Of a stretch of DNA of 64,000 nucleotides, positions 1 to 64,000 are shown piece by piece. This DNA is from Nocardia vinacea. Its GTDB lineage: Bacteria; Actinomycetota; Actinomycetes; Mycobacteriales; Mycobacteriaceae. Every line of letters begins with the position of its first letter. The first letter of the stretch is position 1. A program made the translations under genes and the position numbers. Below the pieces are notes generated by a model that saw only the letters and a program-made list of their open reading frames with translations, was not told where the DNA came from and did not search any database. The stretch lies in NCBI RefSeq assembly GCF_035920345.1, contig NZ_CP109149.1, positions 6,200,001-6,264,000 on the forward strand, given 5' to 3'.

Positions 1-99
1 CCGGTCTGCGGATGACTGGACGATGGCTCACTTCATCGAATTTACGCGGCGAAAACCGCCCGATTGGGCTGCGAAGAGTGTGGTGTCCGTTTCACCCGT

Positions 100-1233
100 T
101 TAAAGATCCACCCCAATGGGTACCGGCTCCGGTTCGAGCCGAATACCGAATCGCTCGGCGACACCATCGCGGACCGTGCGGGCCAGTGCGACCAGATCGG
201 CGGCGGTCGCACTGCCACGGTTGGTCAAGGCCAGCGTATGTTTCGTGGACAGCCGGGCCGGGGCGTCGGGGCCCGGAAAACCCTTGGCGAAGCCCGCCCG
301 CTCGATGAGCCAGCCCGCGGAGAATTTGACGCCGTCGGGGGCCGGATAAGTCGGGATCGTGACGTCGCCCACATGGGCGATAATCGCAGCCTTCACTGCC
401 TCGACGCGGTGGTGCGGAACGACCGGATTGGTGAAGAACGAGCCCGCACTCCAGGTGTCGTTGTCGTCGGGGTCGAGCACCATGCCCTTGCCCGCTCGCA
501 ACTTCAGCACCGCCGCCCGGACCCGATCGGCGGGCCGGGAGTCACCGTTGCCCGCACCGAGTGCGTTCGCGAGTTCGCCGTAGCGCAGCGGTGCGCTCGC
601 GCCGTCGGGATTGAGTGCGAAGTCCACCGCGAGCACCACGGCGGTATCGCGGTGCTTGAGTGCGCTGGTGCGGTAACCAAAGCCGAGTTCGGCCGGTTCG
701 ACCCAGCGGATCTCGCCGCTCGCGCGATCCAGCAGGCGCACCCGGCGCAGCAGGCTTTCGACCTCCACGCCGTACGCGCCGACGTTCTGTACCGGCGTCG
801 CACCGGCCGATCCGGGAATGCCCGACAGACATTCCAGCCCGCCGAGACCGGCCTCGATCGTGGCCGCGACCACCGCGTCCCAGTTCGCACCTGCCTCGGC
901 GACGACACCGTCCGCGCCGATCTCGACCGCCTCGTTGCGCACCAGGACCACGACACCGTCGAAGCCGTCGTCGCCGATCAGCAGGTTGGATCCGCCCGCG
1001 AGCAGCAATAGTGGAATGCCCGCGGTGTCCAGCGTCCGGACCGTCGCGACCAGCGCTTCGGTCGTCGCACATTCCACGACCGTGGCCGGACCGCCGACCC
1101 GCAATGTGGTCAGCTCGGCCAGCCGCACCGATTCGCGCAGCCGCGCACCGCTATCGACCAGCAGCTCGCGCAGCCGGTCCGCCGACACCACCCGTGAAGT
1201 TCGCACGCCCCAGACGGTAGCCTGTTCGACCAT
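100..1233 (-). CDS. murB: UDP-N-acetylenolpyruvoylglucosamine reductase MurB
   Basis: This is the cytoplasmic FAD enzyme that reduces UDP-GlcNAc-enolpyruvate to UDP-MurNAc with NADPH in peptidoglycan synthesis. The protein is about 377 aa, normal for an actinobacterial type I MurB. Visible motifs are the FAD loop [11 protein letters not shown] near residues 80-90, the [19 protein letters not shown] segment, and [11 protein letters not shown] carrying the serine proton donor. The ATG at 1233 overlaps, on the opposite strand, the ATG of the next gene (shared CATG), so GTG codons at 1206, 1191 or 1188 are equally plausible starts. It lies at the end of the block that matches the mycobacterial icl1-murB region. 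Confidence 0.95.
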
Positions 1234-1717
1234 GGCTACACCCCTGGCGTACACGGCTCGCTACTCGTATCCGGTTGCCGCCGTATGCGCGGCCTTCGCC
1301 GATGAGCAGTACTGGAAGGACCGCATCGCCGAAGTGGGTGGCGATAATGCCCGGCTGGATTCGGTCAGCGTCAACGGCGACCAGGTCGAGGTCGAGATGG
1401 TGCAGGTCATCGCCGCTGAGCTGCTGCCCGCCGCGATCACCGCGGTGCGGCCCGGCGATCTGATCATCCCACGCACCGAGAGCTGGACCGGCGATTCGGC
1501 CACCTTCACCGCGCGGGTGGAGGGTGCGCCCGCCGAGGTCCACGGGACCATCGAGCTCACGGCCGACGGCTCCGGTTCGGTGGCTGAGACCAAGGGCACC
1601 ATCGAGGTGAAGATTCCGCTCTTCGGCGGGAAGATCGAGGCGGCCATCGCGGAGCGGTTGACCGAACTGCTGGCGAACGAGGAAGAGTTCACGAACAACT
1701 GGCTCGCCCAGCACTGA
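1232..1717 (+). CDS. DUF2505 family protein
   Basis: This 161-aa protein belongs to the actinobacterial DUF2505 family, which resembles SRPBCC lipid-binding folds; no biochemical role is established. The family pattern is visible: an aromatic N-terminal strand (ARYSYP), an [10 protein letters not shown] segment, PRTESW in the middle and a C-terminal helix ending in [16 protein letters not shown] -10-like hexamer lies 8 nt before the ATG, which suggests a leaderless transcript. It diverges from murB and is paralogous to the gene at 2387. The function is not inferred further. Confidence 0.85.
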
Positions 1718-1746
1718 GCTTGGTCGGCCGTCCCGCAGGGCAGTGA

Positions 1747-2265
1747 TCACCCCAGGTGCGGGGTGGCGGGCGAGTTCGACGCCCACCAGCGATTCGACGC
1801 AAGTCCGGCGAGCACGGCTCCGATCGCGTTGACGAGGACATCGTCGACGGACGAGTGGCGGCCGATGCACAGCGCGAACTGCGACACCTCCACCACACTG
1901 GACAGCACCGCGCCGACCAGCAGCCGCCGCCACGGGTCTGCGAACCAGGCCCAACGCATCGGCAGCAGAAAGCCGAGTGCGGCGAATACCAACAGATTTC
2001 CGCCGAGCTGCTCGACGACGCGATCGTCGCGCATCTGATCGATCAGATCGCGCAGCGGCACCACATTCACCGAACGACCGGCGCCCACCGGGGTGAGGAT
2101 CATCCACAACCACGGCGCGGTGCCGACCACAACGCCGACCTCGCACAGGGCATTGCGCCACGAACCCCGCCGCCGCGCCAGCCACCACGCGACGCAACCG
2201 GCGAGCGGAAGTGCCGCGATCGTCGCCGTGATCACCCCGCCCCACGCCTCCCACGTACTGTTCAT
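1747..2265 (-). CDS. VanZ-like family membrane protein
   Basis: This 172-aa integral membrane protein has four to five hydrophobic segments and the VanZ-like arrangement: an early membrane helix, an NVVPLRDL loop, and an EVSQF...R.SSVDDVLVNAIGA signature in the C-terminal half. VanZ-like proteins are widespread in actinobacteria and their substrate is unknown. I chose ATG 2265 because the longer frame would begin inside the start codon of the divergent gene at 2387 and adds a non-membrane extension. It is convergent with the DUF2505 gene at 1232, 29 bp away. Confidence 0.8.
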   Translation of the reverse strand: MNSTWEAWGGVITATIAALPLAGCVAWWLARRRGSWRNALCEVGVVVGTAPWLWMILTPVGAGRSVNVVPLRDLIDQMRDDRVVEQLGGNLLVFAALGFLLPMRWAWFADPWRRLLVGAVLSSVVEVSQFALCIGRHSSVDDVLVNAIGAVLAGLASNRWWASNSPATPHLG

Positions 2266-2386
2266 ACCGCGATTCTGTCCGGACGATGTGCGGATTCCGC
2301 GTGGCTTGGGTGTGGCGATTGTGGCAAATCCCCAGACCCACCGCCGAGCGATGCGGCGCCAATCGGTCCCGGTAACGTAACCCCTC

Positions 2387-2908
2387 ATGGCCCGCAGACT
2401 GGACTATTCAGCCCGCTTCCCGCTGCATACCACCAAGGAGCTGTACGCGGCGCTGTCGACCCGGGGGTACTGGGACGACCGGTGCGCGGAGATGTCGAAA
2501 ATATCGCCCGGCAATGAGGTCGTCGGCCTCGATGTCAGCGACTCCGGTGTCGATATCGTGCTCAACCACATCCTGCCGCGCGACATGCTGCCGGAGATCG
2601 CGCAGGCGGTCATGCGCAAGGACATGGTCATCACGCGCAAGGAGAGCTGGGGACCGTTCGACGAGAACGAGTCCGTCGGCAAGTTCTCCGCCTCGATTCC
2701 GGCCGGGCCGGGCAGCCTCGGCGGCACCATTCGCCTGTTCCCCACCGATACCGGCTGCACCATGCGGTTCTCCTCCGAGGCCAAGGTGTTCATCCCGATG
2801 GTCGGCCCGCGACTCGAACAGCTGATGCTGGTCAACCTGGTCGACCTGTTCCGCGCCGAGGCCGAACAGACCGTGAAGTGGCTGGAAGAGCAAAACCCGA
2901 CCCGCTGA
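2387..2908 (+). CDS. DUF2505 family protein (second copy)
   Basis: This is a 173-aa paralogue of the protein at 1232. It shares the aromatic N-terminal strand (DYSARFP), a GYWDDRC segment, a TRKESWGPF motif and an amphipathic C-terminal helix (FRAEAEQTVKWLEEQ). The biochemical role is unknown; the fold is probably SRPBCC-like. The methyltransferase-like gene at 2878 starts inside its last 31 bp, which suggests the two are cotranscribed. Confidence 0.85.
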   Translation: MARRLDYSARFPLHTTKELYAALSTRGYWDDRCAEMSKISPGNEVVGLDVSDSGVDIVLNHILPRDMLPEIAQAVMRKDMVITRKESWGPFDENESVGKFSASIPAGPGSLGGTIRLFPTDTGCTMRFSSEAKVFIPMVGPRLEQLMLVNLVDLFRAEAEQTVKWLEEQNPTR

Positions 2909-3681
2909 GACCGGTCGGCACCATCACCAGGGGCACCACCGGTGTCAACCGATTACGGCGTAGCGACCGCTGGCTGATCCACGACGAACTGGTCACCGGT
3001 CGACTGCGCGATGCCGCCGATCCACTGGTCGTCGACCTCGGCTATGGGGCGAGTCCGTGGACCACGCTGGAGTTGGCGGTCCGGCTGCGCACGGTCCGCG
3101 CGGATGTGCGGGTGGTCGGGCTGGAGATCGATCCGGAACGGGTGGTGCCCGGCCGCGACGGCGTCACCTTCGCCCGCGGCGGCTTCGAATTGGCCGGGCT
3201 GCGACCGGTACTGGTACGCGCGTTCAACGTGCTGCGCCAATATCCGGAAACGGCCGTTCCCGATGCGTGGACCACCATCCTGTCCGGGATGGACCCGGAC
3301 GGTTTACTCGTCGACGGCACCTGCGATGAGCTGGGCAGACGCTGTGCCTGGGTGCTGCTGGATCGATCCGGACCGCTCTCACTCACCCTGGCCTGGGATC
3401 CCTTCACGGTCGAGCGACCGTCCGATATCGCCGAGCGCCTGCCGAAGGTGTTGATCCACCGCAACATTCCCGGCGAGCCGATCCACGCGCTTCTATCGGC
3501 CGCTGATCGCGCATGGGCCCGTGCCGCGCCGCTCGCCCCCTTCGGCCCCCGAGCGCGCTGGCGCGCCGCGGCAGAATACCTACGCCACGAGGGCTTCCTG
3601 GTGCGCACCTACCGCCGCCGCATGCGCGACTGCGTGCTGTCGGTCCCCTGGTCCGCCGTCGCGCCCAACCAAGCACACTGA
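2878..3681 (+). CDS. SAM-dependent methyltransferase-like protein
   Basis: This 267-aa protein has a Rossmann methyltransferase pattern: motif I VDLGYGASPWTTLELA near residues 50-65, an acidic strand end VVGLEIDPERV near 80-90, and an FARGGFEL segment near 100. The substrate is unknown. The start is a GTG lying 31 bp inside the preceding DUF2505 gene, because no usable start codon follows before the conserved region. The gene ends at a large inverted repeat that probably terminates both it and the convergent gene at 3822. Confidence 0.7.
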   Translation: MAGRAKPDPLRPVGTITRGTTGVNRLRRSDRWLIHDELVTGRLRDAADPLVVDLGYGASPWTTLELAVRLRTVRADVRVVGLEIDPERVVPGRDGVTFARGGFELAGLRPVLVRAFNVLRQYPETAVPDAWTTILSGMDPDGLLVDGTCDELGRRCAWVLLDRSGPLSLTLAWDPFTVERPSDIAERLPKVLIHRNIPGEPIHALLSAADRAWARAAPLAPFGPRARWRAAAEYLRHEGFLVRTYRRRMRDCVLSVPWSAVAPNQAH

Positions 3682-3753
3682 TCAAGATCAGGTGGAACTG
3701 ATGGCGGGGACTTCTCGGGCCGATGCCGCCACAGATGCCACCTGATCTTGGTC
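3680..3753. terminator. Probable bidirectional terminator
   Basis: Two 16-nt arms (3680-3695 and 3738-3753) are reverse complements with one mismatch, and the loop contains a smaller TGGCGG/CCGCCA pairing. The repeat sits exactly between the converging genes ending at 3681 and 3822. There is no U-tract, which is usual in actinobacteria. Confidence 0.6.
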
Positions 3754-3821
3754 GTGGCTGCCTTTCGGCTGGCGAGTCGCGCTATGGGGGGTGTTTCCGC
3801 CCGGGGTCATGTCGAGGGGTG

Positions 3822-5303
3822 CTAGGGGCGGCCGAGGATCGTGCGGAAGTAGCCGGCGAGGGCCGCGAGCGGGAGGATCGAGGTCGGCTCGAAGGGCTGG
3901 CGCCAGAGGCCGCCGTGGGCGGCGCCTGCTACGAATATGCGCTCGGGGGTGGTGTCGGCGGGTGTTTCGGGTGGGGCGAAGAGGTCGGCGACGAGCTTGG
4001 CTGCCAGGAGGGTTCGGGCGGTGTCGGGGTCGAAGACCTCTACGCCGAAGTGGTGGGCGCCGCGGTAGGAGGCGGCGAGAGAGCGTTGGGTGCGGAGGGA
4101 TTTCGTCCTGGCGGGTGGTGCGACAGCGCAGGAGACCGTGCGGCCCGCGGTGTGCGCGAGGACGGTGCGCCAGCGCAGGAGGCGTTGGGCCAGTGCGTGA
4201 TTCGGGCCTTGGGCTGGGAGCAGTGCATCGGCGACGCTCCAGGTCGCGCCGAGGTGGTCCGGATTCGTGGTCCGGTAGTTGGGCCGGTACAGGGCCGACG
4301 CGGTGAGCACGCGCAACACGCGCGGGCCGACACCGCGCTCGCGCAGGCGGGCGTGGGCGTCCGCGATGACGTCCTCGGGCACGGCATAGCAGTCGGTCGG
4401 CGAACCGAGGTATGCGATGGCCGCGTCATCGCGGTGCTCGAGCAGATCCTCGACGAGGACATCCAGCGCGGCGGCCAGCCGAACCCCTTGCGGTCCGGGA
4501 GCATTCGCGTACAGACCGAATACCGGGCGGGCGTCGTGGTCGAACTGCGCGCGAATCCAATGCACCAACGCCGGGAACTGCCTGGTGATATCCGCACCGG
4601 GTCCCGCCGTGACGGGATAACGCAGCCGTCCCGCTCCCACCTTCGCGATATTCGAAATCTCGCGCCACCGCTGCGGTCCGGGCAGGTCTATCGCGAGAAC
4701 TTCAGCACCCCACTGCAATAGCGGCCGCAGCGGGCCGAGTTCGGCCGCCGCCCCGGTGACAATCACCCGGAAACCGGGCAACGACAACCATTCCGGATGA
4801 TCGATCACCCGCTCCACCGCCGCCGCGAAGGCGGGCTCGATAATGCCGCGGCGACGCCAGTCGGTGAGCTGCTGCCCTAGCGCCTCCTCGGCCAATAGCG
4901 CTCCGCGGAACGGAATTTCGAGTCGGGGGGCGGGTTTCGCGGTCCCGTCGATCCGGCCGGTCTGTAGTCCGTCGGGTGTGGCGATCGCATCCACGTCGAC
5001 GCTGTGCAGTGGCGCGATGGTGTGCCCGGTCACGAAACGCAGCAGCTGGCGTGCTGCCCGCAACCCGTCGGTCGCGATCCCCACCGACACCGCGGGTGAG
5101 CTCGCGGCCAGGGCGGTCAGGCCACGGAAGATGCCGCGGTAGTCACAGTGCCAGTCCCGGCAGGTTTCGACCTGTTGTGCGAGGTCGGCGTCATATCTGC
5201 GGACCGCGTCGGCGACCACGGCGGTGGCGAACATATCGCCGATGCGCTCGGGCGCTCCGGACGGAAAGACGAGATCCCAACTGCCCTGACCTACCGTCCC
5301 CAT
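3822..5303 (-). CDS. Conserved hypothetical protein with Rossmann-like core
   Basis: I do not recognise a characterised family for this 493-aa protein. The central part, around residues 185-215, looks like a dinucleotide-binding fold: VIVTGAAAELGPLRPLLQWG followed by an acidic strand end VLAIDLPGP. No signal peptide or membrane helix is apparent. Codon use and GC-rich third positions match the neighbours, so it is a genuine gene. It converges with the methyltransferase-like gene at 2878 and stands alone otherwise. An oxidoreductase role is possible but not shown. Confidence 0.7.
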   Translation of the reverse strand: MGTVGQGSWDLVFPSGAPERIGDMFATAVVADAVRRYDADLAQQVETCRDWHCDYRGIFRGLTALAASSPAVSVGIATDGLRAARQLLRFVTGHTIAPLHSVDVDAIATPDGLQTGRIDGTAKPAPRLEIPFRGALLAEEALGQQLTDWRRRGIIEPAFAAAVERVIDHPEWLSLPGFRVIVTGAAAELGPLRPLLQWGAEVLAIDLPGPQRWREISNIAKVGAGRLRYPVTAGPGADITRQFPALVHWIRAQFDHDARPVFGLYANAPGPQGVRLAAALDVLVEDLLEHRDDAAIAYLGSPTDCYAVPEDVIADAHARLRERGVGPRVLRVLTASALYRPNYRTTNPDHLGATWSVADALLPAQGPNHALAQRLLRWRTVLAHTAGRTVSCAVAPPARTKSLRTQRSLAASYRGAHHFGVEVFDPDTARTLLAAKLVADLFAPPETPADTTPERIFVAGAAHGGLWRQPFEPTSILPLAALAGYFRTILGRP

Positions 5304-5397
5304 GGTCAGTCACCCTGCCATGATTGCGCGCCGGGCAAAACCGGAGATCGAATGAATTGATAGCCGAATCGGATCATTCGCGACTTCACCGCGCCGG

Positions 5398-6006
5398 TCA
5401 CGCGGCGGTGAGGGCCCGGTGCACGCGAGCCGCCGCACGCGGGGGTAGTCGCACACTCGCGGAACGGATTTCATCGATACCGCAGCGATGGATGGCGACC
5501 GCGTCGCCGACCACCTCATCCAATGCGGATTGCCCGATAGCGGCCTCGGCCAGATCGAGCACCGTGCGCACGGGCGTGGTCACCAGAAATCCGCCCGCGG
5601 ATTCGAGATCGGCCGGAATCACCGGGCGGCGCAGCACCACCAGTCGCGGGGTGACCGGCGGCCGTCCCGCACCGACCGACATATGCAGAAATCGCGGCCG
5701 TAGTCGACCGAGTCCGTGCAACTCCGCAGCACTCTGATGCGATACCGCGGCGGCCCCGTCGAACCAGGCCGCCCACATGGCGTATTCGTCGAGCGGGCCG
5801 GTGGGCCAATCGGCCAACCGCAATAGCCCGACCCCGGCCCGCGTCACCGAGCCGTCACCGAGACCGGCGCGAACGCGGGCCTCACATCCGGTACGCAGTA
5901 CCTGCCTGGTAGTAAAGAAACCGGCATGGCGCCCGGCCAATCGCCGCAGCACACGCCACCCGTGCTCGGCGGACTCGAGTGCGCGGCCCGCCGCATCGCC
6001 AGCCAT
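5398..6006 (-). CDS. AbiEi-type antitoxin-domain protein
   Basis: This 202-aa protein has the architecture of actinobacterial type IV toxin-antitoxin AbiEi-like regulators: an N-terminal winged helix around residues 20-65 (GFFTTRQVLRTG...GVGLLRL), an AVSHQSAAELHGL segment, and a TTPVRTVLDLAEA motif in the C-terminal half. AbiEi proteins bind DNA and repress their own promoter. No AbiEii nucleotidyltransferase toxin lies beside it, so it is an orphan here. The inverted repeat just upstream fits autoregulation. A TAGCCT hexamer 7 nt before the ATG suggests a leaderless mRNA. Confidence 0.75.
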   Translation of the reverse strand: MAGDAAGRALESAEHGWRVLRRLAGRHAGFFTTRQVLRTGCEARVRAGLGDGSVTRAGVGLLRLADWPTGPLDEYAMWAAWFDGAAAVSHQSAAELHGLGRLRPRFLHMSVGAGRPPVTPRLVVLRRPVIPADLESAGGFLVTTPVRTVLDLAEAAIGQSALDEVVGDAVAIHRCGIDEIRSASVRLPPRAAARVHRALTAA

Positions 6007-6026
6007 GTCGACCAGGCTACGCTCGA

Positions 6027-6046
6027 ATTGTGTCGCATGTCACAAT
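6027..6046. promoter_or_regulatory. Inverted-repeat operator upstream of the AbiEi-like gene
   Basis: ATTGTG and CACAAT form a perfect inverted repeat with an 8-bp spacer, 21 bp upstream of the ATG at 6006. It overlaps where a -35 element would be for the TAGCCT -10 at about 6014-6019. An AbiEi winged-helix protein would be the expected ligand; this is inference. Confidence 0.45.
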
Positions 6047-6103
6047 CGAACCCCTAACCGCGCCCTCAGAGCGAGCACAGAAACGTGGTGAAGAATCGAG
6101 CGC

Positions 6104-6826
6104 ATGAGTACGAAGAGCCCATCCACCCTGACGGTCAAACGGCGCCCCTTGGTGATCGCGCTCGTCGTGGTCGCGATTCTGCTCGCTACCGTGCTGGTAG
6201 GCGGGGAGGCATACGCGCGGTACCAGGTATCACGGTGCATCAGCACACAATTCGAGAAGGATATGGGTTCGAAGATCGATGTGAGCTTCGGAGCCAAGCC
6301 CATGCTGATCACCTGGATCGACGGGAAGGTCGATCAGGTGAAGGTGAACAGCGACGATTCCAAGTTCGGTCCGGCCGTCGGCATGGTGGTGCACGCCAGG
6401 TTCAACAATGTCGAGGTCAGCAATAGCGGCAGCGGCGGCACCATCGGCAGCTCGTCGGCCGATGTCACCTGGGGCAACGACGGCATCCGGGAAACGCTCG
6501 GCGGCCTGGTCAGCGGCGTGTCGTCCTCCGCGTCGAGCGGGATGCTGACCCTGGATGTGCTCGGCGGGCTCGCGCAGTTGGAGGTGAAGCCGGAGATCAA
6601 GGACGGCACCGTGCAGGTCGAGACGAAGTCGGCGGCGCTGCTCGGGATGGGGATACCGACCGATCTGGTGGCGGGCATCGTCGAGGTGTTCACGCAGAGC
6701 CTGCAGAGCTACCCGCTCGGCATGAAGGCCACCGAGGTCAAGGTCACCGATAGCGGCGTCGCGGTGAAGCTGGCGGGTGGGCGGACCGAACTGCCCGCCG
6801 CGCAGGACAGCAACGTCAGCTGCTGA
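6104..6826 (+). CDS. LmeA-like (DUF2993) phospholipid-binding protein
   Basis: This 240-aa envelope protein has one N-terminal hydrophobic segment (about residues 15-37, LVIALVVVAILLATVLVGG) acting as signal or anchor, followed by a DUF2993 domain. LmeA in mycobacteria is a periplasmic phospholipid-binding protein needed for lipomannan elongation, and this homologue probably also handles lipid in the cell envelope. The domain is recognisable from VSRCISTQFEKDMGS near the start and the repeated beta-rich V.V...S segments. The ORF ends NVSC. It diverges from the AbiEi-like gene. Confidence 0.8.
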   Translation: MSTKSPSTLTVKRRPLVIALVVVAILLATVLVGGEAYARYQVSRCISTQFEKDMGSKIDVSFGAKPMLITWIDGKVDQVKVNSDDSKFGPAVGMVVHARFNNVEVSNSGSGGTIGSSSADVTWGNDGIRETLGGLVSGVSSSASSGMLTLDVLGGLAQLEVKPEIKDGTVQVETKSAALLGMGIPTDLVAGIVEVFTQSLQSYPLGMKATEVKVTDSGVAVKLAGGRTELPAAQDSNVSC

Positions 6827-6974
6827 TCCGGCTCTCAGGTCCGCGCCGTTGTGCCGGACCAGCGGGCTTTGGGGCGAAATGGCTATCCAGGTAGCCATTT
6901 CCATGGTCACGTTGTCGCAAGCACCCGAGGAATTCGCCCGCACGCTCGGCATACTTCCACGATCGGCCACGGGA

Positions 6975-7679
6975 TCAGACGGGAAACCCCTCCAGCACCA
7001 CACGGGATTTCGAGAGTCCGAGACGGGTCGCGCCCGCGGCGATCAGTTCGGCGGCGGCCTCGGAGGTGCGGATGCCGCCGCTGGCCTTCACACCGAGACG
7101 TCCGCCGACGGTCTCGGCCATGAGCTGGACCGCGTGCACGCTGGCACCACCGGACGGGTGAAATCCCGTGGAGGTCTTCACGAAATCGGCCCCGGCACGT
7201 TCGGCGGCGCGGCAGACCTCGACGATCGCGGCATCGGACAGCGCCGCCGATTCGATGATCACCTTGAGCACCGCGCGATCCCCTATTGCCTCGCGCACCG
7301 TCACGATGTCGGACAGCACCGCGCTGTAATCGCCTGCGCGCGCGGCTCCGACATCGATCACCATATCGACCTCGGCCGCGCCCTGTTCGACCGCGAGGCG
7401 CGCCTCGGCGCCCTTGACGAGCGAATGGTGCTTCCCGGAAGGGAATCCGGCGACCGTCGCGACCACCACGCCGGACGCTCGAATCGGCAACATAGACGGC
7501 GATACGCAGATCGCGTACACGCCGAGTTCGCGTGCCTCCGTGGCCAAAGCGTTCACCTCCGCGGCCGTCGCCTCCGGCGCCAGCAGCGTGTGATCGATCA
7601 TGGCGGCCACTTCGGCCCTGGTCAGCGACGCGGAATTTGCCACAGGGTGAGAGTCTGGCATACCGGTGGCGAATTCCAT
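6975..7679 (-). CDS. deoC: Deoxyribose-phosphate aldolase DeoC
   Basis: DeoC cleaves 2-deoxyribose-5-phosphate to glyceraldehyde-3-phosphate and acetaldehyde in deoxynucleoside catabolism. The 234-aa protein shows the class I aldolase signatures [33 protein letters not shown], the Schiff-base lysine region FVKTSTGF, and VKASGGIRT near the C-terminus. I chose ATG 7679 because it is preceded by GGAGG at 6 nt spacing. In M. tuberculosis deoC is part of the same conserved block as hbhA and murB, which agrees with its position here. Confidence 0.95.
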
Positions 7680-7807
7680 TGCGTGCCTCCGGCACATCGC
7701 GCACACTCGATACTGTCGGTGGAGCTACGGACATCGCTTTGCGACTGCCCCCGGCCGACTGTTGCGCAGTTGCGGATGGCCCCATTCGTTCAGGAGGAGA
7801 CGACACC

Positions 7808-8368
7808 GTGCTGATCCGTCGCGAACGCGCCGACGATGCCGCCGCGATCGCGGCCGTCCACCGCAGCGCCTTCGGACCGCAGTACGCGAATACCGATAAC
7901 GACCGGAAGACGGCCGAACTCACCGACGACAGCGCCGCGGACCCACCCGAGGTCGACCTCGTCACCCGGCTGCGCAGCGACTCCGGCTGGATCCCCACCC
8001 TCTCTTTGGTCGCGGTCGAATACGACACCGTCATCGGCCACATCTGCCTCACTCGCGCGGGCGTCGGCCCGTTCCCGGTGCTCGCCCTCGGCCCGATCGG
8101 CGTCCTGGCCGAACATCAGGGCAATGGCGTCGGCGCGGCCATGATGCACGCCGCCCTCGGTGCCGCCGATGCCCTCGACGAACCCCTCATCGGCCTGGCC
8201 GGAAGCCTCGACTACTACCCCCAATTCGGCTTCACCCCCGCCGCCCGCCTCGGCATCACGCCGGATGAACCGGCCTGGGTTTCCCACTTCCAGGTGCGGG
8301 CATTGTCGGCGTACGACTCGCAGATCACCGGCGAATTCCGTTACGCGGAGCCGTTTTACGAGCTGTAG
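7808..8368 (+). CDS. GNAT family N-acetyltransferase
   Basis: This 186-aa acyl-CoA-dependent acetyltransferase has the GNAT features: ADDAAAIAAVHRSAF at the N-terminus, GHICLTRAGVG, the LGPIGVLAEHQGNGVGAAMM acetyl-CoA loop (Q/R-x-x-G-x-G/A), and YYPQFGFTPA. The substrate is unknown; YPQFGF-type members often modify small molecules. The GTG at 7808 is chosen because AGGAGG ends 9 nt upstream. It diverges from deoC. Confidence 0.9.
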   Translation: MLIRRERADDAAAIAAVHRSAFGPQYANTDNDRKTAELTDDSAADPPEVDLVTRLRSDSGWIPTLSLVAVEYDTVIGHICLTRAGVGPFPVLALGPIGVLAEHQGNGVGAAMMHAALGAADALDEPLIGLAGSLDYYPQFGFTPAARLGITPDEPAWVSHFQVRALSAYDSQITGEFRYAEPFYEL

Positions 8369-8513
8369 GTCAAGTCCCGGGGAATTCACGCAACAGACCT
8401 CACACTCAGCAGGTGGCGCTAGCGATACCACCAAAGCGGCGATTTCGAGATCACCATGTACTGGCGGCGGCAAACGTCGAGAGTGGTACTCCCGGAAAAC
8501 ATTCTCGGCGGGG

Positions 8514-8789
8514 TCAGGGGTGGTGGAGCATGTCGTAGACGTAGGAGCGTTCGTGTTTGCGGGCGACCCAGGCGCCTTCGGGCGGGAGCGGGCCTTGGCC
8601 TGGGTCGTCGAAGGGGCGGCTCAGGACTTCACCGGAATCGGTGCAGATCGACCAGCCGAAGTCCGGTAGGCGGCGGCACCAGAGGTCGTGATCGACTCGC
8701 TTGTAGGACGGGTAGCCGTAGGCCCAGCCGTCGCGCACGAATTCGTACGTCAGCCCATCGAGCTGTCGTACGAACTTCACGCGAGTCAC
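8514..8789 (-). CDS. Small hypothetical protein
   Basis: A 91-aa soluble protein rich in aromatic and charged residues (FVRDGWAYGYPSYKR, KHERSYVYDMLHHP). I do not recognise a family. The longer frame runs into the divergent purU gene, so the GTG at 8789 is the most reasonable start. The GC-rich third positions are consistent with coding. The roughly 145 bp to the GNAT gene contains nothing else I can support. Confidence 0.55.
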   Translation of the reverse strand: MTRVKFVRQLDGLTYEFVRDGWAYGYPSYKRVDHDLWCRRLPDFGWSICTDSGEVLSRPFDDPGQGPLPPEGAWVARKHERSYVYDMLHHP

Positions 8790-8882
8790 ATTTCCATTGT
8801 CGGCTTTCCCACAACATTCGCTCAACACCTGCCCCGGGCAGGGTGCCGCAGGTGCACATAGTCGACCTGGGAGGATGACCCC

Positions 8883-9773
8883 ATGAGTTCCGCTCCACCC
8901 GTCCTGGACGACCGACGCTTCGTGCTCACCCTCGGGTGCCCGGACCGTCCCGGCATCATTGCCAGGATCACCTCCTTCATCGCCGAGTTCGGGGGGTCCA
9001 TCGTGGAGGCGGGCTACCACTCCGACCCGGATATCGGCTGGTTCTTCACCCGTCAGGCGATCAAGGCGACGACTGTGCCGTTCGGCATCGCGGAACTGCG
9101 CGACCGGTTCGCCGGGGTCGCGGCCGACTTCGGGCCGGAGACCGAGTGGCAGCTGCTCGACTCCGGTGAGCGTCGCCGGGCCGTACTACTGGTCAGCAAG
9201 GACGGCCATTGCCTGCACGACCTGCTCGGCCGTGCCGCGAGCGGTGAACTGCCCGCGACCATCGAAGCGGTGATCGGCAATCATCCGGACCTCGCCGGGA
9301 TGACCGAGGCGCACGGCGTGAAGTTCCACCATGTGCCATTCCCGAAGGATCCAGCCGAACGCGGCCCCGCCTTCGAGCAGGTGCGCGCCCTGGTGGATGC
9401 CCACGATCCCCACGCCGTCGTCCTGGCCCGCTTCATGCAGGTGCTCCCCGCCGAACTGTGCGAACACTGGGCAGGCAAGGCGATCAACATCCACCACAGC
9501 TTCCTGCCATCGTTCGTCGGCGCTCGCCCCTACCATCAGGCCTTCGCCCGCGGCGTCAAACTGATCGGCGCGACCTGCCACTACGTCACCGCCGAACTCG
9601 ACGCGGGCCCGATCATCGAACAAGACGTCATCCGCATCGACCACGCCGACGAGGTCCGCGATATGGTCCGCCAAGGCCGCGACATCGAACGAGTGGTCCT
9701 GGCGCGGGGTCTGCGCTGGCATCTCGAGGGCCGAGTGCTGGTTCACGGCCGCCGCACCGTGGTCTTCTCCTGA
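8883..9773 (+). CDS. purU: Formyltetrahydrofolate deformylase PurU
   Basis: PurU hydrolyses 10-formyl-THF to THF and formate, balancing one-carbon pools and feeding formate to PurT. The 296-aa protein has an N-terminal ACT domain (LTLGCPDRPGIIARITSFIAEFGGSIVEA, residues 13-45) and a C-terminal formyltransferase-like domain with NIHHSFLPSFVGARPYHQA and GATCHYVTAELDAGPIIEQD, containing the conserved His and Asp of the hydrolytic site. Length matches the family. It converges on the alpha/beta hydrolase at 9777, separated by 3 bp. Confidence 0.96.
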   Translation: MSSAPPVLDDRRFVLTLGCPDRPGIIARITSFIAEFGGSIVEAGYHSDPDIGWFFTRQAIKATTVPFGIAELRDRFAGVAADFGPETEWQLLDSGERRRAVLLVSKDGHCLHDLLGRAASGELPATIEAVIGNHPDLAGMTEAHGVKFHHVPFPKDPAERGPAFEQVRALVDAHDPHAVVLARFMQVLPAELCEHWAGKAINIHHSFLPSFVGARPYHQAFARGVKLIGATCHYVTAELDAGPIIEQDVIRIDHADEVRDMVRQGRDIERVVLARGLRWHLEGRVLVHGRRTVVFS

Positions 9774-9776
9774 CCC

Positions 9777-10811
9777 CTACCCGGCTGCTCTGGCGGGCTG
9801 GCGCACCGAATCGAGGACAAGCTCCAGTTCTTCGTTGAACCGCTCGTACATCTCGGTGTTTCCCAGATGTCCCTGTGGGAGCACCTCGTATTTGACCAGA
9901 CTGCCGGTCTCCCTGAGCATTTCGGCGATTCGCCGGGCATGCACCGGCGGCGTCATATCGTCGAACTCGCCGGCCAGGATTGTGGTGGGCACGACGAGGT
10001 TGCGGGCAGACTCGCCGAGGTCCAGTTCGGCGAGCAGGATTCCGAATTTCGCACGGACGCGGGCGGGGCAGGAGCGGACGACGGCGAGGCTGTAGTCGAC
10101 CACGTCGCCGGTGGAGCGCAGGCTCATGATCTGTCGGGTGAAGGCCCACTTCACCGGGGCGATCGGTGGGAAGACGAGCGGGGAGCCGAGGCCTAGGCGG
10201 CCCATCTTGTGCGGCAGCCGAATTCGCCGGTTGAGCAATGGGAGTGGCGCATTGAAGAACGGCAGGACAGTCGTCTCGGCGATCAGGCGGCTCGGCGCGG
10301 TGTTGGTCAGCAGTACCGCGCATGCTTGCTTCGCGACTCGGTCCGGATAGCGGCCGGCCCAGGCCTGCAGCGTCATGCCGCCGAGACTGTGGCCGACCAC
10401 AACCGCCCGCTCGCCCTGGCGCAGCGTGGCGTCGAGCACAGTGGCCAGATCGTCGGCGAGCAGATCGGTGGTCAGCTGGCTGGCGCCGAGTTCGCTCTCA
10501 CCGTGACCACGCACGTCGTAGACGACTACGCGGTACCGATCGGCGAACTCGTTGATCTGCGCATTCCAGTACTCGATGGCGCAGGTCCAGCCGTGTACCA
10601 GCACGATCGTCTGCGCATCGGCCGGTCCGTAGACGTGTACGCGCAAGCGCGCACCATCACGGGCGATGACCGGAACGACCTCACAGGGCGCGGTCGGCGG
10701 ATTCAGCACCTCGGTCGCATAGGTACGCGACCGCAGGTTGGCGCGGTGTGTGTGAAGCAACCCCCGGACCCGACCAGGGACGTCCACCAGTGCAGGCGAC
10801 ATTGCGCGCAT
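9777..10811 (-). CDS. Alpha/beta hydrolase
   Basis: A 344-aa alpha/beta hydrolase with the nucleophile elbow GHSLGG near residue 140, oxyanion-region VLVHGW near 70, DVRGHGES near 97, the acid in AGEFDDMTPP and the catalytic His in LPQGHLGN. The substrate is unknown; position next to a P450 and a cholesterol-oxidase-like gene makes ester or lipid turnover plausible. AGGAG lies 6 nt before the ATG at 10811. A 7-bp inverted repeat lies about 50 bp upstream and may be an operator. Confidence 0.88.
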   Translation of the reverse strand: MRAMSPALVDVPGRVRGLLHTHRANLRSRTYATEVLNPPTAPCEVVPVIARDGARLRVHVYGPADAQTIVLVHGWTCAIEYWNAQINEFADRYRVVVYDVRGHGESELGASQLTTDLLADDLATVLDATLRQGERAVVVGHSLGGMTLQAWAGRYPDRVAKQACAVLLTNTAPSRLIAETTVLPFFNAPLPLLNRRIRLPHKMGRLGLGSPLVFPPIAPVKWAFTRQIMSLRSTGDVVDYSLAVVRSCPARVRAKFGILLAELDLGESARNLVVPTTILAGEFDDMTPPVHARRIAEMLRETGSLVKYEVLPQGHLGNTEMYERFNEELELVLDSVRQPARAAG

Positions 10812-11188
10812 CGGACACTCCTTTGTGTAACTCTCCGATACACTAATCGCAAACCGCCATGCTTGCTAGTGCAAGCACCTCAGAAGTTATCCGAACTTCT
10901 CCCCAGCCCCGTGTGTGACCGATCCCAAAGGAAGCTCGAACCAGCCAGTGGCTGGAGGGTCGAAATCAGCTGTCAACAGCACAAATCGCCACTGTGAACG
11001 CTGACAAACCGCCGCCGAATCGCATCTCCGGTTACCTACCGGATCACACCAAGTCGACCGAAAATCCAGCTCGGTCGCTTGGTCGAATCCGCGTCCACAC
11101 GACAACAGGGTCTCGTCGATGGCAGCTAGCGCACGCAGACCGCCGCGCTCGATACACCACGCCTCCCCCAACCGCAGCCGTGACCGGC
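10812..11188. other. Intergenic region without a supported gene
   Basis: This gap lies between the P450 stop and the hydrolase start. It holds the hydrolase promoter region and an inverted repeat at 10860-10877. A 94-codon open frame on the minus strand (10887-11171) lacks a ribosome binding site and has unconvincing composition. Confidence 0.5.
10860..10877. promoter_or_regulatory. Inverted repeat TGCTTGC-N4-GCAAGCA
   Basis: A perfect 7-bp inverted repeat with spacer TAGT. Its right half plus flank, TGCAAGCACC, closely matches the two direct repeats over the promoter of the XRE gene at 15208 (TTGCAAGCAC and TTGTAAGCAC), so the XRE protein might also act here. Confidence 0.4.
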
Positions 11189-12469
11189 TCAGGCACGCAG
11201 CTTGACGGGCATGGAGCGGTAGGCGTGCAGATTGCGCAGGGGATGTGGGATCGGTGGACCGTCCAAGGACAGATCCGGGTACCGCTCGAACAGGGCTCGC
11301 AGCGCAATGGAGCCTTCCAATCGGGCCAGCGTGGCGCCCAGGCAGCCGTGCAACCCGCTGCCGAACGCGAGATGATCCGCCGCATTGACCCTGGTCACAT
11401 CGAATCGTTCGGGATCAGGGAAGACGGCGGGATCGTAGTTGGCGCCCGCCAACGACAGCAGGACCAGGGAACCGGATTCGACGCGCTGATCGGCGATGTC
11501 GACCTCGCAGTTCGTGACTCGGCCCGTCATCCGCACCGGACCGTCGTAGCGCAAGACTTCCTCGACCGCACTTGGCCACAGCTCCGGCTGTGCCGCCAGC
11601 AGTTCCAGCTGGTCCGGATGGCTTGTGAGCAGGGCGATTCCATTGCCGAGCATATTCACCGTCGTCAAGAATCCAGCGTCCAGCAGAAGCGCCGCATTGG
11701 CCATCTGCTCGCGACGGGAGAGCTCGCCACCTGTCACCAGCATGCTGAGCACGTCGTCGGCCGGTTCGGCAGTGAGCCCGTCGAGGTGTTGGTCGAAGTA
11801 CCGCTGAACCTCGGCCAGGTCTTCGATGGCGTGGCGGTAAGTGCTCCAGCTCAGGCCGCGTTCGAGCAGCGGCGCACCGGAATCTCCCCACTTCAGCAGG
11901 GTCGAATGCATGTGGGCGGGCAACCCGAGAATCTCGGCGATTATCGCGACCGGCAATTGTGCGGAAAAGTCGACGATCAGATCCGGGCGCGGCTTCGATT
12001 CCAGGCGTTCGAGCAGGTCATCGGTCACTTCGACAACCCGCTCACGCAGTTTGGCAATTGCCTTCGGGGTGAATGCCTGCCCGACCAGGCGTCGATACCG
12101 GGTGTGGTCCGGCGGATCGGTCACCAGCATCGAGGGCGGTTCCGCGAGGTTGGGTAGTCCGGGATCCGTTTTGGTCATCACCCAGCGGATCGGCTTCGGC
12201 AAGGCCGAATGGTTGGGCCTGACGACGCTGAAGCGGCGGTCTCGCAGGATGAGTCGGCACAGTTCGTAGTCCGCGGTCACGCGCAGCCCCGATACCTTGG
12301 GTATCCGGCCCCGCTGCCGGATCTCCTCGATGTACTGCGACGAGCCGAGCAATCGATCCGGACCGACCGCGATCTGCCCCAGGGGATCGCCCCGGCGCGC
12401 CGCCCACAGGAGGTAGAACCGTGGCAGGCCATGCATCATCAGCCACCGAATCCACACGCGTATCAACAT
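11189..12469 (-). CDS. Cytochrome P450, CYP140-like, with unusual I-helix
   Basis: A 426-aa haem monooxygenase of bacterial type. Signatures present: EEVLR (ExxR, K-helix) and the haem loop FGSGLHGCLG with the proximal Cys. The sequence resembles mycobacterial CYP140, including NxLGNGI after the I-helix. The I-helix reads AGFLTT at residues 265-270, where AGxE/DTT is expected, so the acid of the acid-alcohol pair is Leu268. Start ATG 12469 is favoured because GGAGG lies 7 nt upstream; a GTG 15 bp earlier is inside that site. It diverges from the cholesterol-oxidase-like gene, suggesting shared steroid or lipid oxidation. Redox partners are not in the window. Confidence 0.93.
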   Translation of the reverse strand: MLIRVWIRWLMMHGLPRFYLLWAARRGDPLGQIAVGPDRLLGSSQYIEEIRQRGRIPKVSGLRVTADYELCRLILRDRRFSVVRPNHSALPKPIRWVMTKTDPGLPNLAEPPSMLVTDPPDHTRYRRLVGQAFTPKAIAKLRERVVEVTDDLLERLESKPRPDLIVDFSAQLPVAIIAEILGLPAHMHSTLLKWGDSGAPLLERGLSWSTYRHAIEDLAEVQRYFDQHLDGLTAEPADDVLSMLVTGGELSRREQMANAALLLDAGFLTTVNMLGNGIALLTSHPDQLELLAAQPELWPSAVEEVLRYDGPVRMTGRVTNCEVDIADQRVESGSLVLLSLAGANYDPAVFPDPERFDVTRVNAADHLAFGSGLHGCLGATLARLEGSIALRALFERYPDLSLDGPPIPHPLRNLHAYRSMPVKLRA

Positions 12470-12504
12470 GTCGTCACCTCCCACTCCACCTTTCCATATG
12501 ATAG

Positions 12505-12515
12505 ATAGCCGCTAT
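12505..12515. promoter_or_regulatory. Short palindrome ATAGC-C-GCTAT in divergent promoter region
   Basis: It lies in the 105-bp gap between the divergent P450 and oxidase genes, so one regulator could control both. Only 5-bp arms; a candidate only. Confidence 0.25.
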
Positions 12516-12574
12516 GAGCGAAGCGTCGCTGTCGGCGCTGATGGAGCGACCTTCGAATCAGGTGAGAGGCAACC

Positions 12575-14191
12575 ATGGACAGGCGCAGTTTCGTCAAGGG
12601 CGCTGGCCTGGCGACGATGCTGGGTTTTGCGAGTGGAAGCACGTTTGCGGCGTGGGCCGATGATTACAGCCCGAGCCCGAGATCACCGGTATACCGCACG
12701 CTGGTGCCGGAGATCTTCGCACCGCTGCCGGATCCGGCGGATCATATGCCCGCGATCGTCATCGGATCAGGGTTCGGGGCGGCGATCACCGCGCTGCGTC
12801 TGGCGCAGGCCGGGACCCAGGTCGCGGTGCTCGAGCGAGGGTCGCGCTGGCCGAACGATCCGTGGCGCAATATCTTCGCCAACGACACGATTCCGGATGG
12901 CCGCGGCTTCTGGCATCGCACGACCTTTACCGGCGCGAACAGGATCCCGGTGCAGATCGATCCGTTCGGCGGGGTCCTCGACGTTTCCAGTTACCCGGGC
13001 ATAGACGTATGGCGCGGTGCGTGTGTGGGCGGTGGCTCGGTGGTGTTCACCGGGGTGATGATCGAGCCGGAGCAACGGTTCTTCGACCACGTGTTCCAGG
13101 GTGTGGTCGACTACCGCGAGATGCACGACATCTACTACCCCAGGGTCCGAAATACGTTGCGGCCGAGCCCGATACCGAACGATATCTACGACTCCTTCGC
13201 GTTCACCCACGCGCGCGGCTGGGACGAACGGTTCCGCGCGGCCGGCTATACACCGCAGCGCATCGACGGCAGTTGGAATTGGGACATCATCCGAGACGAG
13301 CTGACCGGACGATCGATGCCGTCGGCGACGGTCGGCTGTTCGAACCTCGGCAATTCCAACGGCGCGAAGTTCGATCTGAACCAGAACTACCTGCGTTATG
13401 CCGAGGACACCGGCTGCGCCCAGATCTATCCCGGCCATCGTGTGGACGCCATCGCCGAGGAGTCGGGGCGCTATAGCGTCGCCGTGACCAAACTCGCCCC
13501 TACCGGGGACGTGCTCCGCATCCGCACGCTGACCTGCGACAAGCTGTTCCTCGCCGCGGGCTCGGTCGGTACCTCCGAACTGCTGGTCCGCGCGCGGGCG
13601 ACGGGCGCGCTGCAGAACCTGAACGAGCACATCGGCGAAGGCTGGGGTGGCAACGGCGATGTCGCATTGGCGCGGCCTGCCAGCTCGGTCGACATCGGCA
13701 CGCAGGGCACGCCGTCCGCGACCCGGATTCTGGACGAGGCGGACACACCCGTGTCGCTGGAGAACTGGTTCGTCCCCGGCACCACGCCCTTCGACGTCGG
13801 CATTGTCGCGTCGTTGGGCATGGTCCTCGACGACACCCGCGGCCGATTCGGCTACAACCCGACCGACGGGAGCGTGGACCTGCAGTGGCCACCCGACGGC
13901 GCTGCCGGCTACCTAGCGCACGCGCGGGAAGTCAACAACAAGGCGACCTGCAACTGCCCGTCCAACGCCCAACCTGCCTTGGAGGCGGATGCCTCATTCA
14001 CCTCACATCCGTTGGGTGGCGCAGTGATCGGACGCGCGACGGACCCCTACGGCCGGGTGCGTGGTTATCGAGGCCTGTACGTGATGGACGGGGCGGCTGT
14101 GCCCGGCAGCACCGGAACGGTGAACCCGTCGTTGACAATCAGTGCGTTGGCCGAACGCAATATCGAAGAGATCATTCGTTCCGGCGAGTAG
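12575..14191 (+). CDS. Cholesterol oxidase-like GMC oxidoreductase, Tat-exported
   Basis: A 538-aa FAD enzyme of the class I cholesterol oxidase type, which oxidises 3-beta-hydroxysterols with O2 and isomerises them to 3-keto-4-ene products. The N-terminus is a twin-arginine signal (RRSFVKG, then a hydrophobic run to AWA near residue 28), so it is probably exported folded. The FAD site is AIVIGSGFGAAITALRLAQAG near 59-79. Near the C-terminus SHPLGGAVIGRATD...YGRVRGYRGLYV and NPSLTISALAERN match the family's catalytic His and Asn regions. GGCGG-type substitutions make the substrate assignment tentative. It diverges from the P450. Confidence 0.88.
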   Translation: MDRRSFVKGAGLATMLGFASGSTFAAWADDYSPSPRSPVYRTLVPEIFAPLPDPADHMPAIVIGSGFGAAITALRLAQAGTQVAVLERGSRWPNDPWRNIFANDTIPDGRGFWHRTTFTGANRIPVQIDPFGGVLDVSSYPGIDVWRGACVGGGSVVFTGVMIEPEQRFFDHVFQGVVDYREMHDIYYPRVRNTLRPSPIPNDIYDSFAFTHARGWDERFRAAGYTPQRIDGSWNWDIIRDELTGRSMPSATVGCSNLGNSNGAKFDLNQNYLRYAEDTGCAQIYPGHRVDAIAEESGRYSVAVTKLAPTGDVLRIRTLTCDKLFLAAGSVGTSELLVRARATGALQNLNEHIGEGWGGNGDVALARPASSVDIGTQGTPSATRILDEADTPVSLENWFVPGTTPFDVGIVASLGMVLDDTRGRFGYNPTDGSVDLQWPPDGAAGYLAHAREVNNKATCNCPSNAQPALEADASFTSHPLGGAVIGRATDPYGRVRGYRGLYVMDGAAVPGSTGTVNPSLTISALAERNIEEIIRSGE

Positions 14192-14194
14192 GCA

Positions 14195-14491
14195 CTACCA
14201 GCGCGGCCCGCGCTGAATCTCATCCACCTTCGGCCGCACATCGGCAAGGTACACGCCGGTCGCGATAATCGACACCAGCGCAAGCAGACTCGTGACGCTC
14301 AGTGAGAGCAACAGGAACAGCAGGGCCGCGCCGAGGATGGCGATCCAGATCGGTTTGGTCAGTTTGTCGACCGCGGTGAACGCGTCGGGGCGCTGGCGGA
14401 TGGCGTGGATGAGCGCGAAAATCGTCGCGCCGAGCGCCAAGAGCCGCAGCCCGTACAAGATCCAGCTGGCCAATCCGTGCGCTGTGTCCAC
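14195..14491 (-). CDS. DUF2516 family membrane protein
   Basis: A 98-aa protein with three hydrophobic segments (LLALGATIFALIHAI, PIWIAILGAALLFLLLSL, LLALVSIIATGVYLA) and the QRPDAFTAVDKLTKP loop typical of DUF2516. The function is unknown. I chose GTG 14491 because the longer frame runs into the terminator of hbhA. The same small membrane gene follows hbhA in mycobacteria (Rv0476 by recollection). It converges on the cholesterol-oxidase-like gene. Confidence 0.85.
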   Translation of the reverse strand: MDTAHGLASWILYGLRLLALGATIFALIHAIRQRPDAFTAVDKLTKPIWIAILGAALLFLLLSLSVTSLLALVSIIATGVYLADVRPKVDEIQRGPRW

Positions 14492-14509
14492 CAGCCCATC
14501 ATAGAAGCA

Positions 14510-14541
14510 ACGACCCCGCACACGTCGGTGTGCGGGGTCGT
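14510..14541 (-). terminator. Strong intrinsic terminator after hbhA
   Basis: A perfect 14-bp stem (14510-14523 with 14528-14541) with GTCG loop lies 23 bp downstream of the hbhA stop. It is followed on the minus strand by TTGCTTCT. It separates hbhA from the DUF2516 gene. Confidence 0.85.
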
Positions 14542-14563
14542 CAGCGTGGAGAAGGGAAGGGCG

Positions 14564-15211
14564 TCAGGCCTTCTTGGGGGCCGCCTTCTTGGCCGGAGCC
14601 TTCTTGGCGGCGGGTGCCTTCTTGGCCGGAGCCTTCTTCGGGGCGACGCTGTCGGCGGCGGGCTCGGTCTCGGTGGTCACCTCGATGACCTCGGCCTCGA
14701 CGACCGGCTCGACCTCGGCCTCTTCTTCCTTGGCCGGGCGACCGATCAGCTCGTTGACCTTGGCGAGGGCATCCTCGGCGCGGCTGGCCGCATCCTTGTA
14801 CAGCGTCTCGACGCGCTCGACCTGATCCTCGACCAGGTGGTTGGCGCGCAGCCGCTCGACGGTCTCCTCGCCGCGCACGGCCAGATCCGAGTACAGGTCG
14901 ATGACCTGGGTGTAGTACTTCTCGGCGAGCGCCTTCAGCTCCTCCGGGGTGAACTTCTCGCGCAGCTCGGCGAGGTCCTCCGGCAGCTCCGAGGGCAGGC
15001 CGGACAGCCGCTCGCGCAGCGTCTCGAACTGGGCCCGGACATCGGCGGGCACGTTGGCGAAGCGCTCGCGGGCCTCTTCGACGCGGCCGCTGACGTCGGC
15101 GGTGGCGGCGCGCTCACGCACCTGGCTGACGGCGTCGACAACCGCGGCGTACACGGCATCACCGGCACCGACGGTCGCGAACAGTGGCTTGATGGTTACG
15201 TTTTCGGTCAT
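14564..15211 (-). CDS. hbhA: Heparin-binding haemagglutinin-like protein HbhA
   Basis: A 215-aa homologue of mycobacterial HBHA, a surface-associated adhesin that binds sulphated glycans and also influences cell shape. It is largely alpha-helical coiled coil (about residues 30-160, rich in E, R and A heptads) and ends in a Lys/Ala/Pro-rich tail of KKAPAKKAP-type repeats (about 190-215), the part that binds heparin in M. tuberculosis. Between them is an acidic Val/Glu/Thr stretch. ATG 15211 has AGGAG 8 nt upstream and overlaps the stop of the XRE gene as ATGA, so the two genes are translationally coupled. Confidence 0.92.
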   Translation of the reverse strand: MTENVTIKPLFATVGAGDAVYAAVVDAVSQVRERAATADVSGRVEEARERFANVPADVRAQFETLRERLSGLPSELPEDLAELREKFTPEELKALAEKYYTQVIDLYSDLAVRGEETVERLRANHLVEDQVERVETLYKDAASRAEDALAKVNELIGRPAKEEEAEVEPVVEAEVIEVTTETEPAADSVAPKKAPAKKAPAAKKAPAKKAAPKKA

Positions 15212-15708
15212 TCTTCGTTCTCCTGGCGTGGCGGAGTTGGTGATGTGCTCGGAACGTCGCTGTCCCACTCGTCCCCCCCTGGTTCGCTTCCTCCGTTTTC
15301 CCGGCGAAACGATTCATAGATTTCCAGCAGCACCTGCTTCTGCCGTTCGCTGATCGACGTATCGGCAAGCAGGGCATCCCGGACCGGACTGTGCGGCCGC
15401 TGCTCGAGATAGCCAGCCCGTACGTACAACACCTCCGAAGAGACCCGCAGTGCCTTGGCGATCTGCGCGAGTACTTCGGCGGACGGATTACGCAATCCGC
15501 GCTCGATCTGGCTGAGATACGGATTGCTCACTCCCGCCAGGGTGGCGAGCTGACGCAACGAGACTTGCGCGGCTTCTCGCTGTGCCCTGATGAAACCTCC
15601 GATGTCATGTGCCGCGTTGGCCACACGCGCCGCCTTTTCGCCGACGCCGCTGGATCTCTCCTGCGAATCGTCGGTGTACTCGGCGGAACCTTCGGGCTGG
15701 TCTGCCAT
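15208..15708 (-). CDS. XRE-family transcriptional regulator upstream of hbhA
   Basis: A 166-aa regulator with one helix-turn-helix around residues 37-90 (FIRAQREAAQVSLRQLATLAGVSNPYLSQIERG...). The C-terminal part is helical then low-complexity and polar. The orthologous arrangement in M. tuberculosis is Rv0474 next to Rv0475/hbhA. ATG 15708 is chosen with AGAAGG upstream; a GTG one codon earlier is possible. Its promoter has two direct repeats over the -35 region, which fits autoregulation, and readthrough would co-regulate hbhA. Confidence 0.9.
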   Translation of the reverse strand: MADQPEGSAEYTDDSQERSSGVGEKAARVANAAHDIGGFIRAQREAAQVSLRQLATLAGVSNPYLSQIERGLRNPSAEVLAQIAKALRVSSEVLYVRAGYLEQRPHSPVRDALLADTSISERQKQVLLEIYESFRRENGGSEPGGDEWDSDVPSTSPTPPRQENEE

Positions 15709-15738
15709 CACTCACCTTCTGGCGGTTGTACGTATCCA

Positions 15739-15767
15739 ATTCTAAAGCAGGGTGCTAGCTATTGCAA
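15739..15767 (-). promoter_or_regulatory. Sigma-70-type promoter of the XRE-hbhA operon
   Basis: On the minus strand TTGCAA (15767-15762) and TAGAAT (15744-15739) are separated by exactly 17 bp, a near-consensus promoter, with the start codon 31 bp beyond the -10. Confidence 0.7.
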
Positions 15768-15782
15768 GCACGTTGTAAGCAC
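15762..15782. promoter_or_regulatory. Direct-repeat operator over the XRE promoter
   Basis: TTGCAAGCAC (15762-15771) and TTGTAAGCAC (15773-15782) are repeated with an 11-bp period, one helical turn, and overlap the -35 hexamer. This arrangement suits a repressor dimer; the XRE protein itself is the obvious candidate. Confidence 0.5.
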
Positions 15783-15831
15783 CCCTCCAGCAAACATTCA
15801 GCGCGCTCTGCCCAATTCGCGGCGTTCACGA

Positions 15832-15877
15832 CCCTCCGTGGTTACGCAGGCTGCCGCCTCCAGGCCTGAGCTCACGC
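15832..15877. repeat. Dispersed GTGGTTACGC element, copy 1
   Basis: A roughly 45-bp segment with core GTGGTTACGCA, then GGCTGCCGCCTCC and GGCCTG. Related segments occur at 17218-17265, 18401-18440 and 45329-45379. It lies just downstream of the DUF445 stop. Confidence 0.55.
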
Positions 15878-15885
15878 AGCGGCGG

Positions 15886-17301
15886 TCAGCCGCCGAACAT
15901 CAACTGCGAAATCGTGTAGATCACCAGCCCTGCCAGCGATCCTACGACCGTGCCATTGATGCGAATGAATTGCAGATCACGCCCAACCTGCAATTCGATC
16001 TTCTTGCTAGCTTCCTCGGCATCCCACCTGGCAACCGTATCGGTGACCAGAGTGGTGATCTCCGCTGCATAGTTTTCCACCAGATACCGCGCACCGCGAT
16101 CGATCCAATCGTCGACCTTGGCGCGCATCTCGGCATCATCGCGCAGCCGCTCCCCAAGCTGCTGCACATTCTCGGCGACCTTGCGCCGCAGCGTGGAGTT
16201 CGGATCGTCGGCCGATTCCAGGATCAGCCGCTTGGCCGCGCGCCAGGTCGCCTCGGCCATGCCGGTGATCTCCTCGCGACCCATGATCTGCGCCTTGATC
16301 CGCTCGGCCTTTTTGATCATGGCCTCGTCGTGCTGGAGGTCGTAGGCGAATTCCTCGAGGAACCGATTCGCCGCGAGTCGCACCTCGTGTTCCGGATTCG
16401 ACCGCACCTTCCAGGTGAACTCGACGAGTTCCCGATAGATCCTTTCTGAAAGCAGAATGTTTACGAATTTCGGCGCCCATTGTGGAGCATCCCGTAAAAC
16501 GATCCGGTCGATCGTTTCCTGCGAACCGAGCGCCCACTGGTGCGCACGCTCGGCAAGCATGTCGAGCAGCGGCAACTGCCGATTGTCGGCGAGCAGTTCG
16601 GCAAGCACCCGGCCGATCGGCGGACCCCACAGCGGTTCGGCGATCCGCTTGACGATGGTGTTGTCGATGACCTGCTCGACATCCTCGTCCCGCAGCACCC
16701 CGACCACCGCGCGCAGAATGGTCGAACTCTCCTGCGCCACCCGGCCCGCATGTCCGGGATCGGCCATCCAGCGCCCCACCCGCCAGGAGACCTGCGCCGA
16801 ATTCACCTTCGCCGAGACCACATCCGGGGCAAGGAAATTCGATCCCACGAAGGCGCCGAGACTGGCGCCGAGCTGATCCTTCTTCTTCCTGATGATCGCG
16901 GTATGCGGGATCGGCAGGCCGAGCGGATGGCGGAACAGCGCGGTCACGGCGAACCAGTCGGCGAGTGCGCCGACCATGCCCGCCTCGGACGCGGCCCGCA
17001 GGTAGCCGACCCAATCACCGCTCACTCCGCGCGATTCCAGCCAGCGACAGAACAGATAGACCGCTGTCGCGAACGCCAACAACCCGGTGGCCAGGGCCTT
17101 CATCTTGAACAGATCGCGGCGCTTGCCCGCCTCGTCGACGAAGGCCGCGAAACTGGTCGGGGGTGCCGACGTGGGCGCATCCAGCACCGCTGTATTGGAT
17201 CGGCGGCGTTCGCGGGGCCCTTGGTGGTTACGCTCCGCTTCCGCCTCCGGGCCCGTCGCTCGCGCCGCCGTGTTGCCGGGAGCTTTCTCCATGACACCCA
17301 T
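15886..17301 (-). CDS. DUF445 family membrane-associated protein
   Basis: A 471-aa DUF445 protein. After a roughly 65-residue polar, probably disordered N-terminus come a membrane segment (ALATGLLAFATAVYLFCRWL), the family signature VGALADWFAVTALFRHPLGLPIPHTAII, long charged helices, and a C-terminal hydrophobic helix (GSLAGLVIYTISQLMFGG). The biochemical function is not established. The N-terminal disordered region is encoded over a copy of a dispersed repeat (17218-17265). ATG 17301 and 17292 are both possible. M. tuberculosis has a DUF445 gene (Rv0473) at the same place. Confidence 0.88.
   Translation of the reverse strand: MGVMEKAPGNTAARATGPEAEAERNHQGPRERRRSNTAVLDAPTSAPPTSFAAFVDEAGKRRDLFKMKALATGLLAFATAVYLFCRWLESRGVSGDWVGYLRAASEAGMVGALADWFAVTALFRHPLGLPIPHTAIIRKKKDQLGASLGAFVGSNFLAPDVVSAKVNSAQVSWRVGRWMADPGHAGRVAQESSTILRAVVGVLRDEDVEQVIDNTIVKRIAEPLWGPPIGRVLAELLADNRQLPLLDMLAERAHQWALGSQETIDRIVLRDAPQWAPKFVNILLSERIYRELVEFTWKVRSNPEHEVRLAANRFLEEFAYDLQHDEAMIKKAERIKAQIMGREEITGMAEATWRAAKRLILESADDPNSTLRRKVAENVQQLGERLRDDAEMRAKVDDWIDRGARYLVENYAAEITTLVTDTVARWDAEEASKKIELQVGRDLQFIRINGTVVGSLAGLVIYTISQLMFGG
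17218..17265. repeat. Dispersed GTGGTTACGC element, copy 2
   Basis: This copy lies within the coding sequence for the disordered N-terminus of the DUF445 protein and is translated there in the reverse orientation (about AERNHQGPRERR). Confidence 0.5.
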
Positions 17302-17472
17302 TCTGCTGTGTGTTACCGACCGACCTCCGAGCCGATCGCAAGCGACACGCAACCGACGCCGAATGGCCCGATTATGTGCAACCTGTCGCAACCGACACCC
17401 AAACGCGCATGTGGGTCGTTGCCTGGACCTAAGCTGGTGGTCCACGGACCCACACAAACGAGGGAGCTCACG

Positions 17473-18207
17473 CTGTCCACCGAAGACCTTGTCGATGTCG
17501 GCGAGCTTGCCGAACGACCGGCAGCGGTGCGCACCGGCCGGACGGACGGCCGTAAGCGCCGATGGCGGCAGCACAAGATCGACCGCCGCGAAGAGCTGGT
17601 CGATGGCACCCTCGCGGCTATTCGCACGCGGGGCAGCAACGCGGGCATGGACGAGATCGCCGCGGAGATCGGCGTCTCCAAAACCGTGCTCTACCGTTAC
17701 TTCTCGGATAAGAACGACCTGGTCCACGCGACCATGCAGCGGTTCATCGAGACCACCCTGATGCCGCGGGTGTACGAGGCGATCAGCCTCGACGCGGACG
17801 AGTACCACCTGGTGCGTTCGGCGCTGGCCGCCTACGTCGGCACAGTCGACGAGGACCCCGAGGTCTACCGGTTCATCATGGGCAACGGCTCGACCGATCA
17901 ATCCTCGCTCGCCGAATTCGAGAAGCTTTTCGCCGACGTCGTCACCACGGTCATCATCGATCGCGGCGTCGAGCACGGCTTCGAGACCGAGGGCGCGCTG
18001 CTGTGGTCTTATGTGCTCGTCGGCGGCATCCAGTTGGCTACGCACTGGTGGACCACGGATAAGGCGATGTCGCGCGAGGAAGTCATCGACTACCTGACCA
18101 TGATGGCCTGGAGCGCCATCGAGGGCATGGCGCGCGCGGGCGGCTCCCGGGCGATCTTCAACGCCCAGCCACACATCCTGCCGGACCCGCCGCAAGCCGG
18201 CGCCTGA
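17473..18207 (+). CDS. TetR family regulator with probable CTG start
   Basis: A roughly 244-aa TetR/AcrR regulator. The helix-turn-helix is at about residues 37-80 (RREELVDGTLAAIRTRG...MDEIAAEIGVSKTVLYRYFSDKNDLV), and the ligand domain includes YRFIMGNG and VGGIQLATHWWT. No ATG or TTG precedes the domain in frame. A good Shine-Dalgarno GAGGGAG lies 6 nt before CTG 17473. The in-frame GTG 17437 lies upstream of the transcription start predicted from TAAGCT (17430-17435), and GTG 17527 is also possible. It diverges from DUF445, as Rv0472c does from Rv0473. Confidence 0.85.
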   Translation: MSTEDLVDVGELAERPAAVRTGRTDGRKRRWRQHKIDRREELVDGTLAAIRTRGSNAGMDEIAAEIGVSKTVLYRYFSDKNDLVHATMQRFIETTLMPRVYEAISLDADEYHLVRSALAAYVGTVDEDPEVYRFIMGNGSTDQSSLAEFEKLFADVVTTVIIDRGVEHGFETEGALLWSYVLVGGIQLATHWWTTDKAMSREEVIDYLTMMAWSAIEGMARAGGSRAIFNAQPHILPDPPQAGA

Positions 18208-18208
18208 G

Positions 18209-18282
18209 CGCTAGCTAGTGATCGCCGACTGATCAATCGCCCGACTTCGCGCGCTAACAGGCCGCTAGCTGGGGCGCTAGCT
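18209..18282. promoter_or_regulatory. Cluster of CGCTAGCT sites
   Basis: Three exact CGCTAGCT copies (18209-18216, 18263-18270, 18275-18282) and a variant CGCTAACA (18252-18259) occur within 75 bp between the TetR stop and the ABC1-kinase gene. GCTAGC is a palindrome and should be uncommon in this GC-rich DNA, so this may be a regulator array. Confidence 0.45.
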
Positions 18283-18400
18283 GAAATAGTGACGGCGGTC
18301 TCGACATTGCCGCGAGGTTGGCTACTCTGAAGCCGAGCGGTACGCGGGTGTCCCACGTCACCGCCCCGCGCTTTGCGCCCGATGGCGGTCTGCGCGGGTC

Positions 18401-18440
18401 GCTACGTGGTTACGCAAGCTACCGCCTGCGCGCCCGTCGC
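18401..18440. repeat. Dispersed GTGGTTACGC element, copy 3
   Basis: TACGTGGTTACGCAAGCTAC followed by CGCCTGCGCGCCCGTCGC, matching the other copies at 15832, 17218 and 45329. It ends about 30 bp before the ABC1-kinase start. Confidence 0.5.
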
Positions 18441-18471
18441 TCCGACCGCTGGCACCAATGGAGGTACCTCG

Positions 18472-19911
<1,440 letters not shown>

Positions 19912-19942
19912 ATCCACCAGAGCAGCTATCGAACGGAAGATC

Positions 19943-21193
19943 ATGACAGACAACCGAGAATTCGACCTAGTGCTGTTCGGCGCAACGGGTTTCGTCGGCA
20001 AGCTCACCGCGCAGTATCTGCTCGGCGCGGCGCCCGCCGAGGCGCGCATCGCACTGGCGGGACGCTCGCTCGACAAATTGACAACGGTTCGTGACGAACT
20101 CGGCCCCGCTGCCGCGAATTGGGGGCTGGTAGTTGCCGATTCGACCGACCAGACCGCACTCGACGCACTGGCCGCGCGGACCACTGTCGTGGTGACCACC
20201 GTCGGCCCGTACCTGCGCTACGGCATACCGCTGGTGGCCGCGTGCGCGAAGGCTGGTACCCACTACGCCGACCTCACCGGTGAGCCGCTGTTCATCCGGG
20301 ACGCGATCGACCGGTACCACGAGCAAGCAGTGGAGACCGGCGCGAAGATCGTGAATTCCTGTGGCTACGACTCGATTCCGTCGGATCTGAGTGTGTACCA
20401 GCTGTACAAGCACACGGTCGCGGACAACACCGGCGAGCTCGAGGACACCACCCTGATCGCGTCGCTGAAGGGCGGGGTGAGCGGCGGCACCATCGACTCG
20501 GGCCGGGCCATGATGGAGGCCATCGCGGCCGATCCGGCCAAGGGTTCGGTGATGAGCCACCCGTATTCGCTCAGCCCGGACAAGTCGATGGAACCGAATG
20601 TCGGCCGTCAGACCGATCAGGCGCTGCAGCGGGCCAGCAGCATCGACCCAAGCCTGGACGGGTGGGTCGGCACCTTCGTCATGGCCGCGCACAACACCAA
20701 GATCGTGCGCCGCACCAATGGCCTGCTCGGTTGGGTCTACGGTAAGAACTTCCGCTACCGCGAGGTGATGAACGCGGGCAAGTCGGCCGCGGCGCCGCTG
20801 GTGGCCGCCGGTATGGCGGGCGGCATCGTGGCGACCATGGCCGCCGGTGCGGTGCTGTCGCGAGTCGCGGTGGGACGCAAGCTGCTCGACCGGATCGTGC
20901 CCAAGCCCGGCACCGGACCGAGCGAACAGGCGCGCACGAGTGGCTGGTTCACCATGAAGACCTACGCGCGCACCTCCTCGGGCGCGAAATACGTGGCGAC
21001 CTTCTCCGGCGCCGGCGATCCCGGCTACCAGGCCACCGCCGTAATGCTCGGACAGGCCGGACTGTGCCTGGCATTCGACGGTACGAAGCAGCCCGAATTG
21101 GCCGGTATCCTCACCCCAGCGGCCGCGATGGGCGACGCGCTCACCGACCGCTTACGTGCCGCAGGCATGACCATCGAGGTCGAGCGCACGTAA
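19943..21193 (+). CDS. Saccharopine dehydrogenase-like / trans-acting enoyl reductase family protein
   Basis: A 416-aa NAD(P)-binding protein beginning with the dinucleotide fold LVLFGATGFVGKLTAQYLL (residues 9-27) and IALAGRSLDKL. Then come TTVGPYLRYGIPLVAACAKAGTHYADLTGE and CGYDSIPSDL, typical of the saccharopine dehydrogenase-like family that in mycobacteria includes trans-acting enoyl reductases of phthiocerol/glycolipid synthesis (Rv2953) and Rv2449c. A hydrophobic stretch near residue 290 suggests membrane contact. A lipid-modifying reductase is the best guess; lysine metabolism is unlikely. Confidence 0.85.
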   Translation: MTDNREFDLVLFGATGFVGKLTAQYLLGAAPAEARIALAGRSLDKLTTVRDELGPAAANWGLVVADSTDQTALDALAARTTVVVTTVGPYLRYGIPLVAACAKAGTHYADLTGEPLFIRDAIDRYHEQAVETGAKIVNSCGYDSIPSDLSVYQLYKHTVADNTGELEDTTLIASLKGGVSGGTIDSGRAMMEAIAADPAKGSVMSHPYSLSPDKSMEPNVGRQTDQALQRASSIDPSLDGWVGTFVMAAHNTKIVRRTNGLLGWVYGKNFRYREVMNAGKSAAAPLVAAGMAGGIVATMAAGAVLSRVAVGRKLLDRIVPKPGTGPSEQARTSGWFTMKTYARTSSGAKYVATFSGAGDPGYQATAVMLGQAGLCLAFDGTKQPELAGILTPAAAMGDALTDRLRAAGMTIEVERT

Positions 21194-21239
21194 CTGCCTT
21201 CCGCGTCGCCCGACCAGCCGCCGCCTCACATACCTTCCG

Positions 21240-21345
21240 GGTACGTCGCAGACCGTCGGCAGATCTCGCACATCGACTCTCCGCGCGACACACCGCACCC
21301 GAACCGCGAAGTCATGCGAGAGCTCGGGATGCGGACACTGCGAGC
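21240..21345. repeat. Diverged intergenic repeat, copy A
   Basis: A segment around CTCGCACATCGACTCTCCGC resembles 58735-58820 (CTCGCACACCGACTCGCCGC), with about 26 of 31 bases matching in the best stretch and weaker similarity beyond. It lies in the 258-bp gap before the methyltransferase at 21452. Confidence 0.35.
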
Positions 21346-21451
21346 GCCTGATTGGAACTCCCCAACGACGAGGAACACAAATGAGATCCGGACCAGTCGA
21401 GCGTCATAGACGGGTCACCGCACCGCCACCAGCCGACCTGAGGGCGGTGCG

Positions 21452-22084
21452 GTGAACCTCGCTCGACGCACCATGAACGCCCCCGCCCTCGCCGCGATCT
21501 ACGAAAAGGCTTGGCGGCCCGCGCTGTTCTATCTGGCCAGCGGCCGCACCACAGCCGCAGACCGTCGCGACGCCGTCACCACCCTGCGTCTCGACGGGTC
21601 CAAGAAGGTGCTCGATATCGCTTGCGGCCCAGGCAACTTCACTCGCTATCTGAGCAATGCCCTCGACGGGGACGGCTTCGCCATCGGCCTGGACTACTCC
21701 GCACCGATGCTGGCCCGAGCCGTCACCGACAACGGGGGCCCGCGCGTCGGCTATCTCCGCGGCGACGCGCGCACCCTGCCCTTCGCCGACGGCACCTTCG
21801 ACGCCGTCTGCTGCTTCGGGGCGCTCTACCTGATCCCCGACCCGATCGCGGCGACCCGCGAAATGATCCGCGTCCTCGCCCCCGGCGGCCGCATCGCCAT
21901 CACCACCAGTTACCGCGGCGACAACCCGTTCGGCCGGGCGAGCCGTGTCGTCGGCGGCTGGAGCGGACTTCGTGTCTTCGACGACGAGACCTTCCCGAAG
22001 CTCTTCGCCGAAGCGGGCCTGATCGATATAGATCAACAGGTCCACCGCCTCCTGCAATACATCAGCGCCACCCGCCCGCTCTAG
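21452..22084 (+). CDS. Class I SAM-dependent methyltransferase
   Basis: A 210-aa methyltransferase of the type 11 / UbiE-like group. Motif I is VLDIACGPGNFTRYL (about residues 52-66), the acidic strand is IGLDYSAPML, motif II is GDARTLPFADGTFDAVCCFGALYLIPD, and motif III is RVLAPGGRIAITT. The acceptor is unknown. It starts at GTG 21452, preceded by GAGGGCGG. It stands alone upstream of the type VII secretion cassette. Confidence 0.9.
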   Translation: MNLARRTMNAPALAAIYEKAWRPALFYLASGRTTAADRRDAVTTLRLDGSKKVLDIACGPGNFTRYLSNALDGDGFAIGLDYSAPMLARAVTDNGGPRVGYLRGDARTLPFADGTFDAVCCFGALYLIPDPIAATREMIRVLAPGGRIAITTSYRGDNPFGRASRVVGGWSGLRVFDDETFPKLFAEAGLIDIDQQVHRLLQYISATRPL

Positions 22085-22218
22085 AGACCCCCGCTGTGGT
22101 GCGCCACATCACATGGGTGCGACGCCGAGGGACGAGCACAAGCGGGTTACACCGGTCGGTACCGAACGGTAAAGTGCCCGCAAGCGGTGGGTGGACCGAA
22201 TGTGAGGGGGCGACCCAG

Positions 22219-22638
22219 ATGGCGGTACCGGATACCGGTCAGCGGATGGCCAGACAGTTGTATGCCGCCGCCACCGGAACCAGCGGCGGGGCACCCTTCG
22301 AGTTGGCCGAGGATGTCGCCGAAAACCTCGCTGCCGCGTGCGACAAGCTCGTCGAGGATCTACAAAAGGCGACGGCCACCGGACATCTCGTCACGGAGGT
22401 ATCCGGTTTTCCCGACCTGCCGACGGGCCACGGCCTGGCAAAAGGCTTCGGCGACAAGGGCACTCAATTCCTCGACACCGTCACCGCATTCCAGGAAACC
22501 GCCCTGCTGTACAAGGCCGCCTATCTGGCCGCGGGAAAGCGATTCGAGGATGCCGAGGCCGCGAACCGTGCGGCCATGCAACTGATCACCGATTACCTGG
22601 AGTCGCCGCGCGGCGAACAGTCCGACGGAAACCACTGA
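22219..22638 (+). CDS. Putative type VII secretion substrate, PE-like helical protein
   Basis: A 139-aa all-helical protein with no cysteine-rich or membrane segments. It starts an operon whose other members are a WXG-motif protein and an EspG chaperone, and so is probably the small partner of a secreted heterodimer, analogous to PE proteins. Two long helices are visible (about residues 28-55 and 82-128), separated by a Gly/Pro-rich turn. A strict YxxxD/E export motif is absent; FEDAE at residues 109-113 is the nearest. GAGGGGG lies 8 nt before the ATG. The family assignment rests mainly on context. Confidence 0.6.
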   Translation: MAVPDTGQRMARQLYAAATGTSGGAPFELAEDVAENLAAACDKLVEDLQKATATGHLVTEVSGFPDLPTGHGLAKGFGDKGTQFLDTVTAFQETALLYKAAYLAAGKRFEDAEAANRAAMQLITDYLESPRGEQSDGNH

Positions 22639-22641
22639 CCC

Positions 22642-23307
22642 ATGGCCGATTCCGTCACCAGGGCAGCCGCCGACGCCATCCGGGTCCAGCAGCGCGCCGT
22701 CGCCGCTTCCGCCGGATCAGCAAGCGGCGGAACCGATCCCCCGTACGCACCCGAGCGCGAACTATTCGGCGCCTATACGCACCAAGAGATCTGGGATCTG
22801 GTGCACGAGGTCATCGATCCCGCGGCTCTCGGCCGGGTCGCCGATGCCTGGCGCGCCAGTGCCACCGTGGTCGCCGAGGCATTCCAGGCCTTCTCCGATG
22901 CCACCAATCGCGAATTCGCGCACTGGTCGGGTCGTTCCGCCGATGCCGCGCTGCGCGCCACCCGCGAATTCGTCCGCACCGGTACCGAGGCGAATGATGT
23001 CTGCCGCGCGGTACAGCGCCTGATGGAGCTCAATTCCGATGCGGCACAGGCCATCCGAGCGGCGATTCCGCCGCCGCCGCAGTATCGTGCTCTGGAAGAT
23101 CAGGCCGCCGAAGCGATCCACGGCGGACAACGCAGGATGGACCACGACATGGCCGCTGCTACGGCGCAGGCCGATGTCCAGGACACGATGACCTATGTCT
23201 ACACCCCGATCATGCCCGCATCCGGCGACCATGTCCCCCGGTTCACCCCGCCGCCCGACGGCCCACAGATCGCGCGGCCGAATGCCGGCAGCGGGGGCGC
23301 ACGGTGA
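22642..23307 (+). CDS. Putative WXG100/PPE-like type VII secretion protein
   Basis: A 221-aa mostly helical protein with a WSG turn at residues 95-97 flanked by long helices, the hallmark of WXG100 and PPE N-terminal domains. An upstream EIWDLVHEVIDPAALGRVADAW helix and a YRALE sequence (148-152) matching the YxxxD/E export motif follow the pattern of ESX substrates. The C-terminus is Pro/Gly-rich. It begins 3 bp after the preceding gene and overlaps espG by 4 bp (GTGA). The probable role is secretion with the 22219 product, bound by the EspG protein. Confidence 0.7.
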   Translation: MADSVTRAAADAIRVQQRAVAASAGSASGGTDPPYAPERELFGAYTHQEIWDLVHEVIDPAALGRVADAWRASATVVAEAFQAFSDATNREFAHWSGRSADAALRATREFVRTGTEANDVCRAVQRLMELNSDAAQAIRAAIPPPPQYRALEDQAAEAIHGGQRRMDHDMAAATAQADVQDTMTYVYTPIMPASGDHVPRFTPPPDGPQIARPNAGSGGAR

Positions 23308-23999
23308 AATGGGTATTCACCCCGGACGAATTCACGCATGTCTGGGAGAACGAAACGAGTCTGGACCGCCGCCCCTATCCGGTCAATCTGGCGCCCGCCG
23401 CCACGGTCCGCACCGAATCCGAATACGCCGCACTGCGACTACCCCAGCGCTTCGCCCGCCAGGCCGATGCCGATCTGGCCGCCGCACTCATGCTGTGCGC
23501 CCGCCCCGATGCCACCACCATCACCGTCTCCGGTGAGTCGGGGGCCAAGCGGATCCTTGTTTTCGCCGCGGTGGTGCACAACCACGCGGGCATTCTGACC
23601 GCCGATATCGACAAGGTGACCGTGCGCATGTGCCACGCCCGCAACCTCGGCAAACATCTGATCGAGATCATCGGATCGGCCGAGCCCGGCAAGCTGGCGC
23701 CCATGCGGGAGCCGCAGGACGCGGTCCTGAACGCCGACGAAGGCGACAGCGCGACCAACGGTCATCGCCGCGCCGCCCGGTTCCGTCAGACCCTGCGAAA
23801 ACCGGTGGACGGTCGCGGCTTCATCACCGTGACCGTGGAACCGGAAAACCCGATGTCGCCGCCCACCAGGCACCGCAGCTGGCTCGATTTCACCGGTGAC
23901 GGACGCTATCTGCTCACCACCTCGCACGAGCTGACCCTGACCCCGGTCACCGACGAGGATTTCGCCGACCAATTGCTCCGCCTAGCCCAGATCCGCTGA
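23304..23999 (+). CDS. EspG-like type VII secretion chaperone
   Basis: A 231-aa member of the EspG family, cytosolic chaperones that bind the helical tip of PPE proteins and keep PE-PPE pairs soluble until export through an ESX system. Recognisable features are the N-terminal FTPDEFTHVWE segment, the beta-rich centre (TITVSGESGAKRILVFAAVV) and the C-terminal FADQLLRLAQIR. No ESX membrane core (eccB-E, mycP) is in the window, so this cassette must use a machine encoded elsewhere. Start is GTG, overlapping the previous gene. Confidence 0.78.
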   Translation: MKWVFTPDEFTHVWENETSLDRRPYPVNLAPAATVRTESEYAALRLPQRFARQADADLAAALMLCARPDATTITVSGESGAKRILVFAAVVHNHAGILTADIDKVTVRMCHARNLGKHLIEIIGSAEPGKLAPMREPQDAVLNADEGDSATNGHRRAARFRQTLRKPVDGRGFITVTVEPENPMSPPTRHRSWLDFTGDGRYLLTTSHELTLTPVTDEDFADQLLRLAQIR

Positions 24000-24053
24000 C
24001 CCATCGCCGGGCAGTTGACAACCGCCACGTCGCAGCACCCCCGTGAGCACAAC

Positions 24054-24395
24054 GGAGCGAGTCTTACGATCAACCCGTTCGCGGCCCGTCTCGCGTCCGA
24101 GTCGTCGAAGCGCATGCGCCGCACGCGTAGGGCTCGACCATCCGGCGCGTGTGCATTGGGTGCTGAACGACCTGCCATCAGTGACCCCGACGGAGCGAGT
24201 CTTACGAGCGACCCGTTCGCGACCCGTCTCGCGTCCGAGTCGTCGAAGCGCATGCGCCGCACGCGTAGGGCTCGACCATCCGGCGCGTGTGCATTGGGTG
24301 CTGAACGACCTGCCATCAGTGCCCCCAACGGAGCGAGTCTTACGAGCGACCCGTTCGCGGCCCGTCTCGCGTCCGAGCCGTCGAAGCGCATGCGA
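24054..24395. repeat. 138-bp tandem repeat, about 2.5 copies
   Basis: Units begin at 24054, 24192 and 24330 with GGAGCGAGTCTTACGA and repeat with an exact 138-bp period; the third unit diverges after about 65 bp into the hairpin element. The first two are nearly identical. The period is a multiple of three, so long spurious reading frames run through them. It fills most of the 495-bp gap between espG and ppk2. Confidence 0.9.
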
Positions 24396-24466
24396 CGAAG
24401 TCGCGAGTCTCGACGGCTCGGACGCGAGACACAGGGGGCCGTGAACACGCCGCGCCGAAGGCGCGG
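24352..24466. repeat. Covarying hairpin element, copy 1
   Basis: Outer arms CGTTCGCGGCC and GGCCGTGAACACG enclose 21-bp arms (24364-24384 with 24410-24430, perfectly complementary), a 25-nt loop holding an inner GCGAC-GAA-GTCGC hairpin, and a 3' hairpin CCGCGCC-GAA-GGCGCGG (24450-24466). Two related copies are at 37779-37893 and 39141-39252. Confidence 0.85.
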
Positions 24467-24494
24467 CAATCAGACAGAGCCATAAGATACATCG

Positions 24495-25340
24495 ATGGCG
24501 AAGAAATGGTCTCTGCCGCCCATCGAGGCCTTGCGGGCCGATGGCTTGCGTATCGCTGATCTCGATGCCTCCGGTACGCCCGGATTCAAAGGTGGCAAGA
24601 AGCAGGCCCAGAAGCTGCTCACAGAACGTGCAGGCGTGCTCTCGGATCTGCAGGAGAAGCTCTACGCCAACGGCCGTTCCGGCGATACCCGCAGCGTGCT
24701 GCTGGTGCTGCAGGGGATGGATACCGCAGGCAAGGGCGGCATCGTCCGCCACGTCATCGGTTCGGTGGATCCGTCGGGCGTCGACCACGCCTCCTTCGGT
24801 GTTCCGACCGGGGAGGAGAAGAGCCACCACTACCTGTGGCGCATTCGCAAGGAACTGCCGCGCGCCGGCCAACTCGGCGTCTTCGACCGCTCGCACTACG
24901 AGGATGTGCTGGTCGTGCGGGTGCACAATCTGGTGCCGCCGGAGGTCTGGGAACCGCGCTACGACGAGATCAACGCCTTCGAGCGGGAACTGGTCGACCA
25001 GGGCACCACGCTGGTGAAAGTCGCCATGTTCGTCTCCCTCGACGTGCAGAAGGAGCGGCTGCGCGAACGGCTGGACCGACCGGATAAATACTGGAAGTTC
25101 AACCCCGCCGATATCGACGAACGCGGCTACTGGCCCGCCTATCAAGAGGCCTACCAGGTCATGCTGGACCGCACCTCGACCGACTACGCCCCATGGCATG
25201 TGCTCCCGGCCGACCACAAGTGGTTCGCCCGCCTCGCGGTCACCGAACTGCTGATCGACGCACTCGACGGGCTGAAACTCGACTGGCCACCGGCCTTATT
25301 CGATGTCGAGGAGCAACAGCGCCGCCTCACCGAAGCCTGA
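24495..25340 (+). CDS. ppk2: Polyphosphate kinase 2 family protein
   Basis: A 281-aa PPK2 enzyme, which transfers phosphate between polyphosphate and nucleotides. The Walker A motif is GMDTAGKGG (about residues 75-83), Walker B/lid region is GVFDRSHYEDVLVVRVHN, and the C-terminal YWKFNPADIDERGYWPAYQEAYQ and DYAPWHVLPADHKW are typical of single-domain PPK2. The polar N-terminus has no signal. Whether it prefers AMP, ADP or NDPs cannot be told from sequence. The tandem-repeat/hairpin region lies directly upstream. Confidence 0.94.
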   Translation: MAKKWSLPPIEALRADGLRIADLDASGTPGFKGGKKQAQKLLTERAGVLSDLQEKLYANGRSGDTRSVLLVLQGMDTAGKGGIVRHVIGSVDPSGVDHASFGVPTGEEKSHHYLWRIRKELPRAGQLGVFDRSHYEDVLVVRVHNLVPPEVWEPRYDEINAFERELVDQGTTLVKVAMFVSLDVQKERLRERLDRPDKYWKFNPADIDERGYWPAYQEAYQVMLDRTSTDYAPWHVLPADHKWFARLAVTELLIDALDGLKLDWPPALFDVEEQQRRLTEA

Positions 25341-25466
25341 CCAAGGTTCCTCTCAGGTTGACCACGGATGATGTGGCCGTGCCCGTCCACGCCCCGGGGG
25401 AGCTCCGGATCTACCATCGTGGCGGCAGGTAACCGGCAGGCAAGCGAAAGGCGTGGTGAACGCACG

Positions 25467-26240
25467 GTGAGCAATAAACCGGGTGGTAAAACGAATCCGC
25501 TCGCGGCGGCGGAGCGCGCCGACCGCAACCGCAAGATCCTCATCCAGGTGGGTGTCGCCGTCGTGCTGGTCGGGCTCATCGCAGCGATCGGCATCGGTAT
25601 CGCGGTGAAGAACGCAAACAAGAACGATCTGGGCGCCACCCCGTCCATCGCCGCCACCGCGAGCCAACTGCCCAATGGCGCCACCGCGACCATCACCGAT
25701 AACGGCGCGGTCCGCATCGGCAAGCCGGATGCGAAGGTGACCGTCCGCGTCGTCGCCGACCTGCAGTGCCCGGCCTGCAAGGGCTTCGAGGCCGCCAACG
25801 CCAAGGTCATCAAGGATGCCGTCGACAATGGCACGGCCATCGTCGAATACAACATCATCTCGTTCCTGGACAAGGCCTCCACCACGAAGTACTCCTCGCG
25901 CGCGGCCAATGCGGCGTATTGCGTCGCCGAGGCGGATCCGTCGAAGTACCTCGACTGGCTGACCACCATGTACACACAGCAGCCCGCTGAGGGCAGTGCG
26001 GGCCTGACCGATGACCAGCTGATCGATGTCGCGAAGGGCGCGGGCGTTCCGGATTCGGTCGGGCAGTGCATCAAGGACAACAGCTACAACAAATACATCG
26101 GGGCCAAGACCAAGGACGTGCTGAACAGCGGCATCCAGTCGACCCCGACGGTCTTCGTCAACGGTAAGCAGATCCAGTCCAGCCAGGAGCTGATGACCCC
26201 CGGCGGCCTCGCACCCGCGATCGCCGCCGGAGGCCAGTGA
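25467..26240 (+). CDS. DsbA-family membrane-anchored thioredoxin-fold protein
   Basis: A 257-aa disulphide oxidoreductase, anchored by one N-terminal helix (about residues 28-50) with the thioredoxin domain outside the membrane. The active site is CPACKGFE near residue 102, and the cis-Pro region is STPTVFVNG. It probably introduces disulphides into exported proteins. Its stop overlaps the start of the VKOR gene (GTGA), and the pair corresponds to mycobacterial Rv2969c/Rv2968c, where VKOR reoxidises the DsbA-like partner. The GTG 25467 start is chosen from protein similarity. Confidence 0.92.
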   Translation: MSNKPGGKTNPLAAAERADRNRKILIQVGVAVVLVGLIAAIGIGIAVKNANKNDLGATPSIAATASQLPNGATATITDNGAVRIGKPDAKVTVRVVADLQCPACKGFEAANAKVIKDAVDNGTAIVEYNIISFLDKASTTKYSSRAANAAYCVAEADPSKYLDWLTTMYTQQPAEGSAGLTDDQLIDVAKGAGVPDSVGQCIKDNSYNKYIGAKTKDVLNSGIQSTPTVFVNGKQIQSSQELMTPGGLAPAIAAGGQ

Positions 26241-26803
26241 ACAGCGCGACATCCAGGGCCGCCTGGGTGTTGCTGATCGGCGGGCTGGCCGGGTGGCTCG
26301 CCTCGGTCACGCTGACCATCGAGCGGTTCAAGCTGTTCACCGATCCGAACTACCGGCCCTCGTGCAGCATCAACCCGATCCTGTCCTGTGGCAGCGTGAT
26401 GGCCACCGAACAGGCCGCCAAATTCGGATTTCCCAATCCGATCATCGGCATCGTCGGCTTCTCGGTGGTTGTCACCCTCGCGGTGCTCGCGGTCGCCAAT
26501 GTGCGCTTTCCGCGCTGGATCTGGGGCGGACTGTGGGTGGGGACCGTGCTCGGCACGGTCTTCATCTGCTGGCTGATCTTCCAGAGCCTGTACCGGATCG
26601 GCGCGCTGTGCCCGTACTGCATGGTGGTGTGGGCGATCATCACGCCGCTGCTCGCGGTGGCCACCGAGCAGGTGTGGGGTGGTGCGCGCGGACCGATGCG
26701 GATCGTCGTCGAGTGGCGGTGGACGTTCGTCGCGGTGTTCTACGCCGTGGTGCTGCTGCTGATCTTCCTGAAGTTCCAGGATTACTGGCTGTCGCTGGTC
26801 TAG
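26237..26803 (+). CDS. VKOR family disulphide-forming membrane protein
   Basis: A 188-aa bacterial vitamin K epoxide reductase homologue with about five membrane helices. It transfers electrons from the DsbA partner to quinone. The loop pair CSINPILSCGS (about residues 43-53) and the active-site CPYC near 127 are present. It is translationally coupled to the DsbA-like gene. Its stop TAG shares a CTAG with the stop of the convergent protease gene. Confidence 0.93.
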   Translation: MNSATSRAAWVLLIGGLAGWLASVTLTIERFKLFTDPNYRPSCSINPILSCGSVMATEQAAKFGFPNPIIGIVGFSVVVTLAVLAVANVRFPRWIWGGLWVGTVLGTVFICWLIFQSLYRIGALCPYCMVVWAIITPLLAVATEQVWGGARGPMRIVVEWRWTFVAVFYAVVLLLIFLKFQDYWLSLV

Positions 26804-27921
26804 TTCGGTGTGCCCAGCGCGAGCACCACGGTGATCGTGCGCTGCACTCCGCCGATGCCGAGGACACCCAGCTGAACGATGTCATCCGGCTTGTGCACAT
26901 TGATCGCGCCCCGCAGCGCCTTCGCGGTGGTGATGCCACGGCCGTCGATCGAGGTGATGACATCGCCATCGACGAGTCCGGCGGCGTAGGCCGGTAATCC
27001 GTACAGTGCGACATCGATCTTCGCCCCGCTCGGTTTCGCATCGGAGATCAGTACGCCGAGCGTCGCGGTCGGCCCGATGTGCACAGTTTCGGTGGGCGTG
27101 CCGGAACGGATCTGGCCCACGACCCGCATCGCGGTGTCGATCGGCACCGCATAGCCGTTCGGGGTGCGCCCGACCTCACGTGAGGTTTCGCCCGACGCGG
27201 CGGTGATCACGCCGACCACCGTGCCACCGGGATCGGCGAGCGCACCGCCGGACTGTCCCGCGGTGACCGGCGCCGCGATCTCCACCATCCCGGTCAGCGA
27301 TTTGCGGGTCAGATCGGAGGCATTGAGCGCGACGATCGTGCTGTTCAGATCGGTGATATTGCCCGGGATCGAGGTCGGCGTGCCGCCCGCGCCACCCGCA
27401 TTACCGATGGCGAGCACATCCTCGTGCACGCGCAGCTCGGCGGAGCGGCCGATGCGTGCGGTCGTCAGATCGGTGGCACCGGTGAGTTCCAGCAGCGCGA
27501 TATCCGCACCGGCGTCGTAGCCGAGCACCGTCGCGTCGTAGACGGTGCCGTTGCCGACATCGGTGACCGACACGGTTTCGGCGCCCTTGACCACATGATG
27601 GCTGGTCAGCACCTGTCCATCGGCGGTCAGCACGATCCCGGATCCGGCCGCGCCGAGTCCGAACGGCCGCGCGGACGTGCTGATATTCACCAGTGCCGGT
27701 TCTACTGCCTGCGCGACCGCCACCGGATCCAGCGGCGGCAGCGGCTCGAGCAGGGCGGGCGGGGAGTTGTCCGCACCCGAGGGCGACGACCAGTCGGGCA
27801 GTTCACCGCGGAAACCGAAGAAGGCGGCCACGGCGAGCAGGACGGCCGCGAACAGCGCCAGCGCCCGCCCGCCACTGTCTACTCGCCGCCCCTCGGGCGG
27901 GCGGTGCCGCTCGTCGTCCAT
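26800..27921 (-). CDS. HtrA-like S1C serine protease with PDZ domain
   Basis: A 373-aa membrane-anchored trypsin-like protease. The N-terminal helix (about residues 17-35) anchors it, followed by the protease domain with the catalytic triad in TSHHVVKG, GADIALLEL and TAGQSGGAL, and a C-terminal PDZ domain (LPAYAAGLVDGDVITSIDGRGI). GQSGG replaces the usual GNSGG. It probably degrades or processes misfolded envelope proteins, which fits the adjacent disulphide-forming pair. GGGAGAG precedes ATG 27921. The long upstream open frame on this strand is not part of the gene. Confidence 0.93.
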   Translation of the reverse strand: MDDERHRPPEGRRVDSGGRALALFAAVLLAVAAFFGFRGELPDWSSPSGADNSPPALLEPLPPLDPVAVAQAVEPALVNISTSARPFGLGAAGSGIVLTADGQVLTSHHVVKGAETVSVTDVGNGTVYDATVLGYDAGADIALLELTGATDLTTARIGRSAELRVHEDVLAIGNAGGAGGTPTSIPGNITDLNSTIVALNASDLTRKSLTGMVEIAAPVTAGQSGGALADPGGTVVGVITAASGETSREVGRTPNGYAVPIDTAMRVVGQIRSGTPTETVHIGPTATLGVLISDAKPSGAKIDVALYGLPAYAAGLVDGDVITSIDGRGITTAKALRGAINVHKPDDIVQLGVLGIGGVQRTITVVLALGTPN

Positions 27922-28030
27922 ACCGCTCTCCCGCCGCCGGCTGGGCCCTTGACCAATTCCATTGTGGCCGGAGATCTTTATTCGGCGAAGCGTTTGGCAA
28001 TCCTCCGCATGCGGCGGTAGGCATGTACGC

Positions 28031-28111
28031 ATGAGCGAACGCAGTGAGCGAACCATGACGCAGCGCGCAACGCGCATGCCGAAGCCGAGCGCCAGCGAGG
28101 CGCAGGCATGA
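28031..28111 (+). CDS. 26-codon mini-ORF (MSERSER family) coupled to adhC
   Basis: A tiny open frame encodes a peptide beginning MSERSERT and ending PSASEAQA. Its TGA overlaps the adhC ATG as ATGA. A second member at 52358 begins MSERSERT and ends PSAGEAQS, also overlapping the next gene as ATGA, and a third starts at 57838. The conserved ends and junction suggest a translated coupling leader, not chance. No function is known. Confidence 0.5.
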
Positions 28112-29160
28112 GCGTTGCTGCTGCGTATGCGATGTCCGCGCCCGATGGGCAATTCGAGAAACTCATGATCGAGCGGCGCGAGCTCGGACCGCGCGATGTG
28201 CTGATAGATGTCAAATACGCGGGTATCTGCCACTCCGATATCCACACCGCCCGCGACGAATGGGGCAGCGCCAAATACCCGTGCGTCCCCGGGCACGAGA
28301 TCGCGGGCATTGTCGCCGCGGTCGGTCCGGAGGTGTCCAAGCATCAGGTCGGCGATCGGGTCGGCGTCGGCTGCATGGTCGATTCCTGCGGCGTCTGCGG
28401 TCCATGTCTGGCCAATGAGGAGCAGTACTGCGACAACGGCGCCACCATGACCTACAACACCCAGGTGGACTCCTCCATCCAGCCGGGTGGGTACACAATG
28501 GGCGGCTATTCGACCCAGGTCGTGGTGACCGAGAACTTCGTACTGTCGATTCCGGAGGGCATCGGACTCGATGTGGCGGCACCGCTGCTGTGCGCGGGCA
28601 TCACGCTGTTCTCCCCGCTGCGGCACTGGAATGCGGGGCCGGGTAAGAAGGTCGCGATCATCGGCATGGGTGGACTCGGGCACGTCGGGGTGAAGATCGC
28701 CGCGGCGATGGGGGCCGATGTCACCGTGCTGAGCCATTCGCTCAGCAAGCAGGACGACGGCAAACGCTTCGGCGCGCACCACTACTACGCGACCGGCGAT
28801 AAGCAAACCTTCCGCGAGCTGCGCAACCGCTTCGATCTGATCCTCAATACGGTCTCGGCCGATCTGCCGATCGACAGCTACCTGCGCCTGCTGAAGCTGG
28901 ACGGCACCCTGGTGATCCTCGGCATACCCGAGAACCCGTTGAGCGTCAGATCTTTCATCCTCGCCGGATACCGGCGGGCGCTGGCCGGCTCGATGATCGG
29001 CGGTATCGCACAGACCCAGGAGATGCTGAACTTCTGCGCCCAACACGGAATCGGCGCGGAGATCGAGCTGATCTCGGCCGACGAGATCGATGGCGCCTAC
29101 GACCGGGTCGTCGCGAGCGATGTGCGGTACCGGTTCGTGATCGACGCCGCAACGATCTAG
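28108..29160 (+). CDS. adhC: Zinc-dependent NAD(P)-linked alcohol dehydrogenase AdhC
   Basis: A 350-aa medium-chain dehydrogenase of the cinnamyl-alcohol-dehydrogenase type, like mycobacterial AdhC (Rv3045). Catalytic zinc ligands lie in AGICHSD (Cys) and PGHEIAG (His-Glu); structural zinc cysteines are in [15 protein letters not shown]. The cofactor site is [17 protein letters not shown] near residues 185-200. It reduces aldehydes to alcohols, physiological substrate unknown. A mini-ORF precedes it with a 4-nt overlap. Confidence 0.94.
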
Positions 29161-29206
29161 TCCGTGTCGTTGCGCCGATTCGTCGCCGGTTCAGTAGCTT
29201 GGCGAT

Positions 29207-30409
29207 GTGTCTGCGGATGAAGAGCAATCCCCACCCGCCGAAACGGCGGCGGTCACCGCCGATGTGACCGCGGGGCCGCCGCCGTGGCTGTTGCGGGCGT
29301 TCCTGCTCGCGGCGGCGACGGTGGCCGGGCTGGTATGCGGCTTCTGGATTCTGCAGAAACTGCAGGGTTTCATACTGGTGCTGCTGGTTTCGCTGTTCCT
29401 GGCCTTCGCCATCGAGCCGGCGGTGAATTGGCTTGCGGCGCGCGGTGTCCGGCGCGGACTGGCGACCGGGGTGGTGTTCGTAGTGTTGGCCGTCGGCACC
29501 GCCGCATTCGTGTGGACGCTCGGCGCGCTGCTGGTCGATCAGGTCACCACCCTGGTCAAGAACGCGCCCGAACATGCGGATCAGGCCGTCGACTGGGTGA
29601 ATCGCACCTTCAAAGCCGATCTGTCCAGCAGCGATATCCAGAAGTACCTCGGCGACTGGAGTTCCACCATCGACGGCTATCTGGTCGGGTTGGCGGGCAA
29701 TGCCTGGGGCGTCGGCACCGCCGCGATCGGTGCGATTTTCCAGGCACTCGGCGTGCTGTTGTTCACCTACTACTTCGCCGCCGACGGACCGCGCTTCCGC
29801 AATGCGGTCTGCTCGCTGCTGCCGCCACACCGCCAGCGACATGTATTGCGCGCCTGGGATATCGCCGTCGACAAGACCGGCGGCTATATCTATTCGCGCG
29901 GACTGCTCGCACTGTGCTCGACGATCGCGCACTATGTCGCACTGCGCATCCTCGATGTGCCGTCCGCATTCGCCCTCGCGCTGTGGGTCGGTGTTGTCTC
30001 GCAGTTCATTCCGACCGTCGGCACCTATCTCGCCGGTGCGCTGCCGGTGCTGGTCGCGCTGGTGCACGGACCGTCCACCGCGCTGTGGATTCTGGGCTTC
30101 ATCGTGGTGTACCAGCAGTTCGAAAACTATGTCCTGCAACCGAGGATCACCGCGACCACGCTGGATATGCATCCGGCCGTGGCATTCGGCGCGGTCATAG
30201 CGGGTGCGGCGATACTCGGGCCGACCGGTGCGCTGCTGGCGATTCCGGTCACCGCGACGGTGCAGGCATTCGCGGGCGCCTACATCCGTCGCTATGAGGT
30301 CGAGGCGGACAGCAATACCGAAACGCCCGAGGGGCCGCCGAAGAAGCAACAAAAGTGGTTGCGCCAGTTGACCATTCGCCTCAGCGGCAGCGGTCGGCCA
30401 CCGGAGTGA
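29207..30409 (+). CDS. AI-2E family transporter
   Basis: A 400-aa polytopic membrane protein of the AI-2E (PerM/YdgG-like) family with about seven to eight helices. Typical features are the N-terminal FWILQKLQGFILVLLVSLFLAFAIEPAVNWLA, the FTYYFAADGPRFR segment, and the C-terminal SQFIPTVGTYLAGALPVLVAL and QQFENYVLQPRI. Transport substrates differ among members, and AI-2 should not be assumed. It starts at GTG 29207. It converges with the acyltransferase gene with no gap. Confidence 0.92.
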   Translation: MSADEEQSPPAETAAVTADVTAGPPPWLLRAFLLAAATVAGLVCGFWILQKLQGFILVLLVSLFLAFAIEPAVNWLAARGVRRGLATGVVFVVLAVGTAAFVWTLGALLVDQVTTLVKNAPEHADQAVDWVNRTFKADLSSSDIQKYLGDWSSTIDGYLVGLAGNAWGVGTAAIGAIFQALGVLLFTYYFAADGPRFRNAVCSLLPPHRQRHVLRAWDIAVDKTGGYIYSRGLLALCSTIAHYVALRILDVPSAFALALWVGVVSQFIPTVGTYLAGALPVLVALVHGPSTALWILGFIVVYQQFENYVLQPRITATTLDMHPAVAFGAVIAGAAILGPTGALLAIPVTATVQAFAGAYIRRYEVEADSNTETPEGPPKKQQKWLRQLTIRLSGSGRPPE

Positions 30410-31693
30410 TCATTCAATCCGCTGTAGTGCATCGATCAGCGCCAAGCTGACCTTGCCCATCTGGGCGCGGCTGTGCAGGACGGTGTCGTACTCGACCTGG
30501 ATGGTCAGGCGTCCGCCGATGGTGAAGACGGTGAGCTTCGGCGGCATGCCGGGGCCCATGGCGTAGACGTCGTCGCGAATGTGACGGATACCGTTCGGGA
30601 TCGAATGTGCTGGCAGGCGACCGATATTGGAGATAGCGACGGTCGGCGAGGCCGCGAAGATCGCGGCGGTCGCCTCGTCCTGGACGCGCTGCGAGGCGAG
30701 TAGAAATATGGGAGCTTGGCGCTGCTCCAGTGCGGCCGCCATGCCCGCGGCCACCTCGTATGCGACCTCGATCGGGCCCGCGTTCTCGGCGACGAGCGCG
30801 GGGGTGCCCGCGCCGGAAGCGCAATTCAGGATCGCGTGCGCGGGCAAGTTCAGCTCGGATCGCACATCCACCGCGTGGCCGCAAAACACCGGAAGCGTTC
30901 CCGTCGCGGGTTCGAGTTGGGAGCGGACTGCGACGAGTGCGGCGCCGGCGAGCAGGCTGTTGACCGAAAGCCCGCGCGCACGAGCGGCGTCGACCAGGTT
31001 CTGGGTTTCCTTGGTATCCAGTTCGATTCGCTGCACCGCGAACCGGCCGAGTGGATCGTCGCCGCTCCCGTCGATCGGTAGGGTGCGCGGAGCCGATTCC
31101 GGCCCTACCAGCGAGGCCACCGTCCGGATCTGGTCAAGCGACTCGGCGACCTCCACATCCGAGACCACCGCGGCGAGTTGGATATCGATGCCCTCGGGCA
31201 ATTCCTGATCGAAATCCGACTGCGGCAGTGCGGTTCCCGTCGCACATGCGGTGTAGCGCTGCCACAGCTGCGCGAGCAGCGCGAAAGCCGATCTGCCATC
31301 GGCGATTCCGTGATGGATGACCAGGACGATTTGATCGCGGTCGCCGTCGCGGAGCAGATGGGCGCGGAACAGGCCGTCGCGCCAATCCCGTGGTCCGTTG
31401 ACCAGATTCAGGTACTCGGCTTCACCGCCGTCGGTGATCTCGAGGTGGGGCCGGTAGGCGTCGTCCCGGCGCAGATACAGCGTGCCGTCGGCATCGGCCA
31501 CCGGCTTGCTGCGCAGCAGTGGATGCTGGGCAGCGAGTTCGTCGAGCACCCGGCGCAGGATCTCGACATCCAGCAGTCCATGCACGGTGGAACCGATGAA
31601 CAGCGGCATACCGCCGGTCGGCACGCTGCCGAGTCGGGTTTCGGAGCCGAAGAAGGTCAGCTCGAACGGAGAAATCGGTCGCTGTGCGGTCAT
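30410..31693 (-). CDS. PapA5-like acyltransferase / condensation-domain protein
   Basis: A 427-aa protein of the condensation-domain acyltransferase superfamily. The catalytic motif HHGIADG lies near residue 127. The closest type is the polyketide-associated protein PapA5, which esterifies phthiocerol with mycocerosates in mycobacteria, so transfer of a fatty acyl group to a lipid alcohol is likely. Upstream is a divergent TetR gene and a shared region dense in direct and inverted repeats. Confidence 0.85.
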   Translation of the reverse strand: MTAQRPISPFELTFFGSETRLGSVPTGGMPLFIGSTVHGLLDVEILRRVLDELAAQHPLLRSKPVADADGTLYLRRDDAYRPHLEITDGGEAEYLNLVNGPRDWRDGLFRAHLLRDGDRDQIVLVIHHGIADGRSAFALLAQLWQRYTACATGTALPQSDFDQELPEGIDIQLAAVVSDVEVAESLDQIRTVASLVGPESAPRTLPIDGSGDDPLGRFAVQRIELDTKETQNLVDAARARGLSVNSLLAGAALVAVRSQLEPATGTLPVFCGHAVDVRSELNLPAHAILNCASGAGTPALVAENAGPIEVAYEVAAGMAAALEQRQAPIFLLASQRVQDEATAAIFAASPTVAISNIGRLPAHSIPNGIRHIRDDVYAMGPGMPPKLTVFTIGGRLTIQVEYDTVLHSRAQMGKVSLALIDALQRIE

Positions 31694-31741
31694 TGGTCGT
31701 CTCGTACTTCCGTGTGGTGGAGCAGGTTACGCCCTCAACAT

Positions 31742-31801
31742 ACAGATGTTTCAAACGCTTGTCACAAACACTTGTTTGAAATACGTGTCACAAACAGATG
31801 T
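31742..31801. promoter_or_regulatory. Operator region between PapA5-like and TetR genes
   Basis: It contains two ACAGATGT copies (31742-31749, 31794-31801), two TGTCACAAACA copies (31760-31770, 31786-31796), and an inverted pair TTTCAAAC/GTTTGAAA (31749-31756, 31774-31781). Position between divergent genes, one a TetR regulator, argues for joint repression. Confidence 0.6.
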
Positions 31802-31817
31802 ATGCCACGCTGATAGG

Positions 31818-32384
31818 GTGGGAACCCGAGAAGATCTGCTCGCCGCAGCCAAGCAGTGCCTGGCCGAACGCGGGTATGCGCGCACGACCGTGCGGGATAT
31901 CGTGGCCGCCTCCGGCACGAATCTGGCCGCCATCAACTACCACTTCGGCACGCGCGACAAACTGCTCAACCAGGCGATGATGGAATCGAGCGCGGATGCG
32001 GTACAGCAGATCCTCGAATCACTGCCCGCGCACGATGCCGAGGATCCGGCCGCCCGCCTGCGCGATTTCCTGCACCAGTTGATCACCTCGTTCACCGAGA
32101 ATCGCGCCCTCTGGTCGGCCAATGCCGAAAGCCTGACGCAGGCGCTGCACTCCCCCGAACTGCGCACCGAATTCGGCACCGCGCAGGCGCAGGCACGCGA
32201 CGGACTATCCGACTTTTTCGGGCCTGGTGCGCAGGACCCGCGCATCGGCGCCATCCTGCAAACCATGATCGGCGGCCTGCTGATACAACACCTGGTCGAC
32301 CCGGACCAGGCCCCCACCGCCACCGATATCACCGCGGGTCTGCGCACCCTCGCCACCCTGCTCCCAGCTGACGGCGGGACATAG
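31818..32384 (+). CDS. TetR family regulator
   Basis: A 188-aa TetR regulator with the helix-turn-helix in the first 50 residues (EDLLAAAKQCLAERGYARTTVRDIVAASGTNLAAINYHFGTRDKLL). The C-terminal ligand domain is typical in length. It begins at GTG 31818 and probably represses itself and the divergent PapA5-like gene through the repeats between them. Confidence 0.9.
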   Translation: MGTREDLLAAAKQCLAERGYARTTVRDIVAASGTNLAAINYHFGTRDKLLNQAMMESSADAVQQILESLPAHDAEDPAARLRDFLHQLITSFTENRALWSANAESLTQALHSPELRTEFGTAQAQARDGLSDFFGPGAQDPRIGAILQTMIGGLLIQHLVDPDQAPTATDITAGLRTLATLLPADGGT

Positions 32385-32414
32385 CCGCCGCATCGTCGCC
32401 TAGGCGTGCTTCCG

Positions 32415-32461
32415 GGTGGTCCCGCTCCGGGCGCGCTCTGCGCGCCCGAATAGCGACCACC
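32415..32461 (+). terminator. Terminator after TetR gene
   Basis: An inner perfect 8-bp stem GGGCGCGC-TCT-GCGCGCCC (32429-32447) is enclosed by GGTGGTC/GACCACC (32415-32421, 32455-32461), 30 bp after the TetR stop. Confidence 0.7.
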
Positions 32462-32528
32462 GCGTCGGGCCGACATCGCGAACACCCAGCGAACTGGCTG
32501 CGCGAATATCGCATCGCGCTGGCGGCGG

Positions 32529-33278
32529 GTGACAGATGCTGGACCGATGGCGATTCTGCTTGCGCTGGTATCGATGTGCTCGACGCTGGTCGGCGGGCTG
32601 GTGGCGGTGCGGATCGGCGACCGCAAACATCTGGTGCTGGGGCTGGCGGCGGGGGTCATGTTGGGTGTGGTGTTCTTCGACCTGCTGCCGGAGGCATTGG
32701 AGCAGTCGGGGGATATCGTGCTCGGTGTCCCGGCGGCGCTCGTCGCCACCGTGGGCGGCTTTGTCACCATCCACGTCATCGAGCGCGCGGTCGCCATCCA
32801 TACCGGCCATGAAGGCGAATTCGGTTCGCACAAGCACGGTTTCGAATCCGTCGGGCTGGTCGCGGCGGCCGGGCTGATCTTCCACAGCACCCTCGACGGT
32901 CTCGGCATCGGATTGGGTTTCCAAGCTGGAGCCACCGTCGGCATCGCGGTCGCCATCGCCGTCATCTGTCACGACTTCGCCGACGGCTTCAACACTTTCA
33001 CCATCACCAGGCTGTACGGCTCTGCCCACAGACGCGCATTGATCCTGCTCGCCCTGGACGCCATCGCCCCCGTCATCGGTGCGGTAATCGGCACCGTCAT
33101 CCAGGTTCCGGCCGGGACCGTCGGCCTCTACCTCGGCTATTTCGCCGGATTCCTGCTCTACCTCGCCACCGCCGACATCCTCCCCGAGGCCCACGCCGAA
33201 CACCCGTCTCGCCTGACCCTGGCCTGTACCGTCACCGGCGCGACGTTCATGCTCGTCGTGGCCGCGCTCAGCCACTGA
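32529..33278 (+). CDS. ZIP family metal transporter
   Basis: A 249-aa ZIP transporter with about eight membrane helices. The His-rich loop (HTGHEGEFGSHKHG) lies between helices III and IV, and the metal path motifs HSTLDGLGIG (helix IV) and CHDFADGFNT (helix V) are present. It likely imports Zn2+ or another divalent metal. Start GTG 32529 or ATG 32547 cannot be settled. It converges with the LLM oxidoreductase gene at 33285. Confidence 0.9.
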   Translation: MTDAGPMAILLALVSMCSTLVGGLVAVRIGDRKHLVLGLAAGVMLGVVFFDLLPEALEQSGDIVLGVPAALVATVGGFVTIHVIERAVAIHTGHEGEFGSHKHGFESVGLVAAAGLIFHSTLDGLGIGLGFQAGATVGIAVAIAVICHDFADGFNTFTITRLYGSAHRRALILLALDAIAPVIGAVIGTVIQVPAGTVGLYLGYFAGFLLYLATADILPEAHAEHPSRLTLACTVTGATFMLVVAALSH

Positions 33279-33284
33279 CCAGCG

Positions 33285-34172
33285 TTAGCCGAGTTGCGGC
33301 AGCACCTCTCGAGCCACCCAAGCCATGGCGTCCGCGAATGCGGGACCGGGTACCGGCAGCCAGATCGAGCAGGCCTGGAGTCCGGCCTCGTGCAGGACCC
33401 CGAGTTCATCGACAATGCTTGCGGCCGTTGGCTGCCCGCCACCGAGCAGCCGCCCCGGATCACGGCTGATGGCGGTGAATCCGGGTGGGACCACGAAGGC
33501 CACCGAGGTCAGTCGCAGCTGCCGCTCGATACCGGATGCTTCGGCGAGTTCGGTGAGACGTTTGCGGATTCGGTGCAGTTCGGCGGGATCGGCGACCGGA
33601 CCGTGCCATGCGCTGCCGAAGCGCACGGCTCTGCGCAGTGCGGCATCGCTCTGCCCGCCGACCCACACCGGCGGTCCACCGACAGTGCGCGGCGCGATAC
33701 CGATTCGCGGCTCGGACTCACCCCGCCACAACGATGTCAGTACTTCCAGATGCTCGCCCGTGCGCTTGCCGCGTTCCTCGAACGGAACCCCGACCGCATC
33801 GAATTCGGCACGGTCCCAGCCTGTTCCGATGCCGAGCGTGAATCGCCCACGGGACAGTCGGTCGAGTGTCGCGGTCTGATGGGCCAAGACGACCGGGTTG
33901 TACAGCGGCAGGATCAGCACGCTGGTCGCGATGCCGATGCGCGAGGTCGCACCCGCGATGGCCGACAGCATGATCAGCGGCTCATGTGTGACACCCAGGT
34001 CACCGGCGAGCACATGACTGCCGGCGACAATGTGGTCGAAGCCCAATTGCTCTGCGGTACGCGCGGTTTCGACGATATCGTCGAGTTCGCCGGCCTTCCC
34101 GGGCCATAACCCATGCGGTGCGATACCGAGCCGAAGGCTCTTGCTCTCACCGACTGTTTCTTCCAAAGGCAT
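33285..34172 (-). CDS. LLM class F420-dependent oxidoreductase
   Basis: A 295-aa TIM-barrel flavin/F420-type oxidoreductase. Seen features: LGFDHIVAGSHVL near the N-terminus, RIGIATSVLILPLYNPVVLAHQTATLDRLSRGRFTLGIGTGWDRAEFDAVG and PPVWVGGQSDAALRRAVRFGSAWHG, all characteristic of the luciferase-like family. F420 is the usual cofactor in actinobacteria. The substrate is unknown. Start ATG 34172 follows from similarity. It lies 161 bp downstream of the TetR gene on the same strand. Confidence 0.9.
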   Translation of the reverse strand: MPLEETVGESKSLRLGIAPHGLWPGKAGELDDIVETARTAEQLGFDHIVAGSHVLAGDLGVTHEPLIMLSAIAGATSRIGIATSVLILPLYNPVVLAHQTATLDRLSRGRFTLGIGTGWDRAEFDAVGVPFEERGKRTGEHLEVLTSLWRGESEPRIGIAPRTVGGPPVWVGGQSDAALRRAVRFGSAWHGPVADPAELHRIRKRLTELAEASGIERQLRLTSVAFVVPPGFTAISRDPGRLLGGGQPTAASIVDELGVLHEAGLQACSIWLPVPGPAFADAMAWVAREVLPQLG

Positions 34173-34333
34173 GGGCGTTGGCTCCCGATTCCGGTCCCGA
34201 TAGAGGTGACGCCGGGCTCCCTGTCTATTCACCGCGCACCCGGTACACCCGGTGCCTGGTTGGTGGACGAGTTGCCCGGTCCATCAGATCAACATCGACA
34301 GTCGCCCCCCGATTCCGGCGGAGACTCGGCCGG

Positions 34334-34900
34334 TCAGCGAGCGATTGCGCGCAGCACAGCATCGACCGACTGGTCGGCGAGGGTTTCGGTCAGCGGCAGG
34401 TGGCCGAAGAGGGCGCGGTAGTAGATCGGGGCGGCGACCGTGTCGAGGACGAAATCGAGATCGATACCCGGATCGATCTCGCCTCGATGGATTGCCGACT
34501 CCAGGGCGATCGCGGTGGTTCGCCTGCGTGGTTCGAAGACCGTCGCCAGGAAATGCGCGCGTAGATCCGGGTCGTTGGCGAGATCCGCTACCAACGCGGG
34601 CAACACATGGCTCAGCGAGGTATCGCATAGTGCGGCAACGAGATTGCGCATCGCGATAGTTAGATCGGCACGCAGGTCACCGGTGTTCGGTGTTGGTTGC
34701 AAACCCAGCAGGTCGGCGACGACATCGACAACGAGGTGGCGTTTGGAGGGCCAGCGGCGGTAGATCGCCGGGCGGTGCAGACCGGCTCTGGCCGCCACCT
34801 GGCCGATGGACAGTTCGGCATAACCGTTCTCGTCCAACAGCTCTCGCGCTGCGGCGAGTACCGCGGTGTCGATGCGGTCGTCGCGCGTGCGTCCCGGCAT
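34334..34900 (-). CDS. TetR/AcrR family regulator
   Basis: A 188-aa regulator with an N-terminal helix-turn-helix (IDTAVLAAARELLDENGYAELSIGQVAARAGLHRPAIYRRWPSKRHLV) and a TetR_C_11-like C-terminal domain. The ATG overlaps the VOC gene stop as TGATG, so it is co-translated. The perfect palindrome upstream of the VOC gene is its likely operator. Confidence 0.92.
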   Translation of the reverse strand: MPGRTRDDRIDTAVLAAARELLDENGYAELSIGQVAARAGLHRPAIYRRWPSKRHLVVDVVADLLGLQPTPNTGDLRADLTIAMRNLVAALCDTSLSHVLPALVADLANDPDLRAHFLATVFEPRRRTTAIALESAIHRGEIDPGIDLDFVLDTVAAPIYYRALFGHLPLTETLADQSVDAVLRAIAR

Positions 34901-35319
34901 CAGAACACCGGACGCGGCATCAGAACGACTCGCCAACCGTCCGGATCCGGAAAGGTCAAGCCGCCGTTGGCCGCCCAATACGGATTCTCGGCGGGCACCG
35001 GCTCCACCCCGAATTCACCGAGGCGCTGTGCGACGTCGTACATCTGGGTTTCGGTCGAGAAATAGAGCACCAGCAGGTTTTCCGCGCTCGGCGCATCGCC
35101 GGGACTTCCGTCCACGTGGGTGGTGAACTCCAGGTGATATCCGGTCCCGGGCAATCCGAGCATCACGCCGTCGTAGCCCGCGTGATTTTCGAATCGGTAG
35201 AGCTCGCGCAGTCCCAACCCCTCGACGTAGAACCGCACGACCTCTACCAACCGATCGGTGGGCCTGGCAATTCGAACCTGGACCACCGGCAACGACTCGG
35301 GCCATGTCTGCTCAGCCAT
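34900..35319 (-). CDS. VOC/glyoxalase-bleomycin resistance family protein
   Basis: A 139-aa vicinal oxygen chelate protein with two beta-alpha-beta-beta-beta units: VRIARPTDRLVEVVRFYVEGLGLRELYRFE... and a second half ending LTFPDPDGWRVVLMPRPVF. Metal-ligand candidates are His (GYHLEF) and the C-terminal segment. The reaction cannot be predicted. It is the first gene of the VOC-TetR operon, with a TetR-type palindrome immediately upstream. Confidence 0.9.
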   Translation of the reverse strand: MAEQTWPESLPVVQVRIARPTDRLVEVVRFYVEGLGLRELYRFENHAGYDGVMLGLPGTGYHLEFTTHVDGSPGDAPSAENLLVLYFSTETQMYDVAQRLGEFGVEPVPAENPYWAANGGLTFPDPDGWRVVLMPRPVF

Positions 35320-35329
35320 ATCTCAACGA

Positions 35330-35345
35330 TACAGTACGTACTGTA
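35330..35345. promoter_or_regulatory. Perfect 16-bp palindrome upstream of VOC-TetR operon
   Basis: TACAGTACGTACTGTA reads identically on both strands and ends 11 bp before the VOC start codon, covering the -10 region. It is a textbook TetR-type operator in position and symmetry. Confidence 0.75.
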
Positions 35346-35427
35346 CCGATTTGATATGGCATCCATCACCCGAGCCGCAAAGACCGCCGCCACGTCCGAG
35401 ACATGGCGGCGGCCTTCGTCTTCGGTA

Positions 35428-37734
35428 TTACTCCGTCGGCGTTGCCCGCCGACGAACACGGCGCGCGGCCGCGACCATATTGCGCAGCGAGGGCTCCAGC
35501 TGCCAGTAGTGCCGGGTCTTGAGTCCGCCGTCCGGATTCGCCCACAGGCGTTCCGGACTAACGGCTTCGGCTGCGGCCGTGAGCAATTCGTCGAGCTCAT
35601 CGATATCCGGGATCCGCGCCGAACGGCTCTCGTAGACACCGGGACCGACGCCGTGACTCAGGCCGTGACCCGATGCGAAGTCTTCCCTGAGCGCCTTCAA
35701 CACCCATTCGATCGAGCGGGTCGCCACGATCGCGGTGACATCGGCATCGAGCTCCTCGATCGCGTCGACCACCTCTGTGCGACCGGAATAGCCGATATGC
35801 GTGTGGATCTGGGTCTCCGGCTTGACACCAGAGGTGGCCAGACGGAATGCCGCGACCGCCCACCGCAGATATTCGGCGCGCCCCTGCGGACGCATGGGTA
35901 GCAGCTCGCGAATGGCGGGCTCGTCGACCTGGATGATCGAGATCCCGGCCCGTTCCAGATCCACGACCTCATCGCGAATGGCCAGCGCGACCTGATCAGC
36001 GGTCTCGAACAGCGGCTGATCCTGCCGCACGAACGAACGCGCGATCATGGTGACCGGACCGGTGACCATGCCCTTGACCGGTTTATCGGTCAGCGACTGG
36101 GCATAGCTGATCCACTCGACCGACATCGGCGCGGGCCGTGAAACGTCACCATAGATGATCGGCGGTCGCACACAACGGGATCCGTACACCTGCACCCAGC
36201 CGAAGTGGGTGGTCGCGAAGCCGTCGAGCAGCTCGGCGAAGTACTGGATCATGTCGTTGCGCTCGTGCTCACCGTGCACGAGCACATCGAGGCCGATGTC
36301 CTCCTGCAGGCGGATCGTGGCCTCGATCTCGGCCTCGATCTTCTTGCGGTATTCGTCGTAGGACAGTTTGCCCTGGCCCAGGTCGTAGCGGGCCTGACGA
36401 ATCTTGTTCGTCTGCGGGAAGGAACCGAGCGTGGTCGCGGGCACCGGCGGCAGATTCAGCTTGCGCTGCTGTGCTTCGCGGCGCACCTCGTACGGTTCGC
36501 GCGAGCGCATATCGGGCGTGATCGCGTAAACCCGTTGCCGCACCGCGTGTTTCTGCTTGAAGTGCACCTCGGTGGGCCGCTTGCGCCACTTGTCCGAGGG
36601 CCCCTCGGTAAGTGCCTTGGCGAGCGAAACCACCTCGCCCACCTTCTGCCTGGCGAAGGCTAGGCGGTCCGCGACATTGCCCTCGATATCGTATTCGGCG
36701 AGCACGTCATAGGGCACGTGCAGCAGCGTCGTGCCGGTGGACACCACGAGATCGGGGCACACCTTGGCCAGCTCGTTGAGGTATTCCAGTGTCACATAAC
36801 GGTCCGCGCGCCAGACATTGACACCGCTGATCACGCCCGCGTACAAGCGCTTACGTCGAATGCCGGGAATCTCGGCGAGCTCTTCCGGCTGGATCCGATA
36901 ACTGGCCAGATCCAGGCCGATGGCCTCGACATTGGTCTCGGCCAGAATGCGCAGCGCCTCACCGAAATCGCCGTACTGCCCGGTGACGAGCATGCGTGGC
37001 CGCAGCGCCGAGGTCGAAAGTCGTTGGTACGCACGCTCGAACGCGGCGAGTTCCGCAGGAGTGCGCTCGCTGGTGAAGCACGGCTCGTCCAACTGCACAC
37101 AGGTGGACCCGCGCTTGGCGAGGATTTCGAACAGCTCCTCGTACACCGGAAGCAGCTTGTCCAACAGGCTGAGCGTGTCGAAACCGCCTGTCTCACCGGG
37201 GATATGGCCCGCCTTGGACAGCAACAGCAGCGACACCGGGCCGACGACCACCGGGCGCAGCTCGATATCACCGGCCTTGGCGCGATCCCATTCGTCGAGC
37301 AAAGCCTCTGGGTGCAGCGAGAATTCGGTGTTCTCGTCGAGTTCGGGCTGGCGGTAGTGGTAATTCGTACCGAAGAACCGCACCAGCTCCAGCGGCGGCA
37401 GATCCGGACGACCGCGCGCCATCAGGAAGTAGAAGTCCAGCGGATGCAGCTCGTCCTGGTACGGCTTGAATCGCGCGGGCACCGCACCGAACAGCAGCGC
37501 ATTGTCGAGAATGTGGTCGTAGAAGGAGAAGGTGTTGCCCGGCACCTGGGTCAGACCGGTGGCGGCCAACCCGTTGTAATGCCGCTCCTGGATATCGCGC
37601 CCGACCGCGAGCAGTTCGTCGCGAGAAACCCCACCACGCCAATAGCCCTCGAGGGCCCGCTTGAGTTCCCGATGCGGCCCGATCCTCGGGTAGCCGAGAA
37701 TGCTCGACCCGTAACCGTCCTGAACGTTGACCAT
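35428..37734 (-). CDS. MetE-like protein lacking three of four zinc ligands
   Basis: A 768-aa full-length homologue of cobalamin-independent methionine synthase, which transfers the methyl group of methyltetrahydrofolate to zinc-bound homocysteine. Both barrels are intact (for example VHGEHERNDM, GWVQVYGSRCVRPP, IIQVDEPAIREL). However, of the E. coli zinc ligands His641, Cys643, Glu665 and Cys726, only the His is kept (His646); the others are Gly648 in HTHIGYS, Val670 in AIVATRS, and Gly736 in NPDGGLKTR. Ordinary catalysis is therefore unlikely. The start is ATG 37734; the longer frame upstream is repeat DNA. Confidence 0.9.
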   Translation of the reverse strand: MVNVQDGYGSSILGYPRIGPHRELKRALEGYWRGGVSRDELLAVGRDIQERHYNGLAATGLTQVPGNTFSFYDHILDNALLFGAVPARFKPYQDELHPLDFYFLMARGRPDLPPLELVRFFGTNYHYRQPELDENTEFSLHPEALLDEWDRAKAGDIELRPVVVGPVSLLLLSKAGHIPGETGGFDTLSLLDKLLPVYEELFEILAKRGSTCVQLDEPCFTSERTPAELAAFERAYQRLSTSALRPRMLVTGQYGDFGEALRILAETNVEAIGLDLASYRIQPEELAEIPGIRRKRLYAGVISGVNVWRADRYVTLEYLNELAKVCPDLVVSTGTTLLHVPYDVLAEYDIEGNVADRLAFARQKVGEVVSLAKALTEGPSDKWRKRPTEVHFKQKHAVRQRVYAITPDMRSREPYEVRREAQQRKLNLPPVPATTLGSFPQTNKIRQARYDLGQGKLSYDEYRKKIEAEIEATIRLQEDIGLDVLVHGEHERNDMIQYFAELLDGFATTHFGWVQVYGSRCVRPPIIYGDVSRPAPMSVEWISYAQSLTDKPVKGMVTGPVTMIARSFVRQDQPLFETADQVALAIRDEVVDLERAGISIIQVDEPAIRELLPMRPQGRAEYLRWAVAAFRLATSGVKPETQIHTHIGYSGRTEVVDAIEELDADVTAIVATRSIEWVLKALREDFASGHGLSHGVGPGVYESRSARIPDIDELDELLTAAAEAVSPERLWANPDGGLKTRHYWQLEPSLRNMVAAARRVRRRATPTE

Positions 37735-37778
37735 GAGCGGGGCCACTCCCTTTCGATCACCTGCGCTGTGTTCATTTG

Positions 37779-37893
37779 CCGCGCCTGCGGCGCGGCGTGT
37801 TCGCGGCCCCTGGTGTCTCGCGTCCGAGCCGTCGAGACTCGCGACTTCGTCGCATGCGCTTCGACGACTCGGACGCGAGACGGGCCGCGAACG
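37779..37893. repeat. Covarying hairpin element, copy 2 (minus orientation)
   Basis: 21-nt arms 37815-37835 and 37861-37881 pair with one mismatch around a 25-nt loop identical, as reverse complement, to copy 1; the CCGCGCC-TGC-GGCGCGG hairpin is at 37779-37795. It lies 45 bp upstream of the MetE-like gene in that gene's orientation. Confidence 0.85.
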
Positions 37894-38017
37894 GGTCGCT
37901 CGTAAGACTCGCTCCGTGGTGCTCACGTGGGTGCCGAACGGTGGCAGGCGTCCACGACAGCACGTCTTGAACAGCCTATGCCGCTGACAGCATCGGCTCT
38001 GTCTGATTTGCGGCTTA

Positions 38018-38887
38018 TCAGACCTTGTACTGGTAGAAGCCCGTGCCGGTCTTCTTGCCGAGCAGACCGGCCTCGACCATGCGCATCAGCAGCGGCGGCG
38101 CCGAATACAGCGGCTCCTTGAACTCCTGGTACATGGAGTCGGCGATGGACTTGACGGTGTCGAGGCCGACCAGGTCGGTGAGCGCCAGCGGACCCATCGG
38201 GTGGGCACAGCCGAGCACCATCGCCTTGTCGACGTCTTCCTTGGTGGCGAAGCCGGATTCGACCATCCGGATGGCCGAGAGCAGGTACGGCACCAGCAGC
38301 GCGTTCACCACGAAACCGGAGCGGTCGGCCGAGCGCACGACCTGCTTGCCGAGCACATCGCCGGCGAAACCCTCGGCCCGTGCGGATACCGCTTCACTGG
38401 TCTTCAGTGTGGTGACCAGCTCGACCAGCGGCAGCACCGGCACCGGGTTGAAGAAGTGCATGCCGACCACCCGCTCCGGGTTGGCGGTGGCGACAGCGAT
38501 CTTCATGATCGGGATGGAGGAGGTGTTGGAGGCCAGCACGGCGTCCGGATCGGTGACCACCTTGTCGAGTTCGGAGAAGATGGCGGTCTTGACCTTCTCG
38601 TCCTCGAGCACCGCCTCGACCACCAGCTGGCGGTCGGCGAAATCGCCGAGGTCGGAGGTGAACCGCAGCCGCCATGCGGCCTGTTCGCGCTCGCGCTCGG
38701 TGATCTTGCCGCTGCTGACGCCGCGGTCGAGCGAGCGCAGGATGCGGGCGCGACCTGCCGCGGCTAGCTCCCGAGTCTGTTCGTAGACGAGCACGTCGAT
38801 ATGCGCCCGCGCACACACCTCCGCGATTCCTGCACCCATCTGTCCGGCACCGATGATGCCGACGCGCTGAATCTTCTCGCTGCTCAC
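38018..38887 (-). CDS. fadB2: 3-hydroxybutyryl-CoA dehydrogenase FadB2
   Basis: A 289-aa NAD(P)-dependent 3-hydroxyacyl-CoA dehydrogenase. The dinucleotide site is VGIIGAGQMGAGIAEVCARAHIDVLVYE (residues 9-36), the catalytic SxHxxxP region is GMHFFNPVPVLPLVE, and LGKQVVRSADRSGFVVNALLVPYL and GCAHPMGPLALTDLVGLD complete the family pattern. It acts in beta-oxidation or butyryl/PHB metabolism. GTG 38887 has AGGAG 7 nt upstream. In M. tuberculosis fadB2 (Rv0468) follows icl1, as here. Confidence 0.95.
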   Translation of the reverse strand: MSSEKIQRVGIIGAGQMGAGIAEVCARAHIDVLVYEQTRELAAAGRARILRSLDRGVSSGKITEREREQAAWRLRFTSDLGDFADRQLVVEAVLEDEKVKTAIFSELDKVVTDPDAVLASNTSSIPIMKIAVATANPERVVGMHFFNPVPVLPLVELVTTLKTSEAVSARAEGFAGDVLGKQVVRSADRSGFVVNALLVPYLLSAIRMVESGFATKEDVDKAMVLGCAHPMGPLALTDLVGLDTVKSIADSMYQEFKEPLYSAPPLLMRMVEAGLLGKKTGTGFYQYKV

Positions 38888-38982
38888 GTCCCGCTCCTGC
38901 TGTTTTTGTCTGGCTGTCGGGTGGCTGATGGCGAAGGACGCTCCGATAAGAGCCGACCTTCGATGGTCCAAGGTATAGGGAT

Positions 38983-39016
38983 GCCCTCCCGGCTGGGGCT
39001 GTTCAGCCGGGAGGGC
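38983..39016 (-). terminator. Strong terminator between aceA and fadB2
   Basis: Perfect 13-bp stem GCCCTCCCGGCTG/CAGCCGGGAGGGC with an 8-nt loop, about 100 bp upstream of the fadB2 start. It implies aceA and fadB2 are separate transcription units. Confidence 0.8.
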
Positions 39017-39140
39017 GGTACACCCCTACTGGAGTAGAGGATTAGCGGTATTCACGTCGGGAACCTCAATTCCCTGTGCAAACACGGTGTGGCGACGTCG
39101 AGGGCTTCCGTAACCCCGTACGGGGCGAGCCCGACGAGCC

Positions 39141-39252
39141 CGTTCGCGGCCGGCTCGCTTCCGAGTACTCGAAGCGCATGCGCCGAAGGCGCGAGTCTCG
39201 AGTGCTCGGAAGCGAGCCTTGGGGGCCGCGAACACGCGGCGCGGAGCGCCGC
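39141..39252. repeat. Covarying hairpin element, copy 3
   Basis: 21-nt arms (39152-39172 with 39198-39218, one mismatch), a 25-nt loop with inner GCGCC-GAA-GGCGC, and a 3' hairpin GCGGCGC-GGA-GCGCCGC (39236-39252). Arm sequences differ from copies 1 and 2 but still pair. It abuts the aceA stop codon. Confidence 0.85.
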
Positions 39253-39258
39253 CATGTA

Positions 39259-40548
39259 TCAGTGGAACTGGCCCTCTTCGGTGGAGCCCTTCAGGGCCGC
39301 CGTCGAGGTGTTCGGGTCCACGGTGGTGGCGATGGTGTCGAAGTAGCCGGCACCGACCTCACGCTGGTGCTTGATGGCGGTGAAGCCACGCTCGGCGGCG
39401 GCCTTGAACTCGCGCTCCTGCAGGTCGACGAAGGCGGTCATGCCCTCGCGGGCGTAGCCGTAGGCCAGGTCGAACATGCCGTAGTTGAGCGAGTGGAAGC
39501 CGGCCAGGGTGATGAACTGGAACTTGAAGCCCATCGCGCCGAGCTCACGCTGGAACTTCGCGATGGTCGCGTCGTCCAGGTGCGCCTTCCAGTTGAAGGA
39601 CGGCGAGCAGTTGTAGGCCAGCAGCTGGTCCGGGAACTCGCCGCGGACGGCCTCGGCGAACTTGCGAGCGACCTCGAGGTCCGGCACACCGGTCTCCATC
39701 CAGATGAGGTCGGAGTAGGGGGCGTAGGCCTTGGCACGCGCGATGCAGGGCTCGATGCCGTTCTTCACACCGAAGAAGCCCTCGGCGGTGCGGGTGCCGT
39801 CCAGGAACTCACGGTCGCGCTCGTCCACGTCCGAGGTGATCAAGGTGGCGGCCTCGGCGTCGGTGCGGGCGATGATCACCGACGGAACGTCGGCGACGTC
39901 GGACGCGAGACGCGCGGAGGTCAGGGTGCGGATGTGCTGCTGGGTCGGGATCAGCACCTTGCCGCCCAGGTGGCCACACTTCTTCTCGGAGGCCAGCTGA
40001 TCCTCCCAGTGCACACCGGCGGCACCGGCGGCGATCATGGCCTTCTGCAGTTCGTAGGCGTTCAGCGCGCCACCGAAACCGGCCTCGGCGTCGGCGACGA
40101 TCGGGGCCAGCCAGTTCTTGACCGAGGTGTCACCCTCGACCTTGGCGATCTCGTCGGCACGGAGCAGCGCGTTGTTGATGCGGCGCACGACGGCCGGGAC
40201 CGAGTTGGCCGGGTACAGCGACTGGTCGGGGTAGGTGTGGCCGGACAGGTTCGCGTCACCGGCGACCTGCCAACCCGACAGGTAGATGGCCTGCAGGCCG
40301 GCGCGGACCTGCTGGACCGCCATGTTGCCGGTCAGGGCACCGAGGGAGTTGATGTAGTCCTCGTTGTTGACGAGGTCCCAGAGGATCTTCGAGCCACGAC
40401 GGGCGAGGGTGGCCTCTTCGACGACGGTGCCCTGCAGCTTCGACACCTGGTCGGCGGTGTAGTTGCGGGTGATGCTCTTCCAGCGCGGGTTGGTGTCCCA
40501 ATCCTGCTGGATCTCCGCAGCGGTCTTCGGGGTGCCGACGTTCGACAT
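39259..40548 (-). CDS. aceA: Isocitrate lyase AceA
   Basis: A 429-aa isocitrate lyase, cleaving isocitrate to glyoxylate and succinate in the glyoxylate shunt. The active-site signature KKCGHLGGK with the catalytic Cys is near residue 190, with [26 protein letters not shown] and YNCSPSFNW also present. Length matches mycobacterial Icl1. GGAG lies 7 nt before ATG 40548. A RamB-like site lies about 170 bp upstream. The product glyoxylate is also released by the purine catabolic genes 2-11 kb away. Confidence 0.97.
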
Positions 40549-40979
40549 CTCTGACTCCACTTCTTCGTTTCGGTGCCCCACGGTCGAGCATCGCTCGAAC
40601 TGCTGTGGCGGCAATTTGCAGGCTTGCTAGGCCCATGGGGTGTACTTCCACACGATGGCACACCAGGAAATAGCCGTCTACCTGTTGCAAGTGTGAATCC
40701 GAGCTAGGTTTCGGCCGGTCTTTGCTAACTCTGCGAAATTTGCCTGCGAATTGCACGCGTGAAACCTACCCGCCGGTAGCGCTGACATGCGGTTTTAGCG
40801 TAACGCTCGTACTGTTTGCGATCGACCGACCGGCTGCCATCCGACGCGCCCGGCATTCCGGGTTGTGAGCACCTTCACAAGCGTCCGTGTGGCCTCCGCC
40901 ACCTCGAAACGGACGCCGATGGTTCGATTGGCAGACGCGTCCATCGCGGACAGACGTTCCGCGTCCGAGAGGAGCCTTT
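40549..40979. promoter_or_regulatory. Divergent promoter region of aceA and the lipase gene
   Basis: This 431-bp gap holds no supported gene. At 40720-40732 the minus strand reads AGAGTTAGCAAAG, matching 11 of 13 positions of the RamB-type site AAAGTTTGCAAAG as I recall it. RamB-like regulators control icl in corynebacteria and mycobacteria. Confidence 0.45.
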
Positions 40980-42101
40980 ATGCGGAAACTGTGCTTCGCC
41001 GCTGCCCTCGTTTGTGGTCTAGGCCTGCAACTGCCTGCGGCGAGCGCCGATCCGGGTGCGGTGGAATCCGTCGCGCCGCTGGCTGCGGTGGCAACGCCGC
41101 CCGGTTCGGTGAATTCCAGCCGCATCTTGTACGCGACGACCACCGCGAACGATGTGCCGACGGTGGCCGGCGCCGCGGTCTACTTTCCGCCGGGGGAACC
41201 ACCCGCGGGTGGTTGGCCGGTAATCGCGTGGGCGCACGGCACGGTCGGACTCGGCGACGACTGCGCCTACAGCATCGCCGGGCCGAGCGCGGTCGAGCGG
41301 GACTGGGCGTATCTGGAGACGTGGCTACGGCAGGGCTATGCGATCGTCGCCGCGGATTACGCCGGACTCGGCACGCCGGGCGAACATCCCTATCTCAATG
41401 GCGTCGTGGTCGCGCACAACGTAGTCGATGCGGTGCGGGCCGCCACCAGGCAGTACTCGTCGCTGGCGAGGAAATGGGTGGTCGTCGGTCAGTCACAGGG
41501 TGCCGGTGCTGCCGTCTACACCGCGCGCTACGCCTCTGAATTCGGCGGACCCGAACTCGACTACCGCGGCGCGGTCGGCACCGGCATACCGGCGTATATC
41601 CAGGACATTCTGTTGCCGCTCGGTCCGCATGTGCCGCCGGTGAAATTGTCGCCGCACTCGTCGGCGTACGTGCTCTACATCCTCAACGGCCTGCGCACCA
41701 CCCATCCGGCGCTGAATATCGATTCGTATCTGACCGAATCCGGCCGCGACTGGCTCACTCGAGCCCGCGAGGCCTGCATCACCCCGCTCAGCGATGCGCT
41801 CACGGCCGACGGTGTGGTGATCGGTGACCTGTTCTCCCGCCCGCTGCTCGAGATCCCGGACCTGCACGGGCTGCTGACCGGCTACCTCGGCCTGCCCGAG
41901 TCCGGTTACGACAGGCCGCTGTTCCTGGGGCAGGGATTGCGCGACACCGATGTGGTTACACCGGAGACGCTGCGGTACGCCGCGGTGCTCGAGGCGAATC
42001 GACAGCCGGTCACGCTGCATACGTATCTGGAGGATCACAGCGGGACCGTCAATGCGTCGCTGCCGGATTCGCTGCCGTTCGTGCGGAATCTGTTCGGCTG
42101 A
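40980..42101 (+). CDS. Secreted lipase, LIP family
   Basis: A 373-aa exported lipase of the secretory lipase family. The signal peptide spans about residues 1-23 (KLCFAAALVCGLGLQLPAASA). The alpha/beta-hydrolase core has AWAHGTVGLG (oxyanion region), GQSQGAGAA with the nucleophilic Ser, LGQGLRDTDVV with the Asp, and YLEDHSGTVN with the His. It probably hydrolyses triacylglycerols outside the membrane. GAGAGGAG precedes the ATG. It converges on the allantoinase gene; a short GCCGGC-TCC-GCCGGC repeat lies between them. Confidence 0.92.
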   Translation: MRKLCFAAALVCGLGLQLPAASADPGAVESVAPLAAVATPPGSVNSSRILYATTTANDVPTVAGAAVYFPPGEPPAGGWPVIAWAHGTVGLGDDCAYSIAGPSAVERDWAYLETWLRQGYAIVAADYAGLGTPGEHPYLNGVVVAHNVVDAVRAATRQYSSLARKWVVVGQSQGAGAAVYTARYASEFGGPELDYRGAVGTGIPAYIQDILLPLGPHVPPVKLSPHSSAYVLYILNGLRTTHPALNIDSYLTESGRDWLTRAREACITPLSDALTADGVVIGDLFSRPLLEIPDLHGLLTGYLGLPESGYDRPLFLGQGLRDTDVVTPETLRYAAVLEANRQPVTLHTYLEDHSGTVNASLPDSLPFVRNLFG

Positions 42102-42138
42102 ACTTACCCACCCCGCCGGCTCCGCCGGCTGCCGTCCC

Positions 42139-43044
42139 CTAGGCGCCACCCGCCGGATGCACCCGACGCCAGTGCTCGGCGATATCGATGCGGCGCGCCA
42201 CCCACACGTCGGCGTGCGACTGGACGTGGTCGAGGAAGCGTTCCAGCGCGACGAGGCGGGCCGGGCGGCCGACCAGACGGCAGTGCAGACCGATCGACAG
42301 CATCTTCGGACTGCCCTCCGCGCCTTCGCGATAGAGCACGTCGAAGGCGTCGCGGAGGTGGGCGAAGAATTGTTCGCCGGTGGGGAAACCCGCGGGTGAG
42401 GCGAAGCGCATGTCGTTGGTGTCGAGGGTGTACGGGACGACCAGATGGTTTCGGCCGTGCACGCTGACCCAGTACGGGAGATCATCGGCGTAGGAGTCGG
42501 AGTCGTAGACGAAACCGCCGTGTTCGACCACCAATTCCCTGGTGTGCGGGGAATCGCGGCCGGTGTACCAGCCGAGCGGGGCCGCGCCGGTGAGTTCGGT
42601 GAGGATGCGCACGGCCTCAGCCATATGTTCGCGCTCGATGTCGCGGTCGGTGAGCTGGTAGGACTGCCAGCGCAAGCCGTGGCTGGCGATTTCGTGGCCG
42701 AGTTCCCGAAATGCGGCCACCGCCTCCGGGTTTCGCTGCATGGCGCGGGCGACGGCGAAGATGGTCAATGGTAGGTCGCGGCGTTCGAAGGCACGCAGGA
42801 CCCGCCACAATCCGGCGCGGGAGCCGTATTCGTAGAGCGATTCCATGCTCATGTGACGATTCGGAAAGGCTTGCGCGGGAGTCATTTCCGAGAGAAACGT
42901 CTCCGAATGCGGATCGCCGTCGAGCACATTGTGCTCCGCGCCCTCTTCGTAATTGAGGACGAACTGGACCGCGATCTTCGCGCCATCCGGCCACTGCGGA
43001 TCCGGTGGCGTCGCACCGTAGCCGACGAAATCTCGTTCGCCCAT
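42139..43044 (-). CDS. puuE: Allantoinase PuuE (polysaccharide-deacetylase type)
   Basis: A 301-aa member of the NodB-like polysaccharide deacetylase superfamily of the PuuE allantoinase type, which opens allantoin to allantoate. Recognisable: FVGYGATPPDPQWPDGAKIAVQFVLNYEEGAEHNVL at the N-terminus, SRAGLWRVLRAFERRDLPLTIFAVARA, GHEIASHGLRW (conserved His) and MLSIGLHCRLVGRP. The assignment is strengthened by the allantoicase gene 5 bp upstream and the urate-degrading genes beyond. It is the last gene of its operon. Confidence 0.92.
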   Translation of the reverse strand: MGERDFVGYGATPPDPQWPDGAKIAVQFVLNYEEGAEHNVLDGDPHSETFLSEMTPAQAFPNRHMSMESLYEYGSRAGLWRVLRAFERRDLPLTIFAVARAMQRNPEAVAAFRELGHEIASHGLRWQSYQLTDRDIEREHMAEAVRILTELTGAAPLGWYTGRDSPHTRELVVEHGGFVYDSDSYADDLPYWVSVHGRNHLVVPYTLDTNDMRFASPAGFPTGEQFFAHLRDAFDVLYREGAEGSPKMLSIGLHCRLVGRPARLVALERFLDHVQSHADVWVARRIDIAEHWRRVHPAGGA

Positions 43045-43049
43045 GCCGC

Positions 43050-44084
43050 TCAGCCCCCGAGTTCGCCGTAGAGGCGCAGTCGCGCGAGTCCGCCGTCGGG
43101 GTAGATATCCAGGCGGACCTCCTCGACCGAGGCCGCCATCGGCGCGATCGCGAAGCGGTGCCTGGTATCTGGCAGCAGTTCGGTGCGCGGGAGCAATTCG
43201 AGTTCGGTGCCGTCGGTGGTGCGGCCGGTGAGCCGGGCCGAACCGGGGCTATTGCCGAGGAAGTACGACGTATCGATCTCGGCGAGGCGGATGAGGCCGG
43301 GGCCGGCCAGTCGGATGTGCACCCAGTCGTTGCTGTCGTCGCGGCGGCGGGCGGTTTCCCAGCCGTCGCCCATTTTTCGTGCCAGGCCGGGGTAGAGCAG
43401 CTGGTTCGGCGAACTGTAGAAGCGGTTGGAGCAGTCGAGGACCAGGGCGCCGTTTTCCAGTGCGGCCAGGTCCAGCGGGCCGAGACCGAGCAGCTCAGGG
43501 TCGGGCCTGCCCTCGCCGTGTACCCGCAGCCGGGCGACGCCGCCGTCCGGGTGCATGGTGAGTTTCACATGGGTCCAACGGTTTTCGTTCTCGATCGCGA
43601 ACGGATTGCGGCTGTCGCCGGTTACCGGGGCGCGGTCGATCAGCGGCACCCAATCGTCGTGCTCGGCAATGGTTTCCGCGGGCGGATAGCCGTCGATCTC
43701 GAGTGCGGAAACCGACACCGCAGGCGGATAGTTACCCTTGAACCAGGCGGTATCCACCACGATGCCGTGGATCACGCCGGGCACGCCCAGGCGCACGATG
43801 GCCGAGTCGTCACCGGGGCGGCCGCGGTGCCTGCGGGTTTCCCAGCCGTCATAGATCTGGCCCTTGTGCCCGAAGGTCGACGGTCGGTATTCCGACGGAC
43901 CGGGATTGATCAAATTCTCCTTCTCCGCGAAGAATTCGTCATTGGCCCAGATGACCGATCCACCGAGCTGTCGGACCGCCAGATCCGGCAGCAGTGTGAA
44001 GTCCACGGCGTCGCGCCCATCCGTCGCCCGACCATCATCACCGATGGCATCGCTACTCACAGCACCTCCTGCGTAATCGTTCAC
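43050..44084 (-). CDS. alc: Allantoicase
   Basis: A 344-aa allantoicase, hydrolysing allantoate to (S)-ureidoglycolate and urea. The duplicated jelly-roll structure shows as paired motifs: GHKGQIYDGWETRRHR...DDSAIVRLGVPGVIHGIVVDTAWFKGNYPP and KMGDGWETARRRD..NDWVHIRLAGPGLIRLAEIDTSYFLGNSPG. It starts with GTG overlapping the aldolase stop (GTGA) and is followed by puuE after 5 bp, forming a tight aldolase-alc-puuE group. Confidence 0.95.
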   Translation of the reverse strand: MNDYAGGAVSSDAIGDDGRATDGRDAVDFTLLPDLAVRQLGGSVIWANDEFFAEKENLINPGPSEYRPSTFGHKGQIYDGWETRRHRGRPGDDSAIVRLGVPGVIHGIVVDTAWFKGNYPPAVSVSALEIDGYPPAETIAEHDDWVPLIDRAPVTGDSRNPFAIENENRWTHVKLTMHPDGGVARLRVHGEGRPDPELLGLGPLDLAALENGALVLDCSNRFYSSPNQLLYPGLARKMGDGWETARRRDDSNDWVHIRLAGPGLIRLAEIDTSYFLGNSPGSARLTGRTTDGTELELLPRTELLPDTRHRFAIAPMAASVEEVRLDIYPDGGLARLRLYGELGG

Positions 44085-45373
44085 AGCGTCTCCTGCGGAA
44101 TCGGCGCGCGCGCAACGAGCGCACGCAGCACCTCGGGAGTCAGTACCGGCGCGAGCGCACGCAGTTCATCGGCGGTGCGTGCGCCGCAGTTCACGCCGCG
44201 TAAGACGGTGGCCGCCAAGGCTTCCGCGGTGGCGGGCTCGTCCATGACGCCGCCGGAGCGCCGGTCGAGATAGGCGACCAGACGGGGTACCGCGACGTCG
44301 ATGGCGCGACGGAAGAATTCGTAGGTGGCCAGCCAGCGGGTGATCAGGTGTCCCGGATGCATATCCCAGCCCTGGTAGTAACCGAGGCGCAGCGCCCGGC
44401 CGACGAGCCGATGATGGTTGCGCAGTGCGGATTCCGGATCGCGGTCCGGCACGATCTGAGTGGAGCCGTCACAGACCCACACCCCGGTTTGGGCAGCGGC
44501 CACCTGCATGACCGACTTCGCGTAGTCCGCAGCCGGATGGTCGAGCGCCTGATCAGGCGCGGCGATACCGCACGCGGCCGTGTAGTCATAGGTGCCGAAA
44601 TGCAAAGCACTGCAACGACCTTCGGACACACTGAGCATTTTGGCGATCGGCGCGCTGCCGTCGGCGGCGATAATCGCCTGCGGGCTCTCGATCTGCAGTT
44701 CGAATCGCAGGGTGCCCGCAGCGAGTCCGGATCCGCGTTCGAGTCCGTCACACAGGGCGACCAACGCCGAAGCCTGTTCCGCCGCACGGATCTTCGGGAC
44801 CGTGAAGACGAAACCCGGTGGCACACCGCCCGCGGCATCCAGGACCAGCTCGAGGGTGCGCAGAGCGCGATTGCGTTCGGTGCCCGCCAGACCCTTCATC
44901 CGGATGCCGAGGCTGGTCGGCCCACCGGGTTGCTTCGCCCACTCGGCGAGTGCCGCGCCCGCATCGGTGGCGGCCTCGTCCTCCTCGGCGTCGGCGCGGA
45001 AGCCGTAACCGTCTTCGAAGTCGATGCGCAGATCCTGGATCGGCCGCTGCGCGAGTTGGCTGCGCACGGTGGGCAGCGCGGCGGTGCGGTCGATTCCGGC
45101 GAGCAGGTCGTGGTGGCGATCGAGTAGCTCGATCGCCGTCGCACCCCATTCGGCGGGGGTCGCGGCAGTGGCCCGGTCGGCCGGGACGTAGGCAGTGTGG
45201 ATCGGCTGGACCCGGCCGTCGGGGCCCGGGTACCGGGTCCGCAACTCGGCGTCGACCGTGTCGAGCATCGCGTTGATGCGAGCGCGGACATTCTCGGGTA
45301 GCTGAGTTCGATTTGCGCCGCTCCCGGGCCCTCCGTGGTTACGCACGCTGCCTCCTCCGGGCCTGACGCTCAC
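44081..45373 (-). CDS. HpcH/HpaI / citrate-lyase-beta-like aldolase in purine cluster
   Basis: A 430-aa protein of the PEP/pyruvate-dependent aldolase superfamily related to citrate lyase beta and malate synthase (the actinobacterial DUF6986 group). Visible: DLRIDFEDGYG (metal region), GIRMKGL, FVFTVPKI, LRFELQIESPQAI, HFGTYDYTAACGI and YYQGWDMHPGHL. It sits between xanthine dehydrogenase and allantoicase, and may process ureidoglycolate or glyoxylate. The only starts before the conserved core are GTG 45373 and GTG 45346, both inside a dispersed repeat, so its first residues are repeat-encoded. Confidence 0.85.
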   Translation of the reverse strand: MSVRPGGGSVRNHGGPGSGANRTQLPENVRARINAMLDTVDAELRTRYPGPDGRVQPIHTAYVPADRATAATPAEWGATAIELLDRHHDLLAGIDRTAALPTVRSQLAQRPIQDLRIDFEDGYGFRADAEEDEAATDAGAALAEWAKQPGGPTSLGIRMKGLAGTERNRALRTLELVLDAAGGVPPGFVFTVPKIRAAEQASALVALCDGLERGSGLAAGTLRFELQIESPQAIIAADGSAPIAKMLSVSEGRCSALHFGTYDYTAACGIAAPDQALDHPAADYAKSVMQVAAAQTGVWVCDGSTQIVPDRDPESALRNHHRLVGRALRLGYYQGWDMHPGHLITRWLATYEFFRRAIDVAVPRLVAYLDRRSGGVMDEPATAEALAATVLRGVNCGARTADELRALAPVLTPEVLRALVARAPIPQETL

Positions 45374-45379
45374 GTCGCT
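45329..45379. repeat. Dispersed GTGGTTACGC element, copy 4
   Basis: It matches copy 1 closely (CTCCGTGGTTACGCA, then CGCTGCCTCCTCCGGGCCTG). Read in reverse it encodes the N-terminal SVRPGG...VRNHGG of the aldolase. Confidence 0.6.
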
Positions 45380-45385
45380 GGGTGC

Positions 45386-48300
45386 TCACCCCTGGTCTCC
45401 TTCCTGAAGGGCGCGCCAGATCCGGTCCGCGGTCATCGGCAAACCGGTCTGTCGTACTCCGACAGCATCGCGGATGGCGTTCGCCAATGCAGGAGCGACC
45501 GGGTTGTACGGGGATTCGCTCATCGACTTGGCGCCGAGTGGGCCCAGGTCATCGGCGGTTTCGGCGAAGTAGACCTCGGTGTGCGGCAAATCGACGAACT
45601 GCGGGATGTGATAATGCCGCAGCGTCCGTGTGGTTACCTCGCCTTGCGCGGAGCGCATGTCCTCGTAGAGCGCGGTGCCGATGGCCTGCGCGGCGCCGCC
45701 GACCACCTGACCGCGGCACTGCACCGGGTTGAGCACCGTGCCCGCGTCGGCGGCCTGGACCGATTGCAGGATGCGCACCAACCCGGTGTCGGGCTGCACG
45801 GCGACCCGGAACGCCTGCACATTGAAGCTGACCGAGCGCGGGCTGCCCGCGTGTTCGCCGTGTCCGGACAACTCACCGTCGGCCAAGAGTTCAGTGGCGT
45901 CGATCAGCCGATCGCCGCAGCGGACGCCATCGGCCACCAGGACGCACTCCGCTTCGGCGCGACCGGTCAGCTTGGCGGCCCGGACCAGAATGTGCTCACG
46001 CAGTGCCACGGCCGCGGCGTAGGAGGCCTTGCCCGCGACGGTGATGCCAGTAGACCCGAAGGCGCCGGTGTCGTAGCCGACGACGTCGGTGTCCGATTGG
46101 CGGATCACTGTGCGGCGCACGTCGGTGTTCAGTGCCGTCGCCGCGAGTTGGGCGTGCACAGTTGTGGTGCCATTGCCGAATTCGACTGTGCCTACGCGGA
46201 GTTCGTAGCGGCCGTCGGGGAGCAGGGCGACGGTCGCCTCGGAGCGGTGGCCGCGCGGTGGGATGGTGGCAATCATGGCCAGTGCCATCCCGGTGCCCAC
46301 CCGCCAGTCCGGGCCAGGGGCACAAATCCCGTTGCCGCGCAGTAAGGCTCGTTCGGCGAGATCGAGACATTGATCGAGGCCGTAGCTGCCGAAGTCCAGA
46401 TCGCTGTCGCCCACTTCCGCGCCGACGAACGCGTCGCCGGGGACGATGACATTGCGGCGGCGGAATTCGAACGGGTCGATATCGAGTGCGCGCGCCAGTT
46501 CATCCATGGCCGACTCGACGCCGAAGATGATCTGTCCGAGACCGTAGCCGCGGAATGCGCCCGAGGGAACGTTGTTGGTGTAGACCGTCTTCGCCTCGAC
46601 GCGCTTATTGGCGCACCGGTAGACCTCGATGGATTCGCCGACGCCGTGGAACAGCACGCCGGCACTGTGATTGCCATATGCCCCGGCATCGGCGAGCACG
46701 TCGATCGACAGTGCGGTCAGTAGGCCGTCGGCATTCGCGCCCGCGGTGATCGCGACCCGCATCGGATGACGGCAAGTGGCGCTGGTGAATTCGTCGGAGC
46801 GGGTGAATTCGTATTGTACGGGGCGGCCGGTACGCAGTACTGCCAGTGCTATCAGATCCTCGGCTAGCATTTCCTGTTTGGCGCCGAATCCGCCACCGAC
46901 GCGCTTAGCGAATACGCGCACCCGGTCACGCGGTAGCCCGAATATCTGGCACAGTTCGTCGCGCACCAGGAAAGGGACCTGCGTGCTGCAGCGGACGACC
47001 AGTCTGCCGTTGGCGTCCAACCAGCCGATACCGCCGTGGGTTTCCAGGTGTACGTGCTGGGCCCGCGGCGAATTCCAGACACCACTGACCACCTGCGCCG
47101 CTGCGGCGAGACCCGACTCGACGTCACCGACTTCGCCGTTGATCTCGGCGATCAGATTGCGTTCCGTATCGGAGATTCGAGCCGAATCCGGTTTACCACC
47201 ATGCAGTTTCGGCGCATCCGGCAGCAATGCTTCGGCCGGATGGAATACCGCTGGCAGGATTTCGTACTCGACCTGTATCACTCGGCAACCTGCACGAGCA
47301 ATATCCAGGCTCTCCGCCACTACGGCGGCGACCCGTTGTCCGATAAATCGCACCGTGCGATCCAGCACGTAGGTGTCATCGGGATCGTCGACTCGAAGTT
47401 CATGGCGCGCGGTGGAGAAGGCGATATCTGGAGCGTCTGCGTAGGTGAGCACTGCATGCACGCCCGGCAGGTTTTCGGCGGCGGAGGTGTCGATGGATAC
47501 GATTCGCGCGTGGGGGTGTGGGCTCGGCAGGACCGCGATATGCAGTGGGGCTGTGGGAGGTGCGTTCTCGTCCTCGGGGCTGACGTCGAAGGTGAAGGGC
47601 TCTGTGCCGGTGACAATTCGGGGTCCGGCAGGTGCGCCGACGCCGGTGCCCGCTCGTCCAGTGGCCTCGTCCGACGAGACATGCCGAGCATCGGAGTCGA
47701 CCTGCGCCCCATCCCTACTGCTGGGGCTCGGACATGCGGTCGCGCCCGCACCACTCGCCGAGACGGCATCGGGATCCGACAGGGGAGCCGCGCTCGAGGC
47801 ATCGGCGCTGATCTGTGGCCCATCTCCAATGCCAGGGATTCGGGCGCTCGCCGATTCAGACCCAGCAGTCGCACGTTCACTCGGGGCCAAAGCGGGGTTC
47901 AGGTGTGCGGTCGCCTCCGCACCACGCGCCGAGACGGTGTCCGGGTCCGAGGGGGAAGCCGCGCCCAGCGCATCGGCAATGGTGCGATATCCGGTGCAGC
48001 GGCAGAGGTTTCCCTTCATGAGCTCCGGCAATGCCTCGAGATCCGGGGTGTTCGGGCCGCCGCAGCCGAGGCCTGCGGCGGTAACCACCATGCCCGCGGT
48101 GCAGAAGCCGCATTGGAAGGCGGCCGAGTCCACGAAACGTTGCTGGACCGGATGCGGCTCTTCGGGGGTGCCGAGACCGGAGGCAGTAGTTATGGTGCGG
48201 TCGGCGGCACGGTAGGCGGGAATAATGCACGAGTGCACGGGGATTCCGTCGAGTTGCACGGTGCACGCACCGCAATCGCCCGCATCGCAGCCTTTCTTCA

Positions 48301-48394
48301 CCGCGAAATGGCCGTGCTCACGCAATAATGTGCGCAGACACTGGCCGGGGCGCGGTTCGGCCTGCACCGACTGACCGTCGACCTCGAATCTCAT
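45386..48394 (-). CDS. Xanthine dehydrogenase, fused Fe-S and molybdopterin subunits
   Basis: A 1002-aa fusion. Residues 1-145 are a two [2Fe-2S] subunit with Cys36, 41, 44, 56 and Cys95, 98, 131, 133. Residues about 146-260 are a Ser/Ala/Asp/Gly-rich linker containing two similar copies of a segment about 57 residues apart (SDPDTVSARGAEATA and SDPDAVSASGAGATA). Residues about 262-1002 are the molybdopterin subunit, with RVGGGFGAKQE, PSGAFRGYG, and a C-terminal Glu in SMSESPYNPVAPALANAI, where GVGE is usual. It oxidises hypoxanthine or xanthine to urate. The FAD subunit is the gene upstream, overlapping by ATGA. Confidence 0.93.
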   Translation of the reverse strand: MRFEVDGQSVQAEPRPGQCLRTLLREHGHFAVKKGCDAGDCGACTVQLDGIPVHSCIIPAYRAADRTITTASGLGTPEEPHPVQQRFVDSAAFQCGFCTAGMVVTAAGLGCGGPNTPDLEALPELMKGNLCRCTGYRTIADALGAASPSDPDTVSARGAEATAHLNPALAPSERATAGSESASARIPGIGDGPQISADASSAAPLSDPDAVSASGAGATACPSPSSRDGAQVDSDARHVSSDEATGRAGTGVGAPAGPRIVTGTEPFTFDVSPEDENAPPTAPLHIAVLPSPHPHARIVSIDTSAAENLPGVHAVLTYADAPDIAFSTARHELRVDDPDDTYVLDRTVRFIGQRVAAVVAESLDIARAGCRVIQVEYEILPAVFHPAEALLPDAPKLHGGKPDSARISDTERNLIAEINGEVGDVESGLAAAAQVVSGVWNSPRAQHVHLETHGGIGWLDANGRLVVRCSTQVPFLVRDELCQIFGLPRDRVRVFAKRVGGGFGAKQEMLAEDLIALAVLRTGRPVQYEFTRSDEFTSATCRHPMRVAITAGANADGLLTALSIDVLADAGAYGNHSAGVLFHGVGESIEVYRCANKRVEAKTVYTNNVPSGAFRGYGLGQIIFGVESAMDELARALDIDPFEFRRRNVIVPGDAFVGAEVGDSDLDFGSYGLDQCLDLAERALLRGNGICAPGPDWRVGTGMALAMIATIPPRGHRSEATVALLPDGRYELRVGTVEFGNGTTTVHAQLAATALNTDVRRTVIRQSDTDVVGYDTGAFGSTGITVAGKASYAAAVALREHILVRAAKLTGRAEAECVLVADGVRCGDRLIDATELLADGELSGHGEHAGSPRSVSFNVQAFRVAVQPDTGLVRILQSVQAADAGTVLNPVQCRGQVVGGAAQAIGTALYEDMRSAQGEVTTRTLRHYHIPQFVDLPHTEVYFAETADDLGPLGAKSMSESPYNPVAPALANAIRDAVGVRQTGLPMTADRIWRALQEGDQG

Positions 48395-49248
48395 TGCCCA
48401 TCACCGACTTCGGTGCGTAGCTCGGCCGCGACCTCGCGAGCAAGCACACCGGCGACATGGCAACGCCAGTCCGTCGCTCCGTGCGGATCGTCGAACCAGA
48501 GCGTCGGGTCGATGGCGGCCATCGCACCCCGCACCTCGGCATCGCCGGGCACCCCATCGAAATCCAGCACAATCGGCCGGGTCGTCGCGGCGGATATGGT
48601 CAGCGCGCAGTGGCCGTCCACCTCGCGCCGACCCATCACCACCGCACCGGAGCGCCCGAGCGGAGCCAGCGCGATCTTCCGGAAGACAGTGCGCGCGCGC
48701 AGACTTCGAGTCGGAACGGTAATCGACCGCAACACCTCACCCGAGCCGAGCACATTATGTCCCGGCCCGAGTACGAACTCCCGCAACGGAATCCGCCGAT
48801 CGGAACCATCCGGCGACCACACCAGCGCGACACCGTCCAACGCCACCAACGCCGCCAACACCGCCCCGGCGGGCAACGACAGGCACACATTCCCACCCAC
48901 CGTCGCCGTCCGCCATATCTTGTGCGACGCCACCAACGCCCTACACGCCAGGGCGAACAACGCCGTCCCCGGCCACTCCGCCCGCAGCATCTCCACCCCC
49001 AACTCCCGCCCCACCCCAGCCCCCGCCAACTCCGCCAATGTGCAGGTAGCCGCGATCTCCAACCCCTCCCCCGTCACAGTCAACGCGGTCCACCCGAGCC
49101 CCGTGATATCGACCAGCCGCTCCAACTCCTCCTGCGGCTCCGAGAACAAGAACGTCCCCCCGGCGAGCACCGCACAACCCCCGCCCACAACAGCCAGGTC
49201 GGCCCGCCCCCGCGCCACAACCACATCCCGAATCGTGTCCAGATCCAC
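48391..49248 (-). CDS. Xanthine dehydrogenase FAD-binding subunit
   Basis: A 285-aa FAD subunit of the CO-dehydrogenase medium-chain type. It has AVVGGGCAVLAGGTFLF (FAD loop), an LVDITGLGW segment, WRTATVGGNVCLSLPAGAVLAAL and an RKIALAPLGRSGAVV region. It passes electrons from the Fe-S clusters of the fused partner to NAD+. GTG 49248 has GAGGTG 6 nt upstream and matches the domain start. The stop overlaps the next ATG (ATGA). Confidence 0.9.
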   Translation of the reverse strand: MDLDTIRDVVVARGRADLAVVGGGCAVLAGGTFLFSEPQEELERLVDITGLGWTALTVTGEGLEIAATCTLAELAGAGVGRELGVEMLRAEWPGTALFALACRALVASHKIWRTATVGGNVCLSLPAGAVLAALVALDGVALVWSPDGSDRRIPLREFVLGPGHNVLGSGEVLRSITVPTRSLRARTVFRKIALAPLGRSGAVVMGRREVDGHCALTISAATTRPIVLDFDGVPGDAEVRGAMAAIDPTLWFDDPHGATDWRCHVAGVLAREVAAELRTEVGDGQ

Positions 49249-49763
49249 GCCACACCTCGCTCCACTACCGCTGCCGCCACAGTAGAAGCCGCGGGTTGCC
49301 GCGATGTTGCGCGACACCCGCCCCAGGTTGCGCGGTCGTTACCCGCCGAATCGAGCACCCGCGCCCGCCGAAGCGCGTAGTCAGAGACATCTCTGTTCCA
49401 GTATCCAGCAATACCGTCTGATCAGGCCATTCGCCTTAACTGCGGCAACTCGCCGGACACGTTTGCCCCCGGAGACCAGTCAGGTCCGATCCGCACACGA
49501 CGGACCGGGCCCGGCGATCGGGTTGCGCACCCGGATATAGCCATCGCGCGACTGGAACCGTCGCTGAAGCAAGGCGGTGCGGCGTCGGAGCGCAGAGTGG
49601 TATCCGCAGCCGGTATCCGTCCGATCATCTGGACGTCCGCAGCCTCGGAGACGGCTCGATCGGTCTGTCCAACTCTTGCGTTATCGCGACCGATGAACGC
49701 TCGATCCCCGCAGATGCCGCGGCCGCCGTCACCGAAGGGGAGACGGCGGCCGCGGACCGAGAC
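49249..49763. other. Intergenic region upstream of the xanthine dehydrogenase operon
   Basis: This 515-bp gap separates two minus-strand genes of the same pathway. Apart from the terminator at 49717-49755 I see no gene or recognised RNA. It must contain the xanthine dehydrogenase promoter; open frames through it lack ribosome binding sites. Confidence 0.5.
49717..49755 (-). terminator. Terminator after the 8-oxoguanine deaminase gene
   Basis: Perfect 14-bp stem CCGCGGCCGCCGTC/GACGGCGGCCGCGG with an 11-nt loop, 9 bp after the stop at 49764. No U-tract. Confidence 0.75.
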
Positions 49764-51125
49764 TCAGCCCGCCTTCGCTACCAGCGCCGCCTGTGCCCGT
49801 GCGACCTCGCCGCCGACCTTCTCCTCGTCGACAGTGCGCACCTCGCCATCGCGAACGACCGTGCGCCCGTTGACGATCAACGCCGCCAGCGGCGGGGCCG
49901 AGCCGAGAATCAATGCGGTAACCGGGTCATCGATGCCCGCGTGTGCGGGCGTATCGAGCCGCCACAAAGCGAGATCGGCGAGTTTGCCCGGTTCGATCGA
50001 CCCGATTTCGGCTTCCCGCCCCAGCACCCGTGCGCCGCCGATCGTGGCCAACTCCAAGGCTTTTCGAGTACTGATTGCGCGCGGCCCACCCTTGGCTCTT
50101 GCGTAGAGCAGAGCATTACGCGGCTCCTCGATCATCGAACTGGATTCATTGCTGGCGGCGCCGTCCACGCCGAGCCCCACCGGCACACCGGCGGAGACCA
50201 GATCGGCCGTGCGCGCCGTACCCGCCCCGATCCGAGCATTCGAAGTGGGGCAATGCGCCACTCCGGTACCGGTTTTCGCCATCGTGCCGATGGCAGCGTC
50301 GTCCAGATGGATGCCGTGCGCGTACCAGACATCCGAGCCGAGCCAGCCGAGCCGCTCCATGTACTGGGCGGGTGTACAGCCGAATTTGTCCGCACAGAAG
50401 TCCGCTTCATCGATCGTCTCCGCTAGATGGGTATGCAGGCGTACACCGAGATCGCGTGCCAGCACGGCGGATTCGCGCAGCAACTCGGTCGTCACCGAGA
50501 ACGGCGAACATGGCGCGAGTGCGATCCGCAGCATCGAATCGAATGACGGATCATGCCAGCGTGCAACGGCATCCGCGCTCGCGGTGAGAATGGCATCCAG
50601 GGTCTCCACCACCTCGTCGGGCGGCAGCCCACCCGAACTCTGCCCGAGATCCATCGAGCCGCGCGTCGGATGGAATCGCAACCCCACCTCGGCGGCCGCG
50701 GCGATCTCCGCGCCGAGCAGGTCACCACCCGCGCGCGGGAATACGTAGTGATGGTCGGTGGACGTGGTGCAGCCGGTGCGGGCCAGCGCGGTGAGCGCGC
50801 CGGTCGCGGCGACGCGAACCGACTCTTCATCGATGCCCGCCCAGATCGGGTAGAGCGTGGTGAGCCATTCGAACAGCGTGTTATCCGCGGCCAGACCCCG
50901 GGTGACCCACTGGTAGAGATGGTGATGGGTGTTCACCAGTCCGGGCGTGAGCAGGCAGCCACGGCCATCGATGCGGTGCACATCCGCGCCGACATCGGGC
51001 GCATCGCCCGCACCGACCGCGGTGATCCGGTTGCCCTGCACCGTCACATACCCGCGACGGTATTCGGTGCCGTTCGGATCGACGGTCGCCACGGCGCACC
51101 CGTCGATGACCGTCGTTGTCGTCAT
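49764..51125 (-). CDS. 8-oxoguanine deaminase-like amidohydrolase
   Basis: A 453-aa metal-dependent amidohydrolase of the AtzB/TrzN/8-oxoguanine deaminase group. Metal-site motifs: PGLVNTHHHLYQW near residue 65 (HxH), LHTHLAETIDEADF (His), WYAHGIHLDD (His) and GLGVDGAASNES (Asp). 8-Oxoguanine deaminase gives urate directly, which fits the urate oxidase gene 5 bp upstream. Guanine deaminase activity is an alternative. ATG 51125 is chosen as the pathway-conserved start. Confidence 0.88.
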   Translation of the reverse strand: MTTTTVIDGCAVATVDPNGTEYRRGYVTVQGNRITAVGAGDAPDVGADVHRIDGRGCLLTPGLVNTHHHLYQWVTRGLAADNTLFEWLTTLYPIWAGIDEESVRVAATGALTALARTGCTTSTDHHYVFPRAGGDLLGAEIAAAAEVGLRFHPTRGSMDLGQSSGGLPPDEVVETLDAILTASADAVARWHDPSFDSMLRIALAPCSPFSVTTELLRESAVLARDLGVRLHTHLAETIDEADFCADKFGCTPAQYMERLGWLGSDVWYAHGIHLDDAAIGTMAKTGTGVAHCPTSNARIGAGTARTADLVSAGVPVGLGVDGAASNESSSMIEEPRNALLYARAKGGPRAISTRKALELATIGGARVLGREAEIGSIEPGKLADLALWRLDTPAHAGIDDPVTALILGSAPPLAALIVNGRTVVRDGEVRTVDEEKVGGEVARAQAALVAKAG

Positions 51126-51130
51126 GACGC

Positions 51131-52036
51131 CTACGGTAGCCATGCGGGCCCGGCTTCCGGGGCGTCTTCCCGCTGCACAGTGGCATGGATGAGTCCGTAG
51201 GGCCGGTCATCGGCGTGAAAGACCTCGCCGTGGTTCTCGATGCCGAATCGACCGAGGTCGAAGTCGAAATGATGCTTGTTCGGCGCGGCCAGTCGGATTT
51301 CGGCGAGCACCGGAAAGGCCTCGAGCGCGGCCTTGCCCATTTCGAAGAGCGTCTGCTGCATAGCCTTCGAATGCAGCGTCGCGAAGACCTCGACCATCCG
51401 CTGCCGGACGCCCGCGTACACCGCATCCCAGTCCACGCCGGTCGTGGCGGCGAAACGCCACTGCGCGACCAGGGAGGTCGCGAGCATCCGGTCGCGCGTC
51501 GGCGCGAGCACGGTGAAATCGTCGGTGAGGAAGTCGGCGAATTCCGAGCCGGTCGACTTGAGGATCACCAGATCCTTCACCCCTCCGATGACCCAGGCCT
51601 GCTGCCGGTCGCCCTTGCCCGACACCGTGACCGTCGCGGTCCGCACCTCGGAGCCTTGCCGCACCCAGGTGTGATCGTGCTCGCTGCCGTCGACGGTGAC
51701 CCGCTGCCAGGCATACTCCTCGACCTCGATGCGCGCGCTGTCGACCGGCGCGATCTCGTCTACGAAATGCGCGGCGAGCGTGCACGCATAGTCTTCGATC
51801 GGTTGCAGCCCAGGCTTTTTCGCATAGGCGTAGGCGGTCTGCTTCTGGGTATCGGTGGGCAGCACCTTCGACTGGTCACCGGTGATATAGGCATCGGCGA
51901 AATCGCCACGCAGCACTGTGGATACGTTCACATCGCGGATTTCGTGACGCGGCTGGTCCCGATAGATCCGGACGATGCGGTTCTCCGCCTTTCCGTACCG
52001 GTTGTCGGACAGCACGATCGGCCCGGTCAGCTCCAT
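51131..52036 (-). CDS. pucL: Urate oxidase (uricase)
   Basis: A 301-aa cofactor-free uricase, converting urate and O2 to 5-hydroxyisourate. Two tunnelling-fold repeats are visible, with the catalytic Lys/Thr region GDFADAYITGDQSKVLPTDTQKQT, ILKSTGSEFADFLTDDFT near residue 170, and the C-terminal NKHHFDFDLGRFGIENHGEVFHADDRPYG. The PucL symbol follows the Bacillus name; the decarboxylase domain is a separate gene here. It starts 7 bp after the HIU hydrolase stop. Confidence 0.96.
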   Translation of the reverse strand: MELTGPIVLSDNRYGKAENRIVRIYRDQPRHEIRDVNVSTVLRGDFADAYITGDQSKVLPTDTQKQTAYAYAKKPGLQPIEDYACTLAAHFVDEIAPVDSARIEVEEYAWQRVTVDGSEHDHTWVRQGSEVRTATVTVSGKGDRQQAWVIGGVKDLVILKSTGSEFADFLTDDFTVLAPTRDRMLATSLVAQWRFAATTGVDWDAVYAGVRQRMVEVFATLHSKAMQQTLFEMGKAALEAFPVLAEIRLAAPNKHHFDFDLGRFGIENHGEVFHADDRPYGLIHATVQREDAPEAGPAWLP

Positions 52037-52043
52037 GAATGGC

Positions 52044-52361
52044 TCAGCTCCCTCGGTAGGTGGAAAAGGCGAAGGGCGACAACAGCAATGGGACGTGATA
52101 ATGCCGCTCCTCGATGACGACGAACGTGATGGCGACCTCCGGATAGAACGATTCGACCCTGCGCCCGGCGAAGTAAGGGCCGGTATCGAATACCAGCCGA
52201 TATGTGCCGGGTGGCAATGCCACAGCGAGCGAGGCGATCCGGCCGTCGTCATCAGTGGTTCCGGAACCGAGCACCTCGGTGTCCCGATAGAGCACCACCT
52301 CGATTCCGGCCGCAGGCGCACCCGCGACGGCATCGAGCACATGTGTACCGATCGTGCTCAT
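52044..52361 (-). CDS. uraH: 5-Hydroxyisourate hydrolase (transthyretin-like)
   Basis: A 105-aa transthyretin-like HIU hydrolase, opening 5-hydroxyisourate to OHCU. The active-site set is visible: GTHVLDAVAGAPA (His), the central Arg, RHYHVPLLLSPFAFSTYRGS with the family's C-terminal YRGS. ATG 52361 overlaps the TGA of a 27-codon mini-ORF, linking its translation to that of uraD. Urate oxidase follows directly. Confidence 0.96.
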   Translation of the reverse strand: MSTIGTHVLDAVAGAPAAGIEVVLYRDTEVLGSGTTDDDGRIASLAVALPPGTYRLVFDTGPYFAGRRVESFYPEVAITFVVIEERHYHVPLLLSPFAFSTYRGS

Positions 52362-52441
52362 GACTGCGCCTCGCCGGCGCTCGGCTCCGTCATGGCCACG
52401 GAGGTGGCTGTGTTGAATGTTCGCTCGCTGCGCTCGCTCAT
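52358..52441 (-). CDS. 27-codon mini-ORF joining uraD and uraH by ATGA overlaps
   Basis: The ATG (52441-52439) overlaps the uraD stop and its TGA (52360-52358) overlaps the uraH ATG, each as ATGA. The peptide begins MSERSERT and ends EPSAGEAQS, like the mini-ORF before adhC. It fills the gap between two pathway enzymes exactly, so ribosomes could pass from uraD to uraH without leaving the message. Confidence 0.55.
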   Translation of the reverse strand: MSERSERTFNTATSVAMTEPSAGEAQS

Positions 52442-52944
52442 TCGGCAGCACCGACCAACAGCCGCGCCAACCGAATCCGATTGATCTTCGCTAATTCCGT
52501 TCGCATAACCCGCCTTTCGGTCTCCGGATCATTTCCGAGCCGGGCGGTGAGCAATTCCAGCAGCTCGTCCCCGGACTTACCGGTCGCACACACCAGATAG
52601 ATATGGCCGAACTTCTCCTCATAGGCCAGATTGCCCTCGACCAGCCCCGCCCGCACCGCATCCTCCGCCCCGGCCACGCCGGCCTGCTCGCGCGCCGATT
52701 CCGCGGTATCGGGCCGGGCGCCGATGCGCGGGTGTCCGTCGAGTGCGCGATCGATCTGCGCCTCGGACAATTCGGCCAGCACCGCATCGGCCGTATCGAA
52801 TACGGCATCGATATGCGCGTACGGCCGCCCGGCGACCAGCGCACGAGCCCATTCCGGCGCAGAGCAACACACGAGCAAGGCCGCATTCGCCTCCGCTTCG
52901 GACAATGCGTTGAATTCCGCGAGGCCCAACCCGTCGGGTGTCAT
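52438..52944 (-). CDS. uraD: OHCU decarboxylase
   Basis: A 168-aa 2-oxo-4-hydroxy-4-carboxy-5-ureidoimidazoline decarboxylase, giving S-allantoin. Family features: LAEFNALSEAEANAAL near the N-terminus, ALDGHPRIGARP with the catalytic His, EKFGHIYLVCATGKSGDELL, and ELAKINRIRLARLL at the C-terminus. ATG 52944 is the most likely start. It is the first gene of the uraD-uraH-pucL-deaminase operon. Confidence 0.93.
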   Translation of the reverse strand: MTPDGLGLAEFNALSEAEANAALLVCCSAPEWARALVAGRPYAHIDAVFDTADAVLAELSEAQIDRALDGHPRIGARPDTAESAREQAGVAGAEDAVRAGLVEGNLAYEEKFGHIYLVCATGKSGDELLELLTARLGNDPETERRVMRTELAKINRIRLARLLVGAAE

Positions 52945-53084
52945 CGGACCAGCATCGAATACGACCGACCCGGCCGCCACTCGAACGAGATAGATCACCT
53001 CCGGCGTGTCGCCGGCATCCGACTGTCGACGTCAAAGCACTTTTCCGTAACCCATTGGCTACGCGGCCGGGCTACCGTCTTTTC

Positions 53085-53672
53085 ATGGCTGCATCACCCG
53101 AACCGGTCTGCGCGGGCATCGTCTTGGCCGCCGGCGCCGGCACGCGCTACGGGATGCCCAAGGCATTGGCCGAGGGCGGCGCCTGGCTGCGGTCGGCGGT
53201 GGCGGCACTGCGCGACGGCGGCTGTGATCCGGTGATCGTGGTGCTCGGCGCGACCGGACCAGCGACGGACGCGGTCGACTTACCCGAGGGTGTCGATCAT
53301 GTGTGGGCGGCGGACTGGGCGACCGGACTCGGGGCCTCGCTGCGGGCGGGTTTGCGAGCCGTCGCGCACACCCCCGCCGAGTACGTCGCGATCATGCTGG
53401 TGGATACCCCCGATGTCGGGGCCGATGTGGTCGGCCGGGTGGTCGCCGCGGCCTTCGCGGCACCCACCGGCCTGGCGAGGGCTGTGTTCCACACCACACC
53501 CGGGCATCCCGTTGTGATGTCCGACAAGCACTGGACCTCGGTGTATCAAGCAGCCGATAGAGATTCCGGCGGGCGCACCTATTTAGCCGGTAATAAGGAT
53601 ATGGTGTGCGTCACGTGCGACGATTTGGCGACAGGCGATGATCGTGACTTCCCGGCCACGCCGCACGCGTGA
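53085..53672 (+). CDS. MocA/MobA-like molybdenum cofactor nucleotidyltransferase
   Basis: A 195-aa NTP transferase. The nucleotide loop is GIVLAAGAGTRYGMPKAL (residues 10-27), IMLVDTPDVGADVV carries the metal-binding Asp, and GHPVVMSDKHW and DSGGRTYLAGN follow as in MocA-type enzymes that make molybdopterin cytosine or guanine dinucleotide. Coupling to the XdhC-like gene (GTGA overlap) and proximity to xanthine dehydrogenase support a role in its cofactor maturation. Confidence 0.85.
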   Translation: MAASPEPVCAGIVLAAGAGTRYGMPKALAEGGAWLRSAVAALRDGGCDPVIVVLGATGPATDAVDLPEGVDHVWAADWATGLGASLRAGLRAVAHTPAEYVAIMLVDTPDVGADVVGRVVAAAFAAPTGLARAVFHTTPGHPVVMSDKHWTSVYQAADRDSGGRTYLAGNKDMVCVTCDDLATGDDRDFPATPHA

Positions 53673-54724
53673 GCGGAGCTGAACAGATGCGGGACATCGT
53701 CGACGACCTATTGCGGGTGTGGCATTCGGGCCGGACAGGTGGACTGGCCACCGTCGTGCGAACTGTTGGTTCCGGACCGCTGCCGGTCGGCACATCGATC
53801 CTGGTAGATGCCAATGGCGCGGTATACGGTTCGCTTCTCGGCGGCAGCGTCGAGACGACTGTGATCGAGGCGGCCACCGATGCCGCGCGCAGCGGTCGAC
53901 GCGGACTGCACCGCTTCGGCGTCCCGCCGGGCGAGCCCGGATTGGACTCCGGCGGCATGGTGGATGTTTTCGTCGAGCCGTTCTCGCGCCGGGATTTTCC
54001 GGAATTCCCGTCCATCGCCGCGGAAATCGCAGCGCACCGCAGGGTTACCCTCTTCACCGTGGTGTGGAATCCGGATCCGGATCTGATCGGACAACATCTG
54101 ATCACCCCGCAGCGGCATGCGACGGAGCTGGTCGCGCTGCCCGAATCCGATGTATTCGTCGCCTCGTTCCCACCACCGCCGCGGCTGATCATCTTCGGCG
54201 CCAACGCCTTTGCCGCGGCACTGACCGTCCAAGCCAAACTGCTCGGCTACCGCGTCACGATCTGCGATTCCCGCGACACCTTCGCAACGCCCGACGCCTT
54301 CCCGGGCGCCGAGGTGGTCGTCGACTGGCCGCACCGGTACCTGAACACGCTCTCGGCGGCGGGCGAGATCGATAACAGCACGGCGATTGTCGTCCTCGGG
54401 CACGATCCGACGTTCGAAATCCCGCTGCTCACGGTGGCACTGCGACTACCCGAACTGGGATACCTCGCCGCAAACGGCTCCTGGTCCGCACACCTGAGAC
54501 GCATCGAAGACCTGAGAGCCGGCGGCTTCGACGACGCGACGCTTGCCCGCCTACACTCCCCCGCCGGTCTCGATATCGGGGCACGCACCGCCGCCGAGGT
54601 CGCCGTTTCGATCGCCGCCGAACTGCTTGTCGCCCGGTCCGGAACCGAGCGGCGGATCACCGAAAACCGGGACGCCGAACCGCAATTCAGGGAATTTCCG
54701 GCCAACGCCCCGGTGGCACTCTAG
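53669..54724 (+). CDS. XdhC/CoxI family Mo-cofactor maturation factor
   Basis: A 351-aa XdhC-like protein, which binds and sulphurates or delivers the molybdenum cofactor to xanthine dehydrogenase. The N-terminal XdhC domain has LATVVRTVGSGPLPVGTSILVDANG and GSLLGGSVE; the usual GGCVE cysteine is Ser here. The C-terminal Rossmann domain is RLIIFGANAFAAALTVQAKLLGYRVTICD...FAT and later TAIVVLGHDP. It overlaps the MocA-like gene by 4 bp and converges with the ABC substrate-binding gene. Confidence 0.9.
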   Translation: MSGAEQMRDIVDDLLRVWHSGRTGGLATVVRTVGSGPLPVGTSILVDANGAVYGSLLGGSVETTVIEAATDAARSGRRGLHRFGVPPGEPGLDSGGMVDVFVEPFSRRDFPEFPSIAAEIAAHRRVTLFTVVWNPDPDLIGQHLITPQRHATELVALPESDVFVASFPPPPRLIIFGANAFAAALTVQAKLLGYRVTICDSRDTFATPDAFPGAEVVVDWPHRYLNTLSAAGEIDNSTAIVVLGHDPTFEIPLLTVALRLPELGYLAANGSWSAHLRRIEDLRAGGFDDATLARLHSPAGLDIGARTAAEVAVSIAAELLVARSGTERRITENRDAEPQFREFPANAPVAL

Positions 54725-54726
54725 CT

Positions 54727-55818
54727 CTACTTCAGGCCCGGATTCTCCGCGTACACCTCGCGCAGCACCGAGAGGTCGAACAGTTGGTCGGCCTTGATAT
54801 CGATCTTGGCATTGCGCAGCGCGGCGATATTCTGTTCGATCAACTGATCGGTCATGGTCAGCAAACCATTGGCTGTCGAATCCGCGGAAACGACGAGGCC
54901 GTTCTGCGCGGTCGCCTCCTGGGTCTGTTCGTTCAGATCGAGTTTCTGATCCTTGCCGTATACCTCGACCGCGAGTCGCGCCGATTCGGCCGGATTCGCG
55001 ACCGCATCCTTCCAGCCCTTGATCTCGGCGATCAGGAAGGCCTTCAGCTTGTCGCGTTCCTTATCGATGGTGGACTGCTTGACCGTCAGGGTCTCGGCCA
55101 CCAGCGGCAGGTTGTAATCGGCGAACAGGAAGTTCGTATTCTGGAATCCCTTGGCGGTCAACGTGATCGGCTCATTGGTCACATAGCTGACCCAGCCGTC
55201 GACCTCGCCGTTGGCCAGCGGAGTCGGATCGTACTGCGCGGGCACGATGGTCACATCGCTCGGCTTCATGCCATTGGCGTTCAGCAGCGCGTTGAAGATC
55301 AGCTGATTGGTGTCCTGGACGCCGATCTTGCGGCCCTTCATATCCTGCGGGGTCTTGATGGGCTTGGCGGCGGAGCTGACGATGCAGAACGGGTTCTTCT
55401 GATAGGTGGTTGCGACGATCTTGGCGGGTAGGCCCTCCAGGATCGCGGGCGCGGTGGTCTGCGGGGCCGAGGTGCCGAGCCAGACCTTGCCGGTGTCCAA
55501 GCCCGCCTCGACCGAGGTGCTAGCCGCACCACCGGCGATCAGATTCACCGAACCGAATCCGGCCTCCTTGTAGTAGCCCTTGGAATCGGCGAAGTATTCG
55601 CCCGCGAATTCGATGTTCTTCAGCCAGGACAGCTGGATCGCGACGGAACCGTACTTGGATCCGTCCGCCACCGACCCGCCCGACGAGTCTTTCGAATCAT
55701 CGCCACATGCGGCCAGCAGGCTCGCACCGCCCAATGCGGCGCCGGCCAGCGCGGAGTAACGAAGCAGGGATCGCCGGTTCAGGTTCGGCCCGAACGAAGA
55801 GCGTTGTACGGGGTTCAT
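54727..55818 (-). CDS. ABC transporter substrate-binding lipoprotein (NMT1/SsuA-like)
   Basis: A 363-aa lipoprotein. The N-terminus has RRSLLRYSALAGAALGGASLLAAC, combining a twin-arginine pair with a lipobox LAAC near residue 38. The mature domain is NMT1/THI5-like (QLSWLKNIEFAGEYFADSKGYYKEAGF, GRKIGVQDTNQL). Such proteins bind small heterocycles, sulphonates or pyrimidines. The neighbourhood suggests a purine or a breakdown product. It lies 77 bp downstream of a permease gene, without the tight overlap seen in the rest of the operon. Confidence 0.92.
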   Translation of the reverse strand: MNPVQRSSFGPNLNRRSLLRYSALAGAALGGASLLAACGDDSKDSSGGSVADGSKYGSVAIQLSWLKNIEFAGEYFADSKGYYKEAGFGSVNLIAGGAASTSVEAGLDTGKVWLGTSAPQTTAPAILEGLPAKIVATTYQKNPFCIVSSAAKPIKTPQDMKGRKIGVQDTNQLIFNALLNANGMKPSDVTIVPAQYDPTPLANGEVDGWVSYVTNEPITLTAKGFQNTNFLFADYNLPLVAETLTVKQSTIDKERDKLKAFLIAEIKGWKDAVANPAESARLAVEVYGKDQKLDLNEQTQEATAQNGLVVSADSTANGLLTMTDQLIEQNIAALRNAKIDIKADQLFDLSVLREVYAENPGLK

Positions 55819-55895
55819 GGGCCGAATCTAAGGGGATTCCGTTTCGATTTCTTTACTTTGGCGTTCCGAGCATTGATTTACGAAAAACTGACCGG

Positions 55896-56786
55896 TCAGC
55901 GGCGACCCGCCTCGGGGCCGAAGCGGGCCAGCACCAGATTTTCGATGACGCCGACGATCGCGTACAGCAGCACCGAGACAATGGTCACGATCACGATCGA
56001 GGCCCACAGCTTGCTGTATTGGAAGGTCGGGATGGCGCGAATCAGACTGGCGCCCAGCCCCGTTCCGCTACCCAACCATTCACCGAGCAATGCGCCGATC
56101 AGCGCGCCGGGCACCGAAATTCGCGCGGCCGCGAAGACCGAGGGCAGGGCGGCGGGCACGGCGACCATGCGCAGTCCGGTCCAGCGGGAGCCGCCGTACG
56201 CGGCCACCAGATCCATCGCCTGCCGCGGTGCATTGCGCAATCCCGCCATGATCATCACGAGCGCCGGGAAGAACACCACGATCGCCGCGAGCACCGTCAC
56301 ACCGGCCAGTCCGCGCCCGAATACCAGCACGATGATCGGGGTCAGCGCCACCAGGGGCACCGACCGCAACAGCATTGCCACCGGCATGAACGTCTGCTCG
56401 ACCACCGAGAACGAGACGAACAGCGCCGCGACGACGAGTGCGGCCAGCATGCCGACGCCGAAGCCGATCGCGGCGTCGCGCAGGGTGATCTGCAGGTCGT
56501 CGAAGATAGCCTGACGTGCGGTGTGTGCGCCGGAGGAGTTGAACAGGTACTTCCAGATATCGCTGGGTGTTTTGCCTACTCGGGGGCCGACTTGGGGGAA
56601 GGCCTTCAGGAAGACGTACCAGATCACCAGCATCAGCAGCAGCGCGGTGACCAGGGGGAACAGGAAGCGGCCGATGCGGGTGAGGACGGCGAGGGCGGCG
56701 GCGCTGCGCTGGGGCCGCGGGCTCGCCTCGACGGGTGGCGGCGCGGCGGCAGTCACGTTGTCCATCGGCACGAGTTCGTCGGTCAT
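55896..56786 (-). CDS. ABC transporter permease 1
   Basis: A 296-aa SsuC/TauC-type permease with about six helices. A roughly 40-residue polar N-terminus precedes the first helix (FLFPLVTALLLMLVIWYVFL). The EAA loop is VAAYGGSRWTGLRMVAVPAALPSVFAAARISVPGALIGALLGE. GGAGGAG lies 4 nt before ATG 56786, which also overlaps the stop of a 28-codon mini-ORF (ATGA). Confidence 0.92.
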   Translation of the reverse strand: MTDELVPMDNVTAAAPPPVEASPRPQRSAAALAVLTRIGRFLFPLVTALLLMLVIWYVFLKAFPQVGPRVGKTPSDIWKYLFNSSGAHTARQAIFDDLQITLRDAAIGFGVGMLAALVVAALFVSFSVVEQTFMPVAMLLRSVPLVALTPIIVLVFGRGLAGVTVLAAIVVFFPALVMIMAGLRNAPRQAMDLVAAYGGSRWTGLRMVAVPAALPSVFAAARISVPGALIGALLGEWLGSGTGLGASLIRAIPTFQYSKLWASIVIVTIVSVLLYAIVGVIENLVLARFGPEAGRR

Positions 56787-56869
56787 CGCACTCCTCCAAA
56801 CGGGCCGCGCGCGGTCTTGCCCGACGCGCACTGCAAGCTATCTGGACGCGGCGCTAGTGCGCGGCTCAT
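56783..56869 (-). CDS. 28-codon mini-ORF joining the two permease genes
   Basis: The ATG overlaps the stop of permease 2, and the TGA overlaps the ATG of permease 1, both as ATGA. The peptide (MSRALAPRPDSLQC...) has no recognised relative, and the permease 1 Shine-Dalgarno lies inside it. Its main value may be to carry ribosomes across the gap. Confidence 0.4.
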   Translation of the reverse strand: MSRALAPRPDSLQCASGKTARGPFGGVR

Positions 56870-57612
56870 CTCGCCTCCTGTGCGGTCCACGGGGTGACCA
56901 ATCGGGCGACCAGCGCGACAATCGCGTAGCCGAGCCCCGCGAGTGCGGCGGCAGCCAGTGCCATGCCCCAGGTGCGCGGCACGTTATAGGCGGATTGCGC
57001 GGCGGTCAGTGCGACACCGATGCCGCTGTCCACCCCGCCGAGGTACTCGCCGATGATCGCACCGAGCACGGCCGACGGGGCGGCAATCTTCAACGCCGCG
57101 AACATATTCGGCAGCGCCGCGATCGCCTGTACCCGATAGAGCTGCTGCCAGCGACCACCGCCGTAGGCGCGGATCAAGTCGAGGCTCGTGACATCGGCCG
57201 AGCGCAGTCCGGTGACCGTGCCGACCATGGTGGTGAAGAAGCAGTACATCGCCGCGAGGAATACCGTCGGGGTGCGCCCGCCGAAGACCACCAGGATGAT
57301 CGGCCCGAGCGCGAGCAGCGGGATGCAGTAACTGAGGATGGCGAGCTGGGTGGCCAGCGGTTCGATCCACGGGATCAGCACGATCAGGAATGCCAGACCG
57401 ATGGCCAACGCATTACCCCAGATGAACCCCTTCAGCGCGCCCAGCGCGGTGATCCGGAAGTTGGGGCCGTACAGATCCCAGCCATCGGTGTACATGTTGT
57501 GCAGAACGGTCCACGGGCTGGGGATGGTGCCGCCCGCGACCTCCAGCGCCGCCAGCAGCCACCAGATCGCGACCAATCCCAAGACGCCGATCAGTCCACC
57601 GATCCGTTTCAT
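56866..57612 (-). CDS. ABC transporter permease 2
   Basis: A 248-aa SsuC/TauC-type permease with six helices. The EAA loop is IRAYGGGRWQQLYRVQAIAALPNMFAALKIAAPSAVLGAIIGEYLGG. GGGGGTGCGGC precedes ATG 57612, which also overlaps the stop of the 46-codon mini-ORF. With permease 1 it would form a heterodimeric channel. Confidence 0.92.
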   Translation of the reverse strand: MKRIGGLIGVLGLVAIWWLLAALEVAGGTIPSPWTVLHNMYTDGWDLYGPNFRITALGALKGFIWGNALAIGLAFLIVLIPWIEPLATQLAILSYCIPLLALGPIILVVFGGRTPTVFLAAMYCFFTTMVGTVTGLRSADVTSLDLIRAYGGGRWQQLYRVQAIAALPNMFAALKIAAPSAVLGAIIGEYLGGVDSGIGVALTAAQSAYNVPRTWGMALAAAALAGLGYAIVALVARLVTPWTAQEAR

Positions 57613-57749
57613 GCCGCACCCCCTCGGCGGCGTCGGCGGCACACCACCGGCTGCCGCGGCCGATCATGCCTGACCCGCTGCCAGCCCTGGCGTGCGTGGG
57701 CCAGGCATCTGGTCAGGTCATGCGACCGCGGCTCTCGAATGCCATTCAT
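57609..57749 (-). CDS. 46-codon mini-ORF upstream of permease 2
   Basis: Its ATG overlaps the stop of the 30-codon mini-ORF, and its TGA overlaps the permease 2 ATG (ATGA at both ends). The product would be very basic (Arg-rich, ending CRRRRRGGAA), unlike a stable enzyme. It may be only a coupling frame. Confidence 0.35.
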   Translation of the reverse strand: MNGIREPRSHDLTRCLAHARQGWQRVRHDRPRQPVVCRRRRRGGAA

Positions 57750-57838
57750 GCCCACACCTCACGAACCGTTCCGGTTGTGCACGACCGCACTACGATTCGC
57801 TCGGCTGTATTCAGTATTCGCTCGCTGCGCTCACTCAT
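57746..57838 (-). CDS. 30-codon mini-ORF (MSERSER family) after the ABC ATPase gene
   Basis: The ATG overlaps the ATPase stop as ATGA and the TGA overlaps the next mini-ORF as ATGA. The peptide starts [15 protein letters not shown], sharing its start and the following DNA with the copy at 52441 (AGCGAAYA-T-AAYACAG), but lacks the PSASEAQ ending. Confidence 0.45.
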
Positions 57839-58644
57839 GCGACACCGCCCTTGCCGGACTTCCCGAACAACAGCTCGGAGAGGTAGTCGTGCAACTTGTG
57901 GAATTCCGGCGTGCGCATCATCTCGGGCGTGCGCGGGCGCGGCAGATCGATCTTCACCAGTTCCAGCACCCGGCCCGGCCGCGGACTCATCACCGCGACC
58001 ACATCGGAGAGGAACACCGCCTCCGCGATGCCGTGCGTAACCATGAGGGTGGTCGCGGGCTTCTCGGTCCAGATCCGCAGCAGTTCCAGATTCAGCCGCT
58101 GCCTGGTCATATCGTCGAGAGCGCCGAACGGTTCGTCGAGCAGCAGCACGGTCGGCTTCACGACCAGTGCGCGCGCGATCGAAACACGTTGGCGCATGCC
58201 GCCGGACAGCTGCGCCGGTTTGGCCTTCTCGAAGCCCTCCAAGCCGACCAGCCGGACCAGATCCGCGATCAGTCCCGGATCCGGTGAGATGCCCGCGACC
58301 TGCAGGGGCAGTTTGATATTGGATTCCACCGAACGCCACGGCAGCAGCGCCGAATCCTGGAAAGCGATGCCGAGTTCGTGGCGGCTGCGCAGTTGGGCGG
58401 GGGTTTCACCGTCGATGAGCGTCTTGCCCGCGGTCGGTGTCTCCAGTCCGGCCAGGATGCGCAGCACCGTCGATTTGCCGCAGCCCGATGGGCCGAGCAG
58501 GGACAGGAACGCGCCCTGTTCGGTATGCAGCTCCACTTCGTCCAGCGCCTGCACCGTCTTCCGGCCGACCCGGAATGTCTTCGTCAAACCACTGATGTGG
58601 ATGCCCGTCCCCCCGGTGGGCTCCTCGGTACCGCTCGCCATCAT
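57835..58644 (-). CDS. ABC transporter ATPase (SsuB/TauB-like)
   Basis: A 269-aa ATP-binding subunit. Walker [13 protein letters not shown]-loop [14 protein letters not shown], signature [15 protein letters not shown], Walker [13 protein letters not shown] and the switch His in [11 protein letters not shown] are all intact. It energises uptake by the two permeases and the lipoprotein downstream. It is the first gene of that operon. Tandem ATGs at 58644 and 58641 are possible starts. Confidence 0.95.
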
Positions 58645-58734
58645 GACCAAAACACTAGGAGCAGGTCGTTGCACGGATATTGCGAATCGCCACCCCAGAT
58701 TGCGCAATCGTTACGCGCACCGCTTCGCGGCCCG

Positions 58735-58820
58735 CCTCGCAGATCTTTCTCGGACCTCGCACACCGACTCGCCGCACGAAACGCCGTCGCCGGAATGCGA
58801 GGGTATGCGCGAAGCTCAGC
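58735..58820. repeat. Diverged intergenic repeat, copy B
   Basis: It matches the segment at 21240-21345 around CTCGCACACCGACTCGCCGC. It occupies the 221-bp gap between the divergent ABC ATPase and pnuC genes. Confidence 0.35.
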
Positions 58821-58865
58821 GGTGGCTTTGGGATGAGAAGTTGAAGTGCTCGGGTTATAGCGGGG

Positions 58866-59552
58866 GTGAACCCTTTGGTTGCGCTGCTCGACGCCAAGCT
58901 GGATATCGGGGGCTCGGAGATCCTCTGGCGCGAGGTCATCGGCAATGGTTTCGGTCTGGCCTCCGCGGTCGGTGGTATGCGGCGACGGGTGTGGGCGTGG
59001 CCGATCGGGATCGCAGGCAATGCGCTGTTGTTCACCGTTTTCGTCGGCGGAATCTTCAACACGCCACAGCATTTGAATATGGCTGGACAGGCCGGTCGTC
59101 AGTTGATGTTCATCGCGGTCAGCGTGTACGGCTGGTGGAGTTGGTATCGGCATGCGCGCGCCGAAACCGGACTCGAACATCGCGGCGTCGTACCGCGCTG
59201 GGCCAGCGGGCGCGAACGGCTGGTGCTGGTGGCGGCGATGCTGGTCGGCACGGCGGCCTTCGCTCAACTATTCGCGTGGATCGGTTCCTACGGCCCGTGG
59301 GCCGAAGCATGGATCTTCACCGGATCGGTCCTGGCGACCTATGGGATGGCACGCGGGCTATCCGAATTCTGGCTGATCTGGATCGCCGTCGATCTCGTCG
59401 GCGTGCCATTGCTGGTGAAGGCGGGCTATTACCCGTCCGCGACGCTGTATCTGATCTATGCGGGCTTCGTCGCGTGGGGCTTCGTCGTCTGGGTGCGCAC
59501 CCTGCGCGAATCGGCTCCTGTGGTCGCTGATCTCGCGCCTTCGCGTCCCTAG
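58866..59552 (+). CDS. pnuC: Nicotinamide riboside transporter PnuC
   Basis: A 228-aa PnuC-family facilitator with about seven helices. The family pattern is clear: WPIGIAGNALLFTVFVGGIFN, QLMFIAVSVYGWWSWYRHA, and the C-terminal FWLIWIAVDLVGVPLLVKAGYYPSATLYLIYAGFVAWG. It imports nicotinamide riboside (or a related vitamin precursor) for NAD synthesis. The start is GTG 58866. It diverges from the ABC transporter operon. Confidence 0.93.
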   Translation: MNPLVALLDAKLDIGGSEILWREVIGNGFGLASAVGGMRRRVWAWPIGIAGNALLFTVFVGGIFNTPQHLNMAGQAGRQLMFIAVSVYGWWSWYRHARAETGLEHRGVVPRWASGRERLVLVAAMLVGTAAFAQLFAWIGSYGPWAEAWIFTGSVLATYGMARGLSEFWLIWIAVDLVGVPLLVKAGYYPSATLYLIYAGFVAWGFVVWVRTLRESAPVVADLAPSRP

Positions 59553-59625
59553 AAGTTTTTTCGCAACCTCCGATGAATCGGCGCGGCGGCGCCGGTATGT
59601 ACCCGCAAACCCATCGGAGGAAGCA

Positions 59626-61101
59626 ATGAAGATGACCACGGGACAGCGCTGGGTACTGGCGCTGACGTCACTCGCGGGTTTGATGATCGTGCTCGACGCA
59701 CTGGTCGTCACGACCGCGATGCATGCGATCCAGCTCGATCTGCACGCATCGATCGGCGAGCTGGAATGGACTATCAACGCCTACAACCTGAGTTTCGCGG
59801 TGCTGTTGATGGCGGGCGCGGCGCTCGGTGACCGCTACGGTCGCAGGCGGGTGCTCGTCGGCGGGTTGACGTTGTTCAGCGCGGCGTCGGCCGGATGTGC
59901 GCTGGCACCGAATCTGGGTCTGTTGATCGCCGCAAGGACGGCGCAGGGCATCGGGGCCGCCGCCATCATGCCCGTGGCGGTGGCCTTGCTCTCGGCGGCG
60001 TTCCAGCCGGAGCAGCGGACCAAGGCGCTCGGATTATTCGCGGCGGCAACCGGATTGGCCACCCTCGGCGGACCGCTCGTCGGGGGTGCGGTGGTGCAGG
60101 GCTTGGCTTGGCAGTGGATCTTCTGGTTGAACCTGCCGATCGGGGCGGTGCTGATCCCGCTGGTGCGCACGCGGCTGGCAGAAAGTGTGGGGGCGCCACG
60201 CAGATTGGACTTTCTCGGGATCGCGTTGGTGAGCGTCGCCGCCTTCGGCATCGTCTGGGGTCTGATTCGAGGCAATGAATCCGGTTGGGCCAGCCCCGAA
60301 ATCGTGCTCGCTTTCTTGGCAGGTGCGGTGGCACTGATCGGATTCGTACGCTGGGAGCTGCGCACCACCGCGCCGCTGATTCCCATGCGCTTCTTTGCCT
60401 CGCGCGCCTTCTCCGCGGGCAATGCGGTCGGATTCCTCCTGGCCGCCTCGATTTTCAGCGGTGCGTTCTTCTTCGCCCAGTTCCTGCAGATCGTGCAGCA
60501 GCAAGGCCCACTCGGTGCTGGGCTGCGCCTGGCGCCGTGGACGGTCACCCTGTTCCTGGTGGCGCCGATCGCGGGCAAGCAGGTCAACCGGTTCGGTGAA
60601 CGTCCGCTGGTTGTCACCGGTTTGCTCATGCAGGCCGTCGGCTATGGGTGGATCGCCCTCACCACCGGACCGGACCTGCCGTACTCCGCGATGATCGCGC
60701 CCTTCGTCATCTCCGGCGTCGGTGTGTCGATGGCGATTCCCGCCGCGCAGAGCGCGGTACTGCGCGCGGTTCCGATGCCTGCTGTCGGCGCCGCGTCGGG
60801 CACCTACAACACCCTGCGCCAACTCGGTGGTTCCTTCGGAATAGCGGTTCCCGCAGCTGTTTTCGCGGCGGTGGGTGGCTTCACCAGCGCGCGGGCCTTC
60901 AGCGACGGTTTCGCGGCCGCCATCGGTACCGCTGCTTTGCTTGCCCTCCTCGGCGCCGCCATCGGCCTGCTTATCCCGGCCGGTGCGCCGGTCCCGCCAG
61001 CACCCGCTGAGCGGGTTTCGGCCGACCCCGCGGGGACACCGAGCGGCGGGGTTACCTCCGACTCGGCAGCTCGCGAGGACCGCACCGGGGTGAAAGCATG
61101 A
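59626..61101 (+). CDS. MFS transporter, DHA2 (EmrB/QacA) family
   Basis: A 491-aa drug/proton antiporter with about fourteen helices. Motif D1/A regions LDALVVTTAMHAIQLDL, WTINAYNLSFAVLLMAGAALGDRYGRRRV and RTAQGIGAAAIMP, and the motif-C-like LGGPLVGGAVVQGLAWQWIFWLNLPIG, are typical. It probably exports a toxic compound. GGAGG precedes ATG 59626. The ECF sigma factor starts in its last 4 bp (ATGA), so the two are co-expressed. Confidence 0.94.
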   Translation: MKMTTGQRWVLALTSLAGLMIVLDALVVTTAMHAIQLDLHASIGELEWTINAYNLSFAVLLMAGAALGDRYGRRRVLVGGLTLFSAASAGCALAPNLGLLIAARTAQGIGAAAIMPVAVALLSAAFQPEQRTKALGLFAAATGLATLGGPLVGGAVVQGLAWQWIFWLNLPIGAVLIPLVRTRLAESVGAPRRLDFLGIALVSVAAFGIVWGLIRGNESGWASPEIVLAFLAGAVALIGFVRWELRTTAPLIPMRFFASRAFSAGNAVGFLLAASIFSGAFFFAQFLQIVQQQGPLGAGLRLAPWTVTLFLVAPIAGKQVNRFGERPLVVTGLLMQAVGYGWIALTTGPDLPYSAMIAPFVISGVGVSMAIPAAQSAVLRAVPMPAVGAASGTYNTLRQLGGSFGIAVPAAVFAAVGGFTSARAFSDGFAAAIGTAALLALLGAAIGLLIPAGAPVPPAPAERVSADPAGTPSGGVTSDSAAREDRTGVKA

Positions 61102-62102
61102 CCAGCGCCACAGATTCCTCGGTAGGTTGTGCACCCATGACGGTCAGTGCGGATTTCGCGGCGCGCACCGCGCCCCACCGGCCCGAACTGCTCGCGCACT
61201 GCTACCGGATGCTCGGGTCGATCCACGATGCCGAGGATCTGGTGCAGGAGACGATGCTGCGGGCCTGGCGCTCAGCCGACCGTTATGACGAGGATCGGGC
61301 ATCGCTGCGCACCTGGCTGTATCGGATCGCCACCAATGCCTGCCTGACCGCGCTCGAACAGCGTGGCAGGCGAGCACTGCCCACCGGGCTTGTCGGGCCC
61401 AGCGATACCGCGGTCACCAAACCGCAGCGCCATCCCGAAATCCCTTGGCTGGAGCCGATTCCCGATGCCCTGCTCGGCACCTCGGCCGACGATCCGGCAA
61501 CCGTGATCGCGGCCCGCAGCGGGATCCGACTCGCATTCATCGCCGCACTGCAATACCTCCCCGCCCGGCAACGCGCGGTATTGATCCTGCGCGACGTACT
61601 CGCCTGGTCCGCGGCCGAAGTCGCCGACCTGCTCGAAACCTCCACCGCCGCGGTCAATAGCGCACTGCAACGCGCCCACGCCCAATTGGAAAAAGAGGCC
61701 CCCATGCTCGACCGCATATCGGAATCGTTGAGCCCGGACGAGCGCGCGATGATCGATCGCTACGTAACCACCTTCGGCAATGCCGACATGGCCGAATTCG
61801 CCAAGCTCTTGCGCGACGATGTGGTCCTCGAAATGCCGCCCGCCCTGCTCTGGTTCGCCGGACGAGCGCATGTGGTCGAATTCTTCACCGACAAGTGCGG
61901 TTCCACACCCGACGAGTGGCGCGCAATCCCAACATCCGCCAACACCCAACCCGCCATCGCCTACTACCGATTGGACGAAAACAACACCTACCACGCTCAT
62001 TCCATCCACCTGCTCACATTGCGCGATGCGGCTATCGACCGGATCACCGTCTTCCTCGATGCCTCCCTCTTCTCCGGCTTCGGCCTCCCGACCACCCTCT
62101 GA
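61098..62102 (+). CDS. ECF sigma factor with SnoaL-like C-terminal domain (SigG-type)
   Basis: A 334-aa extracytoplasmic-function sigma factor. Region 2 is LLAHCYRMLGSIHDAEDLVQETMLRAWRSADRY, and region 4 is ALQYLPARQRAVLILRDVLAWSAAEVADLLETSTAAVNSALQRAHAQL. A SnoaL/NTF2-like domain follows (about residues 215-330, IDRYVTTFGNADMAEFAKLLRDDVVLEMPP), as in the SigG/ECF41-like groups where it modulates activity in place of an anti-sigma factor. It is coupled to the upstream MFS gene, so it probably controls that pump. Confidence 0.93.
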   Translation: MTSATDSSVGCAPMTVSADFAARTAPHRPELLAHCYRMLGSIHDAEDLVQETMLRAWRSADRYDEDRASLRTWLYRIATNACLTALEQRGRRALPTGLVGPSDTAVTKPQRHPEIPWLEPIPDALLGTSADDPATVIAARSGIRLAFIAALQYLPARQRAVLILRDVLAWSAAEVADLLETSTAAVNSALQRAHAQLEKEAPMLDRISESLSPDERAMIDRYVTTFGNADMAEFAKLLRDDVVLEMPPALLWFAGRAHVVEFFTDKCGSTPDEWRAIPTSANTQPAIAYYRLDENNTYHAHSIHLLTLRDAAIDRITVFLDASLFSGFGLPTTL

Positions 62103-62175
62103 ACAGTGGTTGGGGCACCGCATCAGGGTGGGCTGGATCGTCGAGCTTGTCCGCGGCGGATGGTAGGAACCCTGC

Positions 62176-62364
62176 GTGGACCTACAAACCGCCGCAGCAG
62201 CGCTCGCAGATGCGTCGCTACGAGATGAGGCGGTGGACGCGATGGTGGCCGCAGGTGACTATGTGATCGAGCCGCTACTCGACGAGTTGGTCGATCCGGA
62301 TTCATGGCTCGACCACTCGGGCATTATCGCGGTGCTGCTGCGGTTCGGTAGCGAACCGCTCTAG
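62176..62364 (+). CDS. Small hypothetical protein, possible HEAT-repeat remnant
   Basis: A 62-aa acidic helical protein (VDLQTAAAALADASLRDEAVDAMVAAGDYVIEPLLDELVD...). The two helices and the AVDAM...IEPLLDEL pattern resemble one HEAT repeat, so it may be the start of a longer lost protein. It begins at GTG 62176. Its TAG shares CTAG with the stop of the convergent DeoR gene. Confidence 0.45.
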   Translation: MDLQTAAAALADASLRDEAVDAMVAAGDYVIEPLLDELVDPDSWLDHSGIIAVLLRFGSEPL

Positions 62365-63152
62365 ACCACGTCGACCCGAACCCCAGCCGCCCGAATCGTC
62401 GCCACCGCAACCGGATCCGCGTCCGAATCCGTCACCAGGACATCAACCTGCTCGATCCCGCAAATCCGAGCCAACGCCGAGCGCTCCAACTTGTCCGCGG
62501 TGGCCACGACCATCACCTGACCGGATCGCCGCACCATCTCGGTGGTCACGCCCGCCTCGTCGATATGCCGACACTGCGCTCCGCCCTCGGCGGAGATCGC
62601 ATTCACCCCGAGAATCAATGCGTCCAAACGCAATTCGGCCAACGCGCGCTCGGCCAACGGCCCGTGCAGCTCGTAGGACTCCCGGCGCGCCACCCCGCCC
62701 AGCACGATTGTGCGCATATGTGGGCGCAGTACCATTTCACCCGCGATATTGAGTGCGTTGGTGACGATGGTCAGCGGGTCACCGGCCGCATTGGCCAAAT
62801 CGGTTCGTCCGGCCAATGCCCGCGCCACCGCGGTCGTCGTTGTCCCACCGTTCATTCCGACCACCGCACTCGGTTCGACAAGTCCCGCAGCGTGTTCGGC
62901 GATTCGCTGCTTCGGCTCGTCCGCAGCCTGCCGGTAGCGCGCAGGTAGGTCGTAGGCGACCGAAGTCGCGACGACACCGCCGTGTGTCCTGGTCGCCAAC
63001 TGCTGTTCGGCGAGTGCGGTGAAGTCGCGGCGCACCGTCGCCGGGGAAACCCCGAGGCGTTCGGCGGCTTCTTCTACCGAGAGCCGCCCGGTCTCGGCGA
63101 GCAGTTCCAGCAGTCGGTTCCATCGCTGCGGCCGGTCCGTCGGTCCGGTCAT
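62361..63152 (-). CDS. DeoR/GlpR family transcriptional regulator
   Basis: A 263-aa regulator with an N-terminal winged helix (NRLLELLAETGRLSVEEAAERLGVSPATVRRDFTALAEQQLATRTHGGVV, residues 12-60) and a DeoRC sugar-phosphate sensor domain (GMNGGTTTTAVARAL, LGVNAISAEGGAQC). Such proteins respond to phosphorylated sugars. No sugar operon is in the window. ATG 63152 is chosen as the start of the conserved N-terminus. Confidence 0.92.
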   Translation of the reverse strand: MTGPTDRPQRWNRLLELLAETGRLSVEEAAERLGVSPATVRRDFTALAEQQLATRTHGGVVATSVAYDLPARYRQAADEPKQRIAEHAAGLVEPSAVVGMNGGTTTTAVARALAGRTDLANAAGDPLTIVTNALNIAGEMVLRPHMRTIVLGGVARRESYELHGPLAERALAELRLDALILGVNAISAEGGAQCRHIDEAGVTTEMVRRSGQVMVVATADKLERSALARICGIEQVDVLVTDSDADPVAVATIRAAGVRVDVV

Positions 63153-63272
63153 CTCATGCCTTCCCGTCCACGCGGGCGACCTGCCGTTTTTCCACGTACG
63201 CAAACAATATGACCACAGGCACGTGCCGACCGTAGAGATTCGGCCGCCGTATTGCCAAGCCGGACACCCGCA

Positions 63273-63839
63273 TCACCGCGCCCGCAGCCCGTCGAGCACG
63301 AGATCGACCACCCGACGGACCGCCTCCGGATACGACTCACCGGCCCGGGTATAGATCTGCAAGGTCATCAGCCCGGCCACCTCCCCGGGCTCGATATCGA
63401 TGCGCATGGCACCGGCCGCCTGCGCCTCCCTGGTCATCCGCGAGACCAGCTCGACAATCCGCCCCCGCACCTCGTGCAACCGCGGATCGGCCTGAATCTC
63501 GGCATGCAGATTCGGCTCGATCGCCGATGCCAACGCACCGACCCGCCGCTGCGCACATTCGTGCAGAAACCGCGAAAGCGCAGGCCACGCGGCGTCCTCC
63601 TGCTCCAATGCGGTCGCCGCCAAGTGGGCCAGATCCGCGAGGTAGGACTGGGCGGTCTCCGCGATCAACGCATCCCGATCCGGGAAGTGCCGATACAGCG
63701 TGCCGACACCCACCCCCGCCCGGTCCGCGATCTCCTTCATCGGCACATCGACACCGCGCTCGCGGAAGGTCAGCAGGGTCGCGGCAATGATCTGATCCCG
63801 GTTATTCCTGGCATCCGCCCTCTTCAGACCGGTCGTCAC
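63273..63839 (-). CDS. TetR family regulator
   Basis: A 188-aa regulator with the helix-turn-helix at about residues 15-60 (RDQIIAATLLTFRERGVDVPMKEIADRAGVGVGTLYRHFPDRDALI). It diverges from an FAD monooxygenase gene at the window edge. Two 23-bp operator-like sites lie between them, so it probably represses both. Start is GTG 63839. Confidence 0.93.
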   Translation of the reverse strand: MTTGLKRADARNNRDQIIAATLLTFRERGVDVPMKEIADRAGVGVGTLYRHFPDRDALIAETAQSYLADLAHLAATALEQEDAAWPALSRFLHECAQRRVGALASAIEPNLHAEIQADPRLHEVRGRIVELVSRMTREAQAAGAMRIDIEPGEVAGLMTLQIYTRAGESYPEAVRRVVDLVLDGLRAR

Positions 63840-63856
63840 CCCGCACCTCCAAGACC

Positions 63857-63918
63857 AAGTGGACGAAATCCTTCCACTTACTGTACCCTTTCGCTAACCG
63901 GACGAAATTCGTCCACTT
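63857..63918. promoter_or_regulatory. Two TetR operators between divergent genes
   Basis: Site 1 (63857-63879) is AAGTGGACGAAA followed by TCCTTCCACTT. Site 2 (63896-63918) contains the perfect palindrome GGACGAA-A-TTCGTCC. Both fit one 23-bp dyad with ends AAGTGG/CCACTT, 39 bp apart between the TetR and monooxygenase start codons. Confidence 0.75.
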
Positions 63919-63935
63919 AGCCGAAAGGTGTTGTC

Positions 63936-64000
63936 ATGAACAAGACGGTTCTGATCTCGGGCGCGGGCGTCGGCGGCTCGACCCTCGCGTACTGGCTGGC
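63936..64000 (+). CDS. FAD-dependent monooxygenase, 5' end only
   Basis: Only about 21 codons are in the window: an ATG with AAAGG upstream, then TVLISGAGVGGSTLAYWL, the FAD-binding dinucleotide fold of PHBH/TetX-type monooxygenases. The gene runs off the window. It is probably the target of the divergent TetR regulator, as in tetracycline or rifampicin monooxygenase pairs. Confidence 0.75.
   Translation, partial: MNKTVLISGAGVGGSTLAYWL

Follow-up and report, generated by a model that had tools for sequence, protein, structure and literature searches.

Among described bacterial repeats, those closest to the element analyzed here are the REPINs, ERIC and YPAL, the GTAG and CGTC REP superfamilies, and the NEMIS/Correia and RUP MITEs. 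REPINs, which are REP doublets mobilized by RAYT, are dispersed, non-coding extragenic hairpins of about 100 bp that, like the Nocardia repeat, occur in many copies and in clusters and for which single-strand folding has been proposed (excerpts of PMC3116915). Unlike REPINs, the Nocardia repeat is not tied to a transposase gene (no RAYT-type gene was found in the Nocardia vinacea genome, and its two Y1 matches are of the IS605 type), and it has three hairpins rather than two REPs; in place of two inverted REPs and a 5′ tetranucleotide tag, it presents a long hairpin between two unlike mini-hairpins. ERIC elements carry internal insertions inside their arms, as does the Nocardia repeat. Together with YPAL, they further resemble it as long intergenic palindromes of 100-170 bp whose mobilizer is unproven (excerpts of PMC2229807). 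They differ in host and, according to the same excerpts, in having 7-bp terminal repeats, TA ends and a target duplication, whereas the near-clean junction of the Nocardia repeat lacks these; this separation from ERIC is based on description rather than sequence comparison. The GTAG and CGTC superfamilies also comprise small palindromes that carry an unpaired, conserved tag, and the CGTC type lacks a dedicated transposase, but in the excerpted text of PMC3733652 they measure 20-40 bp and are not built of three hairpins; searching the text of the paper for the words Nocardia and Actinobacteria gave no match. NEMIS/Correia and RUP MITEs are likewise hairpin repeats of 100-150 bp, but the excerpts of PMC2229807 describe them as having inverted repeats at their termini and a target duplication with TA ends, neither of which was seen in the Nocardia repeat.

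The window, a 64-kb stretch of the N. vinacea genome, had been predicted to contain three hairpin elements, and all three were confirmed in position and orientation, as were the differences in arms, inner stems and 3′ stems among them. Their extent had been underestimated, since the predicted elements are fragments of a non-coding repeat unit of about 150 bp that also includes a 5′ mini-hairpin and a 3′ tail. From 5′ to 3′, the unit consists of the mini-hairpin, a long main hairpin, a small 3′ hairpin and a tail ending in AAACACAG. The outer arms and core of the long hairpin are conserved, and its inner arms are very variable. The proposed outer arm pairing is present in arms longer than originally claimed (GTTCGCGGCC/GGCCGCGAAC, with one G.T in element 1). 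Element 1 is a full copy at 24321..24483 on the plus strand (covariance model score of 167.8 bits; element bounds here and below were converted from locus coordinates of the model and extend a few bases into the flanking sequence on both sides), with an EspG-family gene on one side and a PPK2 gene on the other, both identified with Pfam. Its 5′ mini-hairpin, GCGAGTCTTACGAGC (24333..24347), is conserved across copies, and the outer pair covaries: among 177 copies, it is GC in 126, CG in 21, TA in 13, GT in 2 and something else in 4, with no motif in 11. The main hairpin (24353..24446), delineated by pairing, folding and covariation, has outer arms at 24353-24363/24436-24446 and inner arms at 24364-24384/24410-24430 with the core in between. 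It is followed on the same strand by the small 3′ hairpin with a C[GAA]G triloop (24450..24466) and the tail CAATCAGACAGAG (24467..24479), for which the family consensus is about ...AAAYMAAACACAG. Ahead of element 1 are two tandem partial units (24043..24318, plus strand), each made of the 5′ part of the element and a linker with a period of 138; Tandem Repeats Finder reported an array at 24043-24394 (period 138, 2.6 copies, 95% matches) whose last part enters element 1.

Element 2, also a full copy (37762..37924, minus strand, 166.1 bits), lies upstream of metE and on the same strand as that gene. A stretch at 37995..38014 on the minus strand (GCCGCAAATCAGACAGAGCC), read from the sequence as a likely remnant of a further 3′ end, is 3 bases from the stop codon of a 3-hydroxyacyl-CoA dehydrogenase gene. 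Element 3 (39113..39269, plus strand, 140.1 bits) is a divergent copy with an inner arm beginning GGCTCGCTTCCGAG, and its tail extends into the stop codon of an opposing gene, which encodes isocitrate lyase (Pfam ICL; 39259-40614, minus strand). The predicted single-strand fold energies of elements 1, 2 and 3 are -97.4, -96.6 and -89.5 kcal/mol, with z-scores of -9.6, -8.5 and -7.3, and none of 200 dinucleotide shuffles was equally stable. By eye, the 5′ end (ACCACNACGG...) and the 3′ end of the repeat are not complementary, so that terminal inverted repeats are absent.

About 49 full copies are present in the N. vinacea genome. A 27-base core pattern with up to three mismatches matched the genome 61 times (47 exactly), as compared to zero matches for the reversed control. 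Covariance model matches were obtained in 137 of 146 Nocardia genomes, N. vinacea included, 118 of them at E<1e-10. Nocardia is the only genus of its family with convincing matches; 30 other genera yielded only two, at E of about 1e-3. Viral contigs searched with the exact core pattern, and phages, gave no match, and the single plasmid match fell in a 2.66-Mb Nocardia farcinica record labeled as a plasmid. A partial literature search, with subscription papers under-covered, found no earlier description of the repeat.

We analyzed whether the hairpins keep their pairing across the family. Among 32 diverse copies, pairing was seen in 98.8% of stem cells, versus 87.9% in shuffles, and both-sided changes occurred at 24 of 42 pairs, versus 9.8 in shuffles; although these statistics, like those for wobble below, ignore kinship among copies, covariation was far above both the shuffle and the slide controls. 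Pairing is therefore kept, as the original prediction held, but the differences among the three window copies alone do not prove compensatory selection. In 12 pairs of orthologous copies, 18 of 20 pair changes preserved pairing, and the outcome that had been named as speaking against structure, namely breaks as frequent as retained pairs, did not occur. The inner arms turn over completely between copies.

Wobble pairs were predominantly of the type tolerated by one strand only. After removal of two columns (28 and 35) and of the pairs in the 5′ mini-hairpin, G.T outnumbered A.C by 37 to 9 in 54 copies (21 copies versus 3, p=0.0003) and by 30 to 5 in 41 divergent copies from ten genomes (20 copies versus 1, p=2e-5), in sets that were found and aligned by a model of the same strand, which tolerates G-U better than A-C. 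Retaining columns 28 and 35 gave 76 versus 3 in N. vinacea and 104 versus 9 in other genomes. The bias was weak in N. vinacea without two dominant columns (7 versus 3), small in 20 nearer copies (6 versus 1) and absent in 14 copies from the closely related Nocardia genome G117 (1 versus 1). Counted once per distinct column and pair type, the values were 21 versus 8 (p=0.02) and 12 versus 5 (p=0.14). Given that the wobbles are one-sided, one strand seems to be kept foldable. Covariation combined with strand-specific wobble, the pattern used to recognize structured non-coding RNA, was thus observed here, and it is equally expected of folded single-stranded DNA. The hairpin tips carry C[GNA]G triloops with a free middle base, at the inner tip in 138 of 163 cases and at the 3′ tip in 113 of 163, both lower bounds because only the best hairpin per fixed stretch and the commonest types were counted, in a set that includes at least one copy twice (L051 is identical to L300). 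GNA loops form stable DNA mini-hairpins (excerpts of PMC4686876), and such triloops are not exclusive to DNA.

Comparison of closely related species revealed differences in the presence, orientation and deletions of the repeat; deletions between GCGAGTC direct repeats were seen, as were palindrome losses. The site upstream of PPK2 carries full copies in N. vinacea and G117, the right-hand part or the 3′ hairpin at contig ends in G009 and G045, and no element in G134, where only the 3′ side of the site is clean. The copy at locus L026 of N. vinacea is absent from the equivalent G117 site (L230), which still keeps a 3′ mini-hairpin; this is the sole near-clean empty site, others having rearranged flanks, and its junction shows no target-site duplication. 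Element orientation is opposite between N. vinacea and G117 in two intergenic regions, and upstream of metE the G117 element is reversed and lies elsewhere in the same intergenic region. The inner-stem change previously ascribed to compensatory selection is instead a polymorphism, with the A-T and C-G states in 22 and 21 of the N. vinacea copies. Twelve of the 27 matched G117 sites have a full copy in the same orientation in both genomes and were used for an ortholog test (15 were dropped). At these 12 sites, one polymorphic column differs between the genomes in 6 cases and another in 7. Because the inner-stem state differs at 7 of the sites despite 3′ flanks that are 97.3% identical, it appears to be exchanged among copies. 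Orthologous copies were 95.0% identical, versus 93.9% for non-orthologous cross-species pairs, and 79 of 5000 permutations reached as high a value. Copies are homogenized across sites. Gene conversion is indicated by these sequence comparisons, and same-place replacement by fresh insertion would mimic it.

Genes were called not by a gene finder but by a small script that scores codon usage, with seven window ORFs as its training set. By these calls, the 3′ end of the repeat was no more than 20 bases from the stop codon of an opposing gene in 19 of 20 cases in N. vinacea, and no more than 22 bases in 34 of 40 cases in other genomes. The 5′ ends, by comparison, were always at least 30 bases (29 cases in N. 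vinacea) or at least 25 bases (48 cases in other genomes) from a stop codon on their side. Where the downstream gene was codirectional, its start fell between -13 and +22 bases relative to the 3′ end in 16 of 40 cases from other genomes. Neighbor orientations were (+,+) in 19, (-,+) in 11, (-,-) in 10 and (+,-) in 10 of the 50 N. vinacea entries, with L095 entered twice. In N. vinacea, 42 of 49 copies lie within a quarter genome of dnaA. Copies codirectional with replication number 23 of 49; the absence of a leading- or lagging-strand bias is contrary to lagging-strand targeting of the IS200/IS605 type.

No mobilizing enzyme was found in the N. vinacea genome. The only two Y1_Tnp matches share 852 bp at 99.4% identity and represent an IS605-type element, one copy of which (L247) adjoins, by eye, a TnpB-like ORF; this element was rejected as the mobilizer, as its ends are unrelated and the repeat motif is absent from both loci. 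The four RVT_1 matches are all outside repeat-bearing regions, and the Y2 transposase family PF04986 (IS91/Helitron-like) had no match in the genome or in control genomes. The suggestion that the elements are transposition ends seems not to hold: they look like dispersed repeats themselves rather than termini of a larger transposon. Inverted pairs 1.3-1.5 kb apart in four genomes (G052, G007, G081 and G096) were considered as a composite transposon and rejected, as all flank guaB3 (named by eye) with no transposase.

We give an even chance to the reading that the repeat is a mobile element of about 150 bp, non-coding, non-autonomous and specific to Nocardia, which acts as a folded single strand and is of the REPIN or ERIC type; by analogy, it may work like either, and membership in neither is claimed. 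The folded single strand would be the unit of selection. Once exposed, it would form three hairpins, and a hypothetical enzyme would recognize its conserved parts (the mini-hairpin at the 5′ end, the loop of the core, and the 3′ hairpin with tail) and would place the 3′ end at the edge of a coding region, leaving no target duplication; gene conversion between copies would then spread matched arm variants. It is possible, although on balance unlikely, that the folding strand instead acts as a structured RNA, either a dispersed small RNA or a UTR element, for instance one that is cut by RNase III or that affects mRNA stability, and that it spread as a repeat in the way of NEMIS or ERIC. An RNA predicts the covariation and the one-strand G.T preference and would suit the codirectional starts near the 3′ end, but no match in the window reached the gathering cut-off of an Rfam family (for 37700-39300, the highest-scoring matches below threshold attained 8-39% of their cut-offs and were mostly to miRNA models), and at opposing stops the mRNA of the gene would carry the unconstrained strand. 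We prefer single-stranded DNA over RNA because the tips are mostly C[GNA]G triloops, rather than GNRA or UNCG loops, and because the copies occur in every orientation to their neighbors.

The strand asymmetry also bears on two explanations that invoke no folded single strand. Hairpin-templated quasi-palindrome correction and gene conversion could by themselves match the palindromes, and the indicated gene conversion, which gives paired changes without stepwise compensation, agrees with this, as do the GCGAGTC deletions and palindrome losses. These DNA processes nevertheless predict neither a one-strand excess of G.T over A.C nor the conserved unpaired core, GNA tips, 5′ mini-hairpin, tail and 3′-end position, and we regard them as an improbable sole cause. 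More improbable by far is that the repeat works as double-stranded DNA, either bound by a nucleoid or regulatory protein or insulating transcription where genes end. The position of the copies at gene ends and their enrichment in the origin half are compatible with such a site, but it would conserve sequence, in conflict with the turnover of the inner arms, and strand asymmetry is not expected of it; moreover, in none of the three window copies does the U-tract of an intrinsic terminator lie next to the 3′ hairpin on either strand, and CAATCAGACAGAG-type tails are present instead.

The mobile-repeat reading can be made more specific, and in that form it is only tentative and, taken as a whole, rather unlikely: a selfish, genus-wide repeat of folded single-stranded DNA with three hairpins, GNA tips, a 5′ tandem G.A mini-hairpin and arms free to drift provided that one strand still folds, inserted at stop codons by a putative Nocardia single-strand recombinase. 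If true, insertion of the 3′ end at stop codons would mean that genes are rarely damaged. The exchange of paired changes between sites shows that covariation should be interpreted cautiously in any family of repeats, and the repeat copies and 138-bp tandem arrays could serve as strain-typing markers. A structured, high-copy repeat that is as yet undescribed seems to be present in most of the genus Nocardia. It offers a test case for the spread of large hairpin repeats without terminal repeats or RAYT, for the use of wobble bias and loop type to separate constraint on single-stranded DNA from constraint on RNA, and for how elements insert at stop codons.

The three window copies of the ~150-bp three-hairpin dispersed repeat are element 1 (24321-24483, plus strand, upstream of a PPK2 gene), element 2 (37762-37924, minus strand, upstream of metE), and element 3 (39113-39269, plus strand, abutting the isocitrate lyase (aceA) stop codon). 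All contain the hairpins described in the original prediction and fold far more stably than shuffled sequences (z-scores of -9.6, -8.5, and -7.3, respectively). The source genome, a single contig of 10.36 Mb, carries approximately 49 full copies including these three. A 27-base pattern for the conserved core in the middle of the main hairpin (GAAGCGCATGCGNCGNNGNCGCGAGTC) detected 61 matches with up to three mismatches, of which 47 were exact, and its reversed control detected none. When 50 source-genome loci were searched with a covariance model, 48 hits of at least 67.6 bits were obtained, in addition to an interrupted copy in locus L092. The repeat begins with ACCACNACGG and comprises a 5′ mini-hairpin (GCGAGTCTTACGAGC), outer arms (GTTCGCGGCC/GGCCGCGAAC), inner arms of ~21 bp with the core, an asymmetric spacer of a few bases, and a small 3′ hairpin followed by a tail ending in AAAYMAAACACAG. 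The outer pair of the mini-hairpin covaries: among 177 copies it is GC in 126, CG in 21, TA in 13, GT in two, and another combination in four, the motif being absent from 11.

A tandem array of 138-bp partial units (24043-24394), each combining the element's 5′ half with a linker, leads into element 1. Such units, varying in number, also precede other full copies (e.g., loci L003, L007, L008, L029, and L030), and the L003 array is missing from the close relative G117. Other small hairpins are inserted in the left or right arm at L085, L087, L092, L210, L214, and L215. By eye, a second small repeat (GCCGCTAGCGACTGCTTGCAGGTCGCTCGAAAGGG and relatives) occupies one right-arm site at the last five of these loci and at L182 upstream of PPK2, and a stretch resembling it is free-standing in genome G053. 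The 3′ module (small 3′ hairpin plus tail) alone gave 28 pattern matches in the source genome, whereas its control gave none, and 14 of the matches are separate from the catalogued copies. An EspG-family protein gene and neighboring ORFs adjoin element 1 (22642-23999), and by eye its surroundings are of the ESX secretion type. Sequence identity places the window in Nocardia: for the dehydrogenase gene lying next to elements 2 and 3, the best named matches, at 97%, are genes from N. beijingensis and N. niwae, in a search that possibly left out the window's own record. A 26-bp direct repeat at 31747-31796 (TGTTTCAAACACGTGTCACAAACACT, 1.9 copies), between two divergent genes, one of them TetR-like by eye, looks like a regulator's operator.

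A DNA search scoring five candidates per genome found the repeat in 116 of 148 genus genomes, and the covariance model found it in 137 of 146 with the source genome counted (118 at E<1e-10). Strict filters, which may lose weak matches, yielded 15 matches in a sample of 201 genomes spanning 31 of the family's genera: 13 from Nocardia itself and two from elsewhere, with E values of 7.5e-4 and 9.5e-4. With the chromosome taken as circular, 42 of the 49 source-genome copies are no farther than a quarter genome from dnaA (p=4e-7). No replication-strand bias of these copies was detected, 23 of 49 being codirectional with the fork. On the side away from dnaA, the source genome (G000) has a 3.4-Mb stretch (1.53-4.9 Mb) without a core-pattern match, with some free-standing 3′ modules inside. 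Elements in N. jinanensis, N. fusca, and N. caishijiensis (L121, L123, and L129) show by eye a similar architecture, 3′ hairpin, and tail with other outer arms (~GGTCGGGGCC/GGCCCCGACC), and are weak model hits (28-42 bits).

The structure of the repeat is conserved. In 32 diverse copies, aligned independently of any structure model and with relatedness uncorrected, pairing holds in 98.8% of stem cells, compared to 87.9% in shuffles and 25-42% in slid structures; 24 pairs change on both sides (9.8 in shuffles), and the covariation score is 0.305 (0.090 in shuffles). Divergent genomes have whole arms swapped for different ones with pairing retained.

If the duplex palindrome alone were under constraint, G.T and A.C mismatches would be expected to be equal. 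In alignments fitted to a model of the G.T-favored strand itself, and with two dominant columns left out, G.T exceeded A.C by 37 to 9 in 54 copies from other genomes (per copy, 21 versus 3, p=0.0003) and by 7 to 3 in 48 source-genome copies, with 1 versus 1 in 14 G117 copies. A second set gave 30 versus 5 in 41 divergent copies from ten genomes (per copy, 20 versus 1, p=2e-5) and, for 20 nearer copies, 6 versus 1. When each column and pair type contributes a single count, the excess shrinks (21 versus 8 and 12 versus 5 in the two sets), indicating that shared ancestry contributes. We take this as constraint on the strand that extends from GCGAGTCTTACGAGC to ACACAG, whether in the form of RNA or of single-stranded DNA. 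Of 163 copies, 138 have a C[GNA]G inner tip and 113 have a 3′ tip of this type, with any of the four bases in the middle. GNA loops with a C-G closing pair are described as exceptionally stable DNA mini-hairpins (PMC4686876). Because of these tips and the mixed orientation of the repeat relative to neighboring genes, DNA is judged more likely than RNA as the constrained form.

When the gene adjacent to the 3′ end of the element faces it, no more than 20 bases separate that end from the gene's stop codon in 19 of 20 source-genome cases, the exception, L210, having arm insertions. In other genomes the distance is at most 22 bases for 34 of 40 cases, which are not independent, since orthologous sites and G117 copies in common with the source genome are among them. 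On the 5′ side, the nearest stop is 30 bases away among 29 source-genome cases and 25 bases away among 48 others. By eye, the tail itself apparently supplies the stop codon in several copies (e.g., L005, L021, and L022). Near aceA the tail adjoins the same stop codon in three species (source, L104, and L107). This placement may reflect either a preferred target or the selective loss of insertions elsewhere.

At the 12 sites where the source genome and G117 each have a full copy, the 3′ flanks have a mean identity of 97.3% (96.6-98.6%). The 12 pairs differ by 20 stem-pair changes: nine Watson-Crick to Watson-Crick, nine with wobble, and two pair-breaking. Seven of the Watson-Crick changes are one recurrent inner-stem A-T/C-G switch, the same one on which the original prediction had drawn, and a second polymorphic pair differs at six of the 12 sites. 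Orthologous copies, at 95.0% identity (a value reached by 79 of 5000 permutations), are scarcely more similar than non-orthologous copies, at 93.9%. From these comparisons, gene conversion among copies would be the simplest reading; alternatively, newly inserted elements may have replaced orthologous copies at the same position. Presence also differs: L026 versus L230 reveals an almost clean empty site with no duplication, where G117 retains a 3′ mini-hairpin; the palindrome is lost in L089 versus L242; L003 versus L231 involves a deletion between two GCGAGTC repeats; and array and element are both absent in L030 versus L219. Orientation within one intergenic region is opposite in L006 versus L237 and L021 versus L241. 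Upstream of PPK2, the source genome, G117, G009, and G045 have a common 3′ junction with different element ends (G009 and G045 show the right part or 3′ hairpin only, their contigs ending there), and G134 has no element.

In this dispersed repeat, which differs in presence between close species, is homogenized, pairs with a one-strand bias, and has its 3′ end at coding boundaries, the folded single strand would be what is recognized and moved. We found no mobilizing enzyme for it. Since both hits for a Y1 transposase, the usual REP type, are IS605-type copies with ends unrelated to the repeat, and since replication-strand bias is absent, the usual REP mobilizer is not evident. The IS605-type tnpA/tnpB element lies at L246 and L247 (2.76 and 8.51 Mb); one of the two copies is truncated, and the other has a full-length tnpB-like ORF. 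Their shared 852 bp are 99.4% identical, which suggests recent movement. The repeat works like REPINs (PMC3116915) and ERIC/YPAL (PMC2229807; see also PMC3733652 on REP superfamilies), but has no RAYT, no terminal repeats, and no target duplication at the one testable junction. Literature searches on Nocardia, related repeats, and loops, of incomplete coverage and partial texts, returned no prior description.

Open frames cross the element on both strands (23906-24485 and 35428-37926), for example a GTG frame fusing element 2 to metE. These could enter annotations as spurious proteins or as incorrect start sites for metE, and the 138-bp partial-unit arrays are potential typing markers.
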